A stretch of 64,000 bases of DNA, from assembly GCA_019638845.1 (NCBI GenBank), contig JAHBSZ010000003.1, forward strand, positions 1-64,000, written 5' to 3'. The notes under the pieces were generated by a model, which was not told where the DNA came from, made no database searches, and was given only the letters and a program-made list of their open reading frames with translations. Positions 1 to 64,000 of the stretch are shown here, one piece after another; position 1 is the first letter of the stretch; each line of letters begins with the position of its first letter. The position numbers and the translations under genes are program-made. The DNA is from Salinibacterium sp. (GTDB lineage: Bacteria; Actinomycetota; Actinomycetes; Actinomycetales; Microbacteriaceae).

Positions 1-257
<257 letters not shown>

Positions 258-423
258 ACACCCCACCTCACCGGAGGCGGCTACTGAAAAGTAGCGTGCT
301 CCGATGGTGAATGAGAATGATTCTCGCGTCCACTTTGTGGTTCCCGATTTACGGTCGGGAACTGCGTCAGAACGTCCTTTCGAGGACATCGTTCTGGCTC
401 GTTTCGATACATAAATCAATAGT
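258..423 (+). other. 23S-5S rRNA spacer with processing hairpins
   Basis: This spacer separates 23S and 5S rRNA and has no gene. Two clear hairpins are visible: GTTCCCGA pairs with TCGGGAAC at 340-362, and a CAGAACG/CGTTCTG stem lies at about 368-396, enclosing a smaller GTCC/GGAC stem. These are probably RNase processing structures of the precursor transcript. That role is inferred from their position. Confidence 0.6.
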
Positions 424-540
424 GTTTCGGCGGCCATAGCGAGAGGGAAACGCCCGGTTACATTCCGAACCCGGAAGCTAAGACTCTCTGCGCCGATGGT
501 ACTGCAAGGGTGACCTTGTGGGAGAGTAGGACACCGCCGG
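424..540 (+). rRNA. rrf: 5S rRNA
   Basis: A complete 5S rRNA of about 117 nt. The 5' end GTTTCGGCGG pairs with the 3' end CCGCCGGAC-like segment to form the terminal helix. The internal CCGAACCCGGAAGCTAAG block and the CGCCGATGGTACTGC block are hallmark 5S loop sequences. It lies about 165 bp after 23S, as expected for a bacterial rRNA operon. The ends are assigned by eye from the terminal helix. Confidence 0.95.
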
Positions 541-556
541 ACTTCTTTGTAAAGTG

Positions 557-596
557 GCCACCCCCGCTGTTGTAAAACAGTGTGGGGTGGCTATTT
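557..596 (+). terminator. rRNA operon terminator
   Basis: A strong hairpin lies 16 bp after 5S. An outer GCCACCCC/GGGGTGGC stem and an inner CTGTT/AACAG stem surround a GTAA-type loop, followed by CTATTTTG. This fits a Rho-independent terminator for the rRNA operon, although the T-run is short. Confidence 0.85.
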
Positions 597-639
597 TGCG
601 TTAAGTCCATCTAGCCATTTCTTGAGACCAGGAGATTCC

Positions 640-1656
640 GTGAGCGACACCCCGAGGAACGAGGGCCGTAGGCCCACCGGTGGACGTCCCGGCGCCGGCA
701 GGCCCGGTGCTGACCGGCCGGGATCCGGGAAGCCGGCCGAAGGGCGTCCGTTCCGCGGCGGGCCCGCGGACGGCAAACCCGCGCGGGGAGCCGACGGCAA
801 GGGCAGGGATTCCGGGTCGAAACCGGCATGGTCGAAAGACAAGCCTGACGAGAAGCGTCTCTGGACCAAGAGCGGGGCCCCCGCTCGCGGCGACAAGTCC
901 GCACGAGAGCGGGAAGTGCCGGAAGACCGCGACCCGTTCGGTATCCGGTCGGTCCGCGCCTATCATGAGGCTCCCGCGATTCCGGATGACGTCACGCCCA
1001 AACAACTCGATCGGGTAGCCCTCAACGAGCTGAAAACGTTGAGCAAGGAAAATCAGGAGGGTGTCGCGATGCACCTCGTGATGGCCGCGCGGCTCATCGA
1101 GAGCGACCCTGCACTCGCTCACCAGCACGCGATCTCGGCGGCTCGTCGCGCCGGTCGCATCGGCGTTGTTCGCGAGACTTTGGCCATTACGGCCTATGCG
1201 ACCGAGGATTACGCTCTGGCCCTGCGGGAATTGCGGACCTATCGTCGGATCACAGGTCGTGACGATCAGCTGCCCATGATGGTTGACAGTGAGCGCGGAC
1301 TTGGTCGCCCGGAGAAGGCACTCGAGCTCGGCCGATCTGTTCCGCGTGCATCCCTGACCGTGCCCGTACAGGTGGAACTCGCGATCGCGATGTCTGGCGC
1401 CAGACTCGATCTGGGCAACGCGGAAGCTGCACTCAATGAACTGCAGATACCGCAACTCGATCCGACGAAGGCCTTCTCGTGGAGCCCGAGCTTGTTCGAC
1501 GCGTATGCGGCAGTGCTTGAGGAGCTCGGTCGCCAGGCCGAGGCTGACGAGTGGTACCGGCGCGCGGAAGTAGCCGCAGACGCGCTCGACGAAGACGAGG
1601 GTGACGACGAAGTCATCGAGGTCGTCGAGGAGGAACTCGAGTCCGATGGCGAGTAG
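640..1656 (+). CDS. Low-complexity N-terminus plus TPR-like protein, unknown function
   Basis: A 338-aa protein. I chose the GTG at 640 because AGGAGA lies 5-6 bases upstream; an in-frame ATG at 580 would start inside the rRNA terminator hairpin. Residues 1 to about 100 are a hydrophilic tract rich in Gly, Pro, Arg and Lys with many GRP/GKP-type repeats and no predicted fold. Residues from about 120 to 310 are helical, with paired helices typical of tetratricopeptide-like repeats (for example the VREALAITAY and AADEWYRRAEVAADAL type segments). The extreme C-terminus is very acidic. The protein has no signal peptide or TM segment, so it is probably cytoplasmic. It overlaps the start of the downstream phosphatase gene by 11 bp, which suggests cotranscription and translational coupling. 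The opposite charge of the two ends suggests a scaffold or nucleic-acid-interacting protein, but no function is recognised. Confidence 0.8.
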   Translation: MSDTPRNEGRRPTGGRPGAGRPGADRPGSGKPAEGRPFRGGPADGKPARGADGKGRDSGSKPAWSKDKPDEKRLWTKSGAPARGDKSAREREVPEDRDPFGIRSVRAYHEAPAIPDDVTPKQLDRVALNELKTLSKENQEGVAMHLVMAARLIESDPALAHQHAISAARRAGRIGVVRETLAITAYATEDYALALRELRTYRRITGRDDQLPMMVDSERGLGRPEKALELGRSVPRASLTVPVQVELAIAMSGARLDLGNAEAALNELQIPQLDPTKAFSWSPSLFDAYAAVLEELGRQAEADEWYRRAEVAADALDEDEGDDEVIEVVEEELESDGE

Positions 1657-2650
1657 AACCCCTCTCGATGGCGTCGAGCTCGTGCTCGCTGACCTCGATG
1701 GAGTGATCTACAAGGGCCCAGGGGCCATCCCATATGCCGTGGAGAGCATAAATGCGCTCGGCACGTCGGTGCGGATCGCGTACCTGACCAACAATGCTTC
1801 GCGGACGGATGTTACCGTCGCGTCGCATCTCACTGAGCTGGGCCTGCATGCTTCGCCGGGTGACGTCGTGACGTCGCCACAGGCGGCCGTCACTCTACTC
1901 AAGGAGCTTGTTGCGGAGGGTTCGACGATTCTCGTCGTGGGTGGCGACGGTCTCGTCGATGAGGTGCTGAAAGGTGGATTTACGGTCACGCGTTCGGCAC
2001 TCGACGGCCCTGCGGCGGTCGTTCAGGGCTTTTCGCCCGAGGTCGGCTGGGTGCATCTTGCCGAGGCAGCATTCGCGCTCAATGGGGACGGCACCACCGG
2101 AGATCTGCCCTGGATTGCCACGAACACCGACTGGACGATACCGCAGGCGCGCGGGACGGCGCCAGGAAATGGCACGCTCGTTGCCGCGGTTCACACCGCG
2201 ATCGGTCGCCTGCCTATCGTCGCGGGAAAGCCCGAGGTCGCGATCTTCTCCGAGGCCATGACGAGGTTCGGCACATCGGCCGCGCTGATGATCGGCGATC
2301 GACTCGACACGGATATTCTCGGAGCACATCGCGCAGGAATCCCCTCGGTGCTGGTGTTGACCGGGATCGACCAGGCCAAACAGGTTCTCGGGGCGGTGCC
2401 GGAGGAACGGCCGACGTACATCCTGGAGGATTTGCGCCAGCTGAACCAGACCTACCCCGAGACGATCACGACCGAGGCGCCGGGCATAACCCGCACTTCC
2501 GTCGGCGGGGCCACTGTACGACGCGAGGGCGGAACCCTCACCGTGGAATGCGGCACGGGAATCGACCTGCTGCGCGCGGGTGCTGCCGCTATTTGGAACT
2601 CGGGAGCGGCAATCTACGCACTCGACGTTCCGCCCGAACTATATTCGTGA
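1646..2650 (+). CDS. HAD superfamily IIA phosphatase (NagD-like)
   Basis: A 334-aa hydrolase of the haloacid dehalogenase superfamily, subclass IIA. Motif I is LADLDGVIYKG, giving nucleophile Asp16 and acid/base Asp18. Motif II is the Thr-Asn-Asn (LTNNASR) segment. The C-terminal metal-binding motif is MIGDRLDTDILGAHRAG. Family members dephosphorylate small phosphate esters such as nucleoside monophosphates, glycolytic side products or 4-nitrophenyl phosphate; the natural substrate cannot be told from sequence. Residues beyond about 275 form an extra C-terminal domain of roughly 60 aa, not part of the HAD core. The ATG at 1646 overlaps the previous gene by 11 bp. The next small gene starts 3 bp after its stop, so the group is an operon. 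Confidence 0.88.
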   Translation: MASRTPLDGVELVLADLDGVIYKGPGAIPYAVESINALGTSVRIAYLTNNASRTDVTVASHLTELGLHASPGDVVTSPQAAVTLLKELVAEGSTILVVGGDGLVDEVLKGGFTVTRSALDGPAAVVQGFSPEVGWVHLAEAAFALNGDGTTGDLPWIATNTDWTIPQARGTAPGNGTLVAAVHTAIGRLPIVAGKPEVAIFSEAMTRFGTSAALMIGDRLDTDILGAHRAGIPSVLVLTGIDQAKQVLGAVPEERPTYILEDLRQLNQTYPETITTEAPGITRTSVGGATVRREGGTLTVECGTGIDLLRAGAAAIWNSGAAIYALDVPPELYS

Positions 2651-2652
2651 GC

Positions 2653-2811
2653 ATGAGCGACACCACCTCCAACGAACCGACTACCGAGACGGATGCCCTG
2701 CTCTCGCGCCTGCTCGTGATCGAAGATCAGCCGCTCGAGTCCCGAGCGGCAGCGTTCACGCAGCTCCACGACGAGTTGCAGCACCGACTGGAGGGCGGAG
2801 ACTCTGCCTGA
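2653..2811 (+). CDS. Small acidic conserved protein between HAD phosphatase and tlyA
   Basis: A 52-aa acidic protein starting MSDTTSNEPTTETD, then a single amphipathic helical stretch (LLSRLLVIED..AAAFTQLHDELQHRLE). The ATG at 2653 lies three bases after the HAD stop codon, and the gene overlaps the presumed tlyA start by 8 bp. I know of small proteins in this position between the HAD phosphatase and tlyA genes in actinobacteria, but their function is unknown. The invariable placement and tight spacing argue for a real gene coupled to tlyA translation. It could be a small partner of TlyA, but this is speculation. Confidence 0.7.
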   Translation: MSDTTSNEPTTETDALLSRLLVIEDQPLESRAAAFTQLHDELQHRLEGGDSA

Positions 2812-3595
2812 TCGCCTCGACGCAGCCCTAGCGGCACGAGGGCTTGCGCGGTCGCGAACTCACGCGGCGAAGTTGATCGCTGACGGCCTGGTGACGGTGG
2901 ACGGCGCGCCGGTCGTCAAGCCATCGTCGTCTGTTGGCGAGCAGCAGGTCATCGAGGTCGCGCCGGCAGACCACTTCGTGAGCCGCGCAGCACACAAGCT
3001 CGTGGCGGCGCTTGACGGGTTCGACGTCGATCCGTCCGGCCGTCTCGCGATCGACGTTGGTGCGTCGACGGGGGGCTTCACGCAGGTACTGCTCGAGCGC
3101 GGAGCGCGCCGAGTGATCGCGACCGATGTGGGTCACGGGCAGCTGGCGCCGAGCATCCGTGCCGACGCGCGCGTCACTGTGGTTGAGGGCTCGAACGCGC
3201 GATACCTGACCCCGGAGATCCTCGCGGCCGAGAGCGGCACTGCCGAAGTACCGACGCTCGTGGTCGCCGATCTCTCCTTTATCTCGTTGCCGATTGTGCT
3301 GCCGGCACTCGTCGCAACGATCGGCCTCGATGCCGACTACGTGCTGCTGGTGAAGCCACAGTTCGAGGTCGGCCGGACGGGCATCCGGGAGGGAATCGTG
3401 CGGGATGCAGGATTGCGCGACGACGCGATCATGGGTGTGTTGTGGGCAGCATGGGACCTGGGGCTGCCGACAGCGGGCGTCCTACCCTCCCCAATCGCCG
3501 GAAACTCGGGCAACAGGGAGTATCTGGTCTGGTTGAGCGCACGTGTCGGTGGGAATCCGACAGAATGGAGTGCGCGGGTTTCCGCGATCGCGTGA
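2804..3595 (+). CDS. tlyA: TlyA family rRNA 2'-O-methyltransferase (probable CTG start)
   Basis: A 263-aa protein with an N-terminal S4 RNA-binding domain (about 1-60, RLDAALAARGLARSRTHAAK) and a C-terminal RrmJ/FtsJ-type methyltransferase domain with SAM motif IDVGASTGGFTQVLL. TlyA methylates the ribose of 16S and 23S rRNA cytidines, and loss gives capreomycin/viomycin resistance in mycobacteria. The obvious TTG at 2873 would remove half of the S4 domain. The reading frame stays open upstream to CTG 2804, preceded by GGAGGGCGGAG with good spacing. CTG is therefore the most likely start, overlapping the preceding small gene by 8 bp. No ATG or GTG exists in between. Function is confident; the start is less so. 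Confidence 0.85.
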   Translation: MPDRLDAALAARGLARSRTHAAKLIADGLVTVDGAPVVKPSSSVGEQQVIEVAPADHFVSRAAHKLVAALDGFDVDPSGRLAIDVGASTGGFTQVLLERGARRVIATDVGHGQLAPSIRADARVTVVEGSNARYLTPEILAAESGTAEVPTLVVADLSFISLPIVLPALVATIGLDADYVLLVKPQFEVGRTGIREGIVRDAGLRDDAIMGVLWAAWDLGLPTAGVLPSPIAGNSGNREYLVWLSARVGGNPTEWSARVSAIA

Positions 3596-3613
3596 TGATG
3601 GAGAGGGTGTGGC

Positions 3614-4540
3614 GTGACTCTGCAGAGGCACATCCTGGTTGTCGCACACACGGGCCGACAAGACTCCCTTGAGGCCGCGATCTCCGTGTGCCGTCAACTC
3701 ATCGCGGCCGGGCTTACTCCCGTCCTTTCTCAGGGCGAGTATGCCCACATCATGGCTGAGGCCCACGACCTTCGCCCCATCGCGTTGCTGGGTGATGAGG
3801 TTCTGATCACCGACCTCGAGCTCGCCATTGTTCTTGGCGGTGACGGCACGATACTCCGTGCCGCGGAACTCACGCGCGGCTCCAGCGCCCCGTTGCTCGG
3901 CGTCAACCTCGGGCATGTCGGGTTTCTCGCGGAGAGCGAGCGGGAAGCTCTGACCGAAACCGTCGCGCGTGCTTTGGCGCAGGACTACCTCGTCGAAGAG
4001 CGCATGACGCTCAACGTGCGGGTCAAGGTCGACGCCGAGGTCATCTACGAAACTTGGGCCCTCAACGAGGCAACCGTCGAAAAGGCGAGCCGAGAGCGGA
4101 TGCTCGAGGTCGTCATCGAGATCGACGGTCGTCCGCTGTCGTCATTTGGCTGTGACGGCGTTGTGATGAGCACTCCCACTGGATCGACTGCCTATTCATT
4201 TTCCGCGGGGGGACCGATCGTCTGGCCGAGTCTCGACGCAATGTTGCTCGTGCCGCTCAGTCCCCACGCACTGTTCGCGCGGCCCCTCGTTGTCGGCCCT
4301 GACTCGGCGATGGCTGTTGAGGTGCTCGATCGTACCCAGGGCACGGGAGTGCTCTGGTGCGACGGTAGGCGCACCCACGACTTGCCCCGCGGTGCACGGG
4401 TGGTTGTCCGGCGGTCGCCCACTCCGGTGCGCCTTGCGCGCCTGAGTCAAGGTCCTTTCACTGACCGACTCGTCAACAAGTTCAACCTGCCCGTGCACGG
4501 ATGGCGCGGCCCGGTCGGCGAAGAAGGTTCCCGCACGTGA
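3614..4540 (+). CDS. nadK: NAD kinase
   Basis: A 308-aa ATP/polyphosphate-dependent NAD kinase that makes NADP from NAD in the cytoplasm. The family signature GGDGT is at residues 75-79 (LGGDGTILRAAE). The second conserved block TPTGSTAYSFSAGGPI is at about 186-201, and the NE.. (ALNEATVEK) substrate-binding motif lies between them. Length is typical. It starts at a GTG with GGAGAG upstream, 18 bp after tlyA. Its stop overlaps the recN start by four bases (GTGA). The order tlyA-nadK-recN is conserved in actinobacteria. Confidence 0.95.
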   Translation: MTLQRHILVVAHTGRQDSLEAAISVCRQLIAAGLTPVLSQGEYAHIMAEAHDLRPIALLGDEVLITDLELAIVLGGDGTILRAAELTRGSSAPLLGVNLGHVGFLAESEREALTETVARALAQDYLVEERMTLNVRVKVDAEVIYETWALNEATVEKASRERMLEVVIEIDGRPLSSFGCDGVVMSTPTGSTAYSFSAGGPIVWPSLDAMLLVPLSPHALFARPLVVGPDSAMAVEVLDRTQGTGVLWCDGRRTHDLPRGARVVVRRSPTPVRLARLSQGPFTDRLVNKFNLPVHGWRGPVGEEGSRT

Positions 4541-6234
4541 TCGAAGAGATTTGGATCCGCTCCCTCGGTGTCATTGGGGATGCACGACTTCCTCTCGGTC
4601 CGGGATTCACCGCGATCACGGGCGAGACCGGCGCGGGCAAGACCATGGTGGTGACGGCACTCAACCTGCTCCTCGGTGAGCGGTCGGATGCCTCGGTGGT
4701 CCGCGGGGGCAGCGCACAAGCCGTCGTCGAGGGTCGCTGGATCATCGATCCCGAGGGCCCGGTCGCCGAGCGGGCGCGCGATGCCGGGGGAGACCTCGAC
4801 GGCCCTGAACTCATCCTTGCCCGATCTGTCTCCACCGAAGGCCGTAGCCGTGCCATCATCGGTGGTCGAACCACACCGGTCGGGGTCCTCAACGAACTCG
4901 GTCAACAACTCGTCGTGGTGCACGGTCAGTCCGATCAGGTGCGGTTGCGATCGGCATCGGCGCAGCGCCACGCGCTCGACAGGTTTGCGGGTCAAGAACT
5001 TTCCACGGTGCTCGCCGACTACCAGGCGACGTATCGCACGTGGCAATCGACCCAAGGTGAGCTCGACGTGCTCGTCGCCGAACAGGACCGCCGATCCCGA
5101 GAAGCCGAAGAGTTGCGCACGGCGATGGCGGAAATCGAACTGGTCGCACCGGTGAGGGGCGAAGATGTCGAGCTCTCCGATCGAGCCGATCGCTTGACCA
5201 ACCTTGAGGATTTGCGCCTCGCGGCAACCCAGGCACACGCCCTCGTCTCCTCGGAATCGACGGACGACGGCGCCGACGTTCTGGGGCTTCTCGACAACGC
5301 TCGACGAACAATCGAAAAGGTGCTGCTCCACGACACCGCACTCCCGCCCATAGTGAGTGCTCTGGAGAACGCCACTATTGCCGTGACCGAAATCTCGGCA
5401 CAGCTCTCCGGATATCTCAGCGACCTCGACACCGACGGCGGTCGCGAACTCGAGGCTGTCCAGGAACGTCGCGCCCAGCTCGCGCAGCTCACCCGCAGGT
5501 ACGGCAGCAACCTAGACGAGGTCATCGATTACCTGGAGAGCGGCAGCGGGCGACTTCTCGAGCTGGATAACGACTCCGACCGCATCACCGCCTTGCGCGA
5601 GCAGGTGAATGTGCATCGCGAACACGTGGTTTCCTTGGCCGCGCAGCTCACTGAGATTCGTCGCTCAGCAGCCGAACGGCTCGGCGCCGGGGTGACGGCC
5701 GAGCTTGCTGCTCTCGCCATGGCAAGTGCGAGATTGATCGTCGAGGTCGAGGATCGCCCCGACTACTCGCTCAATGGTAAGGACCAGATTTCGATCCTGC
5801 TCCAGCCGCACCCCGGATCAGAGCCGCTTCCATTGAGCAAAGGTGGTTCCGGTGGAGAACTCTCCCGGGTGATGCTCGCGATCGAAGTAGTTATCGCCGG
5901 CAACGATCCCGTGCCCACCTTTATCTTCGACGAGGTCGATGCGGGCGTTGGCGGAGCGAGCGCGATCGAAATCGGTCGCCGACTAGCCAAGCTCAGCCGA
6001 AACGCTCAAGTGATCGTCGTGACCCACCTCGCTCAGGTTGCGGCGTTTGCTACCAACCACCTGCGAGTGCTCAAAGACAACGACGGCTATGTCAGCGCGA
6101 GCAGTATTCAGCAACTGCAGGGGGAGCAGCGCATCGTCGAGATGGCTCGGCTGCTGTCGGGCCTGCCCGATTCCGAGAGCGGCCTCGCTCACGCCCGAGA
6201 ACTCATCGAAACCGCGCGCGCTCTCGACAGCTGA
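4537..6234 (+). CDS. recN: DNA repair protein RecN
   Basis: A 565-aa SMC-like ATPase involved in double-strand-break repair. Walker A GETGAGKT is at residues 29-36. A long coiled-coil region occupies the middle. The ABC signature KGGSGGELSRVMLA and Walker B FIFDEVDAGVGG lie in the C-terminal half, followed by the switch-like VTHLAQVAAF. I chose the GTG at 4537, which overlaps the nadK stop as GTGA, because the RecN family begins a few residues before IEEIWIRSLG. An ATG at 4501 would add 12 basic residues and overlap nadK by 40 bp. The coding sequence is complete and intact. Confidence 0.95.
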   Translation: MIEEIWIRSLGVIGDARLPLGPGFTAITGETGAGKTMVVTALNLLLGERSDASVVRGGSAQAVVEGRWIIDPEGPVAERARDAGGDLDGPELILARSVSTEGRSRAIIGGRTTPVGVLNELGQQLVVVHGQSDQVRLRSASAQRHALDRFAGQELSTVLADYQATYRTWQSTQGELDVLVAEQDRRSREAEELRTAMAEIELVAPVRGEDVELSDRADRLTNLEDLRLAATQAHALVSSESTDDGADVLGLLDNARRTIEKVLLHDTALPPIVSALENATIAVTEISAQLSGYLSDLDTDGGRELEAVQERRAQLAQLTRRYGSNLDEVIDYLESGSGRLLELDNDSDRITALREQVNVHREHVVSLAAQLTEIRRSAAERLGAGVTAELAALAMASARLIVEVEDRPDYSLNGKDQISILLQPHPGSEPLPLSKGGSGGELSRVMLAIEVVIAGNDPVPTFIFDEVDAGVGGASAIEIGRRLAKLSRNAQVIVVTHLAQVAAFATNHLRVLKDNDGYVSASSIQQLQGEQRIVEMARLLSGLPDSESGLAHARELIETARALDS

Positions 6235-6302
6235 GCCGGTTCGCTTGAGGCATACCGCGCGTCACAGCGCGCGATCATCCTTGGGGCATAAGATGAAACC
6301 CC

Positions 6303-8000
6303 GTGGTGGATAATTCTGAACGGCCCGTGACCAAGCACATCTTCGTTACCGGTGGTGTCGTCTCCTCACTAGGTAAGGGTCTCACCGCAGCCAGTCTGGG
6401 CAACCTCCTCACCGCGCGTGGACTGCGGGTCGTGATGCAGAAGCTCGACCCGTATCTCAACGTCGACCCGGGCACGATGAACCCGTTTCAGCACGGCGAG
6501 GTCTTCGTCACCGATGACGGGGCGGAAACCGATCTCGACATCGGCCACTACGAGCGCTTTCTCGACATCAACCTCGATCAGGCAGCAAACGTCACCACTG
6601 GCCAGATCTATTCGACGGTCATCGCGCGCGAGCGTCGCGGCGAATACCTCGGCGACACCGTGCAGGTGATTCCGCATATCACCGACGAGATCAAGCGCCG
6701 CATGCGCCTGCAAGCGCAGCCCGCAGCGAACGGAGACCCGGCTCCGGATGTGATCATCACCGAGATCGGTGGCACCGTCGGCGATATCGAGAGCCAGCCG
6801 TTCATCGAATCCGCTCGCCAAGTGCGTCACGAGCTGGGTCGCAAGAATGTGTTCTTCGTCCACGTATCGCTCGTGCCGTTCATGAACGCGTCAGGGGAGC
6901 AGAAGACCAAGCCCACCCAGCACTCGGTGGCAGCCCTGCGCTCGATTGGTATTCAGCCGGATGCGCTCGTGCTGCGCAGCGATCGTCCCGTTTCTGAGAG
7001 CAACAAGCGCAAGATCGCGCTCATGTGTGACGTAGATGAAGCAGCGGTAGTCAATGCGATTGACGTTCTGAGCATCTACGACATCCCCACGATGCTTCAT
7101 GACCAGGGCCTCGATGCCTACATCATCGAACAACTCGGTCTAGAGACGTCCGAAGTCAATTGGGATGGTTGGAAGACACTGCTCGACACGGTTCACGACC
7201 CCAAGCACACGGTGACCATCGGGCTGGTCGGCAAGTACATCGACCTTCCGGATGCCTATCTCTCGGTGACCGAAGCCCTCAAGGCCGGCGGCTTCGCGAA
7301 TCAGGCGAAGGTCAATATTCGCTGGGTGCCCTCGGACGAGTGCGAGACTGCGGAAGGCGCAGCGCGCATGCTGAGCGATCTCGAGGGAATCGTGATTCCC
7401 GGCGGTTTTGGCGTTCGCGGGATCGAAGGCAAGCTTGGCGCGCTGAAGTTCGCTCGCGAGAACGGAATTCCTACTCTTGGCCTATGCCTTGGTCTGCAGT
7501 GCATGGTCATCGAGTACGCGAGGGATGTTGCGGGCCTCGGTGGTGCCTCGTCGTCGGAGTTCGACCCTGACACGCAGTATCCGGTCATCGCGACGATGGC
7601 CGAACAGGTCGACATCATCGCGGGCGGAGACCTCGGCGGCACCATGCGGCTCGGCCTCTACGAAGCCGCGCTCGAGCCCGGCTCCATTGTCGCTGAGCTC
7701 TACGGCAGCACCCTGATCGCTGAACGTCACCGTCACCGCTACGAGGTGAACAATGCCTATCGCGAGCAGATTGCCGCCGCCGGTATGACGTTCTCGGGCA
7801 TCTCGCCCGACCGGACGCTCGTCGAGTTCGTTGAGTTGCCGCGGGACGTGCATCCGTACTACGTCGGCACCCAGGCCCACCCGGAACTGCGGTCTCGCCC
7901 CAACAATGCGCACCCGCTGTTCCGCGGCCTCATCGCGGCCGCGCTCGATCGACAGAACGCGAGTCGCCTGTTCGAGGTTGCCGAATCCGCCGATGTCTGA
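6303..8000 (+). CDS. pyrG: CTP synthase
   Basis: A 565-aa CTP synthase converting UTP to CTP with glutamine-derived ammonia. The N-terminal synthetase domain starts with the phosphate-binding [11 protein letters not shown] segment. It continues with conserved [13 protein letters not shown] and [11 protein letters not shown] blocks. The C-terminal class I glutamine amidotransferase domain has GGFG (oxyanion), nucleophile Cys in GLCLGLQ and a His/Glu pair near [13 protein letters not shown] start at 6303 follows a 68-bp gap after recN. The stop overlaps the following NUDIX gene by 8 bp. Confidence 0.97.
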
Positions 8001-8616
8001 ACTCGTTGACGACTTCGCCTCACCGGAGGTTCTGACAAGCGACGTCGCGTTCGAGGGCAAAGTGTGGAACATCCGCCGGGATCGGTTCGTGCTCGACGGA
8101 GACGAGATAGTGCGCGAGTACACCGACCACCCCGGTGCGGTTGCTGTGCTGGCTCTTGACGAACGTGACCGCGTGTTGCTCATCAAACAGTACCGTCATC
8201 CCGTCGAGATGCGCGATTGGGAGCTCCCCGCTGGTCTGCTCGATATTCGGGATGAGTCCCCGCTCGCCGCAGCCCAACGTGAACTCGCCGAAGAGGCAGA
8301 CCTCGTGGCCGAGTCGTGGAGCCTGCTCGCCGAGTTCATGACCAGCCCGGGTGGGAGCAACGAAGTGTTGCGCGTCTATCTGGCGAGGGGAGTGAGCGCC
8401 GCCCCCGTCGTCTTCGACCGCACCGAGGAGGAAGCCGGCATCGAGGTGCGCTGGGTGTCCCTCGACGAGGTCGTGGACGGTGTGCTTGCCAGACAACTCC
8501 AGAACTCCATACTCGCCATCGCCGCGCTCAGCGCAGCAGCGGGGCAGCAGCGGGGCTGGTCGACTCTGGGCGATCCGAAGGCGCCCTGGCCGCGGCATCC
8601 GCTCGAACGGCGATGA
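7993..8616 (+). CDS. NUDIX hydrolase, ADP-ribose pyrophosphatase type
   Basis: A 207-aa NUDIX protein. The Nudix box is visible as [21 protein letters not shown], with the REL.EE metal-binding core. Upstream lies the WELPAG entry strand that is typical of ADP-ribose pyrophosphatases. It probably hydrolyses ADP-ribose or related nucleoside diphosphates in the cytoplasm. The ATG at 7993 overlaps pyrG by 8 bp. Its stop forms ATGA with xerD. A pyrG-nudF-xerD order is common in actinobacteria. Confidence 0.9.
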
Positions 8617-9530
8617 CGGATCCGGTCACTCTTGCGGTCGTCGTCGACCGATTCCTCCGGCATGTCTCGATCGAGCGGGGACTCTCGGCGAACACACTCT
8701 CTGCCTACCGTCGTGATCTTGCGTCGTATGTCGAGACACTGAGCGCCCGAGGCATCCACACACCCGATCGCATCGGTGCCGAGGATGTTGCCGCTTTCGC
8801 GCACGAGTTGCGAGCGAGAGCGGATGGCCCACTTGCGCCGTCGTCGATGGCGCGGATGCTGTCGACCGTGCGAGGCTTCCATCGATTCCTCGTCGACGAA
8901 GCCCTCGTGCAGTCGGATGCTGCGGCCGACACCAAGCCGCCAAAACTCTCCATGCGGTTGCCCAAGGCCATCTCGATCGAGCAGATGGAATCGGTGCTCG
9001 GAGCCGCGGGCGGGGACGATATTCAATCACTTCGTGACCGAGCACTGCTCGAGTTGCTGTACGCCACGGGGGCCCGTGTGTCGGAGGCTGTGGCGCTCAA
9101 TGTCGACGACCTCGTGGACGGTGACATCGTGCGGCTCTTTGGTAAAGGCAGCAAGCAGCGCATCGTGCCGCTGGGCAGTTACGCCCGGGCCGCTATCGAT
9201 GCCTATCTCGTGCGCGCGCGGCCGGTATTCTCGGCGCGAGGCACGGCGACTCCAGCACTGTTTCTCGGCGCACGAGGCCATCGTGTATCGCGGCAGAACG
9301 CGTGGCTGATCATTCGGGCGACCGCCGAAAAGGCCAAACTGGGGATCGAGATTTCGCCGCATACCTTTCGGCACTCGTTTGCGACGCACCTGCTCGCGGG
9401 TGGGGCGGACGTCCGGGTTGTGCAGGAACTGCTCGGGCATTCCTCGGTCGCGACCACTCAGATCTACACGTTGGTGACAGCCGACACGCTTCGTGACATG
9501 TACACGACCGCGCATCCGAGGGCGCGCTGA
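8613..9530 (+). CDS. xerD: Tyrosine recombinase XerD
   Basis: A 305-aa chromosomal tyrosine recombinase that resolves chromosome dimers at dif with XerC under FtsK control. The N-terminal SAM-like core-binding domain covers about 6-100. The catalytic set is complete: Arg155 (ATGARVSE), Lys178 (FGKGSK), His250 and Arg253 (HTFRHSFATHL), His276 (LGHSSV) and Tyr285 (QIYT). The length equals that of housekeeping Xer proteins, unlike the 410-aa ICE integrase at 18922. ATGA overlap with the NUDIX gene couples their translation. About 106 bp separate it from parA. Confidence 0.93.
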   Translation: MTDPVTLAVVVDRFLRHVSIERGLSANTLSAYRRDLASYVETLSARGIHTPDRIGAEDVAAFAHELRARADGPLAPSSMARMLSTVRGFHRFLVDEALVQSDAAADTKPPKLSMRLPKAISIEQMESVLGAAGGDDIQSLRDRALLELLYATGARVSEAVALNVDDLVDGDIVRLFGKGSKQRIVPLGSYARAAIDAYLVRARPVFSARGTATPALFLGARGHRVSRQNAWLIIRATAEKAKLGIEISPHTFRHSFATHLLAGGADVRVVQELLGHSSVATTQIYTLVTADTLRDMYTTAHPRAR

Positions 9531-9636
9531 GCGTGCGGATATCCGACAAAACCTTCAACCTCTGGTAGAGGCGAACCGCACGCGGGGCGCGCGGCGCAAG
9601 CCGGGAGCGCAAAACTCGCACCGTAGACTCGAATTC

Positions 9637-10524
9637 ATGACGGCCCAGAGCGAAGAAGCGGCAGTGCTCACTGGCCTCGAGGCTCCCCTCATGGGTCCCA
9701 CCGGCCGCCCACAGACTGATTTCCCCCTTCCTCCGCCCCTCCGCGGGCATGGGCCTGCGCGAATCATTTCGCTGAGCAATCAGAAGGGTGGTGTCGGCAA
9801 GACCACGAGCACCATCAATCTAGGTGCTGCCCTTGCCGAGTACGGGCGTCGCGTCCTCGCCGTCGACTTTGATCCCCAGGGTGCGCTCTCGGCGGGACTC
9901 GGGGTACCGACGCACGACGTCCCCACGATTTACGACCTCCTCTTGGGGACCATCAAGAATCCCGCTGAAGCGATCGTCCACACCGCATATCCCAACCTCG
10001 ATGTGATTCCGGCGAACATCGATCTGTCCGCGGCCGAGGTCCATCTCGTCAACGAGGTGGCGCGGGAGACAATTCTTGCGCGGGTTCTGCGCAAGGTGAG
10101 TGACCAGTACGACGTGATCCTCATTGATTGCCAGCCGTCACTGGGGTTACTTACCGTCAATGCACTGACGGCAGCTCACGGCGTGCTGATCCCGCTCGAA
10201 TGCGAGTATTTCGCGCTACGGGGGGTGGCACTGCTTGTCGAGACCATCGACAAGGTGCGCGACCGACTGAATCCGGCAATCGAACTCGACGGTATTCTTG
10301 CCACCATGTATGACGCACGCACGCTGCACTCACGCGAGGTTCTCGAGCGCGTCGTCGACACGTTCGGCAATCAGGTTCTCGAAACGGTCATCGGGCGCAC
10401 CGTCAAGTTCCCCGACGCAAGCGTTGCGGGCGCACCCATCACGAGCTTCGCGCCCGATCACAGCGCATCTGACGCCTATCGACAGTTGGCCCGAGAACTG
10501 ATCCATCGTGGCGCCGTCGCCTAG
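9637..10524 (+). CDS. parA: ParA family ATPase of the scpAB cluster
   Basis: A 295-aa ParA/Soj-type P-loop ATPase. The deviant Walker A KGGVGKTT is at residues 50-57. Walker A' (VDFDPQGALSAG) and Walker B (VILIDCQPSLGLLTVNAL) follow. The first 40 residues are a Pro-rich extension. The ATG at 9637 is preferred; an in-frame ATG at 9493 would overlap xerD and has no ribosome-binding site. Standing before scpA and scpB, this is the ParA paralogue seen in actinobacterial condensin operons, not necessarily the origin-proximal ParA. Its stop overlaps scpA by 17 bp. Confidence 0.92.
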   Translation: MTAQSEEAAVLTGLEAPLMGPTGRPQTDFPLPPPLRGHGPARIISLSNQKGGVGKTTSTINLGAALAEYGRRVLAVDFDPQGALSAGLGVPTHDVPTIYDLLLGTIKNPAEAIVHTAYPNLDVIPANIDLSAAEVHLVNEVARETILARVLRKVSDQYDVILIDCQPSLGLLTVNALTAAHGVLIPLECEYFALRGVALLVETIDKVRDRLNPAIELDGILATMYDARTLHSREVLERVVDTFGNQVLETVIGRTVKFPDASVAGAPITSFAPDHSASDAYRQLARELIHRGAVA

Positions 10525-11350
10525 CGACGTCGACGTCGATTCAGGCAGCGAGCTCGGGTCGCCAGAGGCCGCGGGCTTCTCGGTATCGCTGACAAACTTC
10601 GATGGTCCGTTCGATCTCCTCCTCACCCTCATCACCAAGCACGAGCTCGACATCACCGAGGTCTCGCTCTCGAGGATCACTGACGAGTTCATCACTTACC
10701 TTCGCGGTCTTGACTCGACAGAAGAACTCGATCAGGCCAGCGAGTTCCTGGTGGTCGCGGCAACCCTTCTCGATCTCAAGGTTGCGGGCCTTCTGCCGCA
10801 AGGGGAGCTGGTCGATGCCGAGGATGTTGCACTCCTCGAAGCGCGCGACCTCCTGTTCGCCCGTCTGCTGCAATACCGGGCGTTCAAGGAGGCCGCGAGT
10901 TGGTTCTCGGTTCAGCTTGAAACGGAGTCGACTCGGCACTTCCGGGCGGTTCGGCTGGAGGAGAAGTACCGCAAACAGACTCCCGAATTGGTGTGGACTC
11001 TCACGGCCGACGATTTCGCCGCGATAGCAGCTCTTGCCTTTTCGCCGCGTGAGATACCGACGGTCGGGCTCGATCATCTCCATGCACCCCTCGTGTCGAT
11101 TCGCGAGCAAGCGGCGCACGTGGTGGCTCTGCTGCGCGGCGGGGATCCGATGACCTTTCGCCAACTCATCGCGGGCGCGACTCAGAAGGGCGTGATCATC
11201 GCGCGCTTTCTCGCCATCCTCGAACTCTTCCGCGGTGCATTCGTCGGTTTCGAGCAACTCGAACCGCTCGGAGAGCTGACCATCCGCTGGTCGGCTGAGC
11301 ACTGGTCGGACGACAGCCTCGCCACCTTGGGAAACGACTATGGAAACTGA
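10508..11350 (+). CDS. scpA: Segregation and condensation protein A
   Basis: A 280-aa kleisin subunit of the SMC-ScpAB condensin complex. The N-terminal ScpA signature FDGPFDLLLTLITKHELDI is at about 34-52. The middle FLVVAATLLDLK motif and a C-terminal winged-helix region (about 205-270) complete the family pattern. It starts at GTG 10508 inside the end of parA. Its last 11 bp overlap scpB, so ParA, ScpA and ScpB are probably made in fixed ratio. The reading frame is intact. Confidence 0.92.
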   Translation: MAPSPSDVDVDSGSELGSPEAAGFSVSLTNFDGPFDLLLTLITKHELDITEVSLSRITDEFITYLRGLDSTEELDQASEFLVVAATLLDLKVAGLLPQGELVDAEDVALLEARDLLFARLLQYRAFKEAASWFSVQLETESTRHFRAVRLEEKYRKQTPELVWTLTADDFAAIAALAFSPREIPTVGLDHLHAPLVSIREQAAHVVALLRGGDPMTFRQLIAGATQKGVIIARFLAILELFRGAFVGFEQLEPLGELTIRWSAEHWSDDSLATLGNDYGN

Positions 11351-11939
11351 TAACTCGACGACCACAGACGAGGCTCCTGCCCGTACTGTGACCGATCTGG
11401 AGCGCGCTCTCGAGGCGGTGTTCATGGTCGCGGATGAACCGCAGAGCCTAGTGTCGCTCGCCACCGCGGTGAACGCGCCGGTACCTGCCGTGCGCCAAAC
11501 GATCGAACGACTCGTCGCCGACTACGACGGTGTTGACGGGGGCATCCGTCGAGGATTCGAACTGCGCGAAGTCGGCGGCGGATGGCGCATCTACGTGCGT
11601 CCCGAACACGACGACATCGTGCGCGACTTCGTGCTGACCCAGAATCCGACCAGGCTGAGCCAGGCGGCTCTCGAGACGCTCGCGGTTATCGCATACAAGC
11701 AGCCCATCAGCCGCGGTGCGATCGCGTCAATTCGCGCGGTCAACGTCGACTCGGTCGTGCGCACTCTGCTCGGTCGCGGCCTCATCACCGAGGCGTTTAC
11801 CGACAACGAGACGGGCGCCATCCACTACGAGACCACGAGTCTTCTCCTGACGCAGCTCGGGATAAATTCCCTCGACGAGTTGCCGCACATCTCTGCACTT
11901 CTCGATGACGGCACAGAAGGTTTCGATGAACGACGCTAG
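11340..11939 (+). CDS. scpB: Segregation and condensation protein B
   Basis: A 199-aa ScpB, the winged-helix partner of ScpA. Two tandem wHTH domains are present: about 15-90 (LERALEAVFMVADEPQSLVSLA) and 100-185 with the conserved block LSQAALETLAVIAYKQPISR. It binds the kleisin ScpA as a dimer to regulate SMC. It overlaps scpA upstream and rluB downstream (14 bp), in the common scpA-scpB-rluB arrangement. Confidence 0.92.
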   Translation: METDNSTTTDEAPARTVTDLERALEAVFMVADEPQSLVSLATAVNAPVPAVRQTIERLVADYDGVDGGIRRGFELREVGGGWRIYVRPEHDDIVRDFVLTQNPTRLSQAALETLAVIAYKQPISRGAIASIRAVNVDSVVRTLLGRGLITEAFTDNETGAIHYETTSLLLTQLGINSLDELPHISALLDDGTEGFDERR

Positions 11940-12726
11940 TGATCAGACTGAACCCGCATCCGAGGGGGAGCGACTCCAGAAGGTCATGGCTGCCTCCGGA
12001 GTGGCATCCCGACGCGTCTCCGAAGACCTCATTGCACAGGGGCGAGTGACGGTCAACGGCGTTGTGGTCGACGAGCCAGGCCGGCGCGTGCTGCCCACCG
12101 ACCTCATCACTGTCGACGGCACAGCCATCCAGACGGACACCAGCAAGCGCTACGTGATCCTCAACAAACCTGTCGGGGTCGTCAGTTCCCTCGCGGACGA
12201 GCATGGTCGCCCGGATCTTCGCGAGTTCACCAGCGACTACGAGGAACGATTGTTCAACGTTGGTCGGCTCGACGCCAACACTTCGGGCCTTCTCGTGCTC
12301 ACGAACGACGGCGAACTCGCTCATGTGCTCGCGCATCCGTCGTTCGGTGTGGCGAAGACCTACATTGCCAAGGTGTCTGGTTCCGTGAGTGCGCAGACCA
12401 TCGGCAAGCTCACCAAGGGCTTCGAACTCGAGGATGGTTTCATCGTCGCGGACAAGGCGCGCATGCTGGGGGCAGCCTCGGGTGGGGCATCCATGGTCGA
12501 GATAACACTGCATTCGGGTCGCAACCGTATCGTGCGCCGGATGCTCGACGCCGTCGGTCACCCGGTGCTCGAGCTCGTGCGGCGCCAGTTCGGGCCGCTA
12601 CATCTTGGCACCCTTCAGGTGGGACAAACCCGCGATCTCACTAAGGTGGAACTCGGCGAGCTGCTGACGATCTCCCGCACCGGGGGCGCCCAGACAGCTC
12701 CAGAAGAAGAGGGCACGGTTGGCTGA
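11926..12726 (+). CDS. rluB: 23S rRNA/RsuA-family pseudouridine synthase
   Basis: A 266-aa pseudouridine synthase. The N-terminal S4 domain is at about 15-65 (ERLQKVMAASGVASRRVSEDLI). The catalytic domain has the nucleophilic Asp in VGRLDANTSGLLVLTNDG, and the later RNRIVRRMLDAVGHPV motif is typical of the RluB/RluE/RsuA group. It modifies a uridine of 23S (RluB) or 16S rRNA; the exact site is not determinable here. I prefer the ATG at 11926, with AGAAGG upstream, over ATG 11905. It overlaps the next gene by 8 bp. Confidence 0.9.
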   Translation: MNDASDQTEPASEGERLQKVMAASGVASRRVSEDLIAQGRVTVNGVVVDEPGRRVLPTDLITVDGTAIQTDTSKRYVILNKPVGVVSSLADEHGRPDLREFTSDYEERLFNVGRLDANTSGLLVLTNDGELAHVLAHPSFGVAKTYIAKVSGSVSAQTIGKLTKGFELEDGFIVADKARMLGAASGGASMVEITLHSGRNRIVRRMLDAVGHPVLELVRRQFGPLHLGTLQVGQTRDLTKVELGELLTISRTGGAQTAPEEEGTVG

Positions 12727-13810
12727 GCGACGCCTCGCGGGCCCGGTACGCATTGTCGGCTCCGGATTGCTCGGAACGAGCATCGGTCTCGCCCTGCGCG
12801 AGCACGGTGTCGACGTCATCCTCGACGACATCTCGCCCTCGGGGCTCGACCTTGCGATCGACTACGGGGCCGGGCGGCGAGCGGCGCCCGATGACCTGCC
12901 TCAACTCGTCGTCGTGTGTGTGCCGCCGGATGTCACAGCGCGAGTGGTCGCCGCCGAACTCGCCGCGCATCCTGCTGCCTTGGTCACCGATGTGGCGAGC
13001 GTGAAAGTTGCCCCGCTTGAGGAGCTTCGCGCAGCGGGGGCCGACCTGTCGCGCTACATCGGCTCGCACCCGATGGCCGGCCGTGAACGAAGCGGAGCAA
13101 TCGCCGCGCGCGCCGACCTGTTCATCGGCCGCCCGTGGGTCATCGCTGGCCACGAAGCGATCAGCTACCGCACGGCAGCGCCCGTCGAGCAGCTCGCTCT
13201 CGACCTCGGCGCACAACCGATCGAAATGGATGCTGCAGAACACGATCGCAACGTCGCGCTCGTGTCTCACGCCCCGCAACTCGTCGCCACCTTGCTCGCG
13301 CGCCGGCTCGGCGGGGCCACTGACTCCGCGGTGTCCCTCGCGGGGCAGGGGCTGCGCGACACCACACGCATTGCCGAGAGTGATCCTGAGCTGTGGGTAC
13401 AGATCCTCGGCGCGAACGCCGCCCCGGTCGTCGAGATCCTGCGCGCTCTGCGTTCCGATCTCGATGCGGTTCTCGGCGCGCTCGAGGATCCGACGGCTCC
13501 GGGCGCGCGTCGGACTATCGCCGAGACTCTCGCGGGCGGGAACGCGGGTGTTGCTCGCATTCCCGGCAAGCACGGCCAGGCCAGCCATTTCAGCCAGATC
13601 GTCGTCAAGGTCGACGATGTTCCCGGCGAACTCGCGCGGCTGCTCACCGCGATCGGTGAGTCCGGAGTCAACATGGAAGACCTCAGGCTCGAGCATTCCC
13701 CGGGGGCCCAGATCGGGCTCGCGGAGATCTCGGTGTTGCCCGAGGTGGAAGAGCGTCTCGCGACCGAACTCGAGGGTCGCGGTTGGAAGATCGTGGGAGC
13801 ATTCGCATGA
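12719..13810 (+). CDS. tyrA: Prephenate dehydrogenase
   Basis: A 363-aa NAD(P)-dependent prephenate dehydrogenase of tyrosine synthesis. The Rossmann motif [12 protein letters not shown] is at the N-terminus. The catalytic segment GSHPMAGRE and the downstream [14 protein letters not shown] block are characteristic. Residues from about 285 form an ACT-type regulatory domain ([19 protein letters not shown]), suggesting feedback control by an aromatic amino acid. It starts at TTG 12719, overlaps rluB by 8 bp and overlaps cmk as ATGA. Confidence 0.92.
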
Positions 13811-14481
13811 GTACTGTTGTCGCCGTCGATGGGCCGGCCGGAAGCGGCAAGTCCAGCGTTTCGAAGGGAGCGGCTCGCACTCTGGGGTTCGACTATCTCG
13901 ATACGGGGGCCGCCTATCGTGCTCTCGCGTGGCAGTGCCTTGAAGCCGGCGTCGATACGCTGAGCCCCGGCGACATCGCAGACGAGTTGCCGCGCTTCGA
14001 GTACTCCATCGGGACCGACCCCGACGACTACTTCGTGCGGGTCAGTGGCGAGGACGTCACCAGCGACATCCGCGAGCCTCGCGTGACCAACATCGTGAGC
14101 GTCATTGCCCGAGTGCCTGAGGTTCGCCAATACATGGTCGACCTGTTCCGCGGCATCATCGAGGCAGCCACGAAGCCCGGGATCATCGTGGAAGGCCGCG
14201 ACATCACGACGGTAGTTGCCCCCGATGCGCAGGTGCGGATTCTGCTCACGGCATCCGAAGAAGCTAGAATGAGCAGGCGTTCCGCGGAACTCGCGGGGAT
14301 CGATGCTTCGGTCGCGGCGAAGGCTCTCAGTGACACTGCCCTTAGGGAGCGCGACGCGCAGGACTTGCGCGTCATCGACTTCATGAACGCTGCCGATGGT
14401 GTGACCACCATCGACTCCACCGATCTCGACTTCGACCAGACCGTTCAGGCTGTCGTGAGTCTCGTGCACAGTGCAGGCTGA
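13807..14481 (+). CDS. cmk: Cytidylate kinase
   Basis: A 224-aa CMP/dCMP kinase. The P-loop GPAGSGKSS is at residues 9-17, followed by [13 protein letters not shown], the substrate-binding motif diagnostic of Cmk, and the [19 protein letters not shown] block. It phosphorylates CMP for nucleotide synthesis. The ATG at 13807 forms ATGA with the tyrA stop. The order tyrA-cmk-der is widely conserved in actinobacteria. Confidence 0.94.
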
Positions 14482-14516
14482 ACTGCGCCGCACGTAACAA
14501 ACATAAGGAACATCCC

Positions 14517-16028
14517 ATGGCTGACGACGAGAACGACGACTTTCCGGAACTCGACACCGCGCTGGCCGACCGCATCCGAGGGATCGACGACGACGAAGCT
14601 GCCCAGCGAGCCAATGCGCTGCGTCAGGGCCTCACGGAGTACGAGCTCGAAGACGATGACCTCGACATTCTCGATACGGCCACCGAAGACCCTGACGCGA
14701 TCGTCTACCTCCCGGCGTTGCCGGTGTTGGCGATCGTCGGGCGCCCCAACGTGGGCAAGTCTGCGCTCGTGAACCGCATCATCGGTCGCCGCGAGGCAGT
14801 AGTCCAGGACACTCCCGGCGTCACTCGCGACCGCGTCAACTACAAGGCCGAGTGGGCCGACCGAAAGTTCACCATTGTGGACACCGGCGGTTGGGAGCCC
14901 GACGCAAAGGGCATCAACGCGTCGGTTGCGGCCCAGGCCGAGGTTGCGATCGATCTTGCCGATGCTGTGCTGTTCGTCGTGGACGCCACAGTCGGTGCAA
15001 CCGCAACCGATGAGCATGTGGTCCGGATGCTGCGTGCCACCAAGAAGCCGGTCATGCTCGTCGCCAACAAGGTCGACGACGTGCGCCAAGAGCCCGAAGC
15101 TGCAGCGCTTTGGTCGCTCGGGCTCGGCCAGCCATGGCCGGTGTCCGCTGTGCACGGTCGCGGAGTAGCCGACCTTCTCGATCACGTTCTCACCGTGCTG
15201 CCGACAGTGTCCGCTGTCGCGAAGGAGGAGGTCGGGGGTCCGCGTCGTGTGGCGATCCTCGGGCGCCCCAACGTCGGCAAGTCGAGTTTGCTCAACAAGA
15301 CCGCGGGGGAGGAGCGGGTCGTCGTCAACGAGATGGCCGGCACCACACGTGACCCTGTTGACGAGCAGATCGAGCTCGGCGGCAAGTTCTGGCGCTTCGT
15401 GGACACCGCGGGCATCCGTCGCCGGGTGAATCTGGCCCAGGGCGCAGACTTTTACGCGACGCTGCGTACGTCGGCCGCCCTCGAGAAGGCCGAGGTGGCC
15501 GTCGTCGTGCTCGACGTTTCCCAGCCCATCAGCGTGCAAGATCTCAAGATCGTCGACCTCGTGCTCGAATCGGGGCGCGCACTCGTGCTCGCGTACAACA
15601 AGTGGGACCTCCTCGACGACGAGCGTCGCATCTACCTCGAGCGCGAGATTGAACAGGACCTCAGCCATGTGGCATGGGCGCCACGGGTGAACATTTCTGC
15701 GAAGACAGGTCGCCACCTCGAGAAGCTGGTCCCTGCACTCGAGCTCGCACTCGAGTCGTGGGACACGCGCATTCCGACCGGAAAGTTCAACGCGTTGCTC
15801 GCGGAACTCACGGCCGAGCATCCGCACCCCGTGCGGGGAGGCAAGCAGCCGCGCATTCTGTTCGGAACCCAGGCAGCATCTCGTCCACCGACGTTCGTGC
15901 TCTTCACCACGGGCTTCCTCGACCCCCAGTACCGCAGGTTCATCACCCGTCGACTGCGGGAGATTTTCGGATTCGAGGGCAGCCCGATCAACGTGAACAT
16001 GCGCGTGCGCGAGAAGCGCAAGCGCTAG
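14517..16028 (+). CDS. der: Ribosome biogenesis GTPase Der
   Basis: A 503-aa essential GTPase that helps assemble the 50S subunit. It carries two tandem G domains: the first P-loop GRPNVGKS is at residues 75-82 and the second near residue 248. Each has its own DTxG and NKxD motifs. A KH-like domain forms the C-terminus. The first 65 residues are a strongly acidic extension, which is typical of actinobacterial Der and absent from E. coli. AAGGAA precedes the ATG; there is a 35-bp gap after cmk. Confidence 0.95.
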
Positions 16029-16037
16029 GGGTTCTTG

Positions 16038-16550
16038 ATGTTCGAACTCCTCCGGCCCCTCGACAAGTTCGCGGCAGGCAAGCAGGTGAGCGTTCGGATC
16101 GATCCCGATCTCGTGGATCATCCGCGCACGAGACGATCGTTTCGCGGAATCCGGTGGATTCTTGCAGCGGAAGTACTGATCGGCGTTGCCGCCGTCGTCA
16201 TCTCGGTCGTCTTGACGCTGCAGGGCGTCACGGTTCCCTGGGCGGTGTGGTTTCGCAGTGTCGTGGTGCTCGGTATTACAGCGACCCTGTACTACTTTGC
16301 TACGCGGGGTGCGGAAGGTTACTACTGGGGTTACAGCCGTTTGCGGCTCTTCAGCAGGATCTTCCCTATTGTGACTCTCGTGATCGCGACAATTCCAGGG
16401 TTGTACCCGCTCTGGATGACGATCGAGCAGATCCTGTTCAGCTTGCTTCTGATTGGCATCGGAGACATTCTGACGACCGACCACATGCGCGCGGCATTCC
16501 CGCGGCCCTCTCGTTCTGTGCCCGCGGAGCCCACAGAGGATGGCCGATGA
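16038..16550 (+). CDS. Small multi-pass membrane protein, unknown function
   Basis: A 170-aa protein (TTG 16035 is an alternative start three bases upstream). About four hydrophobic segments are visible: ILAAEVLIGVAAVVISVVL, WFRSVVVLGITATLYYFAT, IFPIVTLVIATIPGLYPLW and ILFSLLLIGIGDILT. The N-terminal 35 residues are soluble and charged. AGGGG lies upstream of the start, 9 bp after der. The stop overlaps the next NUDIX gene as ATGA, so it belongs to the end of this operon. No family function is recognised. Confidence 0.8.
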   Translation: MFELLRPLDKFAAGKQVSVRIDPDLVDHPRTRRSFRGIRWILAAEVLIGVAAVVISVVLTLQGVTVPWAVWFRSVVVLGITATLYYFATRGAEGYYWGYSRLRLFSRIFPIVTLVIATIPGLYPLWMTIEQILFSLLLIGIGDILTTDHMRAAFPRPSRSVPAEPTEDGR

Positions 16551-17026
16551 GTCCGTTCAATGATCTTCCGCGGCGCCCACACGAGAAGGGTGACGCGTGG
16601 GTTATCGGGCCGGGTGGCGAACGATATTGGGGCACGTATGGGGCAGCGGGTTTGCTCGTGTGGCACCGTACTCTCGGAGTGCTTCTTCAGCACCGTGTTG
16701 CGTGGAGCCACTACGGCGGCACCTGGGGTTTGCCCGGGGGAGCGCGCAAAGAGAACGAGAGCGCGGTGGATGCCGCGTTCCGCGAGGCCAACGAGGAGGC
16801 TGGCGTTCCCGGCGACCTGCTGCGCGTGATGTCGTCGAGCGTGTCGGACCGGGGGGTCTGGACGTACACCACGGTTGTTGTCGAGGCACTCGAGGTGTTC
16901 ACACCTGTTATCGGTGACGCCGAGAGCGAGGCGTTGGCCTGGGTGGCGATTGCCGACGTGGATGCGCTGCCATTGCATCCGGGTTTCGCCGCCAGCTGGC
17001 CCGCGTTGCGAGCGCAGCTGGCGTGA
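16547..17026 (+). CDS. NUDIX hydrolase (MutT-like)
   Basis: A 159-aa NUDIX protein. The Nudix box GLPGGARKENE..AAFREANEEAGV matches GX5EX7REUXEEXGU, with the conserved REANEEAG core. A Trp-rich N-terminus (YWGTYGAAGLLVWH) precedes it. Size fits MutT-like housecleaning or NTP-modifying enzymes; the substrate is unknown. Translationally coupled by ATGA to the membrane protein upstream. It is the last plus-strand gene before a convergent transporter. Confidence 0.88.
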   Translation: MSPFNDLPRRPHEKGDAWVIGPGGERYWGTYGAAGLLVWHRTLGVLLQHRVAWSHYGGTWGLPGGARKENESAVDAAFREANEEAGVPGDLLRVMSSSVSDRGVWTYTTVVVEALEVFTPVIGDAESEALAWVAIADVDALPLHPGFAASWPALRAQLA

Positions 17027-17028
17027 CG

Positions 17029-17044
17029 AACCCGCGTTCGGGTT
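17029..17044. terminator. Short bidirectional hairpin between convergent genes
   Basis: AACCCG-CGTT-CGGGTT is a perfect 6-bp stem with a four-base loop. It sits exactly between the NUDIX stop and the stop of the convergent transporter gene. No T-run follows, so the terminator function is inferred from placement. Confidence 0.5.
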
Positions 17045-18527
17045 AGTGCCCGGCGCCCCATTCGGCGTCACCGGCGAGTTCGGGGTCAGGCTTCGGGACG
17101 AAGAATGACACCGCGAATGCGAACAGTGAGAGGATCGCGCCGGCCGTGAAGGCCCAGTGGATTCCGCCGGCTTCTGCCGCGACATCCGACAGTCCCTCGT
17201 TCTGGAACGCGAACGTGCCAGCAGTGAGTAGCGCGATGAACAAGGCGGTTCCCGCTGCGCCGGCGAGTTGCTGCACGGTGCCGATCGTGGCGGAGCCGTG
17301 CGAGTACTGGTGCGGCTTGAGCGCGCCCAACGACGATGTGAAAAGCGGCGTGAACATGAAGGCGAGGCCGACGCTCAGGGCGATATGCGTGACGAGCACG
17401 AGGTACCACGGGGTGTTCTCCGTGAACAGGGTCATGCTCCACAGCACAAGACTCACCCACGCTGCCGCGGGGACGACAAGGGGGCGCGGCCCGACCTTGT
17501 CGTAGAGTCTGCCGACGAACGGGCCCGCGATACCCATCAGGAGGCTTCCGGGTACGAGCATCAGGCCACTCTGTAGCGGCGTGAGACCGAGCACGTTCTG
17601 CGTGTAGATGGGGAGCAGGATGATCGTTCCAAACAGCGTGGCCATCATGATCACCATGAGGATCACACCGACGGCGAACCCGCGTGACCTGAACGTGCGC
17701 AGGTCGAGGAAGGCGCGGTCGCCACGCTGAAGCGCGAACTGGCGAAGGATGAACAGCCCCAAAGCCACAACCCCGACTCCGACGGGGATCCACGGAGAGA
17801 CAACGGCGGCGCCAGCCGCAGACTCGCCGAGGGAGCTGAGGCCGTAGATGAGCCCGCCGAATGCGAACGCGGAAAGTATCACGCTCAGTGAATCGAGCGG
17901 CACCTTGCGCGTCTCGGTCACGTTCTGCACTCTGGTTGCGCCGAGGACAAGCGCGAGCACGGCGACGGGCAGCACGAAGATGAAGATCCAACGCCAGTCG
18001 AAGGCGGAGAGGATAAGCCCAGCGATCGCCGGCCCCGCCGCGGGTGCGACGGACATCACGATCGAGATGTTTCCCATGGTCTTGCCACGAGCGTGTGGGG
18101 GAACGAGCTGCATCACCGTGGTCATGAGCAGCGGCAGCATGATCGCGGTACCGCTGGCTTGGACGACGCGACCGACAAGCAGTACTTCGAAGCCGGGAGC
18201 GACTGCTGCAATGAGCGTTCCGCTGGTGAACAAGCTCATCGCAAGAATGAATACGGTACGTGTGCTGAGTCTTTGCATGAGCCAGCCGGTCGTCGGAATG
18301 ACGACGGCCATGGTGAGCATGAACGCCGTAGACAGCCATTGGGCGGTGCTGGGCTCGATGCGGAGATCAGTCATGAGGCGAGGTATTGCGACCCCGATAA
18401 TGGTCTCGTTGAGGAACACCACAAAAGTGGCAACGAGCATGAGATTGATGACCAGGCTGTTGCGCTTGCCGTGGTCGGGCTTCACCGGATCAGCGGTGGG
18501 GGATTCGGTGGAGATGGCGTCAGACAA
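17043..18527 (-). CDS. DHA2-family MFS drug/proton antiporter
   Basis: A 494-aa inner-membrane transporter with about 14 hydrophobic segments, the size and pattern of the EmrB/QacA (DHA2) family. The N-terminal half contains the family-typical LNETIIGVAIPRLMTDL helix and the STAQWLSTAFMLTMAVVIP helix with the motif D1-type W-L-T-A-Y/F pattern. It probably exports toxic compounds using the proton gradient; the substrate is unknown. The start is TTG 18527. The gene faces the housekeeping operon and is the last chromosomal protein gene before the tRNA-Pro integration site. Confidence 0.88.
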   Translation of the reverse strand: MSDAISTESPTADPVKPDHGKRNSLVINLMLVATFVVFLNETIIGVAIPRLMTDLRIEPSTAQWLSTAFMLTMAVVIPTTGWLMQRLSTRTVFILAMSLFTSGTLIAAVAPGFEVLLVGRVVQASGTAIMLPLLMTTVMQLVPPHARGKTMGNISIVMSVAPAAGPAIAGLILSAFDWRWIFIFVLPVAVLALVLGATRVQNVTETRKVPLDSLSVILSAFAFGGLIYGLSSLGESAAGAAVVSPWIPVGVGVVALGLFILRQFALQRGDRAFLDLRTFRSRGFAVGVILMVIMMATLFGTIILLPIYTQNVLGLTPLQSGLMLVPGSLLMGIAGPFVGRLYDKVGPRPLVVPAAAWVSLVLWSMTLFTENTPWYLVLVTHIALSVGLAFMFTPLFTSSLGALKPHQYSHGSATIGTVQQLAGAAGTALFIALLTAGTFAFQNEGLSDVAAEAGGIHWAFTAGAILSLFAFAVSFFVPKPDPELAGDAEWGAGH

Positions 18528-18687
18528 AAATGATCCCGTCGGTCAGGCTGGTGGAAGACGCGAACTATCGGTTCGCACCCGAAGTAAACGTTGTGAACAT
18601 CCTGTCGTATTCCCCCGACATTGCTCCAGTGGACATCCTCACTGACATTCAGCCTCCCGCGAACACGCTAAGCTATTCGAGTTGTCA

Positions 18688-18731
18688 CGGGCTGTAGCGC
18701 AGCTTGGTAGCGCACCTGACTGGGGGTTAGG
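18688..18731 (+). pseudogene. Truncated tRNA-Pro copy
   Basis: This 44-nt stretch repeats the acceptor 5' strand, D-arm and anticodon arm of the complete tRNA-Pro 79 bp downstream, with three or four changes (CGGGCTG for CGGGATG, CCTGA/TTAGG for CTTGA/TCAAG). The anticodon loop is identical and the changed anticodon stem still pairs. No T-arm or matching 3' acceptor strand follows, so it cannot fold as a tRNA. It is either the left-over 5' part of the original tRNA or a remnant of an older integration. Confidence 0.75.
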
Positions 18732-18766
18732 TGCAGGAGAGCGGCGAGAGTCCAATAACTAAATAG

Positions 18767-18840
<74 letters not shown>

Positions 18841-18845
18841 CGGAA

Positions 18846-18879
18846 AATGCCTGATGAGACGCAAGTTTTGTCAGGCATT
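18846..18879. repeat. Inverted repeat after tRNA-Pro
   Basis: AATGCCTGA and TCAGGCATT form a perfect 9-bp inverted repeat with a 16-base spacer containing TTTT. It begins six bases after the tRNA. It may be the tRNA terminator or a binding site in the attachment region. Confidence 0.55.
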
Positions 18880-18904
18880 CGTCGTTTCCGGAGTCTCAAT
18901 TTCT

Positions 18905-18995
18905 GGTCCCCTTTTGGTCCCCTAAAAGGTTGGGCTTTCATGCCGATGACTCTTGCGCGGTCGGTTCTGCGACGAGGGGGGACCAGAAGGGGACC
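18905..18995. repeat. Paired GGTCCCC repeats, possible integrase arm sites
   Basis: GGTCCCCTTTTGGTCCCC at 18905-18922 is itself a direct repeat of GGTCCCC. The same 18-mer, inverted and with one change, occurs at 18978-18995 inside the 3' end of the integrase gene. Closely spaced repeats between a tRNA 3' end and an integrase gene resemble arm-type integrase binding sites. This is inference from position. Confidence 0.45.
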
Positions 18996-20154
18996 AATTC
19001 GCCAAAAATGCGTTCGCTTGCTTGGCTGCGGAGGCCAGTTGGCGGTGGTCTGGGTGGAGGTATTGGCGGGTCGTTTCGAGTGATTTGTGGCCGAGGATCT
19101 TCTGCAGGACGTGCAGCGGGACCCCGGCGTCGGCTATCCAGGTCGCGCCGGTGTGGCGGAGGCCGTGTCGAGTCAGGTTGGGCAGTCCCAGCTCGGTGAC
19201 GAGGGTGTCCCAGTGGGTCGCATCCCGGACGGTCGCGGTCGTGAGCACTCCGCCTCGTGGCCCGCGAAGGAGCGGAGCGTCGGGTTCGCGGCGATCGATG
19301 AGTCGGCGCAGGACCTCTTCGAGCGGCTGCAGGATCGGCACGGGACGGCTTTCGCGACCTTTGGTCTGCTTGGTCACGAGGCCGCCGGCACCTGGGTAGG
19401 TTTGGCGTTCGATGGTGACGATCCGGTTCTTCCAGTCGACGTCGCCGACCCGGAGTCCGGCGATCTCGGAGCCTCGGGCGGCGAGTAGGGCGCAGAGCAT
19501 GATGTGGTCTGAGTAGCACTGATGCACTGCCGCGCAGTCGGCGGCGAGCTTGAGCAGGGTGGGCAGATCGGGGATGGCGTGGGCGCGCGGGGAGTCGTTC
19601 GCGGTGTTCAGTTGGAGGGCGTTCTTGTGCAGGCTGCGCCGGGAGCGGTTCTTCGCCGGGTTCACGCCGATGAGGTCGTCGCGGACCGCTTCATCCAGGA
19701 CGCGGACGAGCGGTGCGATCGAGTTCTTGATGACAGATGCGGAGTAGCGGGTCTCCCAGTCGTCGATGGTGCGGTCGATCTGGCCGGCCGTGATCGAGGC
19801 CACTGTGAGGTGCCCGAGCGCAGGCAGCACCCGCAGACGCAGGCCCGCGTGGTAGTTGTCGGCAGTCGAGGTCGGGTCCAGGCCTCGCATCCACCGCGGG
19901 CCGATGGAGGTCACGTAGTCGGATAGCTTCATCTCGGGGTCGACGCCGTTGACGGAAGCCTTGCGCAGCTGGTTGAAGAACGACTCAGCGGCAGCCTCGT
20001 CGGGCACGATGCTGGTGCGGATCATACGCTTCTTGCTGACGGGATCGGTCCACCGCACCCTGGCGCGAATGCCGTAGCTGCGCTCCTCGGTGTCGGTGGA
20101 AAGCTTGACGCCGACTGGCGGGATGGGCGGCGGCTCAGGCGTCGGCTCGCTCAT
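18922..20154 (-). CDS. int: ICE tyrosine integrase
   Basis: A 410-aa site-specific tyrosine recombinase expected to integrate the element at tRNA-Pro. An N-terminal arm-binding region (about 22-70) precedes a SAM-like core-binding domain (about 76-165). The catalytic residues are complete: Arg227 (AARGSEIAGL), Lys265 (TKGRESRPVP), His330 and Arg333 (HGLRHTGATW), His356 (LGHKS) and Tyr365 (TRQYLH). I chose the ATG at 20154, which overlaps the excisionase gene by 20 bp; the longer frame to 20250 lies wholly inside that gene. It is oriented so that its 3' end abuts the tRNA, as in tRNA-targeting ICEs of actinobacteria. Confidence 0.93.
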   Translation of the reverse strand: MSEPTPEPPPIPPVGVKLSTDTEERSYGIRARVRWTDPVSKKRMIRTSIVPDEAAAESFFNQLRKASVNGVDPEMKLSDYVTSIGPRWMRGLDPTSTADNYHAGLRLRVLPALGHLTVASITAGQIDRTIDDWETRYSASVIKNSIAPLVRVLDEAVRDDLIGVNPAKNRSRRSLHKNALQLNTANDSPRAHAIPDLPTLLKLAADCAAVHQCYSDHIMLCALLAARGSEIAGLRVGDVDWKNRIVTIERQTYPGAGGLVTKQTKGRESRPVPILQPLEEVLRRLIDRREPDAPLLRGPRGGVLTTATVRDATHWDTLVTELGLPNLTRHGLRHTGATWIADAGVPLHVLQKILGHKSLETTRQYLHPDHRQLASAAKQANAFLANWSPSGPPSSQNRPRKSHRHESPTF

Positions 20155-20356
20155 CGTTGCGTTCCAGTCCTGCCAGCCAGGAGTCGACGGCCTTGAGGCG
20201 GTAGCGGGCGATCCCCCCGAGTCTGATAAACGGCGGACCCTTCTTCTCACTGCGCCACCGCGACAGAGTCGACTCGGACACCTTCAGGTACTGGGCGAGC
20301 TCACGGCTGTACATCAGAGGAGAGACGAGAACCTGCGCGGGTGCATCGCCACTCAC
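20135..20356 (-). CDS. xis: Excisionase-type helix-turn-helix protein
   Basis: A 73-aa DNA-binding protein with a MerR/AlpA-like winged HTH (MYSRELAQYLKVSESTLSRWRSEKK, then GPPFIRLGGIARYRLKAVDSW). Proteins of this kind beside an integrase act as recombination directionality factors. A GTG start at 20356 overlaps the DUF4913 gene by four bases (GTGA), and its end overlaps int. Expression is thus coupled along xis-int. Confidence 0.85.
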   Translation of the reverse strand: MSGDAPAQVLVSPLMYSRELAQYLKVSESTLSRWRSEKKGPPFIRLGGIARYRLKAVDSWLAGLERNDERADA

Positions 20357-20955
20357 TGGGCCTCACCGGCCAGGCCGCCCAGCCAATCGTCTTCGCGCTG
20401 CTGGCGCCGCTTGACGTCGGCAGTGAGGAAGTCGATGAAGTCTTGTTCGCGATCCGTGAGGGTCGTTTCGCCGCCCTGGTCGGTCGTCTCCTCGCCGGGC
20501 CAATCGGTAGTGCGGGTGGGCCGGTCGCGGTCGAGGCGGGTGCCGGATGTGGCGACCCAGTCGCGGAGTCGTTCGCGGGCGTCGGCGAAGTCGGCGTGCC
20601 AGCCGATTGGTGCGGAGCCGTCTTGTTCGGGGTCGTAGGCGCCGAGCCAGTGCAGGTGCAGGGCGGACAGTTCCCAGACGAGTTCGGGGTGGCGGTGCCA
20701 GGCCGGCGGGATGATCGTGGCGGGCAGGCCGTAAGTGCGGCGCAGCCAGTGAACCCAGGTGTTGAGGGTGAGCCATTCGTGTGCGGCGTCGCTTGCGGAT
20801 AGGACGTTCCAGTTGATCGGGCGCGGCGGCGCGGGCAGGTCTTCCTCGGCGTAGTCTTCGCCGCGGTCGTCAGCGTCGAGGTCCTCGAACTCGGGGAAAT
20901 CGAGTTGCGGGTCGGGCTCGTCTGGTTCTGGGGCATCGGGGATGTGGTCGGTCAT
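20353..20955 (-). CDS. DUF4913-family ICE protein
   Basis: A 200-aa protein with a long acidic N-terminus (about 1-45), then a conserved domain around residues 46-160. It contains WVHWLRRTYGLPATIIPPAW and HPELVWELSALHLHWLGAYD, which I recognise as DUF4913, found on actinobacterial conjugative elements. The middle also has a GWHADFADARERLRDW segment. Biochemical function is unknown. It is the gene directly before xis-int, so it may influence excision or replication of the element. Confidence 0.82.
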   Translation of the reverse strand: MTDHIPDAPEPDEPDPQLDFPEFEDLDADDRGEDYAEEDLPAPPRPINWNVLSASDAAHEWLTLNTWVHWLRRTYGLPATIIPPAWHRHPELVWELSALHLHWLGAYDPEQDGSAPIGWHADFADARERLRDWVATSGTRLDRDRPTRTTDWPGEETTDQGGETTLTDREQDFIDFLTADVKRRQQREDDWLGGLAGEAQ

Positions 20956-20980
20956 GGTGGATCTCCGGTCTGGAGGGGCT

Positions 20981-21020
20981 GCTGGCGGCAGGCGAGAAGG
21001 GGGCGTTGCCCGCCGCCAGC
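20981..21020. terminator. Hairpin between ssb-like gene and DUF4913 gene
   Basis: GCTGGCGGC and GCCGCCAGC form a perfect 9-bp inverted repeat in the 75-bp gap. It may attenuate read-through from the transfer operon into the integration genes. No T-run is present. Confidence 0.45.
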
Positions 21021-21030
21021 GGTTCAGGAG

Positions 21031-21558
21031 TTAGAAGGGGATCTCGTCGCCCGCGATGGGGCTGGTGTGGCCGCTGGGTGCGATGGTGGCGAGTTCGCGG
21101 GCTCGTGCGGTGGGTTTGCGTCCTCGGCCGGTTTTGGCCGGCTCGGGCTCCTCGGCGGCGGGCGCGTCCTGGCCGGCCTCGACTCCGGCGGCGGGTGCTC
21201 GGCGGGTGCGGTCGACGGTGTAGGGGTGGCGGAGGCTGTCGTGGCCGATGCGTTTGGCGACGAACTCCTCACCGTGCTGGGTTTGGCCCTCGAACTCGTA
21301 GTCGTATTCGCGGACGTATCCTTCGGCGATGAATTTGTCGCCTTTCTTGAACAGTTCGTGGGCGGTCTCGGCGGATTTGCGGTAGATGGCGAGGTCGTGG
21401 AAGGTGTTGTCGAGTTGGGTGAAGCTGCCGTCGTCCTGGCGTTGGAAGTGTTCCTGGCCGAAGCGGAACGACAGTCGGGCCTCGTTCTGTTTGGTGTAGG
21501 TCAGCTGGGGGTCGGTAACGATGAATCCGGCCGCGGACTGCTGGGTGTGGATGGGCAC
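21031..21558 (-). CDS. Single-stranded DNA-binding-like protein of the ICE
   Basis: A 175-aa protein with an OB-fold SSB-like domain (about 8-115; LTYTKQNEARLSFRFGQEHF and KKGDKFIAEGYVREYDYE). A flexible charged linker and a terminal acidic DEIPF follow, matching the SSB C-terminal tip that recruits replication proteins. It probably coats the transferred strand. AGGAAGG lies upstream of the GTG start. It differs clearly from the second SSB of this element at 36749. Confidence 0.82.
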   Translation of the reverse strand: MPIHTQQSAAGFIVTDPQLTYTKQNEARLSFRFGQEHFQRQDDGSFTQLDNTFHDLAIYRKSAETAHELFKKGDKFIAEGYVREYDYEFEGQTQHGEEFVAKRIGHDSLRHPYTVDRTRRAPAAGVEAGQDAPAAEEPEPAKTGRGRKPTARARELATIAPSGHTSPIAGDEIPF

Positions 21559-21635
21559 GGTGCCGCCTTCCTGAACGTGGGTGCGTCCGGCGGTTCCGGG
21601 CGCGGTGTGCCAGTTAGGTGCCGGTGCGTTCCGGC

Positions 21636-23405
21636 TCAGGCGCTGTCGCGCAGTTGATCCTCGATCGCTGCCCGGTCAACCCGGAGCTGGCCGACGTCGC
21701 GGCGGGCGGTCCAGGGTCGCAGGTGGGCCACGATCGGCGGTGCGGAGCGCAGCAGCACGACGCCGGTGCCGAAGGGGAGGGTTCTAAGCACGTCGGGCGG
21801 CATGACCGGGACGCGGCGGATGGAGCTTTGGTAGGAGCGGCCGCCGTGGGAGTCGCGGCTGATCGAGTCGGTGGTGTCGTCGCGTTCGCCCAGCAGTGCG
21901 GAGATGTCTTGCAGGTCTCTGGCGTTGGCGGCCCCGCCGAGGATGACTTTCACGATCGAGGCATCCCAGATCGCTCCCGCGTTCTCGGTACCCCATTTCT
22001 CCCGGGCTTGGGCGAGGGACTGCAGCACGGGAAGGGTCGTGATGCCGGTGCCGCCGCCCTCGGCCATCAGCATGGGCAGCGAGGGCAACGGCGCGAGATT
22101 GCCGATCTCGTCTAGGGCGAGCAGTAGCGGCGGGTCCAGGCGTGCACCGGCCGAGCGGGCCGCGGCTTTCCGGGCGGTCTCGACCAGATCCTCGATCAGC
22201 GCGGCGACGAGCGCAGACGATGCGCCTGCCCCGGCACCGGTGGCGAGAAGGTACAGCGTGCCGTTCTCCTGGAGGAATGAGGTGGGGTCGAAGGATTCGC
22301 TGTCTCTGGGGGTGACGGCGTCGAGGACGCGGGGGTCGGCGAGGGCCGAGAAGGCGAGGCCGACGCCTTGCCAGATGGAGTCTCGGGTGCGGGGGTCTGC
22401 CTGGATCATCGAGTCCAGCGACTCTGCCCACCCCTCCGCAGCATCCGGCGAGGTGGCAAGGATGCGCACGGCGTCGGCGGCGACGGCCGGGTTCAGCGCC
22501 CACTGATACAGGGAGCGGGCATCCCTCCCGTCGAGGGCGGCGGCGTGCAGCAGCCCTTGGATCGCCGCCCGGGTTTTGCCCTCCCAGAACCCGCCGGACT
22601 CGACCCCGCCTCCGCCGAGACCCGTAGCGGCGGCAAGTCCGGTGGCGCGGATCATCGCGGTCAACGGGTCGTCGCAGCCGCGAACCGGCGACCACCGCAG
22701 CCCGGCGGGAAGACCCGGCGCCAACTGTTGCGGGTCGAAGACGGCGACCGGTCCAAGTTTCTGGCGTGCGGTCAGAGTCGCGGTGAGGTTGTCGGGCCGG
22801 GTGCTGGTTGTGACGACAGCGCCGGGGGCGTCGAGGATCATATTGATGACCAGATGCAGGCCCTTGCCGGACCGGGGTGGCCCGATGAGCAGGATGGAGT
22901 CCTCCACAGTTGCCCAGACCTGCCGACCGCGCGACGAGCCCAGCAGGTAGCCCAGTTGCGCAGGTGTGGGCTTCCCGACGAGGGCCGGGCGGAGGACTGC
23001 GGCGCGACGGGTGAGGGTGCGGGGCGAGGCGACCCGGGCGATGTCGCCGGCATCGGCGATCCCGGCGAGACGGTGATGCGGGGATGCCTGGCGGCGTCCG
23101 CGCCACCACACCACCCCGGCCACAGTCGGTGCGGCGACCACTAGCAGCAGGACGGTCGTCACGACCCAGAACATGACCGGGTTCAGGCCCGGCGCGCCGG
23201 TCGCGCCTCCGGGGTCCAGCGGGGACGCGAGCACGCTGAGCCCGGCGGTGAGAGCACCGCGGGGCGCAGGCAGCTCTCCCAGCCACGCGGTCACGGAGGC
23301 TGCGGCCCGCAGGACGAGCCCGAGGCCGACGATCCCGGCGATCAGGCCCAGGGCAAGGTTCAGCAGTTCGTCACCACCGGCAGGCTGGGGGTGTGTGCCA
23401 CTCAT
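21636..23405 (-). CDS. VirD4/TraG-type coupling ATPase
   Basis: A 589-aa type IV coupling protein that would deliver the DNA substrate to the conjugation channel. Two N-terminal TM segments (about 15-37 and 76-99) precede the ATPase domain. Walker A GPPRSGKG is at 175-182 and Walker B LLLALDE at 427-433, followed by the conserved GITTLPVLQSLAQAREKWG helix. The ATG at 23405 overlaps the upstream gene as ATGA; the apparent longer frame up to 24029 is only the shadow of that gene. Confidence 0.92.
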   Translation of the reverse strand: MSGTHPQPAGGDELLNLALGLIAGIVGLGLVLRAAASVTAWLGELPAPRGALTAGLSVLASPLDPGGATGAPGLNPVMFWVVTTVLLLVVAAPTVAGVVWWRGRRQASPHHRLAGIADAGDIARVASPRTLTRRAAVLRPALVGKPTPAQLGYLLGSSRGRQVWATVEDSILLIGPPRSGKGLHLVINMILDAPGAVVTTSTRPDNLTATLTARQKLGPVAVFDPQQLAPGLPAGLRWSPVRGCDDPLTAMIRATGLAAATGLGGGGVESGGFWEGKTRAAIQGLLHAAALDGRDARSLYQWALNPAVAADAVRILATSPDAAEGWAESLDSMIQADPRTRDSIWQGVGLAFSALADPRVLDAVTPRDSESFDPTSFLQENGTLYLLATGAGAGASSALVAALIEDLVETARKAAARSAGARLDPPLLLALDEIGNLAPLPSLPMLMAEGGGTGITTLPVLQSLAQAREKWGTENAGAIWDASIVKVILGGAANARDLQDISALLGERDDTTDSISRDSHGGRSYQSSIRRVPVMPPDVLRTLPFGTGVVLLRSAPPIVAHLRPWTARRDVGQLRVDRAAIEDQLRDSA

Positions 23406-23926
23406 GGCGTGTATCGGATGATGGTGGTGCCGGAGACGGTGCCGAACAGGATCGCCCCGCGCACCGCTTCGGGCAGTGGCCCGAGGTCGAGCAGGCCGCG
23501 CCCTCTGCCGGTTGGGTCGGCGCTGGAGCTGGTGAGGATGGCGGCGACCTCGATGTCCTCGCCCGGGACGAACCCGTCCCCGGTCACCTCGAGCAGCGTC
23601 GCCAGTCTCACGGTCCGCACCGCCGGGATCGGCGAGGCAGCTGTATCCAGCAGTTCCGGCAGCGAGGTGGGCGCGGGCAGTGGCGGGGCGAAGGTCGAGC
23701 GGCGCGTCGGCGGGCGGATGATGTCGGCGAAGACCCGCCCGGCCGTGTCGGTGAGCTCGACCCGGACGGGGCTGGCGTGCTGTTCGGCGATGGCGGACAG
23801 GATCCGGCCCAGCAGCGTCCGGTCGATCGGCCCGGTGACGAACATTTCCCCGTCGACCAGAACACTCATCGTGGCATCCTCGTGCTCGGTCACCTGCGCC
23901 AGCGGCAAACGGCCCGTGCCGGTCAT
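23402..23926 (-). CDS. Hypothetical ICE protein between VirB4 and VirD4 genes
   Basis: A 174-aa protein with no TM segment or signal peptide. It begins with a beta-rich stretch (MSVLVDGEMFVTGPIDRTLLG) and has a Pro/Thr-rich middle. An internal ATG at 23869 is an alternative start. It is joined by ATGA overlaps to both neighbours, so it is made together with the two transfer ATPases. I do not recognise a family. Confidence 0.75.
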   Translation of the reverse strand: MTGTGRLPLAQVTEHEDATMSVLVDGEMFVTGPIDRTLLGRILSAIAEQHASPVRVELTDTAGRVFADIIRPPTRRSTFAPPLPAPTSLPELLDTAASPIPAVRTVRLATLLEVTGDGFVPGEDIEVAAILTSSSADPTGRGRGLLDLGPLPEAVRGAILFGTVSGTTIIRYTP

Positions 23927-25467
23927 CGTCCGGACACCGGGGGAATCGCCTCGGACGGGGCGTCCGAAGTACTGGACCCTCGGGAGACTCGCTCCATCTT
24001 GGAGCTCGTGTCGAACAACCGGGCCTCATCAGGATGCAGCTGATGTTGCGTGAGGAAGCTGGAGCCCTTGATCTGCCAGAGGCCCTGCCCGGTGCCGAGC
24101 CCGGGCAGCAGTTTGCGTTCCGTGCCGGTCAGCCCGAGGGCCGCCGCAGTCGCCCCCAACTGGTCGGATTCCTGCCGGTAGATGATCCTCGTCTCTGCGT
24201 TGGCCAACAGGGACGAGGCGAGCGAGCGCATGGCACTGCCAGCGTCACCCACATTGTCGAGGTCGCTGAGCTTGTGGAAAATGAGCATGTTCGCGATCCC
24301 GTAGTGCCGGGCGAGCCTCCACTGGGCATCCATCCTGCGCAGCAGCGAGGGGTGGGACATGAGCCGCCATGCTTCGTCGTAGATGACCCACCGCTGCCCG
24401 CCGTCCGGATCCAGCAGCGCGGATTCCATCCACGCGGAGGCGCACGTCATCAACACCGAGACCAGGGCGTTGTTCTCCGCGACCCGGGACAGATCCAGCG
24501 ACACCATCGGCAGCGACGGGTCGAAACGGACCGTGGAGGGACCGTCGAACAGGCCGGCGAGATCCCCGGCGACCAGACGGCGCAAGGCGTGGCCGGCCAT
24601 CCGGCCGTCCTCCGCGAGCCGCTCATCCTGCCCCGGGTCCGGGGCCAACAACCGGTCGACGACCAGCGGCAGCACCGGCACCGGCACGCTCGAGACTGCT
24701 GAGCGCAGGGCCATGTCGATCGCGGTGTGCTCCACCGGGGTCAACGCCCTGCCCAGCACGGTCTCGGTCAGAGCACCGATCAGGTCCCGCCGTCGGGCGG
24801 CGAGCTGCGAGGCCCACTCCGAGTCGGGAATGTGGGACGGACGGTGGCCCTCGTCCAGCGGGTTCAGCCGTGCGGGCAGCCCGTGGCCGAGGACGATCGC
24901 CCGCCCACCGACGGCCTCGGCGACGGCCGTGTGTTCGCCTTTCGGGTCGCCGGGCACGTAGACGCGACGGCCAAAGGGGATGGAGCGGGTGTAGAGGCTC
25001 TTGGCCAGCGACGACTTGCCCGAGCCGACGATTCCGGCCAACACGATGTTCGGGGCGGTGATGAGGCCCTTGGCGTAGAGCACCCACGGGTCGTAGACGA
25101 ACGAGCCACCACTGTAGAGATCCTGGCCGACGAAGATCCCCTCCGAACCCAGCCCGCCCTCGGCCAGGAACGGGTAAGCGCCCGCCAGCGCGGCGGAGGT
25201 GTCCTGGTGCGCCGGAACGCGCAACCGCCGGTAGGAGCGCAACGCTGCCGGTCCCGCCTCCCCGCCCGCCGGAAGGTACTGGACGCTGCCCGCCTCGGTG
25301 CGCGCCGCGTTCGCCTCGGCGACGCTCCGATCCCGCTTTGCCCGCCGAGCCTCGCCCCTCATCCGCTCGGTCGCGGCACGTCGGGTGCGGCGCTGGCGAC
25401 GCTTCTCGCCAGAAGGAGTCAGGAAGCCCGTGATGTGCACGGTTGGCTGATCGGGGTCCTGCGCCAT
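23923..25467 (-). CDS. VirB4/TraE-like conjugation ATPase
   Basis: A 514-aa ATPase of the VirB4 kind that energises the type IV secretion channel. The first 50 residues are very basic. Walker A GIVGSGKSS is at 145-153 and Walker B VIYDEAW at 361-367. The following HKLSDLDNVG and TRIIYRQESDQL blocks are family-typical. I chose the ATG at 25467 because AAGGAA lies just upstream; the longer frame to 25698 would run across the divergent mntA promoter. It lacks the large N-terminal domain of classical VirB4, as is usual in actinobacterial elements. Confidence 0.9.
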   Translation of the reverse strand: MAQDPDQPTVHITGFLTPSGEKRRQRRTRRAATERMRGEARRAKRDRSVAEANAARTEAGSVQYLPAGGEAGPAALRSYRRLRVPAHQDTSAALAGAYPFLAEGGLGSEGIFVGQDLYSGGSFVYDPWVLYAKGLITAPNIVLAGIVGSGKSSLAKSLYTRSIPFGRRVYVPGDPKGEHTAVAEAVGGRAIVLGHGLPARLNPLDEGHRPSHIPDSEWASQLAARRRDLIGALTETVLGRALTPVEHTAIDMALRSAVSSVPVPVLPLVVDRLLAPDPGQDERLAEDGRMAGHALRRLVAGDLAGLFDGPSTVRFDPSLPMVSLDLSRVAENNALVSVLMTCASAWMESALLDPDGGQRWVIYDEAWRLMSHPSLLRRMDAQWRLARHYGIANMLIFHKLSDLDNVGDAGSAMRSLASSLLANAETRIIYRQESDQLGATAAALGLTGTERKLLPGLGTGQGLWQIKGSSFLTQHQLHPDEARLFDTSSKMERVSRGSSTSDAPSEAIPPVSGR

Positions 25468-25584
25468 GTGATTTCCTTCTTCGCTGCTCTGGTCTTCTTC
25501 GTTGCTCTGGGAGAGGTGCGTTGCAGTTCCTGCCATGCCGGAGGCCAGCCCGGTATCCTGAGAGCGAACGGAAGGGAGCCTGGA

Positions 25585-25896
25585 ATGACTGATGTGCTGC
25601 CCCATGCCGTCTTGGAGCGGGACCGGGACGCGATCCGTGCGACGCTCGCCGCCCACGGGGTGACCGAAGCAGGCGTGTTCGGCTCGGTGGCCCGGCACGA
25701 GGACAGCGGACGTTCCGATCTGGATCTGATCGTCACCTTCGGCCCGGGCGCCCGCCGCGACTTGGTGCGCCTGACAGACGAACTCGCCCAGCTCACCGGG
25801 TTATCGGTTGATGTTGTCGACCAGGAGAAGGTGCTGGACCGGGCACGTCGAACCGGGATCGGCTACAGCATCCTGCGCGACACGGTCCCCTTGTGA
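25585..25896 (+). CDS. mntA: MntA-type nucleotidyltransferase antitoxin
   Basis: A 103-aa minimal nucleotidyltransferase. The catalytic GS-x-D-x-D pattern is present: Gly33-Ser34 (VFGSVARHE) and Asp45/Asp47 (GRSDLDLIV). In the HepT/MntA family this enzyme neutralises the HEPN toxin by adding AMP units to its active-site tyrosine. GGAAGGGA precedes the ATG. The stop overlaps hepT as GTGA, the standard antitoxin-toxin coupling. The pair lies on the strand opposite to the surrounding transfer operon. Confidence 0.92.
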   Translation: MTDVLPHAVLERDRDAIRATLAAHGVTEAGVFGSVARHEDSGRSDLDLIVTFGPGARRDLVRLTDELAQLTGLSVDVVDQEKVLDRARRTGIGYSILRDTVPL

Positions 25897-26315
25897 GCCC
25901 GGAGGACGCCGAGGCCATCCTTGCCCTGCAAGTTGAGGTGAACGTTGCCCTCCAGCTCGCGGCCGACGAAGCCTCATACCGGCAGGACTGGCGGATTCAG
26001 TACGCCGCCGAGCGTGTCCTCGAGCGGGTCTTCCAAGCCGCACAGGCCCTGCCCGAGATCCGCCGGGAGCGGTACTTCGGAGGCGATGGTTTTCAGGCTC
26101 TGCGCGGGATGCGCAACCGGCTCGCCCACAATTACCTCGCCATCGACGACGACATCCTGTGGGAATCCCTCAGCGTCGACATCCCGCAGGTTCACGACCG
26201 GCTCCACGCTGACGCGGCAGCAGCGGGCATGCTGATCGGGGAGCTGATGGCCGGGCAGGACACCGACGGCGAGAGCTGGCGGCGCACCCACCTCGGCCGC
26301 ATCGACCCGGAGTAA
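25893..26315 (+). CDS. hepT: HepT-type HEPN ribonuclease toxin
   Basis: A 140-aa all-helical HEPN-domain protein. The catalytic RX4HXY motif is intact: Arg74, His79 and Tyr81 (MRNRLAHNY). HEPN toxins of this kind cut RNA, and the tyrosine of this motif is the residue AMPylated by MntA. It starts at GTG 25893 inside the mntA stop. It ends 13 bp from the convergent end of the SCO6880-like gene. All active residues are present, so the module is probably functional and may stabilise the ICE. Confidence 0.92.
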   Translation: MSPEDAEAILALQVEVNVALQLAADEASYRQDWRIQYAAERVLERVFQAAQALPEIRRERYFGGDGFQALRGMRNRLAHNYLAIDDDILWESLSVDIPQVHDRLHADAAAAGMLIGELMAGQDTDGESWRRTHLGRIDPE

Positions 26316-26328
26316 GACTGACCCGAGA

Positions 26329-27792
26329 TCACAACCCGCGGGCCAGCGGTAGTGCGGCCGCGACGAACCCCTGGGCCTGCTGCCCGTAAAGACGCCGTGT
26401 CTCCAGGGAGGCTTGGACGGCGGCCTGCTGGATCGCGGAGACCGCCGCCTCGAGCGCGTGCGGGGTGGTTGCGGTCACGGCGATGAGGGCGGTGTAGCGG
26501 AGGATGCCGTGGCCGGCGACGAGGTCGGCTTCCTGTTGGAGCACGTCGGCGTATTCGGCGCTGATCGCGGCGTCCTCGATCTGGCCGATCTTGGTGCGTT
26601 GGGCGTGGTCGCTGATGTGTTCGGTTTTCTTGCGTCGGATGTCGCGGGCGGCGGCATCCGGGCGGATGGGATCGTAGATGATCGACACCGCCCGGCGCAC
26701 CCCGGAGGACAGCAGCACCGGGGCAAGGAACCCCGGGTAGACCATCGCGCGGGGCCATTCGGATACCCGGAGCACGGCGTGGTGGGCGGAGTCCGAGCGC
26801 AGGGTTGTCCAGGTCTCCTCGACAGCGAGGGGACCCGCGGCGGCGAGGTCTCGGCCGACGTCGCTGTGCCGTTCCAGGGTGGCGGCCACGGCGGGGTCGT
26901 AGGCGCTTCGCAGCATGACGGCCAACTGTTCGGGCGTGTGCCAAGGGGCGGGCCGCAGGTCCGCGGCGCGCAGGGCTGCTGTGAGGGCATCCATGTCCTG
27001 CCGCAACACCCGCCCGGCGCCGGTGATGCCGCCGCCGGCTGCGCGGATGGCGCGGGATGCGGCACGCATGTCGAGGGACAGGGAGATGGTGGTCACGTGC
27101 CGTTCGGCGGCGGGACCGGCGCGGTCGATGAGTTCGGCGTAGGTGCGGGCGACCCAGGAGCCGTCGTCGATGCCACGCTCGCGCCACCATGCGTCCAGGC
27201 CGGTGCCGGAGTCGGGGATGGTCCGCTCGAGCACCTGCGCCCGGGCGATCCTCGGGGAGCGGCACAAGGACGAGAGGACCCGCCCCCAGGACTCCACCCG
27301 GCGCTGCTGCTCGCCGGGGTCGAGCAGAACGAACGCCGGATGGGTTACTTCCAGGATTGCGGTGAGGGTCGCGGCGTGCGGGTCGTGGACCATGACCGCC
27401 CCGGTTTCGGGGTCCTCCAGTTGACGTAGTGGTGCACCGTCTCCGGGCAGGGCCAGGGTTCCGGCGGGACGCGGGTGGGCGATGCGGCGCCGGTAGCGGG
27501 TCTGACCGCGGGCGACCCGCAGCAGCCAGTGGGCGGTGACCGGAAGCCATTCGACCGCCGGACGCCCGGCGACCCGCACCCAGGTCAGCGCCGCCGCTCC
27601 CACCCACAGGGGTGAGGTCCACAGGAGCCCGCTCGAGCCTGCCGCGTAGAGGCTGATGATGACGGTCAGTAGGCCTAGGGCGGCGGTTGCGAGTCGGGGT
27701 GCGGACAGGCCGAGGAGGATGCCTCGGCGGGTGAGGCGGGAGAATTTCACTGGCCGCAGCGGGAACTCCGACGTGCCATTAGGGGAGGTCAT
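26329..27792 (-). CDS. SCO6880-type conjugal transfer protein
   Basis: A 487-aa protein. Two adjacent hydrophobic segments near 35-70 (LATAALGLLTVIISLYAAG and GLLWTSPLWVGAAALTWV) anchor it in the membrane, followed by a large cytoplasmic domain. Proteins of this family (type: Streptomyces SCO6880) sit between the TrbL-like and VirB4-like genes of actinobacterial ICEs. They appear to stand in for the PrgI/VirB3 plus N-terminal VirB4 portion, which would complement the short VirB4 here. That division is my inference. The ATG at 27792 overlaps the upstream gene as ATGA. A much longer open frame up to 29103 is a shadow of the TrbL gene. Confidence 0.85.
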   Translation of the reverse strand: MTSPNGTSEFPLRPVKFSRLTRRGILLGLSAPRLATAALGLLTVIISLYAAGSSGLLWTSPLWVGAAALTWVRVAGRPAVEWLPVTAHWLLRVARGQTRYRRRIAHPRPAGTLALPGDGAPLRQLEDPETGAVMVHDPHAATLTAILEVTHPAFVLLDPGEQQRRVESWGRVLSSLCRSPRIARAQVLERTIPDSGTGLDAWWRERGIDDGSWVARTYAELIDRAGPAAERHVTTISLSLDMRAASRAIRAAGGGITGAGRVLRQDMDALTAALRAADLRPAPWHTPEQLAVMLRSAYDPAVAATLERHSDVGRDLAAAGPLAVEETWTTLRSDSAHHAVLRVSEWPRAMVYPGFLAPVLLSSGVRRAVSIIYDPIRPDAAARDIRRKKTEHISDHAQRTKIGQIEDAAISAEYADVLQQEADLVAGHGILRYTALIAVTATTPHALEAAVSAIQQAAVQASLETRRLYGQQAQGFVAAALPLARGL

Positions 27793-29111
27793 GGGGCGTC
27801 TCCGGTCTTCGGGGGTGCCGGTGGGGGGACGGCTGGCGGTGCACCTCGGGTGGGCGGTGCAGGGGAGGGTGGGGTTTGGGTGGCGGCTCCCGCGTGCGCG
27901 TCGGTGGCTCCGGCGACTGTGGCTCCGGCGCGCGGTCCCGCTTCGGCCGCGCCTGTGACGATCTGGGCGCCGATCACGGCGGCTGCGGCAGGGCCGGCCG
28001 CTGCCGCAGCGCCACCGGCTGCGGCGCCTCCTCCGGCCCGTCCTGCTACTGCCGAGCCCCCGGTGGCAGCTCCCGCTCCTGCGGTGCCGGTGCTCGCGGT
28101 CGCGCCTCCCGGCGCTGAGCCGGACGGCGGGGCCGGGGTGCCGCCGAGCACGCTCTTCGCGATTCCAGAGGCAGAAGGACTGGTGGGCAGGGGAAGGGGC
28201 CGGTTCATGGCCTGCTTGGCTTCTTGTTCCGTGGAGATCGCGTGGTACATGTCGAACCCCACAAAGCTGATCAGTTTGTAGACGAGGTAGGGGGCGAAGG
28301 CGGCGACCAGTAGCAGCACGACTCCGGCGAGGGGGTCGGCTACGGATTGCAGGTCGAGGTCGATTGGGGCGTCCATCTGCACCACCGCGACAAGAAACAC
28401 GAGGACGACAACGAACTTGGAGACGATCAGGGCGAGTACGGAGGCGGCCCATTTCCCGACCCAGCCGCGGGTCGCATCCCAGGACGCCCCAGCCAGAGCC
28501 AGGGGTGCAAGGACGATCGCCACCAGCAGCAGTGCTTTGCGGATGAGTAGGGAGAACCACACGGTCGCGGTGCCGGCGATGGCCAGGAAACCGAGGAACA
28601 GGGTGACGATGACACCCACGCCGGGGGAGGCGATCGAGATGGTGGCAAGGCCCGCGAACAGGGCACCGATGCGCACACCCATCTCGGACATGGTCATTCC
28701 GGCGGCCTGGACGATGCCGACGGTGAGCTGGTCGGTGACTTCCAGCAGTGTTGTCGCCAGGCCGATGACGAGGAACGCGCCGAGGACACTTTTCGCGGAT
28801 CCGGTCGCAGCGCGGGCCAGGGCGCCGGGATCGCGACGGATCATGCCGGTGATGAGCTGGGCGAGGAAGAAGATCACGGTCACGATCACCGCGATCCCGA
28901 ACACGAGGCTGTAGACGGACTGGTAGGCGGGGTTGCCAAGGTCTACGAGGGTGGTCTGGTCGATCAGGGTCCACACGGTCTGGAACAGCCAGCCAGCGGT
29001 CGCGCCGACGGCGTTTGCGAGCCACTCGAATGGGGCGGTGACCAGTGTGGCGGCGCCCTCGCCGGCCGCTGCGCACACGTCGGAGATGACGGGGACATCG
29101 CACACGCTCAC
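27789..29111 (-). CDS. TrbL/VirB6-like polytopic conjugation protein
   Basis: A 440-aa integral membrane protein with about six TM segments between residues 60 and 290 (for example SLVFGIAVIVTVIFFLAQLI, VIVTLFLGFLAIAGTATVWF and VLALIVSKFVVVLVFLVAVV). This is the arrangement of TrbL/VirB6 channel components. Residues from about 320 to the end are an Ala/Gly/Pro-rich flexible tail. It starts at GTG 29111. The gene is coupled by overlap to the SCO6880-type gene. Its place among VirB4, VirD4 and small VirB2-like genes supports the role. Confidence 0.85.
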   Translation of the reverse strand: MSVCDVPVISDVCAAAGEGAATLVTAPFEWLANAVGATAGWLFQTVWTLIDQTTLVDLGNPAYQSVYSLVFGIAVIVTVIFFLAQLITGMIRRDPGALARAATGSAKSVLGAFLVIGLATTLLEVTDQLTVGIVQAAGMTMSEMGVRIGALFAGLATISIASPGVGVIVTLFLGFLAIAGTATVWFSLLIRKALLLVAIVLAPLALAGASWDATRGWVGKWAASVLALIVSKFVVVLVFLVAVVQMDAPIDLDLQSVADPLAGVVLLLVAAFAPYLVYKLISFVGFDMYHAISTEQEAKQAMNRPLPLPTSPSASGIAKSVLGGTPAPPSGSAPGGATASTGTAGAGAATGGSAVAGRAGGGAAAGGAAAAAGPAAAAVIGAQIVTGAAEAGPRAGATVAGATDAHAGAATQTPPSPAPPTRGAPPAVPPPAPPKTGDAP

Positions 29112-29132
29112 AGCTTCGCCTTTACTTCCGGT

Positions 29133-29450
29133 TCAGACGGTCTGGCCGACGCCCCAGGCGAAGTTCACCAGGGCGACGGCGCTGCCGCAGACGACGGCCG
29201 CGAGGCAGGAAACGAGAACACCGGTCTTCCCCCTTGAGGCCAGGTGCGGGTTGGAGCTGGAGGCACCGAAGCCCCAGATGATCGCGCTGATGATGAGGGC
29301 CAGCACGGCGAGGATGAGGCCGACCGTCATCACTGCGCCGACGATGGTTCGCAACTGCTCGATGCCCGGCAGCCCATTGTCGTTCGGGGGGATGTCGATG
29401 TTGGGCAGCACCCGCGTGAGCGCAAGAAGGGGGAAGGTCGGGTCGTGCAC
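29133..29450 (-). CDS. Small two-TM conjugation protein (DUF6112-like, VirB2/TrbC position)
   Basis: A 105-aa protein with two hydrophobic helices (about 35-60, IVGAVMTVGLILAVLALIIS, and 75-100, GVLVSCLAAVVCGSAVALVN). Layout and length resemble VirB2/TrbC pilin-like subunits, and I associate it with DUF6112. A related gene follows at 29532. It starts at GTG 29450. Confidence 0.75.
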   Translation of the reverse strand: MHDPTFPLLALTRVLPNIDIPPNDNGLPGIEQLRTIVGAVMTVGLILAVLALIISAIIWGFGASSSNPHLASRGKTGVLVSCLAAVVCGSAVALVNFAWGVGQTV

Positions 29451-29531
29451 GGCAGCTCCAAGGTGTTCGGGCGAAACCGGTCGGCTTCACAAGAGCAGGT
29501 GCGCGGGCCCCGCCACCGCCCCGAGTGGGAC

Positions 29532-29804
29532 TCAGAGAGTGGAGCCGAGGTCGATGAGCCAGTTCACCCAGGCGACCCCGGCACCGGCCAGGCAGGATGC
29601 GCCGACGGCCACGACCAGCCCGGTGCGCGCCTTGACCGCGGCGGGGATGTTGCCGGTCGAGGAGGCGACCGCCCAGATGATCGCGCAGAGCAGCAGCATC
29701 AGCACCGCCACGATCAGCACGAAGCTCAACAGCGCCCCGGCGATCTGCACCAGCGCGTCCGAGCCGGACAAGGCCCCAACGTCAGGGAACACGTCGCCTG
29801 GCAT
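29532..29804 (-). CDS. Second small two-TM conjugation protein
   Basis: A 90-aa paralogue of the 29133 protein. It has the same two-TM layout, with the matching IIWxVASS../IIWGFGASSS segment and a C-terminal WVNWLIDLG against VNFAWGVG. It could be a pilin-like subunit. The ATG shares one base with the stop of the M23 peptidase gene (TGATG). The tandem pair suggests two pilin isoforms or a heteromeric inner-membrane channel. Confidence 0.75.
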   Translation of the reverse strand: MPGDVFPDVGALSGSDALVQIAGALLSFVLIVAVLMLLLCAIIWAVASSTGNIPAAVKARTGLVVAVGASCLAGAGVAWVNWLIDLGSTL

Positions 29805-30490
29805 CACGGCGTCGCCGTCCCGCTCGGTGACGGTGTGGGTGTGGGTGATGGGGTGGGGCTCTTGCAGGCGGGCTGTCCGCCGCCGACAGCGGCGTCGATG
29901 CCTTCGGCGTGGTGCTCGGTGAGCCAGGTCAGGGAGTTGATGGTGTCGTGGCCCCAGCCGCCGGGGCGGATTTCGAAGTGCAGGTGCGGGCCGGTGCTGT
30001 GACCGGAGGAGCCGACATCGCCGATCCAGTCCCCGGCCCGGACGATCTGCCCGGGGCTGACGTGGATGCCGGTGTCCCACATATGCAAATACACCGATGC
30101 GACCCGCTGGCCGTCGACGGTGTGTTCGAGGACGATGATGTTCCCCCAACTGCTGTCGTATCCGGCCAGCACGACCAGTCCATCGGCGGTGGCGAGGATC
30201 GGGGTGCCATCCGCGGCCGGGAAGTCGGTGCCCTGGTGGAATGCCCTCTCCCCGGTGAACGGGTCGGTGCGCCACCCGTAGGAGTCGGAGATCGAGTAGG
30301 AACCGGCCGGCAGGGGCATCACGACGCGGGTGGTCTCGGGCACGACCGGAGTGCCGTCGGTGACACCCGCAGGGGCGTGGGCGGGCGCGCAGGCGGCGAG
30401 GGCAGGGCCGGCCAGTAGCGGCACGGCGACCAAACCCATCGGGACGACCAGTGTGAGCAGGACCGCCAAGGTCACCGTGAGCCGCTTCAT
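29804..30490 (-). CDS. Secreted M23 peptidoglycan endopeptidase of the ICE
   Basis: A 228-aa exported peptidase. The N-terminal signal segment (about 1-33) ends in LAAC, so Cys34 could be lipidated, although signal peptidase I cleavage is also possible. The M23 (LytM) domain has zinc ligands His85 and Asp89 (HQGTDF) and His169-x-His171 (GPHLHFE). It probably opens peptidoglycan locally for the conjugation channel. The C-terminal 25 residues are a PT/PS repeat. It overlaps the upstream single-pass protein gene as ATGA. Confidence 0.88.
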   Translation of the reverse strand: MKRLTVTLAVLLTLVVPMGLVAVPLLAGPALAACAPAHAPAGVTDGTPVVPETTRVVMPLPAGSYSISDSYGWRTDPFTGERAFHQGTDFPAADGTPILATADGLVVLAGYDSSWGNIIVLEHTVDGQRVASVYLHMWDTGIHVSPGQIVRAGDWIGDVGSSGHSTGPHLHFEIRPGGWGHDTINSLTWLTEHHAEGIDAAVGGGQPACKSPTPSPTPTPSPSGTATP

Positions 30491-31170
30491 CGCAGCGGCT
30501 CACCCAGGATTGACAGGCGCAGCAGCCGGCAGGAGTCCTCGGTGCTCGAGTTCGGGGTGCTCGGGCGGTCGGTGGCTGGAGGGCAGGAGAGGAACATCGT
30601 GAACGCGACCGGGAACTGTTTGCGGGTGGTTTGCCCGAACCACTCGCCCGCTCGCACCCGGGTGCCCTCAACGGTCACTGCGGTCGTTCCGGCGGGTAGG
30701 GGATTGGCCGGGTCGCCGACGATGCCAGACCAAGACTCCGGGATGGTGGCCGTGTCGATGACCAGCCGCTGGGTGGTCGCGTACTCTGCCAGTTGCTCCC
30801 ACTGGGCGGCGGTCGGCAGGTAGCCTGCGGCGTCCGCGTAGAGGCCGGGCACGTCCTCGCCGGACGGGTCGCCCACGGCCACCAGGGCATCGAGGATCGC
30901 GGCCGTACCGCCTGGGGTGGTGGTGTCCCAGTCGAAGAGGACGGCGGCCACGCGCCGGCCGAACAACACCGCGTCCATCGACGGCCTCACGCTCGCTGTA
31001 CCCGGTGGTGTACGGGCGGCCGGTGCCCGGGTGGCGGGGCTTGTCGGTGCGGGGGTGTGGCCGCCGCCGAGCAGCAGGCCGATGACGCCGATCGCCATGA
31101 GGGCCAAGAGTACGGCGGTGACGGCGAGAACGATGACGAGGGTGCGTCGGGTGGAGAACAGGGTCCGCAT
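30487..31170 (-). CDS. Single-pass conjugation protein (VirB8-like position)
   Basis: A 227-aa protein with a short basic N-terminus, one TM helix (about 10-35, LVIVLAVTAVLLALMAIGVIGLL), a Pro/Thr/Ala-rich linker and an extracytoplasmic domain of about 170 aa. That layout fits VirB8/TcpC-like proteins of Gram-positive transfer systems, but no diagnostic motif is visible. The ATG at 31170 is chosen because it directly precedes the TM segment. It is coupled to the M23 peptidase gene. Confidence 0.78.
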   Translation of the reverse strand: MRTLFSTRRTLVIVLAVTAVLLALMAIGVIGLLLGGGHTPAPTSPATRAPAARTPPGTASVRPSMDAVLFGRRVAAVLFDWDTTTPGGTAAILDALVAVGDPSGEDVPGLYADAAGYLPTAAQWEQLAEYATTQRLVIDTATIPESWSGIVGDPANPLPAGTTAVTVEGTRVRAGEWFGQTTRKQFPVAFTMFLSCPPATDRPSTPNSSTEDSCRLLRLSILGEPLR

Positions 31171-31193
31171 GATCCAGAGGTGCGCGGGGCTGT

Positions 31194-32150
31194 TCAGGCG
31201 GTGTCGCGGCGGTGTTTGCGCACCACTTCGAGGAACTCGGCTGAGCGTTGCTGCCAGTCCGCGACCTGCTCCCACTGTGCTCCGGTCAGCGCCCGCGCGA
31301 TCTCCTGCGGGTCGTAGTGAAGCCACCAGTAGTCCGTCTCGGACAGCATCACCAGCAGGACCCGGGCGCTGAACTGGCGCGGCTCGGCGGGGGCTTGGCG
31401 GGCCGGGGTTCCAGTGCCGGGGGTGCCGGGGCGTGCTCGGGCTGCTTTCGCGCGGGCGAGGGCCCGCCGGGCTCCCTCGGCGGCGGCATCCTGCCCGCTG
31501 ACTGCGCTGAGTTCTTGGGCTTGGCGCACGGCGCGATAGTGCGGGTCGATGACACCGGTTTGCTCCACCAACGCCAACCGCCGGTTTGCAATCTCGCGCA
31601 GGCTCGGCTCGGCCTCCGTGTCATCGATGATGTCGACGATTTTCCCGACGTGTTCAAGGCTCGTGTAGGAGTACCCTCCGATGTCTGCGGCGGCGCGTTC
31701 CCGGGTTGGCCCTGCAGGGGTGGGAAATTTTCCCACCCCTGCACTTTCGCGGGTTTCGCCGTTGCGCGGGAACCGGGTGGCTTCAACGGCGCGGGTGGCG
31801 TCCTCGGCGTAGATGCGCTTGAGCTCCCGGTACAGCCGGGCCGCCTCGGTCGGGGTCAGCGGCTTTCGGACGGTGTTCTCGTGCTGCTCGACCAGCAGCC
31901 GTTGCAGTTCGGTGGTAATCCCGGTGCGAACCCACACGTTCACCGTCGCCTTGCCAAGCCGTTTCATCGCGGCGAGTCGCCTCGCACCGCACAGCAGCAG
32001 CCCGTCGGGGGTGATCGTGATCGGCTGCAGCAGCCCCAGCTCCCCGATCGAGTCGACCAGCTCGTCGAGGTCGCCCATGTCCTCCCGGAACCTCGGGCCG
32101 ACACGGATGCTGTCGACGGCCCGGGCCAGCTCGATGTGTCCTTCGCTCAC
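31194..32150 (-). CDS. ParB/Spo0J-like partition or regulatory protein
   Basis: A 318-aa protein with a ParB N-terminal nuclease-like fold. The ELGLLQPITITPDG and LLCGARRLAAMKRLG boxes are visible, followed by a helical HTH region (VEQHENTVRKPLTPTEAARL). The C-terminal part from about 215 is Ala/Arg/Pro-rich. The GTG at 32150 overlaps the upstream gene as GTGA and is preferred over GTG 32159. ParB proteins on ICEs may stabilise the excised circle or regulate transfer. A second, different ParB-like gene lies at 37372. Confidence 0.85.
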   Translation of the reverse strand: MSEGHIELARAVDSIRVGPRFREDMGDLDELVDSIGELGLLQPITITPDGLLLCGARRLAAMKRLGKATVNVWVRTGITTELQRLLVEQHENTVRKPLTPTEAARLYRELKRIYAEDATRAVEATRFPRNGETRESAGVGKFPTPAGPTRERAAADIGGYSYTSLEHVGKIVDIIDDTEAEPSLREIANRRLALVEQTGVIDPHYRAVRQAQELSAVSGQDAAAEGARRALARAKAARARPGTPGTGTPARQAPAEPRQFSARVLLVMLSETDYWWLHYDPQEIARALTGAQWEQVADWQQRSAEFLEVVRKHRRDTA

Positions 32151-32947
32151 CGACCCCACCTCGCAGGTGCGGCCTCGTTCAATGCGAGAAGAAGGTCATC
32201 GTCGGCCGGCACCTCGGGCAGGTCGTTGCTGCCGGAGTCCAGCAGCCTCGCGATCAGACCCCTCCGGTAGGGGCGGTCGGGCTGGGAGGGTTGGCCCAGC
32301 AGGGCGCGCAGCAGGGTCAGCCAGCTCGCCCGCGGCAGCTCGTACTGGGCCAGCAGGGTGATGTCGCGCCGGAGGGCGTCGTAGGCGCTCTCGCGCCGGT
32401 CGGCCTGCGCGAGGCGGTCGAGGATGTAGTCCACGCAGGCGCGGGCGACTTCCACCGGCCAGCCCAGGCCGACGAGGAACCCGGTGAGCCGTTGAGATAG
32501 CCAGCCGATGTCGTCGTCACCGTCGTCGGGCTCGGGGGCGGCCAGGTCGTACAGGAACTCCTCATACTCGCCAGCTCGAACCGGCCTCTCGTGCACGATC
32601 AGGGAGGGGTGGCGTGCCCGGGCGGGGGAGATCATCAGCCACTCCGCGTGCGCTTCGGACTTCATGGCCTTGACGACCGCGTCGGTGACCAGCGCCCACG
32701 GGTCCCGGGCGTCGCGGGCGCTGCGCCCGCGCATCGCCTCGAACGCCGCCGACACAGCCTCGTCGGGGTCGCGCTCCCACTTGCGGGCCAGGCGTGCGTA
32801 CTTGCTACGGGCGAAGCCCAGCAGACCCGGAACATCCGGGTCGGTGCGCCAGGAGTCTTCCTCGTGCAGCCGGGTCAACAGGGCGCGCAGGCCCTCCGCG
32901 CGGGTGAATCCCGGCGCGGGCCCTCCGACTTCCAGCGGCTCGGACAT
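32147..32947 (-). CDS. Hypothetical ICE protein with sigma-like N-terminal region
   Basis: A 266-aa cytoplasmic protein. The segment at about 45-105 (KYARLARKWERDPDEAVSAA, then DPWALVTDAVVKAM) vaguely recalls sigma-70 region 2. The rest does not match a sigma factor and no -35 recognition HTH is obvious. An acidic DDGDDD stretch lies in the middle. The ATG at 32947 is chosen; the frame continues 7 codons upstream to another ATG. Coupled to parB. No function is assigned. Confidence 0.72.
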   Translation of the reverse strand: MSEPLEVGGPAPGFTRAEGLRALLTRLHEEDSWRTDPDVPGLLGFARSKYARLARKWERDPDEAVSAAFEAMRGRSARDARDPWALVTDAVVKAMKSEAHAEWLMISPARARHPSLIVHERPVRAGEYEEFLYDLAAPEPDDGDDDIGWLSQRLTGFLVGLGWPVEVARACVDYILDRLAQADRRESAYDALRRDITLLAQYELPRASWLTLLRALLGQPSQPDRPYRRGLIARLLDSGSNDLPEVPADDDLLLALNEAAPARWGR

Positions 32948-33076
32948 GATTGCAGGCACCCTCTCCATGAAGGAGAGGTGCCGGGCCGCCCCGCCGTCAC
33001 TCGCGGGTGTGGGTCATCGGGTCGCTCGCGAACGAGTGGATTCCCGGGACGCCTTGGCGGCACCGGCGTGCCGGTC

Positions 33077-33415
33077 TTAGAGCCTCACGGAGTGGTCGGG
33101 GCGTTGATGCGAGCGCCGCCCGAAGGAGGACACGTCCGCGAGCCGCCGCCCAGCCTTCCGGAGGCCCGCCTCGATCGCGGCGCGGGTCTGCATGCTGCGG
33201 TCCGCTCCAGCGCGCAGTACCCGGGTGCCGGCCCGGTGCCCGAGTTCGCTGGCGGGCACCCACTCGATCCCGTACCGGGTGCTGCGGGTGCGGGCGGTCG
33301 GCTGGTTCTGGGCGAGGGACTTGTCGCGCCGCAGCGACGGGTCCTTGTGAAGCGCGAGCTGGCTGGCTGTGTGCCCGGCCTGCTCGTGCGCGGGGTCGAT
33401 GCCACTGCTGTTCAT
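33077..33415 (-). CDS. Small basic ICE protein, unknown function
   Basis: A 112-aa hydrophilic protein rich in Arg, His and Ser. Its His-Arg-rich C-terminal third (KAGRRLADVSSFGRRSHQR) suggests nucleic-acid binding. AAGGAG lies eight bases upstream of the ATG at 33415, which supports a true start. About 130 bp separate it from the next gene downstream. Confidence 0.65.
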   Translation of the reverse strand: MNSSGIDPAHEQAGHTASQLALHKDPSLRRDKSLAQNQPTARTRSTRYGIEWVPASELGHRAGTRVLRAGADRSMQTRAAIEAGLRKAGRRLADVSSFGRRSHQRPDHSVRL

Positions 33416-33449
33416 GGTGATGCTCCTTCTTGTTGAGGTTGGATCCCGA

Positions 33450-34166
33450 TCAAGTGATGGGTGTCTTCCCGTCATCGGGTTCGATGCCCGCGCTCCGGCC
33501 GAGCGCAGATTGATCATCGGGGCTTGTGCGGTTCAGCCACCGCCCGATGGTCGAGGGATGCACGTCAAGCGCGCGGGCGATCCGCCGGTTCGACCAGCGC
33601 AGCTGATGCAACTGCGCCGCCTCGAGCTGCAACCGGGCGGTGTCACCTGCGAGCACCTCTTCGGCATCCGTTTCCGCGGTCGTCGGGTCGGTCAGGGATG
33701 TCGGGAAAGCCGCTGACGTTCCGGTGTGGCTGGTCAGGACGACCGTTAGGTGTGTGGTCGCCAGGAGCATCAGGGGCGGGACGGAGGAGATCACCGCGGC
33801 GATGGGCATCGGGAATCCGGTCGGCGCGGTCAGGATCGCATGCGTGGCGTTGGCCGCAACCGAGATGAGCGTTCCACCGAACAACAGCGCCCACGGATAC
33901 CAGGCCACCTTCCATCCATAGGGGTTCAGCGCGACCGCTGCGACCGTCGCCACGACGATCAGGCCATCCACGATCAACGGCCACACCCATGACTGCGTGG
34001 CGTTGATCCCGGCGAGCTCGGCCAGGTTGGTGAGAGTTGTGAACGACAACCAGAACGCGCCTCCCGCGATGACCAGCGTCCCGGCGACCGCCGTTCCGAC
34101 CACCCACCCGGACACCGGCCTCGCCGCAGCAATGGGAGGCAGCAGGGCGGCGGGGATCACGGTCAC
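33450..34166 (-). CDS. DUF2637 membrane protein with C-terminal HTH
   Basis: A 238-aa protein with four TM segments between about 20 and 150 (GTAVAGTLVIAGGAFWLSF, PLIVDGLIVVATVAAVAL, WALLFGGTLISVAANATHAI and IAAVISSVPPLMLLATTHLT), the DUF2637 pattern. Residues 190-215 form a Hin/resolvase-like HTH (RRIARALDVHPSTIGRWLNR). In Streptomyces plasmids such proteins (Spd-like) aid spread or transfer regulation. A membrane-tethered DNA-binding role is inferred. It starts at GTG 34166, overlapping ardC as GTGA. Confidence 0.82.
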   Translation of the reverse strand: MTVIPAALLPPIAAARPVSGWVVGTAVAGTLVIAGGAFWLSFTTLTNLAELAGINATQSWVWPLIVDGLIVVATVAAVALNPYGWKVAWYPWALLFGGTLISVAANATHAILTAPTGFPMPIAAVISSVPPLMLLATTHLTVVLTSHTGTSAAFPTSLTDPTTAETDAEEVLAGDTARLQLEAAQLHQLRWSNRRIARALDVHPSTIGRWLNRTSPDDQSALGRSAGIEPDDGKTPIT

Positions 34167-35215
34167 AGCGACACCGCCACACTCGTCCGGCCGGTCTCTC
34201 GTTCCGGTCGCGGTCGCACTGCGGCTCGGTCGCTCGCGCCCGTAGACGCATCGCGGGACAGGCCCGGGGGCTCCCCGTCCCCGATGGCTGGAGTCGGAAG
34301 CTGGGGGAGCAGGTCCAGCACGGTGCGCCGCACCTTTTCGCCGAGCGTCCGGACTAGATCGGCCGGCTCGACCCCGTCGACCCGGGACGCCCAGCTGGCA
34401 ACATAGGGGACCGAGTAGTCCTCGGTGGACAGCCCGTAGGTGGCACAGAGCATGAGGGCGACCGTCTCAGCCTCGACCTCGCCAATGCCCCGGTGCGGAG
34501 GACCGGCATCTTCCTGTGGGTCGTGCAGCAGGACATGGCCGAGCTCGTGCGCGAGCGTCTTGACCCGGGCGGCATCCTGCATATCGGCCCGCACCTGCAC
34601 CGTGCGGGCGGTGAAGTTGGTCACCCCGTTCGCCCCGCCGATCGCCGCCGCCGACTCCGCGTCGGTCAGCGTGTAGCCGGCGGCAGCCACCCGCCCGGCA
34701 AGTCCCGCCCACAGGCCGGCCGGCGCATGCCCGGACAGCAGCACCGGGGCGGGATGCACCGGGATCGGTGCCCCGTCGGTCTGGGAGACATCCCACACAT
34801 GAACGGCCTTGCCGCTCACCATCCCGCTGCGGACCACCTCGCCAGGTCGGGGCTGTTCCCCCCGCGCCAGCCGACGCGGCTGCCCGCCCGAGGGCAGCTG
34901 GGCAAACCGGGCGGTCACCGGGGCGAGGATGACGTGGCCGGACTGGCCCTTCAGCACGTTGCGGCCCAGCTGCTGCCACTGCTTGAAACCGGCCACGAAC
35001 GTCGGCTCCGGCTCCGGCACCCGGCCCTCAGCGAACGCGGCCTGATGTTGCACCCAGATCAGCAGGCTGTTCCCGAACGATCGGGAGCGGAACTTCGCGG
35101 CGAACACTGCCGCCCGCTGCCAATCCGCCCCCGTTGTCAACGCCGTGACCGCTTCACTCAGCCGCTCGTGCAGTTCCGAAAGCCGATCCTCGGGCGACCC
35201 ACGCCGCTGGGCCAT
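34163..35215 (-). CDS. ardC: ArdC-type antirestriction metalloprotease
   Basis: A 350-aa protein. The N-terminal ssDNA-binding ArdC domain is at about 1-140 (RSRSFGNSLLIWVQHQ and FKQWQQLGRNVLKGQSGH). The second domain has a zinc protease HELGH motif at 223-227 with a downstream Glu-rich helix (EVEAETVALMLCATYG). ArdC proteins protect incoming ssDNA from restriction in the recipient. The ATG at 35215 is preferred over an in-frame start at 35281, which would add 22 non-conserved residues. It is the first gene of the long minus-strand transfer operon, so the operon promoter should lie just upstream. Confidence 0.88.
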   Translation of the reverse strand: MAQRRGSPEDRLSELHERLSEAVTALTTGADWQRAAVFAAKFRSRSFGNSLLIWVQHQAAFAEGRVPEPEPTFVAGFKQWQQLGRNVLKGQSGHVILAPVTARFAQLPSGGQPRRLARGEQPRPGEVVRSGMVSGKAVHVWDVSQTDGAPIPVHPAPVLLSGHAPAGLWAGLAGRVAAAGYTLTDAESAAAIGGANGVTNFTARTVQVRADMQDAARVKTLAHELGHVLLHDPQEDAGPPHRGIGEVEAETVALMLCATYGLSTEDYSVPYVASWASRVDGVEPADLVRTLGEKVRRTVLDLLPQLPTPAIGDGEPPGLSRDASTGASDRAAVRPRPERETGRTSVAVSL

Positions 35216-35519
35216 GACTGACCTCCCGCCTCCCGCCGCCGCTTCTCGGCAGTCGAGGACAAGGTGCTTGCCGGTCGCCAAACCGGGCGCAGAGGAAATA
35301 GGGGATCAGGTTCGCCCGTCCTTCCTCCTACCATCACCCGCACCACCTGACCGTCTGGTATTGCGGTCGAGGATGGGGCGTCCGGATTTCGCAGTCCGAG
35401 AGAGTAAGTCGAACGTACTACTTTGTATGAGCTCAATTCACAGAACGGTGAGCGTGTCGCTACCACCCATCTGGGGGCCGCCCGTGACGCGGCTACCCGC
35501 CTGCGGGCGGTCCGCTTGA
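35216..35519. other. Intergenic region upstream of the transfer operon
   Basis: 304 bp without a credible gene. An AT-rich patch at about 35405-35450 (AACGTACTACTTTGTATGAGC, AATTCACAG) stands out in the GC-rich surroundings. It is the best candidate for the minus-strand promoter of the ardC-led operon, but I cannot assign clean -35/-10 boxes. Confidence 0.4.
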
Positions 35520-36191
35520 CTACTCGACGAGAGCAGGCTGCGGACCGGCAATAGAGTCGAGAACCAGGCTCTGCAAGGATTCGGCGCGTTCATCCGCGGC
35601 AGCGGCGGCGATGAAGACGCGCCAGAACCCTCGAAGCTCGTCGTACAGATCGGCCCGCGCCGAGAGGACGGCGGAGACCATCTGCACGCCGGTGAGGCAG
35701 GCCACCACCGTTCGGCCGAGCTGGACCGGATCGCTGCCAGGCCGCAGCTCGCCCTCGCGGTCGGCGCGCACGAACAGCCGGGTGACGTTGGCGATCCACT
35801 CCTGATAACCCGTCACGATCGGCTCGGCAAGCCAACCTTGCTCCAGTGACAGTCTCATTCCGGCCCGCACGACCGGATCGGTCAACGTCAGGTCCGCGAG
35901 CTGGCGGGAGCAGTCAATGAGCATGCCGAGCACGCCCTGGTCGGTTCGGGCGCTGTCCAGAACCCGAAAGGCCCTGGACGTCTGCTCCACAATGACCGCG
36001 AGGCCGAGGTCCTCCTTGGACGGGAAGTAGAAATAGAGGCTGCCGGGTGTGGCCCCGGATTCGCGGGCGATCTCAGCCAGGCTCGCCAAGCCGAAGCCCC
36101 GGCGGTCGAACACGCGCGCGGCCCCGTCGATGACGGCCTCTCGGCGGGCATGTCCTCGTGGCTGCTGCGGCTGTCGTCCAGTGATGTCCAC
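35520..36191 (-). CDS. TetR regulator resembling gamma-butyrolactone receptors (ScbR-like)
   Basis: A 223-aa regulator. The N-terminal TetR HTH is at about 20-65 (VIDGAARVFDRRGFGLASLA and ESGATPGSLYFYFPSKEDL). The ligand domain carries the ScbR/ArpA-like blocks VVRAGMRLSLEQG and GRTVVACLTGVQMVSAVLS. Gamma-butyrolactone receptors repress their targets until a diffusible lactone accumulates. Start at GTG 36191 is preferred. The alternative GTG 36227 would place a -10-like TATTAG (36218-36223, minus strand) inside the gene. It faces away from ssb across a long noncoding region and probably controls one or both ICE operons. Confidence 0.82.
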   Translation of the reverse strand: MDITGRQPQQPRGHARREAVIDGAARVFDRRGFGLASLAEIARESGATPGSLYFYFPSKEDLGLAVIVEQTSRAFRVLDSARTDQGVLGMLIDCSRQLADLTLTDPVVRAGMRLSLEQGWLAEPIVTGYQEWIANVTRLFVRADREGELRPGSDPVQLGRTVVACLTGVQMVSAVLSARADLYDELRGFWRVFIAAAAADERAESLQSLVLDSIAGPQPALVE

Positions 36192-36748
36192 TCCCGTCGT
36201 TGGGCGTTGAACCAACGCTAATACCACTCAGTCGGCGGATCGACTTGTTTCTTCGCTGGACTTCACCCGCGGCTTCATCCTGCGGACTGGGGAGACGCAG
36301 GCAGGGCGTTCGGGAGGTGGCTAGGAGCATCGAATGCCTCGAACAACCCGAGGTTGTCGCCTGCCGCCCAGGTGCGATGGAACTCTCGTGACAGAGGGTG
36401 GCGCGCTCGGTTCTGAAGTGGGGGCAACGGTTCATGGGTCGCAGGTGCGTGCCCGTTATGGTCGCAGAAGGAGGCGCGCAGCGCCGCGTTCTTGTCGCAC
36501 CTTCGGTGCCATTTCGGCGAGGAATTGTTCCGTGCCGTTCGTGCCAGGTAAAGGCCCGCAAGATTCTTCGGCCGCGCTTCGCTTATTTCGGCCGAAGATT
36601 CTTGCTTTCCGCCTTGACCTGTCCCGCCCGTCCCGGAGTTTCGGCGGGTGCCGAAAGGCAGCCGGGTTCAGGGGTCCTGTTTCAGGGATTCCCAGTCCGG
36701 TTCCGTTCCCGAGACACCCCTGTCTTGGGCAGACCGAAAGAGGAAGCA
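36192..36748. other. 557-bp noncoding control region of the ICE
   Basis: No convincing gene lies between the ScbR-like regulator (minus) and ssb (plus). The ssb frame stays open upstream to 36398 but lacks a start with a ribosome-binding site and has no SSB similarity. Contents include a near-perfect inverted repeat at 36560-36603 (listed separately), ACAACC-CGA-GGTTGT at 36343-36357, and a TTGACC box at 36614. Divergent promoters, operators of the regulator, an oriT or a replication origin could all reside here. Confidence 0.6.
36560..36603. repeat. 14-bp inverted repeat in the ICE control region
   Basis: AAGATTCTTCGGCC (36560-36573) and GGCCGAAGATTCTT (36590-36603) are inverted copies with one mismatch, separated by 16 bases. 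This is the strongest dyad in the region and could be an oriT arm, a replication-origin structure or a large operator. Confidence 0.6.
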
Positions 36749-37273
36749 ATGACCGACCAGATCACCGTCACCGGGCTTGTCGCCACCGCCCCGCGTCACC
36801 TTGTCACCAGCGAGGGGCTGGCGATCACGAGCTTCCGGCTCGCGTCCACCTCGCGCCGGTTCGAGCGTTCCGCCTCAGCGTGGGTGGACGGCGACACCAA
36901 CTGGTTCACCGTGACCGCCTTCCGCGCTCTCGCCGTCAATGCCGCCACCTGCGTCAGCAAGGGGGAGCGGGTCATTGTGACCGGCGCTCTGCGTATCCGC
37001 GAATGGGAGAACGGCAAGCAGACCGGCACGAACGTCGATATCGAGGCGGACGCTATCGGCCACGACCTCGCGTACGGCACCGCCGAGTACCGCCGCGTCG
37101 TCGCACCCGTCGCCCCGGCCGAGCACGCCGACGCCACCGGGGACTCCGAGGACGAGGACGCGCAGGAGGCACTGCCCGAGCCGGTCAGCGCCCGAGCCGT
37201 CCCGTCCCTGCTCGAAGCCGCGCTGGCTACCGGGCGGCTGTCCATCATCCCGGTCGGACGCGCCAGCGCCTGA
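36749..37273 (+). CDS. ssb: Single-stranded DNA-binding protein of the ICE
   Basis: A 174-aa SSB with an OB-fold N-terminal domain (MTDQITVTGLVATAPRHLV, then NWFTVTAFRALAVNAATCVS and KGERVIVTGALRIREWENG). The C-terminal third is acidic then hydrophobic and ends in IIPVGRASA; it lacks the canonical DDDIPF tip. Protein-recruiting functions may therefore differ from chromosomal SSB. AGAGGAAG precedes the ATG. First gene of the plus-strand ssb-parB-dprA module. Confidence 0.9.
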   Translation: MTDQITVTGLVATAPRHLVTSEGLAITSFRLASTSRRFERSASAWVDGDTNWFTVTAFRALAVNAATCVSKGERVIVTGALRIREWENGKQTGTNVDIEADAIGHDLAYGTAEYRRVVAPVAPAEHADATGDSEDEDAQEALPEPVSARAVPSLLEAALATGRLSIIPVGRASA

Positions 37274-37291
37274 CCGCCCCGAGGTATGAGC

Positions 37292-37324
37292 GGGGACGGA
37301 ACTAAAACAAGTGGCTCCGTCCCC
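37292..37324 (+). terminator. Hairpin between ssb and parB-like gene
   Basis: GGGGACGGA and TCCGTCCCC form a perfect 9-bp stem with a 15-base A-rich loop, 18 bp after the ssb stop and 48 bp before the next start. No T-run follows; it may be an attenuator or mRNA-stability element. Confidence 0.45.
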
Positions 37325-37371
37325 AGCCCAGCCAACCAAACACCGAACAACAAAATCAAGGAGAAGAACCA

Positions 37372-38943
37372 ATGAGCACCATCGACATCACCCCCGCCAT
37401 CGAGGACATCGAGGCAGAGGACACCATCACCACCGAGGCCGCACTGGCCGAAGGTACCGACCCCGCCGAGGACATCGAGCCGGAAGAAGACCTCGTCGCT
37501 GTGCGCCTTGACCCGAGAACAGTTCGGATCGAGGCTAACGTGCGCAGCACTGTCGTGGTCAGCAACGACATGCTGAAAAGCGTCAAGCGCCACGGCGTGG
37601 TCATCCCGGTGCTCGGCTACTACGACGCGGACGGCCAGCCGGTCATCCGTGACGGGCAGCGCCGTATCCTCGCCACGATCAAGGCGGGACGGGCGAGCCT
37701 CCCGGCCTACCTTGTGCCCAGCAAGGACGACAAGCGGTTGCGGATCATCCAGCAGATGATCGCCAACATGTACCGCGAAGGGCTGACCGACGCGGACGAG
37801 GCGGCAGCCCTTCACGAGCTGACCCTCGACGGCATGACCCCGACCATGATCGCCTCCGAGCTGACCTACAAGCCTGCCCGGGTCAAGGCGGCTTTGGCGG
37901 TCGCGGAGAACGAGACGGCGACCAAGGCTGTCACCCAGCACCAGCTCACGCTGGATCAGGCGGCAACCATGATCGAGTTCGACGACGATGCGAAGGCGGT
38001 CAAGTCGCTGCGCGAAACGGCACAGCGAAACCCCAGCGACTTCGCCCACGCCGCCCAGCGGCTCCGCGACAAGCGGGCGACCGCTCGCCAGATCGCGGAA
38101 CTGGCCGAGGGGTTCACGAGCCGGGGAATCACGGTTGTCTCGTGGCCCGACTGGGAGGACAAGGACACCGTTCCGCTGTCCGACCTGACCGAGCACGACG
38201 GCACTGCCCTGACCGCTGACTCCTACGAAGGCAGGGGCGGCCACCGGGTCGCCATCCGCGACTCGTGGAACGGCATCGAGGTGAGTCACTTTGTCAACGA
38301 CTGGAAGAAGTGGGGTTTGAAGAAGCGCCGCGCGAACGGAACGGCGGTCACCCCGTGGACGGACGCGGAGAAGAAAGAGCGCCGCGAACTCATCGCCAAC
38401 AACAAGGCGTGGAACTCGGCAGAAGTTGTCAGGCGGGACTGGTTGGCAGGGTTCCTGGCCCGCAAGACGACCCCGAAGAACGCCGCCCTGTTCGCCGCGA
38501 CCGCGTTGGCCTCTGAGGCGTTCTCCGGCAGGCTCCGTGAGGCGCTGGGCGACCACCACGCCACCGCGTGCGCCCTGCTTGGGGTCGAGTACCGCTGGGG
38601 TGCAGCGCACCCGCTGACCGGACTTGCCGAAGCGGGACGGGTGAACACGGTTCTGCTGGCCGTGGTCGTCGGAGCCTTGGAGGCCGGGACAAGTCGGAAC
38701 ACGTGGCGCACCCCCGGCCACGCGGATGTCGCCTACTTCACCGCCCTCACCGAGTGGGGCTACCCGCTCTCAGATGTTGAGGGCATCGTGCTCGGCATCA
38801 AGCCCCAGCTGGTGGCTGATGAGGACGAGGACGCCGAGGGGGAGCCCGACATCGAGCCGGGTTCCCACGAGGGCGACGACTTCGAGGCCGACGACGAGTC
38901 TGACGACGGGTCCGAGTCCGAGCAGGAATTCGACGCGGCGTAG
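37372..38943 (+). CDS. Large ParB/RepB-like DNA-binding protein
   Basis: A 523-aa protein with an acidic N-terminus (1-42), a ParB-type nuclease-like domain (about 43-130, with VKRHGVVIPVLGYYDADGQP and VIRDGQRRILATIKAG) and an HTH-like helical region to about 200. A long C-terminal part has no recognised domain and ends in a run of about 40 mostly Asp/Glu residues. ParB-like proteins of this size recur beside ssb on actinobacterial ICEs; partition or plasmid-like replication control is the usual guess. AAGGAG lies before the ATG at 37372. Confidence 0.82.
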   Translation: MSTIDITPAIEDIEAEDTITTEAALAEGTDPAEDIEPEEDLVAVRLDPRTVRIEANVRSTVVVSNDMLKSVKRHGVVIPVLGYYDADGQPVIRDGQRRILATIKAGRASLPAYLVPSKDDKRLRIIQQMIANMYREGLTDADEAAALHELTLDGMTPTMIASELTYKPARVKAALAVAENETATKAVTQHQLTLDQAATMIEFDDDAKAVKSLRETAQRNPSDFAHAAQRLRDKRATARQIAELAEGFTSRGITVVSWPDWEDKDTVPLSDLTEHDGTALTADSYEGRGGHRVAIRDSWNGIEVSHFVNDWKKWGLKKRRANGTAVTPWTDAEKKERRELIANNKAWNSAEVVRRDWLAGFLARKTTPKNAALFAATALASEAFSGRLREALGDHHATACALLGVEYRWGAAHPLTGLAEAGRVNTVLLAVVVGALEAGTSRNTWRTPGHADVAYFTALTEWGYPLSDVEGIVLGIKPQLVADEDEDAEGEPDIEPGSHEGDDFEADDESDDGSESEQEFDAA

Positions 38944-38960
38944 TCGCACCGCACCTCACC

Positions 38961-38994
38961 CTGTGCCCCCACGCCACCTGGCGTGGGGGCACAG
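38961..38994 (+). terminator. Strong hairpin after the parB-like gene
   Basis: CTGTGCCCCCACGCC and GGCGTGGGGGCACAG form a perfect 15-bp stem with a four-base loop, 18 bp after the stop codon. No T-run follows. The stability is high enough for termination or 3'-end protection. Confidence 0.65.
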
Positions 38995-39027
38995 CCATGC
39001 CACCGGATCCCCGCCGCCCCGGCGGCG

Positions 39028-39058
39028 GTGAGGGGAACCCTGGGCCGGTTCCCCTCAC
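39028..39058 (+). repeat. Second hairpin before dprA
   Basis: GTGAGGGGAACC and GGTTCCCCTCAC form a perfect 12-bp inverted repeat with a seven-base loop, 70 bp before dprA. A third GC-only dyad (CCGCCGCC/GGCGGCGG) lies directly in front at about 39010-39027. Confidence 0.6.
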
Positions 39059-39130
39059 ACTCCCCTCCGACCCTCGCACCTGACGGACACGGACGGCACC
39101 ACGCCGCCCGACGACAGGAAGGCAGGGCGC

Positions 39131-40174
39131 ATGAGCGCAACAGAGTACGACTACCGGGCACAGTTGGCGGCCATCAGCGAACCGGGGGACACCATCACCG
39201 GAACCCTCGTCCGCGACATCGGAGCCGAGGCCACCATCCGTCTCGCCCAAGAGGACACCCCGAAACCGCCCGAGAGCATCAACCCGGAAGAGTTCGCCGC
39301 CTGGGCCGACCGCCTCCGCGCCCGCGTGCGCACCAGCACCGTGGACGGCATCCGCGTCGCCTGCCAGCAGCGCGGCATCACCCTGACCATCCCCGGTGAC
39401 TCCGACTGGCCCACCGGCCTTGATGACCTCGGCGTTGCCGCCCCGCTCATCCTGTTCCAGAAAGGCGATCCGGGCTTGCTTGCCCAAACCATCACGGACA
39501 AGATCGCCGTCGTCGGTGCGAGGGCTGCCACCGGTTACGGAGAGCACGTCACGATGGAGACAACCGCGGGCCTGGTCGATCGCGGGTACACAATCGTCTC
39601 CGGCGCCGCCTACGGCATCGACGGCATGGCCCACCGCGCCGCCCTCGCCGCAGGAGGCAACACCGTGGCAATCCTCGCCGGGGGAGTGGACCGCTACTAC
39701 CCCTCCGGCCACGACGCCCTGCTGCAGCGCATCGCCGAGAAGGGCGCGGTCGTCTCGGAGCTGCCGCCCGGTCACCCTCCGACGAAGTGGAGGTTCTTGC
39801 AGCGCAACAGGATCATCGCCGCCACCACTGCTGTCACCGTTGTCGTGGAAGCGGGCTGGCGCAGCGGCTCACTGAACACCGCCGGGCACGCCATAGCACT
39901 CGGCCGTACCGTCGCCGCGTTCCCCGGCCCCGTCACCAGCGCCGCCAGCGCGGGAGCGCACCGACTCATCCGTGACATGGCCGCAAAGCTCGTCACCGGA
40001 GCTGATGACATCAGCCAACTCCTGAACGTCGGCGACGAAAGAGGCATCCCTGCGATCGGCCCGCAACAGGGACGCACGGTGGAGACCCCCGACCGGCGCG
40101 CGGAGTTGCACGACTTCAGCGCCGATACCCGCACGCCCAAGCTCGGCGCACGCACACCCGGCCTCGAGCACTGA
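39131..40174 (+). CDS. dprA: DprA/Smf-family DNA processing protein
   Basis: A 347-aa protein with the DprA Rossmann-like ssDNA-binding domain. Signature stretches are IAVVGARAATGYGEHV, SGAAYGIDGMAHRAAL, AILAGGVDRYYP and RNRIIAATTAVTVVVEAGWRSGSLNTA. DprA loads RecA on incoming ssDNA; ICE-borne copies probably help establish transferred DNA. The region before residue 95 and the C-terminal 40 residues are specific to this subgroup. AGGAAGG precedes the ATG. It is the last intact ICE gene before a decayed region. Confidence 0.9.
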   Translation: MSATEYDYRAQLAAISEPGDTITGTLVRDIGAEATIRLAQEDTPKPPESINPEEFAAWADRLRARVRTSTVDGIRVACQQRGITLTIPGDSDWPTGLDDLGVAAPLILFQKGDPGLLAQTITDKIAVVGARAATGYGEHVTMETTAGLVDRGYTIVSGAAYGIDGMAHRAALAAGGNTVAILAGGVDRYYPSGHDALLQRIAEKGAVVSELPPGHPPTKWRFLQRNRIIAATTAVTVVVEAGWRSGSLNTAGHAIALGRTVAAFPGPVTSAASAGAHRLIRDMAAKLVTGADDISQLLNVGDERGIPAIGPQQGRTVETPDRRAELHDFSADTRTPKLGARTPGLEH

Positions 40175-40552
40175 CCGCCCGAGTGGGCTCGCAGCTGTCC
40201 GAGCAGCGGCCACCCGGGCTGATCCCAACGGCTTGCTGCTGGCGGCAGCGGCCTAACTACGCTGAAGCCGAACCGCGAGGGGCCGCCGTCGCCCGGATCG
40301 CGATGGATCCGGATCGTCATGGAGCTTTCGATCATGACCCCGCATACCCGGGTGATCTTCGCGCTCTTCGCCCTCCTCGCAGTGCTGCCACGACCGCTCC
40401 GGATTCGCCCCGCATGGCCGTCGCACCGGCCCTCGCCACCCCATCCTCGATCGCTCCACACCTCTTTCAGTTCAGGATCGAAGCGCGAGCATTATCGGCG
40501 CAGATGTCACAGCCCTGGGGTGACCGGGGGATCGTTCTGCCGGGGAGTACGG
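40175..40552. other. Gene-free stretch at the presumed ICE junction
   Basis: About 380 bp with no recognisable coding sequence on either strand and no obvious attachment-site copy. The short open frames here have no family resemblance. It separates intact ICE genes from recombinase remnants. Confidence 0.5.
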
Positions 40553-41585
40553 CATCTGAACGAGCCGCAGGCGGTGTTCGAGACGATGCTGACCGGCGGG
40601 GGCCGGCAGCAGATGTCCGGGCAGCTGGCCGATGGAACCGTCCGTGAGCGGGAGCAGCTGCTTCGCCGATTCCAGGAGTTCGCAGGCTCGTTCCCGTGGG
40701 AGTGCACTCCGGGCGATGTCGAGGACTTCACGGTTTCACTGGCGTCCGGGCGCGGGCGGCTCGCAACAGGCACGATCCGTGGCTATCACCTCACGTTGCG
40801 GATGTTCTGCAACCGATGCGCGCTACGAGTGGATCGCGCAGTGCCGCGACCGCTTCGATGCAATCCCGTCGCAGGTCTGCCACGGGTGAAACACCGTCGC
40901 GTATCTGAACGAGTACGAGGGCTGGTCCGGTCGGCGCCCGTTGAGCTACGCGGAGCTGCAACGGCCGTTCGACTGCCTCGACGAGCGGTTCGAGACGATC
41001 GCCCGGCTGGGCCGCAAGTGGGGCGCTGCCCGACGCGGTGATGATCAAGACCTGCTACGCCTAGCGCCTGCGCCGCAAGGAGTTGGCGCAGTTGGACGTG
41101 GCGGATCTGCGGCCGAACCCGAAGATGCACGCCTGGGAAACTGGCGCGGTGCATGTCCGGTTCGGGAAGTCGGTGCGCGGCGGCCCCGCCGCGTCGCCGG
41201 ACAGTGACGGTCCCCGAGTTCGGCTGGGTCGTCGAGGGCTTGGGGCAGGGGTCGAGGATGCCCGGCCGCTGTTCGGCGCGGTGAAGCATCCGGCGCTGTG
41301 ATTGATCGAGCGCGACACCCGGATCTCGACCCGCTACCTCGACGAGCGGTTCGCGCATCCACGGCAGGATCTCAAGCGGGACGCGAGCCTGTCGCTGCAC
41401 TGCGTGCGGCACTCCTACGTCGCGCATCTGATCGAGTTCGGCTACCCGGAGCGGTTCGTCACCGAGCAGGTCGGCCACGCCTTCGCGTCGACCACCGCGA
41501 TCTACACGTCGGTGTCCAACGACTTCAAGAACAAGACCATCCAGGCCGCGCTGCGGCGCGTCTATCAGCCCGACGAAGCGGAAGG
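40553..41585 (+). pseudogene. Broken tyrosine recombinase
   Basis: Fragments in several frames together make one integrase. An N-terminal core-binding part (LNEPQAVFETMLTGGGRQQM to GYHLTLRMFCN) is followed by a frameshift near 40815 (DARYEWIAQCRDRFDAIPSQ). A TAG interrupts the catalytic Arg region near 41062 (CYA*RLRRKELAQLDVADLR), and a TGA lies near 41300. An intact C-terminal catalytic end follows (LHCVRHSYVAHLIEFGYPER, VGHAFASTTAIYTSV). The HxxR, H and Tyr residues survive but the gene cannot make a whole protein. Confidence 0.85.
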
Positions 41586-41593
41586 AACCAACC

Positions 41594-41876
41594 ATGAGGC
41601 GTGTGTCCATGCGGTGGAACCTGCGGTGGAACCTGCGGCAGGCGATGGCCGCTCGCGGTCTGTTCTAGACCAGCGAGCTCGTCCTGCTGATGGCTGACCG
41701 GGGCGATGACCCGCGAGCACGTCTATCGGCTAGCGACCAAGACCCCGCAGCGGCTGAACACTGAGGTCCTCGTCGCGCTCTGTGACGCGCTGGGTTGTAC
41801 CGCGAACGACCTGATCGTCCCGGTGGCGGAGTCCACGCGGCAGGCGAAGACTGGCACGTGGACGAGCCACTGGTGA
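41594..41876 (+). pseudogene. Broken small HTH regulator of the recombinase set
   Basis: The frame starts MRRVSMRWNLRWNLRQAM and stops at TAG 41666. It resumes as TSELVLLMADRG, then shifts to MTREHVYRLATKTPQRLNTE and VALCDALGCTANDLIVPV, an XRE-like HTH. A 12-bp tandem duplication (GCGGTGGAACCT, 41611-41634) adds four residues. Such small HTH genes sit between the two recombinase-type genes of a three-gene set. Confidence 0.75.
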
Positions 41877-42215
41877 CGACGGGAACCTGCTCGTCCAGCT
41901 CTGCGACCCCACACCCGTCCCGGCGCCGTTCCATCAGGTCATCCGGCAGCACGTCGCGCGCAGGAAACAGATGACCGTCCCGAACACGACGAGCACATGG
42001 CTGTCCCCGGCCGCCTCGGACAGCCGATGCACACGACCTTACTGCGGCTGAGGCTCCACAACCTCGGCATCCCGAACCTGACCAACCGCGGTCAGACGAT
42101 CCGTGAGATGCTCCGCCAGACATCCGCGATCATCGCCACCGAGTACGGCGCCGCCTGGCAGCACTACGCCGCCCTCGGCCGGCAACCCTGCCGCCCGCCG
42201 CGTCCCAGCGAGTAA
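41877..42215 (+). pseudogene. C-terminal fragment of the large third protein of the recombinase set
   Basis: Only the end of a much longer protein remains: LCDPTPVPAPFHQVIRQHVA in one frame, then after a frameshift near 41995 LHNLGIPNLTNRGQTIREML and AAWQHYAALGRQP in another. The pattern matches, from memory, the C-terminus of the large partner protein encoded after the HTH gene. The N-terminal several hundred residues are deleted. Confidence 0.6.
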
Positions 42216-42560
42216 AGAACGCATCACTCCAGTTCACGTCAGAGCCTCAGTTGCCCCGGACCATTGCATGAGTGCCGACTCGGGAATAGTTGCTGTACGC
42301 GCCGTACCGTATCGTGGTACGGTCGGTAGGAAATTTGGACGACTCGATGAGGAATCAAATGCGGGCACCAGGCGCACCGGTAGGCAGTGGTGAGACACAC
42401 CGCCAGGGCGACCAGATTGGCGCGCTCGCCGTTGCGCAAGGTAGTCGGGACGGGAAGTACCTCTGAAGACCACCGTGACGCATAGCGCCGCGGTCGATAT
42501 CCTCCGCGTCACGATCGTCGATCGGCGTGGTATTGATTCGACTTCAGAGAGGAACCGCGC
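42216..42560. promoter_or_regulatory. Control region before the first flavin hydroxylase gene
   Basis: No gene is seen in these 345 bp. CCGTACC-GTATCGT-GGTACGG (42302-42322) is a perfect 7-bp dyad. Its minus strand contains ACGATACGGTAC, shared with the thiolase promoter region at about 51956-51967. A regulator-binding site upstream of the hydroxylase operon is the likely meaning. Confidence 0.5.
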
Positions 42561-43706
42561 ATGAGCGCGACAACAGATATCAAGAAGGTTCTTATTGTGG
42601 GGGCCGGACTTGCCGGCCTCAGCGCAGCAATCTCGCTCGCGAAGCTCGGCAAGGAGGTGACAGTCATTGAGCAGAGCGACCATCTCGCCTATGGTGCGTC
42701 GATCACGATCGTCAACCGAGGACCGGACGCGCTGCAGGAGCTCGGAGTCCTCGATGAGGTGGTAGAGCAGGGGTTTGCGGGGTGGAATAAGTCGTTGTAC
42801 GACGACATTTTCGATGACGCCGGCAGTCGGCGTCCCATCTCGCCGATGCCGATCCGCGAGGACGACGGGTTGCCGAGCTACATCCTCATCTACCGGCCAT
42901 ATCTCGCCGACATTCTGAGTCGAAAGGCGACGGAACTAGGCGCAACCATTCGTCTTGGTGTCGCGGTGACCTCCGTCGTCGAGCATGGGGACGGTGTGAC
43001 CGTGACTCTATCCGCAGACGAGACGGTCGAGGCAGACCTCGTCATTGGTGCCGATGGCTGGCGCTCCGCCCTACGTGAGCAGGTTTTTCCCGGTCGCATC
43101 ACCTCGACGTACTCGGGGAACATGTCGATGAGGTGGGTGAAGCGGAACCCGCCGCCGGGTGCGGATGGGTTCTACATCACCGACCAGAGCGGCGTCGTCG
43201 TTATCCACAATCTCGGGTCTGACATGGTCTACATCGCGACAGGAACCGACATGGAGAACCGGCACATCGAGCAGGACGAGGCCGTCGAGCTTTTCCGCGA
43301 GGTGCTCGGACGATTCTCGGCTCCCTACGTTCGCGCGCTGCGTGACACCATCACCGACGACGACGAGATCGTCGTGCGACCCTACGTTTACCACAATATG
43401 CCAGCGCCGTGGCACTTGGGTCGCATCCTCGTTATCGGTGATGCGGCTCACACCATGAGCGCGCACATCGCCTCGGGCGGCGTCATGGCCCTTGAGGACG
43501 GGATCGTGCTTGGACAGGAACTCGCAATCGAGGAGGACCTCGGCACTGCCTTGCTTCGATTCGCGCGGCGACGGGCACAGCGCACTTTCGTCGCAGTGGA
43601 TGCCTGTCGGCAGATGCTAGACCTCCAGGTCAATTACCAAGCTCACCCGCGCGACGTCGGGCGTGTGCGCGAGCACGCCTTCCGCGAACTGCTGACGGCG
43701 TACTGA
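42561..43706 (+). CDS. FAD-dependent aromatic hydroxylase (salicylate hydroxylase/HpxO-like)
   Basis: A 381-aa class A flavoprotein monooxygenase. The FAD-binding GAGLAG is at 14-19, the DG motif (GADGWRS) at 163-169 and the second FAD motif GDAAHT at 293-298. It would insert one oxygen into an aromatic ring using NAD(P)H. Size and spacing resemble salicylate, 6-hydroxynicotinate or urate-type hydroxylases; the substrate is unknown. AGAGAGGAA precedes the ATG. It heads an operon with a FAH-family hydrolase (12-bp gap) and an extradiol dioxygenase. A decayed paralogue of its C-terminal half lies at 45745-46345. Confidence 0.88.
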   Translation: MSATTDIKKVLIVGAGLAGLSAAISLAKLGKEVTVIEQSDHLAYGASITIVNRGPDALQELGVLDEVVEQGFAGWNKSLYDDIFDDAGSRRPISPMPIREDDGLPSYILIYRPYLADILSRKATELGATIRLGVAVTSVVEHGDGVTVTLSADETVEADLVIGADGWRSALREQVFPGRITSTYSGNMSMRWVKRNPPPGADGFYITDQSGVVVIHNLGSDMVYIATGTDMENRHIEQDEAVELFREVLGRFSAPYVRALRDTITDDDEIVVRPYVYHNMPAPWHLGRILVIGDAAHTMSAHIASGGVMALEDGIVLGQELAIEEDLGTALLRFARRRAQRTFVAVDACRQMLDLQVNYQAHPRDVGRVREHAFRELLTAY

Positions 43707-43718
43707 AAGGGACGAAGA

Positions 43719-44762
43719 ATGACCGACATCGACCAGATCACGGGTCTTGCCGAGGGCACGTTTGGCATCGCGCGATTGTCCGACGAGATGCGCCCGATCA
43801 CGGCGATTGTGCGGCCCGGCGGCGACATCGTCGACATCTCCGCAGAATACCCGAACGCGAACGCGATCTACGAGAACTGGCCCACGAGCTTCGATCAGCT
43901 CGAGCGCGTCGCTCGAGACGCCGCTTCGACCGGCAGGGCGCTGGGCGGCTATCGCATTCTCCCGCCGGTCGAGAGGCCGCAGATCTTCTGCGCAGGTTCG
44001 AATTATCGGCAGCACGCCGCCGAGATGTACACCTTCAACGAAGGCAATTACCAGAAGGAGCGGAATGCAGGAGAAAGCGACGAGGAGTTCTTCGAGCGGA
44101 ACTTCGAGTTCGTCAATCAAAAGCGGGCGAAGGGGATGCCGTTCATCTGGCTCGCCAGCCACGGCTCGCTCGTCGGGCCGGATGACGACATCGAACTCCC
44201 GCAGATCGGCCACGCACACGATTGGGAGGCGGAACTCACCATAGTTCTAGCTGGCGGCGCAGGGCGTTACCTGAGTCCCGACGAGGCGGGCGAGTTCATC
44301 GCTGGCTACACGATCGGCGACGACATGCACACCGGCGACTTGTTCAGCCGCAGCGACGTCAAGTGGAACGCAGACTGGATCGCGAAACAGCAGCCGACGT
44401 TCAAACAGGTGGGGCCGTTCGTCGTACCGAAGCAGTTCTTCCCGGACCGCACAGGCATGCGGATCGAACTCGACGTCGCAGGCGAACAAATGCAGAACTG
44501 GCCAGCCGACGATATGATCTTCACCCCCGAGGACTACCTCGCCTACGCATCTGAGCGGCTGCCGCTGCTTGCTGGCGACCTCATGATGATGGGCTCCCCA
44601 CCCGGCAATGGCGCGGTGCACGGCGGACGCTGGCTTGTGCCCGGCGACACCGTCGACATCCGAATCACCGGTCTCGGTTTCCAGCACCACCGAGTGGTCG
44701 CGGAGGACTCTGCTGGTCGCACTCCCTACTGGGGCATGCCGCCCCTCGACACCGATTCCTAG
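43719..44762 (+). CDS. Fumarylacetoacetate hydrolase family C-C hydrolase
   Basis: A 347-aa FAH-superfamily protein. The conserved metal-binding acids are Glu170 and Glu172 (HDWEAELTIVL) and Asp201/202 (GYTIGDDMHTGD). The family opening (IFCAGSNYRQHAAEM) and the closing DLMMMGSPPGNG segment are present. These enzymes split acylpyruvates or decarboxylate/hydrolyse ring-cleavage products. Placed between a hydroxylase and an extradiol dioxygenase gene, it probably acts after ring cleavage. A 20-residue charged insert (about 108-130) is unusual. Confidence 0.88.
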   Translation: MTDIDQITGLAEGTFGIARLSDEMRPITAIVRPGGDIVDISAEYPNANAIYENWPTSFDQLERVARDAASTGRALGGYRILPPVERPQIFCAGSNYRQHAAEMYTFNEGNYQKERNAGESDEEFFERNFEFVNQKRAKGMPFIWLASHGSLVGPDDDIELPQIGHAHDWEAELTIVLAGGAGRYLSPDEAGEFIAGYTIGDDMHTGDLFSRSDVKWNADWIAKQQPTFKQVGPFVVPKQFFPDRTGMRIELDVAGEQMQNWPADDMIFTPEDYLAYASERLPLLAGDLMMMGSPPGNGAVHGGRWLVPGDTVDIRITGLGFQHHRVVAEDSAGRTPYWGMPPLDTDS

Positions 44763-44779
44763 CGCTAGGAGACCGCACC

Positions 44780-45709
44780 ATGCCACGTATTGAACACCCT
44801 ATCGTCGACACCAATGAAACGATCCCGTGGAAGGGCCCACTCGCAGGCACCGATCACACCACAATTCGCGTTCCCGCACTCGAGACGGCACTGCCGTGGT
44901 ACCAGCAGTTGCTCGGACTTGTAGTCAAGGAGCGGGCAGCTGGCCGTGCATTCCTCGCGAGTCCCGTGACCGGCAAGGTAGTGCTATCGCTGTCCGAAAC
45001 CGGTCGCGGCCTCGAGTACGTGAGCTTTCGCGCGCGGACCCCAGAGGTATTCGAGACGCTGGGCAGTCGCCTTGATGCAGCAGGGATCCGTGCCGAGCAC
45101 CGGCTCGGCACTACGCGCCCTGGTGCGGTCGATGCGCTCCGCGTGCAGATGCCGACCGGACACGCGCTCGAGATAGTGCTCGCACCGGATGATGCACCGG
45201 CAGCGCCTGTCGAAGGTGAGTATCGGCTCGGCTCTCTCGATGTCCGTACGAGCCACCTTCAGCTGCGAACCACAGACGTGAAGGCGCTCACTGATTTTCT
45301 TGCAGTGGTGGGCTTTCGTAGCAGCACGTTTGTCCCGTTGCCGGCCGGTGATGGCTACTTCATTCAGTTCGTCCGGGCGAACGAATTCCACCATCAGGTC
45401 GCAATCCTCACCGGGAAAGAAGGTGTGCACCACGTCGCGCTCGAGGTCGATGAGGTCGCGTTCTGGTCGCTTCTGGATCACCTTACGGTTCTGAAGCTGC
45501 CGGCCGAGTACGGTCCGGTGCGACATCACGAGGGCAACATGCTCTCCTTTTACATTCGTGACCCGTTCGGCAACCGACTCGAGCTAACAAGTTCCATGGA
45601 GATAGTCGGATTCGACTACCCACCATCAATCGCTGGTCATCAGCCTTGGTACCACATGAACATGTGGGGCCCCCAGCCACCCGAGACTTGGGAAACGGAA
45701 TGGATGTGA
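44780..45709 (+). CDS. VOC-family extradiol ring-cleavage dioxygenase
   Basis: A 309-aa type I extradiol dioxygenase made of two VOC modules. The C-terminal, catalytic module has the 2-His-1-Glu iron site: His159 (RTSHLQL), His218 (GVHHVALEV) and Glu268 (NRLELTSSM). It would open a catecholic or hydroquinone-type ring next to the hydroxyl group (meta cleavage). AGGAGACC precedes the ATG. It forms an operon with the preceding hydroxylase and FAH genes. Confidence 0.88.
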   Translation: MPRIEHPIVDTNETIPWKGPLAGTDHTTIRVPALETALPWYQQLLGLVVKERAAGRAFLASPVTGKVVLSLSETGRGLEYVSFRARTPEVFETLGSRLDAAGIRAEHRLGTTRPGAVDALRVQMPTGHALEIVLAPDDAPAAPVEGEYRLGSLDVRTSHLQLRTTDVKALTDFLAVVGFRSSTFVPLPAGDGYFIQFVRANEFHHQVAILTGKEGVHHVALEVDEVAFWSLLDHLTVLKLPAEYGPVRHHEGNMLSFYIRDPFGNRLELTSSMEIVGFDYPPSIAGHQPWYHMNMWGPQPPETWETEWM

Positions 45710-45744
45710 GTTGCTGGAGCGCTCACAGTGTTCTCGCGAGAAGG

Positions 45745-46345
45745 TGCGAGGTGCCTCCGTACCGCAATTGAACTCGTCCACCAAGTGAGCCTGGTTGTCG
45801 GGGAGAAGGTCGTCTCGCGCTATAGCGGAAACATGAGTCTGCATTGGGTGAAGGAAAACCCACCGGCGGGTCAGGTGGGACTCTACATCCGATGAGGAGA
45901 GTGGCCCTGTGGTCGTTCACTTTCCCCGGGATGGTTTGGGGTACATCGCGACAGGTGTTGTCATGAAGAACCGCGACGTGCCGAGGCCGAGGCTGTAGAA
46001 CCGTTCCGGGGCGTATTCTCGCGCTTCGCAGCACCTTTCATCGAATAACTCCTGGCTTTCGTTGACGATGGCGTAATCGCTCGAACCTACTTGCTGCAAA
46101 ATCTCCCCGCGCCGTGGCAGATTGGCAGAATTGTCCTGTTGGGTGACGCCGCACACACGATGCCCGCTCATCTGGCCTCCGGTGGGGTGAAGGCACTCGA
46201 GGACGCGGCTGTACTGTACGAAGAGCTCGCGATAAGGGACTCCCTCGAAACAGCGCTCACGCCTTACGGGCAGTGCGCGCCCGTCGAACGTTGATGGCAG
46301 TCGACGCATGCCGCCAGATGCTGGAGCTGCAGGTCATCTATCAGG
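45745..46345 (+). pseudogene. Decayed flavin hydroxylase (C-terminal half)
   Basis: Stop codons and frame changes break a sequence that matches residues from about 175 on of the hydroxylase at 42561. Matching pieces are SRYSGNMSLHWVKENPPAG versus TYSGNMSMRWVKRNPPPG, GYIATGVVMKNR versus VYIATGTDMENR, LLGDAAHTMPAHLASGGV versus VIGDAAHTMSAHIASGGV, and VDACRQMLELQV versus VDACRQMLDLQV. No N-terminal FAD motif is present. Confidence 0.88.
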
Positions 46346-46504
46346 CCATCCTGCAGACCTCGCACGCATCCGTAGGCGGCGCTCGGCGAGCTCGCGGAGC
46401 CATCTTGAGTAGAACTCCCGATCCCGGCGCGAATACATCTCGCATGTGAGGATACGCTCCAAACGACCGTGCGATGCTTTGCGGATCGTGCGGAAATGAG
46501 TCCC

Positions 46505-47503
46505 TTAGTGCAGGCTAAGGATGTCCTCGAGAGTCGCCGGTGTCGCCTCGAGCAGCGGTTCGTGGAGCGCTTCGCCGGGGAACTCGCTCGCCTCGAAGAA
46601 CCATCGCCGCGTTGCAGGCAGGCCCCAGAGCTGGGCGCGCTTCGCGTTTGAGAGGTCCCAGCGCATCGGCTCGTCCTCGAGATCGATGAACTGGTAGTGC
46701 GTGGTGAACAGCTCGATCCGGTGCTGGTCTGGGTCACGGAGGTAGAGGAATAGCGCGTTTGAGATGCCGTGTCGACCCGGTCCGCGGTCGATCTCATCGC
46801 CGAAGCCGAGGTCGCCCGCCACGTCGGCGGCGTGCAGCAGCGAGATGCCGTCCGGAACCGTGTACGCGAAGTGGTGAAGCCGCGGGCCGTGCCCGTTCGT
46901 GAACACAAGGTCGTGCGTGTTGCCCTTGACCTCCATCCAAGAGCCCCAGAGTTCGTCGGTTCCGTCCGTTGCCGTGTACTCAGCGAGGCGCATGCCGAGG
47001 CCGCTCCAGAAATCTGTCGCGGCCTGCACATCGTAGGTGACGACTTGGTAGTGGTCGAGACGCTGCGGTGCGCCGGCGACGAAGTCGGCGAAATCCTGAT
47101 GCCGCCGGGTGACGAGGCTCATTGAGGAGGTGAGTTCCATGTGAGTGCCGACCGGGTCGACGAACCGGATGGTCGGGCCCTGGTGGTCGAGTTCAACGCG
47201 TTCGTAGCAGATGCCCGCCGACTGGAAATACCGCTCTGCCTTGGCGACATCCTCGTCGGTGCGAACTCGGAGCCCGATCTGCAGAGCCTTGGGTTCAGCG
47301 CCGCGCTCGAGCACAAGGCTATGGTGTGCGGCCTCTTCCCAGCCGCGGAAGTACACCGCGTTGTCGGTCTCCTCAGTGACGACGAGGCCGATGACGTCGC
47401 GGTAGAAGTCGCGGGACTTCTCAAGGTCGGTGACCTGCATCCGGACATGGCTGGCGCGGGTCATGGCGAATGGGGGCTCGGGATTGGTGACGGGGATGGT
47501 CAT
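46505..47503 (-). CDS. Extradiol dioxygenase, HpaD (homoprotocatechuate 2,3-dioxygenase)-like
   Basis: A 332-aa two-module VOC dioxygenase. The iron ligands are His151 (RLDHYQVV), His211 (RLHHFAYTV) and Glu264 (HRIELFTTHY). Their spacing is nearly the same as His155/His214/Glu267 of the Brevibacterium fuscum homoprotocatechuate 2,3-dioxygenase, and the C-terminal tail (about 270-332) also suggests that group. It would cleave a catechol bearing an acidic side chain or ring carboxylate. The ATG overlaps the stop of the 650-aa hydroxylase gene (ATGA), so the two act in sequence. Confidence 0.87.
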   Translation of the reverse strand: MTIPVTNPEPPFAMTRASHVRMQVTDLEKSRDFYRDVIGLVVTEETDNAVYFRGWEEAAHHSLVLERGAEPKALQIGLRVRTDEDVAKAERYFQSAGICYERVELDHQGPTIRFVDPVGTHMELTSSMSLVTRRHQDFADFVAGAPQRLDHYQVVTYDVQAATDFWSGLGMRLAEYTATDGTDELWGSWMEVKGNTHDLVFTNGHGPRLHHFAYTVPDGISLLHAADVAGDLGFGDEIDRGPGRHGISNALFLYLRDPDQHRIELFTTHYQFIDLEDEPMRWDLSNAKRAQLWGLPATRRWFFEASEFPGEALHEPLLEATPATLEDILSLH

Positions 47504-49452
47504 AGTGAGGTCCTTTGCGCAATGGTGGGGATGGTTTCGCGCTCGATGCGCGGCGCCGGTGGGGGAGTGAGCATGTGGCCTTCGAAGAAGGCGGTGAGCG
47601 TCACTCGCGCATCAAGCGGCAGGACGGCAGCGACGTACTGGTCGGGCCGCACGACGACGATGGCGCCGTCGTGACTGATCTCACGGTCGCGGAAGATGTC
47701 GTATCCGTGTCCGGCAGCGAAGATCCGGTTGATATCGATGAGCCCGTATGGACCTTTCGCCGGCTTGAACGCGTCCGGAACGTCTCCGGGCTCGACTTGT
47801 GTGTAGTCCTGTTGGTAGATGACCTTCGTGTCGAGGATCGCGTCCTCGTCCCCGCCGGCGGGGGTGAACCGCACCCGGGGTGACGCAGGGTCGTTCGCCC
47901 ACCACACCGCGAACTCCGCGGTGGGCGTGCCACTGAGCGCCGGTGCCGACGCATCGGCGAACACGTAGACACGCCAACGACCGTCGGCCTCGTGGAGGTG
48001 GCCGAGATGGTGCCACCGATTGTCAGCACGACGGATCACCTCGGTGGACTTGAATCGTTTGCCGACCGGGAATCCGGGGGCGAGGTCTTGGTGCTCGATA
48101 CCGAGCGTGATCAGCGATGGCTCATACTGCGTCATGAACCCCGCCGGGAACTCGAGCGTCGAGGTGTACCACCGCTCGAGCCCCGCGGGATCGTCCCAGG
48201 AGTCGACCGGGCGGGCGAGCAGCCCCGACCACTCCTTGTCAAAGTCGATGAGGTTCTGGGCGACGACCTTGCGTTCGCTGGCGTAGGTCGACAGCAGCGA
48301 CTCTGGCGCGCGGCGCTCCAGAACGGAGGCGAGCTTCCAGGCGAGGTTGAAGCCGTCCTGGATGGAGACATTCATCCCTTGGCCGGCCTTCGCCGAGTGG
48401 GTGTGGCAGGCGTCACCCATGATGAAGGCGTGCGGCGTGCGGATGCCGGCGAACTCGGCGGGAACGTCGTCGAAGCCGTCGGTGATCCGGTGCGCAACCT
48501 CGTAGACCGACCACCAGGTCACCGCTCGCACGTCCAAGGAGTACGGGTGGATGATGCGGTTCGCTTTCGCAATGATCGCGCCGATCGGGGTCGCCTTGAC
48601 TGCCCCGCCGTCGGACTCTCCCACCTCGCCGAGGTCGACGTAGACGCGGACGAGGTACCCGCCCTCGCGGGGGATCGTGAGGATGTTCCCCGCATCGTGT
48701 GACTGGATCGAGCACTTCACCTGGATGTCAGGGAAGTCGGTGTTGTTCAGGATATCCATCACGCCCCAGGCGTGCATGGAGGCCTCACCGTGCAGGCGGT
48801 GCCCGAGCGCCGTGCGGACCCGGCTGCGTGCCCCGTCACCACCGACCAGGTACTTCGCGCGAATGGTGCGGGTCTCGCCCTCACGCTCACCGGCGACGTA
48901 GCGAACCTGCGCAGAGACCGGGTACTCGGCGTCGGGGTCGATGGTGCAGTCCAGGAACTCGATCCCGTAGTCGGGGACGATGCGGCCGGGCGCGCGGGCA
49001 GCATCCCGCAAGAAGTAGTCGAGGATGCGTGACTGGTTGACGTAGATATGCGGGAACTCGCTCATCCCCGTGGCGTCGTCGGGTGCCCGAGAGGCGCGCA
49101 CGATCCTGCTCGGGTCAGCGGGATCCGGCTTCCAGAAGCACATCTCGACATTGCGGTAGGCCTCATCGACGACCTCGGTGGCGAATCCGAACGCCTGGAA
49201 GGTCTCCACCGAGCGCGCCTGGATGCCATCCGCTTGGCCGACCTCCAATCGCCCGGTGCGCTGTTCGATAACCCTGGCGTTGATGGAGGGGAATCTGGAG
49301 AGCTGGGCGGCGACGACCACCGCAGCCGGCCCGGTGCCGACCACGAGCACGTCCATCTCGTCGGGGAGATCCGTCGACCGATCGACGCCGAATCCGGCGG
49401 CCGGCTTAATCCGGGGATCATTCGCCTCGTACCCGCGAAGGTGAATCTCCAT
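47500..49452 (-). CDS. FAD-dependent phenol/3-hydroxybenzoate hydroxylase (MobA/PheA-like)
   Basis: A 650-aa flavoprotein hydroxylase. The FAD-binding GTGPAA is at 39-44, the VEQRTGRLEVGQADGI block follows, and a second FAD motif MGDACHTHSAKAGQGMN lies mid-protein. A C-terminal thioredoxin-like domain begins near 440. The extra C-terminal domain and length are typical of phenol 2-monooxygenase and 3-hydroxybenzoate 4-monooxygenase (MobA). AGGAGAG lies before the ATG at 49452; the frame upstream to 49650 is noncoding promoter sequence. It is the first gene of a two-gene operon with the HpaD-like dioxygenase and diverges from an IclR regulator. Confidence 0.88.
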   Translation of the reverse strand: MEIHLRGYEANDPRIKPAAGFGVDRSTDLPDEMDVLVVGTGPAAVVVAAQLSRFPSINARVIEQRTGRLEVGQADGIQARSVETFQAFGFATEVVDEAYRNVEMCFWKPDPADPSRIVRASRAPDDATGMSEFPHIYVNQSRILDYFLRDAARAPGRIVPDYGIEFLDCTIDPDAEYPVSAQVRYVAGEREGETRTIRAKYLVGGDGARSRVRTALGHRLHGEASMHAWGVMDILNNTDFPDIQVKCSIQSHDAGNILTIPREGGYLVRVYVDLGEVGESDGGAVKATPIGAIIAKANRIIHPYSLDVRAVTWWSVYEVAHRITDGFDDVPAEFAGIRTPHAFIMGDACHTHSAKAGQGMNVSIQDGFNLAWKLASVLERRAPESLLSTYASERKVVAQNLIDFDKEWSGLLARPVDSWDDPAGLERWYTSTLEFPAGFMTQYEPSLITLGIEHQDLAPGFPVGKRFKSTEVIRRADNRWHHLGHLHEADGRWRVYVFADASAPALSGTPTAEFAVWWANDPASPRVRFTPAGGDEDAILDTKVIYQQDYTQVEPGDVPDAFKPAKGPYGLIDINRIFAAGHGYDIFRDREISHDGAIVVVRPDQYVAAVLPLDARVTLTAFFEGHMLTPPPAPRIERETIPTIAQRTSL

Positions 49453-49518
49453 CGTGAATCTCTCCTGAATCCCTGATTTGCATCGTTGGCTCGCGCAAGG
49501 CGAATATCGCAAGTTCAC

Positions 49519-49541
49519 TATTTGGATGCTACGATCAAATA
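49519..49541. promoter_or_regulatory. Dyad between hydroxylase and IclR genes
   Basis: TATTTG and CAAATA form an inverted repeat with an 11-base spacer in the divergent promoter region (49453-49610). It is a candidate operator of the adjacent IclR regulator or overlapping promoter elements. Confidence 0.45.
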
Positions 49542-49610
49542 ACGCTCTCACCTTAGACCATGCCCGCACATGGTGGTAGTGGGCAATGGCGCTACGGAAG
49601 GAATCGAGGC

Positions 49611-50267
49611 GTGGTACCAGAGGACGCGGCGGCCCCCGGCGCCGGATCACAGACGCTCTCGCGCGGCCTTGCAGCGCTCGCGCTGATCGGGGAAAGTCGC
49701 ACCCCCCTAACGATCAATGACTTAGCGGCAAGGCTCGGGGCAAATCGGTCCGCGGCGTATCGCCTCGTGCGCACCTTGGAGCAGCATCGCTTCGTGCAGC
49801 GCAGCTCAAGCGGCGAACTTACGCTCGGGGTGCGCTTGGCTGCCTTCGGGCAGAGCGTTTCGCGCGACCTCCAGGCCGCGGCCCTGCCCGAGTTGCAGTG
49901 CGTCGCAGATGAGCTCCAGATGACTGCATTCCTCGTCGTATTCGATGGCGAGGAAGCCGTGACTTTGCTCAGCGTGGAGCCGAGAAACGCTGCCATGTTC
50001 GTGGCCCAGAGGCCCGGTCGACGTCATCCCGTCGGGCACGGCTCACCCGGCCGTGTTATCCAATCGCTGCTGTCTCCCGAGGAGCATCCGCCGGCTCGAT
50101 ACGAAATCACTCACGACGAAGTGATCCCCGGCCTGTCCGCGATTGCGGTACCGCTGCGATCGGATCGGCCAGCGTCGATCGCGGTCCTCTACGCAACGCG
50201 CCCAGTGGATGTCACGAGGATTGCGGCGGAGCTTGAGAGCGCAGCTGCGCGCATCACGGCGAGCTAA
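49611..50267 (+). CDS. IclR-family regulator
   Basis: A 218-aa regulator. The N-terminal winged HTH is at about 12-75 (TLSRGLAALALIGESRTPLT and LGANRSAAYRLVRTLEQHRF). The C-terminal effector domain starts near 95 (ALPELQCVADELQMTAFLVV). Domain length is slightly shorter than average (usually about 250 aa). GGAAGGA supports the GTG at 49611; an ATG at 49560 is less likely. It is divergent from the MobA-like/HpaD-like operon, which it probably controls in response to an aromatic intermediate. Confidence 0.87.
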   Translation: MVPEDAAAPGAGSQTLSRGLAALALIGESRTPLTINDLAARLGANRSAAYRLVRTLEQHRFVQRSSSGELTLGVRLAAFGQSVSRDLQAAALPELQCVADELQMTAFLVVFDGEEAVTLLSVEPRNAAMFVAQRPGRRHPVGHGSPGRVIQSLLSPEEHPPARYEITHDEVIPGLSAIAVPLRSDRPASIAVLYATRPVDVTRIAAELESAAARITAS

Positions 50268-50269
50268 GG

Positions 50270-50640
50270 ATGGCGCACCACGAGTCGATCGAGTTGCCGG
50301 CTTCGGGCATGCGAACCCCATCCCCGTCCGCATCGCGCAACGGCCCCTTCGTCTTCTCTGGAGCGGTCGCGGGCCGCGACCCCGTGACCCGCGAGTTGCC
50401 GACAGGCCTCGATGGTCAGGTGGTGAACGTCTTCAGCCATGTGCGGGTTCTGATGTTCGCGTAGGCGGGACCACCGAGGACATCCTGAAGATGACGTTCT
50501 GGGCTCACTGACTTTCATGGCTGCGCTGTGCTGAACCGAGAGTGGGTCGCGATGTTTCCCCACGACAGCAGCCGTCCGGCCAGACACGCGATCAACGCGG
50601 CGCTCGACGGGGCCAGCTCATCCAGGCGGATCTTAACGCG
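50270..50640 (+). pseudogene. Frameshifted RidA-like protein
   Basis: Three frame segments read as one RidA/YjgF-type protein of about 120 aa: FVFSGAVAGRDPVTRELPTG with GLDGQVVNVFSHVRVLM, then GGTTEDILKMTFWAH, then LNREWVAMFPHDSSRPARHA. The first frame stops at 50462-50464. RidA proteins deaminate reactive imines/enamines and are frequent in catabolic islands. Confidence 0.75.
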
Positions 50641-50717
50641 ATTCTCGATGAACCGCCTAAATGAGCGACGTGCCGCCGGACGCGTTAAGCCGCCGCGCGG
50701 CCACGAGCGGGCCTCGA

Positions 50718-51880
50718 TTCCGACGCTCACCGGCGGTTTGCTCACGGCCCTTGGCTTCGTTGCCCTGCCGACGGACCTCTACTTGCTGATCTTCCGCTAA
50801 TCGCCGCGGATCTCCATACGGCCGCCGTGCTTGTCCAGTTCACACTCACGACATCCTTCCTCGGTATCGCTGGCGGGCAACTAGTAGTCGGCACATTGTC
50901 CGACCAGCTCGGTCGAAGACCAGTGCTACTCGCAGCCCTTGGGGCGTTTGCTGTCGCAAGCATCGTCCTCGTCTTCGTGCCGGACATCGTCACATTCACC
51001 ATCATCCGCGCGATACAAGGACTCACCGGTGCGGCGGGATCGTGCTCTCGCGGGCGATCATTGCGGACCTCATGAAAGGCCCCGCTGTGGTCTGCTTGCA
51101 GTTGTGCGCGGACTCGCACCGATTGTTGCCCCGATCGCCGGTGGCGTGCTCGGCCAGTTCCTCGGCTGGGGGTCTGCACTCGCTGCGCTCGCGCTTTTCG
51201 CGATGGCGATGTCCGTCGTCGCGATCGTCATCGTCCTGAAGCGCTCCGGCCCACTGAGAGGCACTCCGGCGGATTCGAGAGGATCGCTGCCGACCTGAGG
51301 CGGCTTGGCAGCGACCGGTCTTTCGTCGGATCCGTGCTGTGCGTTGCAGCAGCGTTTGCCGCGATGAGGTCCTGGATCTCGGCCTCGCCCTTTGTCGTCG
51401 AGCAGATTCTCGGACTGCCTCCCGCCGCATACGGGGCGACCCTCGCCTTCGGCGCCACGGCATTGGCGACCGCCAGTCTGGCGAACAGCCGGGTAGCTCC
51501 GCGGGTCGGTGTACGGCCTATGCTCCGCTTCGAAGGTGCACTCCTGCTGCTCGGAGTCATCGGCTTCGCCATCATCATGCTGGTGCCGGGAGCACTCGGG
51601 CTTGCACCGCTCATCGTGTGCGCCATCGTGAGCACGGCTGGTGTCAATCTCGCTGTCGAATGCGACGGCGCTCGCACTCGGACGCGCCGACTTCGCGCGC
51701 GGATCCGGCTCCGCTCTGCTCGGAGCGTCGCAGTTCGATCTCGCGGCGCCCGGCGCCGGCGGCGACGCGACCGCGATCCCGTTGCTCATCTTGCTCGTGG
51801 TCTTCGGGCTCCGCTCCATCGGTGCGGGCTTACTCGCGAGTCTTACGCTGAGTTCCAAGTCATGACCCTCCACGATGCCG
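50718..51880 (+). pseudogene. Frameshifted MFS transporter (Bcr/CflA-like)
   Basis: A chain of frames spells out a 12-TM antiporter: GGLLTALGFVALPTDLYLLI, QFTLTTSFLGIAGGQLVVGT with LSDQLGRRPVLLAALGAFAV, IVAPIAGGVLGQFLGWGSAL, WISASPFVVEQILGLPPAAY and the last helix IPLLILLVVFGLRSIGAGLL. At least four frame changes (near 50797, 51040, 51290 and 51660) destroy it. The family motif LSDQLGRRP is intact. Confidence 0.85.
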
Positions 51881-51956
51881 CGGATCACCTGCATCGTCGA
51901 ACCGCCGAAGACTCGAGTGATGGTTGACATCGGTAAGGAGGAGAGGGAATCAAAAC

Positions 51957-51971
51957 GATACGGTACGATTC
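51957..51971. promoter_or_regulatory. GATACG-type motif before the thiolase gene
   Basis: GATACGGTACGATTC lies 48 bp before the thiolase start. The left half GATACG and the 12-mer ACGATACGGTAC recur (inverted) before the flavin hydroxylase at 42302-42322. The right half departs from CGTATC. Confidence 0.45.
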
Positions 51972-52018
51972 GGATAGATTAGTGTGTTTGCACAAAGAAA
52001 TTGAGAGGACACATCGAC

Positions 52019-53239
52019 GTGACTAAGGAGCTCGCCCCGAATGACGCCGTAGTAGTTGCGTATAGGCGGACAGCGTTCGGTCGTGCGCGGAAGGGCTCGT
52101 TGGCTGCAGAGCGGCCGGAGGATCTCGCGCTCACGGCCGTGCGAGCCGCGCTCGCAACCCTCCCACAACTCGACCCGTCAACTCTCGATGACTTCTACCT
52201 CGGCACCGCTGTCCCCGAGGGCGCGCAGGGCGACAATGCCGCCAGGCGCGTCGCCGTCTACGCAGGTTATGACACACTTCCCGGAGCAACAGTCAACCGC
52301 TTTTGCGCTTCATCTCTCCAAGCGACCGCCGCGGCAGCCAGGGCGATACGTGCAGGCGACGGCGACGCGTTCCTCGTCGGCGGCATGGAGTCCACTTCGA
52401 GCACCCCGCCGAATCCAACGAACATCTACCCCGGCTCGGAGGTGCAGGCCGCTCGCGCGCAGAGCATCTTCGATACCAATGGGCTGTGGACAGACCCGCG
52501 CTCCGAAGGCCTCGTCCCAGATATCTACGTCGAGATGGGAAAGACGGCCGAGTTCGTTGCTGCTATTACCGGCACCACTCGTCAGGATCAGGATGAATGG
52601 GCACAGCACTCGCAGCAGCGCGCTGTCGCCGCGATCAACGACGGTTTCTTCGCACGGGAGATAGTCCCGCACCGCAGGGTAGACGGCACCGTCATCGCGG
52701 CAGACGACGGGCCACGTTCAAGCACGACGCTCGAAGTGCTCGCAGCGTTGAACTCCGCGTTTCGTCAGGGCGGCACCGTTACGGCGGGGAATGCCAGTCC
52801 TCTCAACGACGGCGCGACAGCTGCGGTTGTGATGAGTGCTGCTAAGGCGAAGGAGCTCGGTATCGTTCCACTGGCCCGAATCCTTGGAGCTGGCGCCAGC
52901 GCGCTCTCGCCTGAGATCATGGGCCTCGGGCCGATTGGTGCCACACGGAAGTTGCTCGGTCGACTTGGACTGACGATCTCGGATATCGACCTCATCGAGC
53001 TCAATGAAGCGTTCGCTGCGCAGGTTGTCCCCGTCGTTCGTCAGCTCGGCGCAAACCCCGAGAGGGTGAACGTGCACGGGGGAGCCATTGCGATAGGGCA
53101 CCCTTTCGGGGCAACGGGAATACGGCTTGCAGGAACCCTCATCAACGCACTGCAGGAGCGTGACGGGACGCTCGGCTTGGTGACGCTCTGCGTTGGCGGC
53201 GGCCAGGGCATGGCACTCGTCCTTGAGCGGCTCTCCTGA
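52019..53239 (+). CDS. Acetyl-CoA C-acyltransferase (thiolase)
   Basis: A 406-aa thiolase that would release acetyl-CoA or succinyl-CoA from a beta-ketoacyl-CoA. Catalytic residues are all visible: acyl-binding Cys96 (NRFCASSL), His361 (AIGHPFGATG) and Cys391 (LCVGGGQG). The GTG at 52019, with GAGAGGA upstream, is preferred over TTG 52001. The following thioesterase starts 1 bp after the stop. It gives the island a CoA-dependent lower pathway. Confidence 0.92.
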   Translation: MTKELAPNDAVVVAYRRTAFGRARKGSLAAERPEDLALTAVRAALATLPQLDPSTLDDFYLGTAVPEGAQGDNAARRVAVYAGYDTLPGATVNRFCASSLQATAAAARAIRAGDGDAFLVGGMESTSSTPPNPTNIYPGSEVQAARAQSIFDTNGLWTDPRSEGLVPDIYVEMGKTAEFVAAITGTTRQDQDEWAQHSQQRAVAAINDGFFAREIVPHRRVDGTVIAADDGPRSSTTLEVLAALNSAFRQGGTVTAGNASPLNDGATAAVVMSAAKAKELGIVPLARILGAGASALSPEIMGLGPIGATRKLLGRLGLTISDIDLIELNEAFAAQVVPVVRQLGANPERVNVHGGAIAIGHPFGATGIRLAGTLINALQERDGTLGLVTLCVGGGQGMALVLERLS

Positions 53240-53240
53240 T

Positions 53241-53645
53241 ATGGGAGCCATTGACCCCTTCATCAGTGAGCTCGTCCTTGACGAGCCGTCGCTCCGGTGG
53301 TTTGGCTTCTCCATTGTCGAGGCCCACGACGGCATCGCCATCGTGACGCTCGCTGTCGGCACCTCGCATGTGAACGGCAACGGCACCACCCATGGTGGCG
53401 TCGTCTTCGCGCTCGCCGATCAAGCTTTCGCCATGGCGGCGAACACGGTGCTCCGCTTCGCGGCCACCGCTGATGCTCAGATCGCATACCTGGCGTCGAC
53501 AAGGGTCGGCGACCTACTCGTGGCAACGGCTCGCACTGCCTACCACGACGACCGTCGCGCCGTCATTGACGTCGAAGTCATGTCGAGAGATCGGACAGTC
53601 GCTCTGTACCGCGGTACCGCCCGCGCTCTCCGACAGACGCAATAG
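53241..53645 (+). CDS. Hotdog thioesterase, PaaI-like
   Basis: A 134-aa single hotdog-domain protein with the PaaI core HVNGNGTTHGGVVFALADQA, where the Asn and the HGG/Asp residues build the thioesterase site. PaaI enzymes hydrolyse ring-hydroxylated phenylacetyl-CoA-type thioesters and rescue trapped CoA. It directly follows the thiolase gene and is probably cotranscribed. Confidence 0.88.
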   Translation: MGAIDPFISELVLDEPSLRWFGFSIVEAHDGIAIVTLAVGTSHVNGNGTTHGGVVFALADQAFAMAANTVLRFAATADAQIAYLASTRVGDLLVATARTAYHDDRRAVIDVEVMSRDRTVALYRGTARALRQTQ

Positions 53646-53647
53646 AA

Positions 53648-53677
53648 CTCGGGCCGGCCGCAGATGACCGACCCGAG
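53648..53677. terminator. Hairpin between convergent thioesterase and aldolase genes
   Basis: CTCGGG and CCCGAG pair across an 18-base loop in the 48-bp gap between two convergent genes. Weak as a terminator by itself, but in the right place. Confidence 0.35.
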
Positions 53678-53693
53678 CAGCACAACGGCAGAG

Positions 53694-54713
53694 TCAGGCG
53701 GTCACGCGACCCTTGACGAATTCGCTGTCCGGCAAGTCAGTGACCGGGAGCCCGGACGCTACGAGTGCCTGACGCGCCTGCTTCATGAGCCGGTCCGGGA
53801 TACGCGGCGCTGGTGCGCGGAGCGCTCCACCGTTGAAGCCTGCGAGCCATTCCTGGTACTTCCAGCCAGTGCGGTTGATGACTGTCGTGCCGACCGCGGA
53901 GCCCACGAGAATCGCTGTGTTTGCTGCGCGGGCCGGCGAGACCTTCCACCACATCTCCATCGCCTGCTCCCAATTGCCGTTGCGGGCCAGTTCGAAGGCT
54001 CGCGGGAAGAAGTCGCTCATCCAGTTGGTGTTGCTGGTGCCCGAGAACTGGAAGTCGAGCACCGACATGAGCGGGATCGCTTCACCCTCGATCGGGCAAG
54101 AGATGAGGACCTCCTCGCGGAAGTGGTGATACATCTCCATGACCCCAGGAATGCCCGGGTTGCCCTGCTCGGCCTTGATCGCGACGATATTCGGGATCTC
54201 ATCGAGAATCCTGCGGACGAACGGCACCGGCATCCCGGCGGGATCAATTCGCTCAAAGCCCCAGGCAGGAAGGCCGAAGAGCATCGCGCCGAGCTCGGTC
54301 GAGTCGCAGAGCCTCTTCGTGTAGTCGAAGACCTCCTCGAGCGTCGTGGGCCAAAACGCAGTCGGATACGAAATCAGGACCCGGTCGGCACCCGCCTTCT
54401 CGGCGAGACCGAGCGCGTAGATGTTCTCCTCAAGCGTATTGAACGCCGCGTGGAAGAACAACTGGAAGTCGGATCCGGCGGCTTCACGCGCTATTGCGGT
54501 AACGCGTGCGTTCTCCTCCGGTGTGATGTTCAACTCGGTAACGAGGAGCGTGCCGGTGAAGCCGAGCTCCTTCAGCTTCAGAATATCGTGGCGAATGGCG
54601 TTCTCGTTGATCGCCGAAAAGTCTTGGGTGTATGAGGGCATCGTCACTGCGACGCAGCCGTTCCAGTGCTGCTTAGCCCAAGCGCGGGCCTCGTCCTTCG
54701 TGTAAGCGACCAT
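53694..54713 (-). CDS. DapA-family aldolase/hydratase
   Basis: A 339-aa protein of the dihydrodipicolinate synthase/N-acetylneuraminate lyase family. The Schiff-base Lys180 is in NIVAIKAEQG. The usual YN.P tyrosine motif is replaced by MLFGLPAWG. Its PTAFWPTTLEEVFDYTKRL segment is typical of the catabolic branch. Branch members include hydratase-aldolases such as NahE/PhdJ, which release an aldehyde plus pyruvate from ring-cleavage products. That would make sense here, but the reaction is not proven. AAGGAGA lies before the ATG. Downstream of the ornithine-cyclodeaminase-like gene (15-bp gap). Confidence 0.82.
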   Translation of the reverse strand: MVAYTKDEARAWAKQHWNGCVAVTMPSYTQDFSAINENAIRHDILKLKELGFTGTLLVTELNITPEENARVTAIAREAAGSDFQLFFHAAFNTLEENIYALGLAEKAGADRVLISYPTAFWPTTLEEVFDYTKRLCDSTELGAMLFGLPAWGFERIDPAGMPVPFVRRILDEIPNIVAIKAEQGNPGIPGVMEMYHHFREEVLISCPIEGEAIPLMSVLDFQFSGTSNTNWMSDFFPRAFELARNGNWEQAMEMWWKVSPARAANTAILVGSAVGTTVINRTGWKYQEWLAGFNGGALRAPAPRIPDRLMKQARQALVASGLPVTDLPDSEFVKGRVTA

Positions 54714-54728
54714 TACATTCTCCTTCTT

Positions 54729-55742
54729 TTACTTCCTTGTGGTGACGATGCCGACCGGCAGCTGGGTACCGCGGCCCTGGGCGCGGGCGCGCTCGACGAG
54801 CATCTCCGCAACGACGATGTCCTGCAGGCCGGAGCCGGTCGACTTATAGATGCGAATGCCGTGGTCGAGGTCCACATCGACATGTCTGAGGAGCACATCA
54901 GACAATGAGACGACGAGACCGTCAACGGTGACCCCGGCATTTCGTGCCGCGATGAGGTCACCGCTGCCGTGAACGACCTCCTCCTTCGTGTCAGCGACGA
55001 TGATGCTTGCGCGGCCGATGAGGTCGGTGGGGAGCTCGCGCTGACCCGGGGTCGTCGATCCGATGGAGATAACTGTGGCGTTCGGCCCGACCCATGCAGA
55101 CTCGATCGTCGGTGTCTCGTCGCGAGAGCGCGCGGCGCAGAGGATGAGGTCCGCGCCCTCGGCGGCCGCCTGAGCGCTGCCCACGGGCACGGCCGACGCC
55201 CCAAAGATACCGTCGAAATCCCTCGCGAAGCGCTCACGGTTTGCCGCCGTGGGGCTGAATACCGAGATGGAACTGAACTTGAGTAAGTGGGACAGCGCGG
55301 TGAGGTGCGACCGCGCCTCGAATCCGGAGCCGATGATGCCCAACCGAAGTGAGCGCTCCGGGGCGATCGTGGCCGTGCCGACTGCGGTGGTCGCCGCCGT
55401 ACGAAGCCCGGTGACGCGGTTGCCGTCGATGAGTGCAACGAGGTCGGCAGTGTCCTTGTCGAAGAGTGATATGAGGTAGCTGACGCGCAGTCCGTCGGCG
55501 AAGGAACCGACGATCGACTTCTGCCCGAACAACTTCCCGCTAGAGGGGATCGACGGCATGATCCGCATCCACTCGCGTTTGCTGTCGGCGAAGATGCGAC
55601 CTGGTGTGCGTCCGTCGTCCTGCGGCGCGCTGTAGGCCGCACGGATGGCGTCGATCGCGACCCCCCAGTCGGACAGCGCCTCGACGTCATCGTCGGTGAG
55701 GAAGAGAGGTAGGCGTGCCGGAAGTTCGGTCTCGGTGCTCAC
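54729..55742 (-). CDS. Ornithine cyclodeaminase/mu-crystallin family protein
   Basis: A 337-aa NAD(P)-binding protein. The Rossmann motif IIGSGFEARSHL is at about 135-146, with E where most members have Q. The preceding RTAATTAVGTATIAPE and the upstream DKDTADLVALIDGNRVTGLR block are diagnostic for the family. Members include ornithine cyclodeaminase, alanine dehydrogenase, ketimine reductases and N-methyl amino acid enzymes. An imine-handling role would suggest that the island's substrate contains nitrogen, which is speculation. AAGGAG lies before the GTG at 55742. Confidence 0.85.
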   Translation of the reverse strand: MSTETELPARLPLFLTDDDVEALSDWGVAIDAIRAAYSAPQDDGRTPGRIFADSKREWMRIMPSIPSSGKLFGQKSIVGSFADGLRVSYLISLFDKDTADLVALIDGNRVTGLRTAATTAVGTATIAPERSLRLGIIGSGFEARSHLTALSHLLKFSSISVFSPTAANRERFARDFDGIFGASAVPVGSAQAAAEGADLILCAARSRDETPTIESAWVGPNATVISIGSTTPGQRELPTDLIGRASIIVADTKEEVVHGSGDLIAARNAGVTVDGLVVSLSDVLLRHVDVDLDHGIRIYKSTGSGLQDIVVAEMLVERARAQGRGTQLPVGIVTTRK

Positions 55743-55792
55743 GTGGTCACTCCTTCGTGATCGCAGTACATGATCATTCAGCGATCAAGCAC

Positions 55793-55807
55793 GATACGTT
55801 TCGTATC
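55793..55807. promoter_or_regulatory. Perfect palindrome GATACGTTTCGTATC
   Basis: Perfect 6-bp arms around TTT, located between the divergent cyclodeaminase-like and aldehyde dehydrogenase genes. A near-identical site lies at 58268-58282. A probable operator for a dimeric regulator of this island. Confidence 0.65.
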
Positions 55808-55863
55808 TATTGAAGACTATACTCCAGAAAGGGACAGGTCTCGACGAGGAGAGAGAAGAGAAT

Positions 55864-57240
55864 ATGACCATTGCGACTGTGAATCCAACGACTGGCAAGA
55901 CCGAGATGATTATCGATCCTCATAATGCCAACGAGGTAGAGCAACGGATCGCCGACACTGCCAAGGCTGCACGGATTCTCCGCAGCACGACCTTCGCGCA
56001 GCGCGCGGAGTGGATGAATGCTGCCGCAGCGATCCTCGATGACCAGGCCGAAGGTTTGGGTGAACTCATCACTATTGAGATGGGTAAGCCGATTGCGCAG
56101 TCCGTCGCCGAAGTGCAGAAATCGGCGAAGGCTATGCGTTTCTACGCCGCCAATGCGGAGCAGTTTCTCGCCGACGTCCAGCTCGACGATCCTTCGACAG
56201 TGGAGGCGTCGAAGGCCTGGACCCGTTACGAGCCGCTCGGCGTCGTCCTCGCGATTATGCCGTGGAACTACCCGCTCTGGCAGGTCATCCGATTCGCAGC
56301 CCCGGCGCTGATGGCCGGGAACGCAGGCCTCCTCAAGCACGCTTCGAACGTTCCGCAATCCGCGCTCTTTCTCGACACCCTCTTCGAGCGGGGCGGGTTC
56401 CCGAAAGGCTCGTTCCGTGCACTGCTCATCGGGGGCGCCGAGGTTGCGACGGTCATTGCGGACCCGCGGGTCAAGGCGGTCACGTTGACCGGTTCCGAGC
56501 CGGCCGGCCGGTCGGTCGCGGCTGTGGCGGGCGACTACATCAAGAAAGCCGTACTCGAGCTCGGCGGTTCGGATCCGTTCATCGTCCTGCCCAGTGCAGA
56601 CGTGAAGGCGGCTGCCGCGATCGCAGTTCGTGCGCGGATCAGCAACAACGGCCAGTCGTGTATCGCCGGAAAACGCTTCATCGTGCACACCGACGTCTAT
56701 GACGAGTTTGCGCAGGAGTTCGCCGGCCGAATGGCCGCACTCAAGGTCGGCGACCCGCTGCTCCGCGAGACGGAGGTAGGTCCGGTCGCGACCGAGTCCG
56801 GCCGGAACGACCTTATCGACCTCGTCGAGGACGCCCGGACGAAGGGTGCGACGATCCTCACGGGGGGCTCGATTCCTGACACTCCCGGCTGGTTCTACGC
56901 GCCGACCGTCATCGCCGACCTGCCTGAGGACGCGCGCCTCATCCAGGAAGAGGCGTTCGGCCCCGTCGCATCGCTCTACCGCGCGAACGACAACGAAGAC
57001 GCACTCCGCATCGCGAATCAGACCACCTTCGGTCTCTCGAGCGCGGTCTGGACAAACGATCTTGATGAAGAGGCGTGGTTCCTTGCGAACCTGGACTGCG
57101 GCGCCGTCTTCATCAATGGCATGACCGTCTCCTATCAGGAGCTGCCATTCGGCGGCATCAAACGCTCCGGCTTCGGACGAGAACTCGCGGCGGTCGGGCA
57201 ACGTGAGTTCTGCAACCTCAAGACGGTTTGGAAGGCTTAG
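55864..57240 (+). CDS. NAD(P)-dependent aldehyde dehydrogenase (succinate-semialdehyde type)
   Basis: A 458-aa aldehyde dehydrogenase. The active site is complete: Asn135 (PWNYPLW), Glu232 (LELGGSDPF) and Cys266 (NNGQSCIAGKR). The PWNYP and NNGQSCIA variants resemble the GabD/SSADH-like class I subgroup. It probably oxidises a semialdehyde released by the aldolase step. The ATG at 55864 has GAGGAGAGAGAAGAG upstream. Followed 36 bp later by the LysR regulator. Confidence 0.9.
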   Translation: MTIATVNPTTGKTEMIIDPHNANEVEQRIADTAKAARILRSTTFAQRAEWMNAAAAILDDQAEGLGELITIEMGKPIAQSVAEVQKSAKAMRFYAANAEQFLADVQLDDPSTVEASKAWTRYEPLGVVLAIMPWNYPLWQVIRFAAPALMAGNAGLLKHASNVPQSALFLDTLFERGGFPKGSFRALLIGGAEVATVIADPRVKAVTLTGSEPAGRSVAAVAGDYIKKAVLELGGSDPFIVLPSADVKAAAAIAVRARISNNGQSCIAGKRFIVHTDVYDEFAQEFAGRMAALKVGDPLLRETEVGPVATESGRNDLIDLVEDARTKGATILTGGSIPDTPGWFYAPTVIADLPEDARLIQEEAFGPVASLYRANDNEDALRIANQTTFGLSSAVWTNDLDEEAWFLANLDCGAVFINGMTVSYQELPFGGIKRSGFGRELAAVGQREFCNLKTVWKA

Positions 57241-57276
57241 TCCGCAAAAATCGAAGACTCCTAGACGACGGAAGGC

Positions 57277-58185
57277 ATGGCAGCGATCGACTACAACTTG
57301 TTGCGACCGCTCCGTGCGCTTCTCGAGGAACGGAGCGTCACCCGGGCAGCGGAGCGGATGCACGTCTCGCAACCCTCGATGTCGCTCGCGCTCGCTAGGC
57401 TCCGTACGCACTACGAGGATCCGCTGCTGGCCCGACATGGGAACCACTACGAGCTCACACCCCTCGGTGAGCGCCTGCTAGAGGCATTGCCCCAAGCGAT
57501 CATCGAGGTGGAGCAGGTGCTCGGATTGCAACCCAGGTTTGACCCGGTGACGAGCACCCGAACGTTTTCGATCGCCGGCGTCGATTACGCGATTGCCCGG
57601 ATCGCGCCGGCGCTGAGCCGGATCGTGGAGCGTGAGGCACCGAACGTTCGCTTCGAGTTCCCGGCGGCGGACGGTCGACTGGTGAACGGCGCGCCGGACT
57701 CGCTTCGCACGATCGACGGCGCGATTCTCCCGCACGGGTATCTCGTAGATCAGCTACACCTCGATTTCGAGCCGGAGGCGTGGGTCTGCATTGTTGACGC
57801 CGTCTCAGGCGTCGGAGAGCGGGCATCGGCGGACGAACTCCTCACCAGGCCCTGGGTGCAGACACTTCCGGCGCGTGACGGTATTACGCCAGCGCGTCAG
57901 CAGCTGCAGTTCCGCGGTATCGACATCTCCGTGGTTGCAGCGACCCCCAATTTCTTCGTGGTCCCGTCGCTCATCATCGGCACGGACCGGGTTGCGATTG
58001 TCCCTGAGGGCTTTGCCCGCATGGCGGTCCGTACAGAGCCGCGCCTCCGCCTTGTCCTCCTGCCGCTTGATCTCGATCCCATTCGAGACGCGTTCTGGTG
58101 GCACATCGATCGGAAACACGATGCGGGGCATATCTGGCTTCGGAGCATCCTCAAGCGGTTCGCGCGTAGCCATCTAAATTCTTGA
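57277..58185 (+). CDS. LysR-family regulator
   Basis: A 302-aa LysR regulator. The winged HTH covers about 4-63 (NLLRPLRALLEERSVTRAAE and HVSQPSMSLALARLRTHYED). A periplasmic-binding-protein-like effector domain follows from about 90. NodD/nahR-type N-termini start in the same DYNLL manner. It precedes the second hydroxylase operon in the same orientation, with a 115-bp gap that holds a palindromic site. It is the best candidate to bind the GATACG motif. Confidence 0.88.
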   Translation: MAAIDYNLLRPLRALLEERSVTRAAERMHVSQPSMSLALARLRTHYEDPLLARHGNHYELTPLGERLLEALPQAIIEVEQVLGLQPRFDPVTSTRTFSIAGVDYAIARIAPALSRIVEREAPNVRFEFPAADGRLVNGAPDSLRTIDGAILPHGYLVDQLHLDFEPEAWVCIVDAVSGVGERASADELLTRPWVQTLPARDGITPARQQLQFRGIDISVVAATPNFFVVPSLIIGTDRVAIVPEGFARMAVRTEPRLRLVLLPLDLDPIRDAFWWHIDRKHDAGHIWLRSILKRFARSHLNS

Positions 58186-58267
58186 TGATACGAATACAAA
58201 AGTCTGCATTCCCTGATGGCGCGCGACGGGGGACCATTGCATTCAGTGAGCTAGCGGCGTACTATTC

Positions 58268-58282
58268 GATACGAAACGTATT
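58268..58282. promoter_or_regulatory. Palindromic motif GATACGAAACGTATT
   Basis: Arms GATACG/CGTATT (one mismatch from perfect) flank AAA, 19 bp before the flavin hydroxylase start. Followed by TTGAAC, as the 55793 copy is followed closely by TTGAAG. Probable operator overlapping or next to the promoter. Confidence 0.6.
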
Positions 58283-58300
58283 GAACACGAAGGAGTGTTT

Positions 58301-59812
58301 GTGAAGACCGACGTCGATGTTGTGGTGATCGGAGGCGGGCCCGTCGGGACGACCGCGCTGGCATTGCTGGGCCGTGCGGGTCTCACCGCAGTCGGCTTCG
58401 AACGGGAAACGGCTATGTGGCCGACGGCTCGCGCCGTCCACTTCGATGGCGAGACAATGAGGACGCTGCAGAGCCTCGGCGTCGCGGCCCGTTTCCAAGA
58501 GGTCACGATCCCGATGAAGGACGTTGAGATAATCAACGAGACTGGCGACGTCCTCGTGCACGCATCCACCGATCGCATCGGTGACCAGGCGTGGAACGAC
58601 CACCTCAGCTTTCATCAGCCCGACATCGAACAGCTCATCTGTGAGGTGGTGGAGGGGACCCCGGAGGTCGATCTCCGTTACGGCGTTACGGTCACGAGGG
58701 TCACGAGCGTCGACGGTGGCATCGAGGTTACGTCGGTCGGCGACGATGGCAAAGAGCAGATCACTCGAGCGCGATGGGCTATCGCAGCCGATGGGGCTCG
58801 CTCCGAGATCCGCCGAGAGCTTGGCATCGAGACCGACAAATATGGCGAGGATGCGCAGTGGCTTGTCGTCGACGGACATCTCATCGATTCCCCTGGATAC
58901 GCCGCTGACATGATTCAGTTCGGCACCCACACCCGCCCCGCCCTTTGGCTCCGCCTTCCCGGCACTCGTGTTCGTATGGAGTTCATGCTCATGTCGGACG
59001 ACGATCCTGAAGAAATCGTGACCCCGGCCGCAGTCGAGCGGATCAGTCGCGGTGTATTGCCGGTCGGCAAGTTTAGTGCGGACCGGCAGGCGGTCTACAT
59101 CTTCCGAGGTCGCATCGCCCAGCACTGGCGAAAGGGAAATGTCTTTCTGGCCGGCGACGCCGCACATCAAGCGCCGCCACTTTTCGGTCAGGGTCTGTGC
59201 GCTGGCATCCGCGATGTCGAGAACCTGGTCTGGAAGCTTGACTTGGTCAGGCGCGGTCTTGCCGATGACGCACTCCTCGACACCTACGAGAGTGAACGAA
59301 AGCCCCATGCGACATTCTGGGTGGAGACGGCCGCTAATCAGGCAGTCGTCATCCAAACCATCGATCCGAAGGTCGCTGAGCACCGTGACGAGTTCATCAA
59401 GACCCACCCGGAGGCGAGTGCCGTGCCACTTGCTCCGGCCCTCGGAGCAGGACTCCACGAGGGCGCCAACGACCCGCGGGCGGGTCGTCTCGGAATTCAG
59501 CCCATTCTGGACGATGGCACTCGACTCGATGACATGGTCGGTAAGCACTTCCTGGTGGCGGCTGATCGCGCGCTTTACGATGCTCTGCCCCAGGGCTTGA
59601 AGGACGCCCTCGATGAGGACAGAGACACGGTAACGCTCCTCGACCCGGCGAAGGTGCAGCAGTTGCTCACTTCCGTTCAAGGGAATGCGGTCGTCTACCG
59701 TCCGGATCACTACATCCTCGGTGTCGGGGACACCGTCGCCGATCTCGAGCGCCTCGTGCGGGAGATTCCGTCCATCGCGCACATTGCGACAACTACCGTT
59801 TCAACCCGTTAG
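58301..59812 (+). CDS. FAD-dependent hydroxylase, MhpA-like
   Basis: A 503-aa flavoprotein monooxygenase. The FAD motif GGGPVG is at 11-16, a DG motif (AADGARSEIRREL) lies near 165 and the second FAD motif LAGDAAHQAPPLFGQGLCAG near 285. Size and the GDAAHQ.PP.FGQGLC.G.RD block match MhpA/3-(3-hydroxyphenyl)propionate-type hydroxylases. A GTG at 58295 would lie within the AAGGAG ribosome-binding site, so GTG 58301 is chosen. Heads an operon: hydroxylase, extradiol dioxygenase, FAH hydrolase, binding protein, OYE reductase. Confidence 0.88.
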   Translation: MKTDVDVVVIGGGPVGTTALALLGRAGLTAVGFERETAMWPTARAVHFDGETMRTLQSLGVAARFQEVTIPMKDVEIINETGDVLVHASTDRIGDQAWNDHLSFHQPDIEQLICEVVEGTPEVDLRYGVTVTRVTSVDGGIEVTSVGDDGKEQITRARWAIAADGARSEIRRELGIETDKYGEDAQWLVVDGHLIDSPGYAADMIQFGTHTRPALWLRLPGTRVRMEFMLMSDDDPEEIVTPAAVERISRGVLPVGKFSADRQAVYIFRGRIAQHWRKGNVFLAGDAAHQAPPLFGQGLCAGIRDVENLVWKLDLVRRGLADDALLDTYESERKPHATFWVETAANQAVVIQTIDPKVAEHRDEFIKTHPEASAVPLAPALGAGLHEGANDPRAGRLGIQPILDDGTRLDDMVGKHFLVAADRALYDALPQGLKDALDEDRDTVTLLDPAKVQQLLTSVQGNAVVYRPDHYILGVGDTVADLERLVREIPSIAHIATTTVSTR

Positions 59813-59821
59813 GAGCACGTC

Positions 59822-60760
59822 ATGGCATTCAGCCCGATCACGCACATCCGACACTTCGATATCGCGGTGCCCGACTTCGAGAAACAGATCGACTTCTACA
59901 AAAACCACTGGGGCCTCACTGTTATGGAGGACGACGGTGACGTCGTCTATTTCGCCGCAGAGGGCTCGCCGGAGCAGTACGTCACTCGCGTGCGTCGTTC
60001 GGCGGACAAGCGGCTCGACCTTGTGGCGTTCGGTGCCGCGGATCGCGCCTCCGTTGATCAGCTCGCACAGCAACTCGGTTCGTCCGGTGTCTCACTCGTG
60101 AAAGAGCCAGATGTCCTGCAGACTCTCGGCGGCGGGTACGGCTTCCGGTTTTTCGATCTTGAAGGTCGGACCGTCGAGGTTTCGACCGAGGTCGAGACCC
60201 GCAAGCACCGCAAGATCGAGGAACGCGAGTCTGTCCCGGTCCGACTCTCGCACGTCGTCCTCAACTCGCCGGAGCCGGAGAAGATGCGCGCCTGGTATGA
60301 GAAGCACCTCGGCTTCCGACTCTCCGACACACTGAATCACCCGCACACAGGTGATCTCTTCTACTTCATGCGGTGCAGCTCGCAGCATCACTCGATGGCA
60401 ATCGCGCGGGCCCCCCACGCATCCCTTCAGCACGCTTCCTTTGAGCTTCGCGGTATCGATGAGTACATGCGCGGCAGCGGGCGGATCATCCGCGCCGGCT
60501 TCAGGAAGATCTGGGGTCCCGGTCGCCATCGCGCTGGCGACAATACGTTCACATACTTTATCGACCCGAATGGGAACACGATGGAGTACACGACTGAGCT
60601 CGCTGAACTCGATGAGGATACTTGGCACCCGAGTATCTTCGACGTGCAGGAGCCGGAGACGTCCGATCAGTGGGGTACCGGCGGCGACATGGACGAGTTC
60701 ATTACTCGTGAGATGTTCAACGATCCCGACAAGGGTCTGTTCATCCCTCCGCCGGTCTAG
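59822..60760 (+). CDS. VOC-family extradiol dioxygenase
   Basis: A 312-aa two-module type I extradiol dioxygenase. Iron ligands are His144 (RLSHVVLNS), His204 (LQHASFEL) and Glu255 (NTMEYTTEL). It is divergent from the two other dioxygenases of the island (at 44780 and 46505), so the three are not recent copies. AGGAG lies before the ATG; 9 bp after the MhpA-like hydroxylase gene. It probably cleaves the ring hydroxylated by that enzyme. Confidence 0.88.
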   Translation: MAFSPITHIRHFDIAVPDFEKQIDFYKNHWGLTVMEDDGDVVYFAAEGSPEQYVTRVRRSADKRLDLVAFGAADRASVDQLAQQLGSSGVSLVKEPDVLQTLGGGYGFRFFDLEGRTVEVSTEVETRKHRKIEERESVPVRLSHVVLNSPEPEKMRAWYEKHLGFRLSDTLNHPHTGDLFYFMRCSSQHHSMAIARAPHASLQHASFELRGIDEYMRGSGRIIRAGFRKIWGPGRHRAGDNTFTYFIDPNGNTMEYTTELAELDEDTWHPSIFDVQEPETSDQWGTGGDMDEFITREMFNDPDKGLFIPPPV

Positions 60761-60783
60761 GCCGACGGATCGGTGGGTGAGCA

Positions 60784-61806
60784 ATGACATTAGTGTTTGC
60801 AGTCGGTTCATTTGAGATCCGGGGAGACGCTTTTCCCGGGCTTGTGGTTGGAGACGATGTCTATGACCTCCGAGCGATCTTGCCGGGTGTTACCGCGACC
60901 TCGGATCTCTTTGACAGATGGGAGGAGAACCTCGACACGATTGCGACGCATGTCGGTGCTCCAACCAGTACACCGCATTCCCTGAGTGGCCTCCGGTCCT
61001 CAGGAGAACTGCGCGTTTTGCCGCCCGTGCAGCCCGTCGGCGTCTTCATTGCTGCCGGAGCCAACTACCGCGAGCACATCATCCAGATGAGCGTCGCGCA
61101 CGGTCTTGGCAGCGAGGGGGCATCGCCCGAGCAGCTCCGAATGGAAGCGACTGCGGAGATCGACGAACGCGCCCAGGTCGGTGACCCGTACGTCTGGACT
61201 GGTATTCCATCTGCGGCAACCGGTGCCTATGACGACATACAGCTTCCGGACTTCGGGACGGACATCGACTGGGAGGTCGAGCTCGGCGTCGTGATCGGTC
61301 GGACCGCATACCGTGTCGCAGCCACGGACGCCCTCAACTACGTCGCGGGGTACACCATCGTGAACGACCTCACCGCACGTTCGCTAGTACCGCGCGACGA
61401 CATGGCGAAGATCGGGACCGACTGGTTCCGGGCAAAGAACCAACCGACCTTCTTCCCGACTGGCCCCGTCGTCGTGCCGGCTCGGTTCGTTGCCGACGTT
61501 TCGAAGCTCCGGATTCAGTTGCGCCTCAACGGCGAGCTAATGCAGGATGCGGTCGCGGACGACCTTGTCTTCGACGTGCCGAATCTCATCGCGTATGCCT
61601 CGTCCGTCGCGATCCTTCGCCCCGGTGACATCCTCATCACGGGGTCGCCGGCCGGGAACGGCTCGCACTGGAAGCGTTTTCTCCGGGACGGCGACGTGAT
61701 GGAGGCGACGATAACCGGACTCGGCGTTCAGGAGACATCGGTCAGAGGCCCGAGCGGCGTGCTCCCACCGTGGCAGGCGAGCCGCGCAGCGAGAGTCGCC
61801 ACGTGA
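60784..61806 (+). CDS. Fumarylacetoacetate hydrolase family protein
   Basis: A 340-aa FAH-family hydrolase/isomerase. Metal ligands are Glu164 and Glu166 (IDWEVELGVVIG) and Asp195 (YTIVNDLTAR). The N-terminal domain (1-80) is also family-like. It contains the substrate loop GANYREHIIQM and the terminal GDILITGSPAGNG. It would act on the ring-cleavage product of the preceding dioxygenase. It shares little beyond motifs with the FAH gene at 43719. Overlaps the next gene as GTGA. Confidence 0.88.
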   Translation: MTLVFAVGSFEIRGDAFPGLVVGDDVYDLRAILPGVTATSDLFDRWEENLDTIATHVGAPTSTPHSLSGLRSSGELRVLPPVQPVGVFIAAGANYREHIIQMSVAHGLGSEGASPEQLRMEATAEIDERAQVGDPYVWTGIPSAATGAYDDIQLPDFGTDIDWEVELGVVIGRTAYRVAATDALNYVAGYTIVNDLTARSLVPRDDMAKIGTDWFRAKNQPTFFPTGPVVVPARFVADVSKLRIQLRLNGELMQDAVADDLVFDVPNLIAYASSVAILRPGDILITGSPAGNGSHWKRFLRDGDVMEATITGLGVQETSVRGPSGVLPPWQASRAARVAT

Positions 61807-62645
61807 CCCTTCGACAATCGTTCTTCGTCCCACCCGTGCCGTTCCTCGTTGCCGAAGAGCTTGGTCTTTTCGCAGAGGCCGGCGTGGAGGTCGAGTCGCG
61901 TCGCGCCCGCTCCAGCACAGAGCAGCTCGACGGACTCCACAGCGGCGAGATCGATCTTGCGATCACCGCGATGGACAACGTCTTCGTCTGGAACCAACGC
62001 GGTGTCGACCTGCGAGTTGTGGCACAGGTCGAGGCAACCACTCTGCTGACTGTGTATGCGCGACCCGGCACTCGCTCGCTCGACGATCTGAGCGGCGGAC
62101 GGTTCGCAGTCGACGCGATGACGAACGGTTTTGCGCTCATCGCGCGGCGGCTTCTCGAGGAGGCGGGGGTGTCAGCGTCGTTCGTCGAAGCCGGCGGAGT
62201 GAAGGAGCGCCTTGACGCCCTCATCGAAGGCACGGTGGATGGGACCCTGCTCGGCCCGCCGCTCGATGAACTCGCCGAGCGAGTAGGCATGGTAGCGCTC
62301 GCCTCGGCGAACGCGGCGTTCCCCGAGCTACCGGGACAAGGGGTCGTCGTGCGGGCCCAACGCCCGGCCGGCGAAAACGCAAAGATCACCGCTTACATTA
62401 GTGCGCTCGCAGCTGCTACGGAAATGGCGAACCACATGGCCGACGCGGACGGCGTTGCATTGCTCAAGGAGAACGGTTTCCCGGGCCGTTCAGCAGTGAA
62501 CGCCTGGCGGTCACGGCCGTCGGGAATCGCCGTCGATTCGGACGGTCTCGCACTCGTCGAGTCGATCCGGGCGGACTTCGGCCTGCTGCCGCCTGGATAC
62601 AAGGGCGCCGCGGACATCCTCGACGGATCGTTCGCGGGGCTCTAA
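61803..62645 (+). CDS. NMT1/SsuA-like substrate-binding protein without signal peptide
   Basis: A 280-aa periplasmic-binding-protein type II fold resembling SsuA/TauA/ThiY. The N-terminal LGLFAEAGVEVESRRA with the following LHSGEIDLAITAMDNVFVW is typical. No signal peptide or lipobox is visible from either possible start (GTG 61803 or GTG 61770), so the protein looks cytoplasmic. No ABC permease or ATPase gene is nearby. It could be a ligand sensor, an enzyme on this fold, or a binding protein that lost export. It overlaps the FAH stop as GTGA. Confidence 0.8.
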   Translation: MTLRQSFFVPPVPFLVAEELGLFAEAGVEVESRRARSSTEQLDGLHSGEIDLAITAMDNVFVWNQRGVDLRVVAQVEATTLLTVYARPGTRSLDDLSGGRFAVDAMTNGFALIARRLLEEAGVSASFVEAGGVKERLDALIEGTVDGTLLGPPLDELAERVGMVALASANAAFPELPGQGVVVRAQRPAGENAKITAYISALAAATEMANHMADADGVALLKENGFPGRSAVNAWRSRPSGIAVDSDGLALVESIRADFGLLPPGYKGAADILDGSFAGL

Positions 62646-62693
62646 GCAAGTGATAACACAAAGGGCCTCGGCCCCTGGACGTCAGGAGAACGC

Positions 62694-63989
62694 ATGGATG
62701 TGACATCGACGAAGCGAGCGAGCGAAGTGCTTGGGTCGCCACTCATGATCAACAAGCTGGTGGTGAAGAATCGGGTCATCCTCGGTCCGATGGCAGTTTT
62801 GCGCCCGACCGAGGACGGCCGCCCGAGTGAGCAGACCATCGCGTTCCTGCGCCGGCGCGCAAAGGGTGGGGTCGGACTGATCTTCGTCGGTGGTTCCGTT
62901 GCCACCGAGCGTGCATGGAACGAGTCACCGTTCTTCCCGAACATCCGATTCGACAAGGAGGGGTTCATAGGCGACCTCCGGCGTCTCGTCGACGCGGTGC
63001 ACGAGGACGGAGCGAGTATTTTTGCGCAGCTCTTCCCGAGTTTCGGGCGTATGGGCGTGCCGCGGAACGGTGAGCGGATCTCTGCGGCAAGTCCGAAGCC
63101 GGTAGTGATGGGTGCTGCCGGATTCCCCGACCACGTATACGTGCCCGGCGGCCGCGTGACGCCTCTACCGGATGAGGCAACTGTCGAGGACATCAAGGCG
63201 CTCGAAGCTGCGGTCGTGGCCTCGGCGCGTCGAGCGAGGGCAGCGGGTTTCGATGGCGTGGAGATCGCGGCTCATATGTGCTATTTCTATTCGTCCTTCC
63301 TCTCGCCGCTCGCGAACAAGCGTACCGACGAGTATGGCGGCAGCGCGGAGAATCGGGCGCGAGCATTGCGAGATGTGGTTGCCGCGGTCCGGACCGAGGT
63401 CGGTCCGGACTATCCGGTCGGGATCCGAATGAGTGTGAATGACCACATGCCCGAGGGTCAAGACGCCGTCGGATTCGCGGAGGTGGCCGGTCACATCGTG
63501 AGCGCGGGTGTCGACTTCGTCTCGCTCACTGAGGGGAACTATGAGTCTATGGCGCAGAACGTGCCGTCGCAGTCGGGCAACATGCTCGCCCACGGGGAAC
63601 CACAGGCTTTCCGAAGTGCGATTGGAGATGTGCCGCTGTTCCTCTCCAGTACCCCTGAACCGCAGCAGGCAGCAGACGCGATCACGGCAGGGCATGCCGA
63701 TGCGACGATGCTTGCGCGTCAGTTGCTCGCAGACCCGGACTATGCAAACAAAGTCTTCTCCGGTCGTGAAGGGGATATCGTCTGGTGCGACCACGCGAAC
63801 TCGTGCCTGCGCCGTCTGATGACAAACATCCCGGTGCAGTGCCACAAGAACCCCGAGATGGGCAGTGAGGACTCGAGCGCGAAGCGTTCGACGCTACTGC
63901 AAAACCTGTTCATCTGGGCGGCTGGCAACGCGTTCCTGATGGCGATCGCAGATGCCGCGGCGAAGGCCGCGCCGAAGGCGAAGCGCTGA
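62694..63989 (+). CDS. Old Yellow Enzyme-type FMN oxidoreductase
   Basis: A 431-aa NADH:flavin oxidoreductase with the OYE TIM barrel (about 15-360). It has the GFDGVEIAAH element and the SPLANKRTDEYGGSAENRAR signature. The usual catalytic H-x-x-H/N region reads AAHMCYFYSSF, so the active site differs from common OYEs. Cysteines in VWCDHANSC and VQCHKNP recall the 2,4-dienoyl-CoA reductase [4Fe-4S] motif but appear incomplete. No C-terminal FAD/NAD domain is fused; the end is an Ala/Lys tail. It may reduce an activated C=C or ring before hydroxylation. TCAGGAGA precedes the ATG. Confidence 0.85.
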   Translation: MDVTSTKRASEVLGSPLMINKLVVKNRVILGPMAVLRPTEDGRPSEQTIAFLRRRAKGGVGLIFVGGSVATERAWNESPFFPNIRFDKEGFIGDLRRLVDAVHEDGASIFAQLFPSFGRMGVPRNGERISAASPKPVVMGAAGFPDHVYVPGGRVTPLPDEATVEDIKALEAAVVASARRARAAGFDGVEIAAHMCYFYSSFLSPLANKRTDEYGGSAENRARALRDVVAAVRTEVGPDYPVGIRMSVNDHMPEGQDAVGFAEVAGHIVSAGVDFVSLTEGNYESMAQNVPSQSGNMLAHGEPQAFRSAIGDVPLFLSSTPEPQQAADAITAGHADATMLARQLLADPDYANKVFSGREGDIVWCDHANSCLRRLMTNIPVQCHKNPEMGSEDSSAKRSTLLQNLFIWAAGNAFLMAIADAAAKAAPKAKR

Positions 63990-64000
63990 GCGAGACGTCG

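Follow-up and report, generated by a model that had tools for sequence, protein, structure and literature searches.

Two described gene clusters come closest to the locus analysed here, the ifc cluster of Variovorax sp. V35 and the fde naringenin operon of Herbaspirillum. In PMC11069340, the isoflavone pathway is given as flavin hydroxylation, VOC cleavage and a cupin step, with 36.3% identity between IfcA and FdeE and 65.8% between IfcB and FdeC; the X2-to-X3 step is left without a gene, and in the Results and Discussion no enzyme is named for the step after the cupin. The published masses balance for X2 + H2O = X3 + C4H4O4 and for X3 + 2 H2O = C10H10O4 + formic acid. The main text makes no mention of fumarylacetoacetate, dihydrodipicolinate, Actinobact, Microbacterium, 4-hydroxyphenylacet or formate. 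A third relevant system is the homoprotocatechuate (hpa/hpc) meta pathway.

The window analysed is a stretch of 64,000 nucleotides from a Salinibacterium sp. contig, and genes are referred to by their coordinates. Positions 42561-63989 are the left part of a catabolic island of ~48 kb (contig positions 42.5 to ~91 kb), which runs past the window and is probably acquired DNA. The complete funnel seen in the window by the preliminary description is not complete there, as a further FAH-family hydrolase (74811), a cupin (75822), an acetoacetate-CoA ligase (76427), a VAO-type oxidase (70755) and hpa-like genes lie at 70-90 kb; an SDR gene is also located beyond the window. It appears moderately probable that the island core attacks a flavonoid-like polyphenol, in all likelihood an isoflavone, at its resorcinol-type (A) ring, with the B ring leaving via the second of three hydroxylase/extradiol-dioxygenase sets:

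42561..43706, plus strand: set 1 flavin hydroxylase, 381 aa, FdeE/IfcA-type FMO family
43719..44762, plus strand: set 1 FAH-family hydrolase (PF01557, 149.9 bits)
44780..45709, plus strand: set 1 extradiol dioxygenase (VOC), metal-triad residues present
45806..46372, plus strand: C-terminal half of a second, decayed hydroxylase resembling that of set 1 (43% identity to 42561 across 192 residues, E 5e-41)
46505..47503, minus strand: set 2 HpaD-type 3,4-dihydroxyphenylacetate 2,3-dioxygenase (TIGR02295 330.1 bits, NCBI cut-off 321.4)
47500..49452, minus strand: set 2 phenol-hydroxylase-type flavoprotein, 650 aa (PRK08294 917.5 bits, cut-off 560)
49560..50267, plus strand: IclR-type regulator, divergent to set 2 (PF09339 50.9 bits, cut-off 22)
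57277..58185, plus strand: LysR regulator (PF00126)
58295..59812, plus strand: set 3 MhpA-like hydroxylase, 505 aa from GTG (PRK06183.1-3 426.7 bits, cut-off 390)
59822..60760, plus strand: set 3 extradiol dioxygenase (VOC), 76% identical in C. occultum and 72% in R. koreensis
60784..61806, plus strand: set 3 FAH-family hydrolase (PF01557 202.7 bits)

The three flavin hydroxylases, each with its own VOC dioxygenase, and the FAH-family hydrolases of two sets (43719-44762 and 60784-61806) are thus present where they had been described, and the reported lengths of 381 and 650 aa agree, the latter counted from an internal ATG in a frame open to 49650, while the third hydroxylase has 505 residues and not 503. 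Two glyoxalase-domain matches occur together in seven frames of the genome, four of which cluster at 44.8-80.3 kb of the contig. The dioxygenases of sets 1-3 share 23-25% identity with one another; in an alignment of 16 dioxygenases, two His and one Glu at the metal-triad positions are invariant, together with two further His. The earlier view that the sets share motifs but not overall sequence is borne out for the triad and for the DG and GD motifs found in all three hydroxylases, but the strict GxGxxG motif occurs in two of the three and is absent from 47500. BLASTP comparison of the hydroxylases gave no match between sets 1 and 3 at 1e-3, 30 bits in one direction only between sets 1 and 2, and 54-62 bits between sets 2 and 3; the FAH proteins 43719 and 60784 are related (35% identity, 166-168 bits). 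Judged by sequence, the sets are not duplicates of one another, and their description as assembled rather than duplicated is retained with two qualifiers, the decayed set-1-like fragment and a set 2 paralogue at 79-88 kb (hydroxylase 86483, 61%; HpaD 79225, 38%). The decayed fragment sits directly behind set 1.

The remaining genes of the left part include the thiolase, PaaI (4HBT-type thioesterase), DapA-type, aldehyde dehydrogenase and OYE genes named previously:

52001..53239, plus strand: thiolase (TIGR01930 415.9, cut-off 240.55), 70% in the C. occultum cluster
53193..53645, plus strand: 4HBT-type thioesterase (PF03061 52.3 bits), 44% in C. occultum
53694..54713, minus strand: DapA-superfamily lyase/aldolase (PF00701 30 bits, cut-off 22.1)
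54729..55742, minus strand: ornithine-cyclodeaminase (OCD)/mu-crystallin-family protein (PF02423 134.4 bits)
55810..57240, plus strand: succinate-semialdehyde-dehydrogenase-like ALDH (PRK09406 712.4 bits, just under the cut-off of 730), 74% in C. occultum
61770..62645, plus strand: NMT1/THI5-like protein (PF09084 65.4 bits)
62694..63989, plus strand: old-yellow-enzyme (OYE)-family flavoprotein (PF00724 170.1 bits), 57% in the C. occultum cluster

No characterised pathway matching the whole cluster in order was found in the collections searched. The nearest relative, found on looking for the same neighbourhood in other genomes, is a near-whole match to the core, known from database annotation alone, on the Corynebacterium occultum plasmid pCOCCU (NZ_CP046456), where homologues of 15 island genes occupy 17.5 kb at 44-81% identity. 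They include the set 3 hydroxylase (56%; 54% in R. koreensis) and VOC, the thiolase, thioesterase, DapA-like protein, OCD and ALDH, and the FAH, cupin, acetoacetate-CoA-ligase, SDR and VAO-type genes from beyond the window; set 1, set 2, FAH 60784 and NMT1 are absent from that cluster. Genes for benzoylformate decarboxylase and alpha-hydroxy-acid oxidase are found at another place on the plasmid, whose closest approach to an HpaD-like gene is a 22% match; in the 130 kb of R. koreensis examined, HpaD-like matches reach only 25-28%. FAH 60784 is 56% identical in R. koreensis and 41-42% in the P. hospita and Variovorax OV700 loci. Relatives of dioxygenase 59822 in Streptomyces and Nonomuraea (65-66%) lie near an FdeE-like FMO (35-39%), in loci that also hold an FAH 48-50% identical to 60784 and an adjacent LysR 38% identical to 57277, the LysR proteins of fde/ifc-type loci being 30-32% identical. 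The fde/ifc-type dioxygenases of Burkholderiales, Bradyrhizobium and Roseomonas are 26-32% identical to 59822, and three from sphingomonads 36-38%.

The ifc-type loci compared were those of Variovorax OV700, Paraburkholderia (P. hospita) and B. elkanii, the sequences of Variovorax V35 and H. seropedicae SmR1 themselves lying outside the collection. OV700 is regarded as ifc-like because the identities of its FMO/VOC to Herbaspirillum loci L099 (36.5%/64.1%), L103 (36.1%/65.7%) and L087 (31.0%/67.4%) are near the published IfcA/FdeE and IfcB/FdeC values; on the other side, its second cupin is 44% identical to its first, and not 65% as PMC11069340 gives for V35. The island shares with these loci FAH 74811 (46-49%), TetR (38-46%), DapA-like (43-66%), OCD (38-42%) and NMT1 (37-40%) genes, all five of which occur in OV700, P. 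hospita and B. elkanii and make up an accessory set defined here from these three loci. An IfcD-type cupin is present (42-43% to the cupins of ifc-type loci, V35's own IfcD not being among those compared). The core holds no IfcA-type FMO and no IfcB-type VOC by comparison with the three loci: hydroxylase 58295 finds there a best match of 45 bits or none and is not an IfcA/FdeE orthologue, and 59822, at 26-29% to the ifc-type VOCs, belongs to a distinct subfamily. A survey of 83 loci covered 75 of fde type and three of ifc type, two of the latter being near-identical Bradyrhizobium plasmids. NMT1 was found in all three ifc-type and none of the fde-type loci, TetR in two and none, and FAH 74811 at 46-49% in two ifc-type and at most 29% in 18 fde-type loci. 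Accessory genes also turn up outside ifc, among the 75 fde-type loci (cupin in 45, OCD in nine, DapA-like in eight at 62-65%, FAH 60784 in two).

The ifc cluster resembles the island in its step types, but the island has an MhpA-like core hydroxylase, with an IfcA-like enzyme only in set 1, an acetoacetate-CoA ligase and thiolase, added VAO, SDR and OYE genes, and attached hpa-like genes. The fde operon, as represented by PMC11303751 and by loci L099 and L103 of other Herbaspirillum strains, has FMO-, VOC-, cupin-, FAH- and LysR-like genes in common with it. These are the only matches, at 25-39% (cupin 38-39%); from an fde-like locus, the alpha/beta hydrolase, EthD, Rieske, MFS, cyclase, epimerase and transporter genes find no match at 1e-5 in the 100 kb examined, and the combination of an FdeE-type FMO with hydrolase, Rieske and cyclase genes is not seen. 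The earlier statement that the cluster fits no described pathway is half right, set 2 being of the homoprotocatechuate kind and the neighbourhood of set 3 resembling ifc and fde clusters in its accessory genes. Flavonoid-type A-ring cleavage is well supported, its entire basis being gene context.

From the genes, families and recurrent neighbourhoods observed, we infer a route in which the substrate, the step order and every catalytic assignment are predicted. The proposed A-ring hydroxylase 58295, perhaps also 42561, would add a hydroxyl ortho to a phenol, and VOC 59822, the proposed cleavage enzyme, would open the ring. Hydrolysis by an FAH enzyme (74811 or 60784) would then yield a C4 oxo-acid alongside a pyranone/beta-keto acid, and cupin 75822, in which His119, His123 and His162 are among the residues invariant in six aligned cupins, would remove C1 as formate to leave 4-(4-hydroxyphenyl)-3-oxobutanoate. 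Ligase 76427 would activate this beta-keto acid, the proposed beta-ketoacyl-CoA thiolase 52001 would give 4-hydroxyphenylacetyl-CoA and acetyl-CoA, and thioesterase 53193 would free 4-hydroxyphenylacetate. The C4 fragment would fall to the DapA-like protein, OCD and ALDH, and formate to formate dehydrogenase (89661, at 89.7 kb, over cut-off). In the DapA-like protein (66% in OV700, 73% in C. occultum), Lys180 is invariant and aligns with a DHDPS lysine; OCD adjoins the DapA-like gene or is one gene off in C. occultum, Variovorax, Bradyrhizobium and Roseomonas, and all nine plasmid matches of NMT1 at 1e-20 have a DapA-like gene within about 13 kb, C. occultum being absent from them.

The core could instead cleave another resorcinol-type ring (orcinol, alkylresorcinol, stilbenoid, xanthone or similar), extradiol cleavage and FAH hydrolysis giving pyruvate and a beta-keto acid such as acetoacetate, to be finished by CoA ligase and thiolase. 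A trioxo-acid would require FAH, ligase and thiolase, which the island offers, and 76427 scores as a true acetoacetate-CoA ligase (700.2 against a cut-off of 520.9) and may simply use acetoacetate. This reading is nevertheless considered unlikely, as the cupin, DapA-like, OCD, NMT1, TetR and FAH set is common to ifc-type loci, and plain orcinol-type routes are not known to need a cupin or a B-ring exit.

For the isoflavone B ring, the proposed exit leads through set 2, which by its protein matches is homoprotocatechuate-type. The phenol-hydroxylase-type proteins 47500, the proposed ring hydroxylase of 4-hydroxyphenylacetate, and 86483, which adjoins the hpa-like genes, would make homoprotocatechuate, HpaD 46505 and 79225 (437.1 against the TIGR02295 cut-off of 321.4) would cleave it, and HpaE/G/H/I-like genes at 80-86 kb would finish its breakdown. 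Like the hpa/hpc pathway, the island has HpaD, twice over cut-off. Candidates for HpaE, HpaG, HpaH and HpaI lie at 80.3-85.7 kb, the HpaE-like one scoring 638.3, a shade under the NCBI cut-off of 638.35, the HpaH-like one 336.6, slightly under 351.5, and the HpaI-like one 287.2, clearly under 368.8. The island differs in the flavoprotein standing in place of HpaBC, HpaB_N (PF11794) having no match in the whole genome and matching in six of 14 control genomes, and in an FAH fused to an RraA-like domain (82567; PRK12764 765.5, cut-off 444; HpaG-C-term 131.7, cut-off 276.4).

That three separate pathways for unrelated aromatic substrates were united by gene transfer, without shared flux, is doubtful. 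C. occultum does have the core without sets 1 and 2, none of the loci compared joins the core to a set-1-like or set-2-like set, and the island has separate LysR, IclR, TetR and AraC regulators; yet the predicted B-ring product would call for just such genes as set 2 and the hpa-like group, and relatives of hydroxylase 42561 lie within 3 kb of a DapA-like relative in seven of the ten plasmid records matching at 1e-35. Nine of these ten are Bradyrhizobium plasmids, the best match is from Polymorphobacter (42.5%) and none covers 80% of the query; identity to the FMOs of fde/ifc-type clusters is 28-35% (32-35% for ifc-type). Dioxygenase 44780 finds its best relative among those aligned (31%) in an MhpA-VOC-FAH-cupin locus of Rhodococcus USK13; a search of 397 other genomes sampled from the family found nothing at 1e-45. 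Between the two options offered previously, one substrate cleaved in successive rings and three related substrates, the former would fit sets 3 and 2 better, and set 1 may serve another substrate.

The proposed scheme gives no step to VAO, SDR, OYE or NMT1, all four of which are members of recurrent neighbourhoods. Oxidase 70755 falls in the 4-phenol-oxidase (VAO) family (E 3e-131 to a solved relative; eugenol oxidase 2e-117, VAO 4e-99, p-cresol methylhydroxylase 5e-95) and, at 81%, surpasses all other island genes in its conservation in C. occultum. A lignin-type 4-alkylphenol pathway, begun by this oxidase and the SDR with set 3 cleaving the resulting catechol, would accommodate these facts, as well as a 34% VAO relative in Roseomonas accompanied by cytochrome c and SDR genes. 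It is regarded as very improbable, given that the Roseomonas cluster also has an fde-type FMO, VOC and hydrolase; moreover, the loci examined from R. koreensis, OV700, P. hospita and B. elkanii gave no VAO match, so that this gene looks peripheral.

Under the preferred isoflavone reading, we tentatively suggest that an actinobacterium-type island takes isoflavones to full mineralisation along an as yet undescribed route, in which an MhpA-type hydroxylase and a new dioxygenase subfamily replace IfcA/IfcB, the 74811-type FAH is the missing X2-to-X3 enzyme, the beta-keto acid leaves via CoA ligase and thiolase, and a dedicated homoprotocatechuate branch takes the B ring. Comparison of unrelated clusters makes the common FAH hydrolase a candidate for the X2-to-X3 gene. 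A beta-keto acid can be cleaved by CoA ligase/thiolase or, in an unrelated manner, by a 3-keto-5-aminohexanoate-cleavage-type enzyme, and both are candidates for the step that follows the cupin. In B. elkanii, a gene for a '3-keto-5-aminohexanoate cleavage protein' adjoins the cupin and FAH genes, with a PaaI thioesterase nearby, in the place corresponding to the island's ligase and thiolase, and the rhizobial route would use it. If this is correct, A-ring isoflavone catabolism would extend, on probably mobile DNA, beyond the Proteobacteria named in PMC11069340, with consequences for rhizosphere ecology and for regioselective flavonoid-hydroxylating enzymes. The C-glycoside deglycosidase (CGD) beta subunit (PF19906) has no match in the genome or in 14 controls, and three in a Croceicoccus plasmid used as positive control. 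It also speaks for the preferred reading that Croceicoccus has VOC, hydrolase, cupin and FAH genes flanked by two such subunits.

All of the genes named in the preliminary description are present in the window, which covers bases 1-64,000 of a contig of 530,834 bases in a genome of 2.96 Mb in 13 contigs. They include three hydroxylase/dioxygenase sets: set 1 (hydroxylase at 42561, FAH-family protein at 43719, VOC dioxygenase at 44780), set 2 (HpaD at 46505 and a phenol-hydroxylase-type enzyme at 47500, the 650-residue protein being the internal-ATG form of a 716-residue open frame) and set 3 (MhpA-like hydroxylase at 58295, VOC dioxygenase at 59822, FAH at 60784). The view that the sets share catalytic motifs without being alike in sequence was borne out: the hydroxylases of sets 1 and 3 have no mutual match at 1e-3 and the other pairs match weakly, the three dioxygenases are mutually 23-25% identical, and the metal-triad residues are invariant in an alignment of 16 dioxygenases. 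The FAH proteins of sets 1 and 3 are 35% identical, and of the seven frames in the genome that have two glyoxalase-domain hits, four fall within 44.8-80.3 kb. Between sets 1 and 2, a decayed fragment (45806-46372; 43% to the second half of hydroxylase 42561, E 5e-41) is read as the C-terminal half of a former extra hydroxylase copy or as a relic of an earlier arrangement.

The island extends past the window, through 64-91 kb, with the following genes.

Island genes beyond the window (numbering continues along the contig; strand given where recorded)
64010: EthD-domain protein
64.8-69.7 kb: ABC importer genes
69467: AraC regulator
70755-72476, minus strand: VAO-type oxidase
72441-73319: SDR
73464-73940 (L009:13465-13941): rve open frame (transposase/integrase core) within the island, sharing ~30% identity with IS3-type transposases
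74811-75818: FAH
75822-76430: cupin
76427-78412: acetoacetate-CoA ligase
78484-79062: TetR regulator
79225-80343, minus strand: HpaD
80348-81874: HpaE-like ALDH
81887: GntR regulator
82567-84042: FAH-RraA fusion
84100-84906: HpaI-like protein
84891-85673: HpaH-like protein
85709-86554: IclR regulator
86483-88447: phenol-hydroxylase-type enzyme
89661-90818 (L010:9662-10819): NAD-dependent formate dehydrogenase (648.1 against the NCBI cut-off of 329), right end of the island

The EthD-domain protein has no match at 1e-6 in 11 compared loci. On the same contig ARAGORN also reports an unusual tRNA-like gene whose anticodon has two bases (L010:15767-15851), which may be a false call.

The gene contents of Corynebacterium occultum and Rhodococcus koreensis argue that set 3 and the genes at 52-57 kb and 74-79 kb are one unit, to which sets 1 and 2 are attachments. 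A 17.5-kb stretch of plasmid pCOCCU of C. occultum contains homologues of 15 island genes, 44-81% identical: TetR, thiolase (52001), thioesterase (53193), DapA-like (53694), OCD (54729), ALDH (55810), MhpA-like hydroxylase, VOC 59822, FAH 74811, cupin, CoA ligase, SDR, VAO, AraC and OYE (62694). This cluster is without FAH 60784, LysR (57277) and NMT1 (61770), with a single partial LysR match (28%) at some distance. Comparison of the whole plasmid record in three stretches found no set 1 and no set 2. A rearranged version in R. koreensis comprises MhpA (54%), VOC (72%), both FAHs (61 and 56%), cupin (52%), CoA ligase (54%), TetR (57%), DapA-like (44%), OCD (45%) and NMT1 (38%); VAO was looked for in 130 kb of R. 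koreensis sequence and gave no match. Set 2 and the hpa-like genes (homoprotocatechuate meta pathway) are ordinary parts of known type. The set 1 dioxygenase was without a match at 1e-45 when 397 other genomes sampled from the family were searched; the set 1 hydroxylase matches 10 plasmid records at 1e-35, Polymorphobacter best and then nine Bradyrhizobium, and in seven of the 10 a DapA-like gene lies within 3 kb of the hydroxylase relative. In Rhodococcus qingshengii J1-2, a single 694-residue open frame (L020:13983-16067) joins a VOC (49% to 59822) to acetoacetate-CoA ligase; since the first 199 or so ligase residues are missing from the alignment, which starts at residue 200, it is taken as a probable deletion chimera and not counted as evidence of a functional fusion.

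We consider it probable that the core cleaves a flavonoid-type A-ring; that the substrate is an isoflavone in particular is given an even chance. Gene context appears to tie the subfamily of VOC 59822 to flavonoid-type rings in several, not all, loci. Relatives of 65-66% identity in Streptomyces NBC_01237 and Nonomuraea lie near an FdeE-like FMO (35-39%), LysR and an FAH 48-50% like 60784, and relatives of 36-38% in three sphingomonads have fde-like hydrolase, cupin and FAH genes in their surroundings (fde being the naringenin operon of Herbaspirillum). A 62% relative in Rhodococcus USK13 accompanies Rieske dioxygenase and CoA-transferase genes, and a 59% relative in Streptomyces angustmyceticus adjoins polyketide-synthase genes. 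In one of the three sphingomonads, Croceicoccus marinus, two PF19906 subunits (C-glycoside deglycosidase beta subunit) flank the VOC, alpha/beta hydrolase, cupin and FAH genes on a plasmid (L024:11989-16521 and flanks), which suggests flavonoid C-glycoside utilisation by that locus. C-glycoside deglycosylation by the present genome was rejected, no PF19906 match being found with Croceicoccus as the positive control.

The island was compared with the fde operon and with ifc, the published isoflavone cluster of Variovorax sp. V35 (PMC11069340). Two Herbaspirillum loci (L099, L103) have the order transporter, hydrolase, VOC, Rieske, FMO, MFS, cyclase, cupin, FAH, epimerase, taken here as fdeA-J on the grounds that the dioxygenase and the FMO fall at C and E, with the remaining letters inferred. 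Variovorax OV700 (L109) matched the published ifc identity numbers against these two loci and less so against a third locus, L087 (FMO 31.0%). The fde gene names were looked for in PMC4440368 and not found. A scan with an fdeC-like VOC, of which the best 80 of 390 loci were kept, gave with L025, L016 and L029 a total of 83 loci, classified by FMO as 75 fde-type, three ifc-type, one other and four without FMO; the counts refer to stretches of up to ~35 kb, most ~21 kb, and to matches covering at least 60% of the query. NMT1 occurs in all three ifc-type loci against 0/75 fde-type loci, TetR in 2/3 against 0/75, and FAH 74811 at 46-49% in 2/3 against at most 29% in 18/75. The fde-type loci also carry cupin (45/75), OCD (9/75), DapA-like (8/75) and FAH 60784 (2/75), so these accessory genes are not exclusive to the ifc type. 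The FMOs of L016 and L025 are 99% identical, and the three ifc-type loci thus count as two independent examples. Another comes from Paraburkholderia hospita, in which NMT1, TetR, DapA-like, OCD, both FAHs, cupin, FMO and VOC are present. A match of the whole cluster to the fde operon was rejected on gene comparison.

Among plasmid records, NMT1 matches nine at 1e-20, all with a DapA-like gene within ~13 kb; its product (61770-62645) has no obvious signal peptide at its start, as judged by eye, and no solved relative at 0.001. The DapA-like gene matches 25 at 1e-20 (Roseomonas 8, Bradyrhizobium 7, Variovorax from legume root 3, Novosphingobium 3, others 4), and the cupin 97 at 1e-12, mostly Rhizobium, Agrobacterium, Sinorhizobium, Rhodococcus and Bradyrhizobium among the 40 listed. 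No ifc-like VOC was found on three Variovorax plasmids with a sphingomonad VOC query, in a search without a control. No actinobacterial flavonoid A-ring gene cluster appeared among the matches listed from titles and abstract starts of the open PMC literature. What stands out is an apparent isoflavone-type A-ring pathway with its front-end enzymes replaced, and the island supplies candidate genes for steps left without an assigned enzyme in the published ifc pathway.

The chemistry of 3-keto-5-aminohexanoate cleavage (BKACE), acylpyruvases, the orcinol route and 4-phenol oxidases forms the background to the scheme proposed here. In PMC11069340, the ifc intermediates are 8-hydroxydaidzein, ring-cleaved X2 (m/z 301.035) and pyranone X3 (203.035), and the cupin products are C10H10O4 and C10H10O3. 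The published formulas balance if X2 is hydrolysed to X3 and C4H4O4, and X3 to C10H10O4 and formic acid or to C10H10O3 and CO2. C10H10O4 fits 4-(4-hydroxyphenyl)-3-oxobutanoate, a beta-keto acid, by our own assignment, which the acetoacetate-CoA ligase and thiolase of the island would convert to 4-hydroxyphenylacetyl-CoA; formate dehydrogenase 89661 could consume the formate. For the C4 fragment, pyruvate-type lyase chemistry by the DapA-like protein is plausible because its Lys180, which is conserved throughout six homologues, aligns with a DHDPS lysine that acts as the Schiff-base residue. In Bradyrhizobium elkanii USDA 76 (L025:25417-27924), the cupin and FAH genes of the ifc-type cluster have a '3-keto-5-aminohexanoate cleavage protein' gene as their direct neighbour, and a PaaI thioesterase is encoded close by; the cleavage protein is a candidate enzyme for cleaving the beta-keto acid there and would likewise yield 4-hydroxyphenylacetyl-CoA.

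4-Hydroxyphenylacetate would be the input of the attached homoprotocatechuate-type genes; degradation of the B-ring by this route seems to us evenly poised. HpaBC was rejected as the 4-hydroxyphenylacetate hydroxylase, no HpaB_N match being found in the genome, which leaves the two phenol-hydroxylase-type enzymes (47500 and 86483; 61% identical) as candidates. The C. occultum plasmid has genes for benzoylformate decarboxylase and alpha-hydroxy-acid oxidase, whose presence suggests a different B-ring exit there; such a mandelate-type exit is not supported here, the sole match to that benzoylformate decarboxylase at 1e-10 being 28% identical. VAO, SDR and OYE do not fit the proposed scheme. On a Roseomonas mucosa plasmid (L120:10886-28641), fde-type FMO, VOC and hydrolase genes adjoin an OCD/SSADH/DapA-like cassette; the locus also has a VAO/PCMH-type flavoprotein (34% to VAO) with cytochrome c and SDR genes, a thiolase and an AMP-binding enzyme. 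Given this setting of the VAO relative, and with VAO the best conserved island gene in C. occultum, some versions of the pathway may include a benzylic oxidation.

The island was likely acquired by transfer, as judged from its rarity and not from GC. The host is taken to be an actinobacterium on the strength of its best relatives. A search of 395 other genomes sampled from the phylum gave no match to the DapA-like gene at 1e-60; for the set 3 VOC, 59 other genomes among relatives gave a single weak match (28%) at 1e-30. GC is 0.628 at 42,561-90,818 against 0.687 at the adjoining 18.8-42.2 kb and 0.634 at 1-18.7 kb, so that the island is not distinct from the latter side. The segment at 18767-42200 (GC 0.687), bounded by a tRNA-Pro (18767-18841) and an integrase C-terminal fragment (41302-41697), is probably an integrative element adjoining the island and has these genes:
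34163: ArdC-domain gene
39131: DprA-like gene
No second copy of the last 16-40 bases of the tRNA-Pro, as an attachment-site repeat, was found in 100 kb. Left of 18767 lie the housekeeping genes for CTP synthase, EngA and prephenate dehydrogenase.
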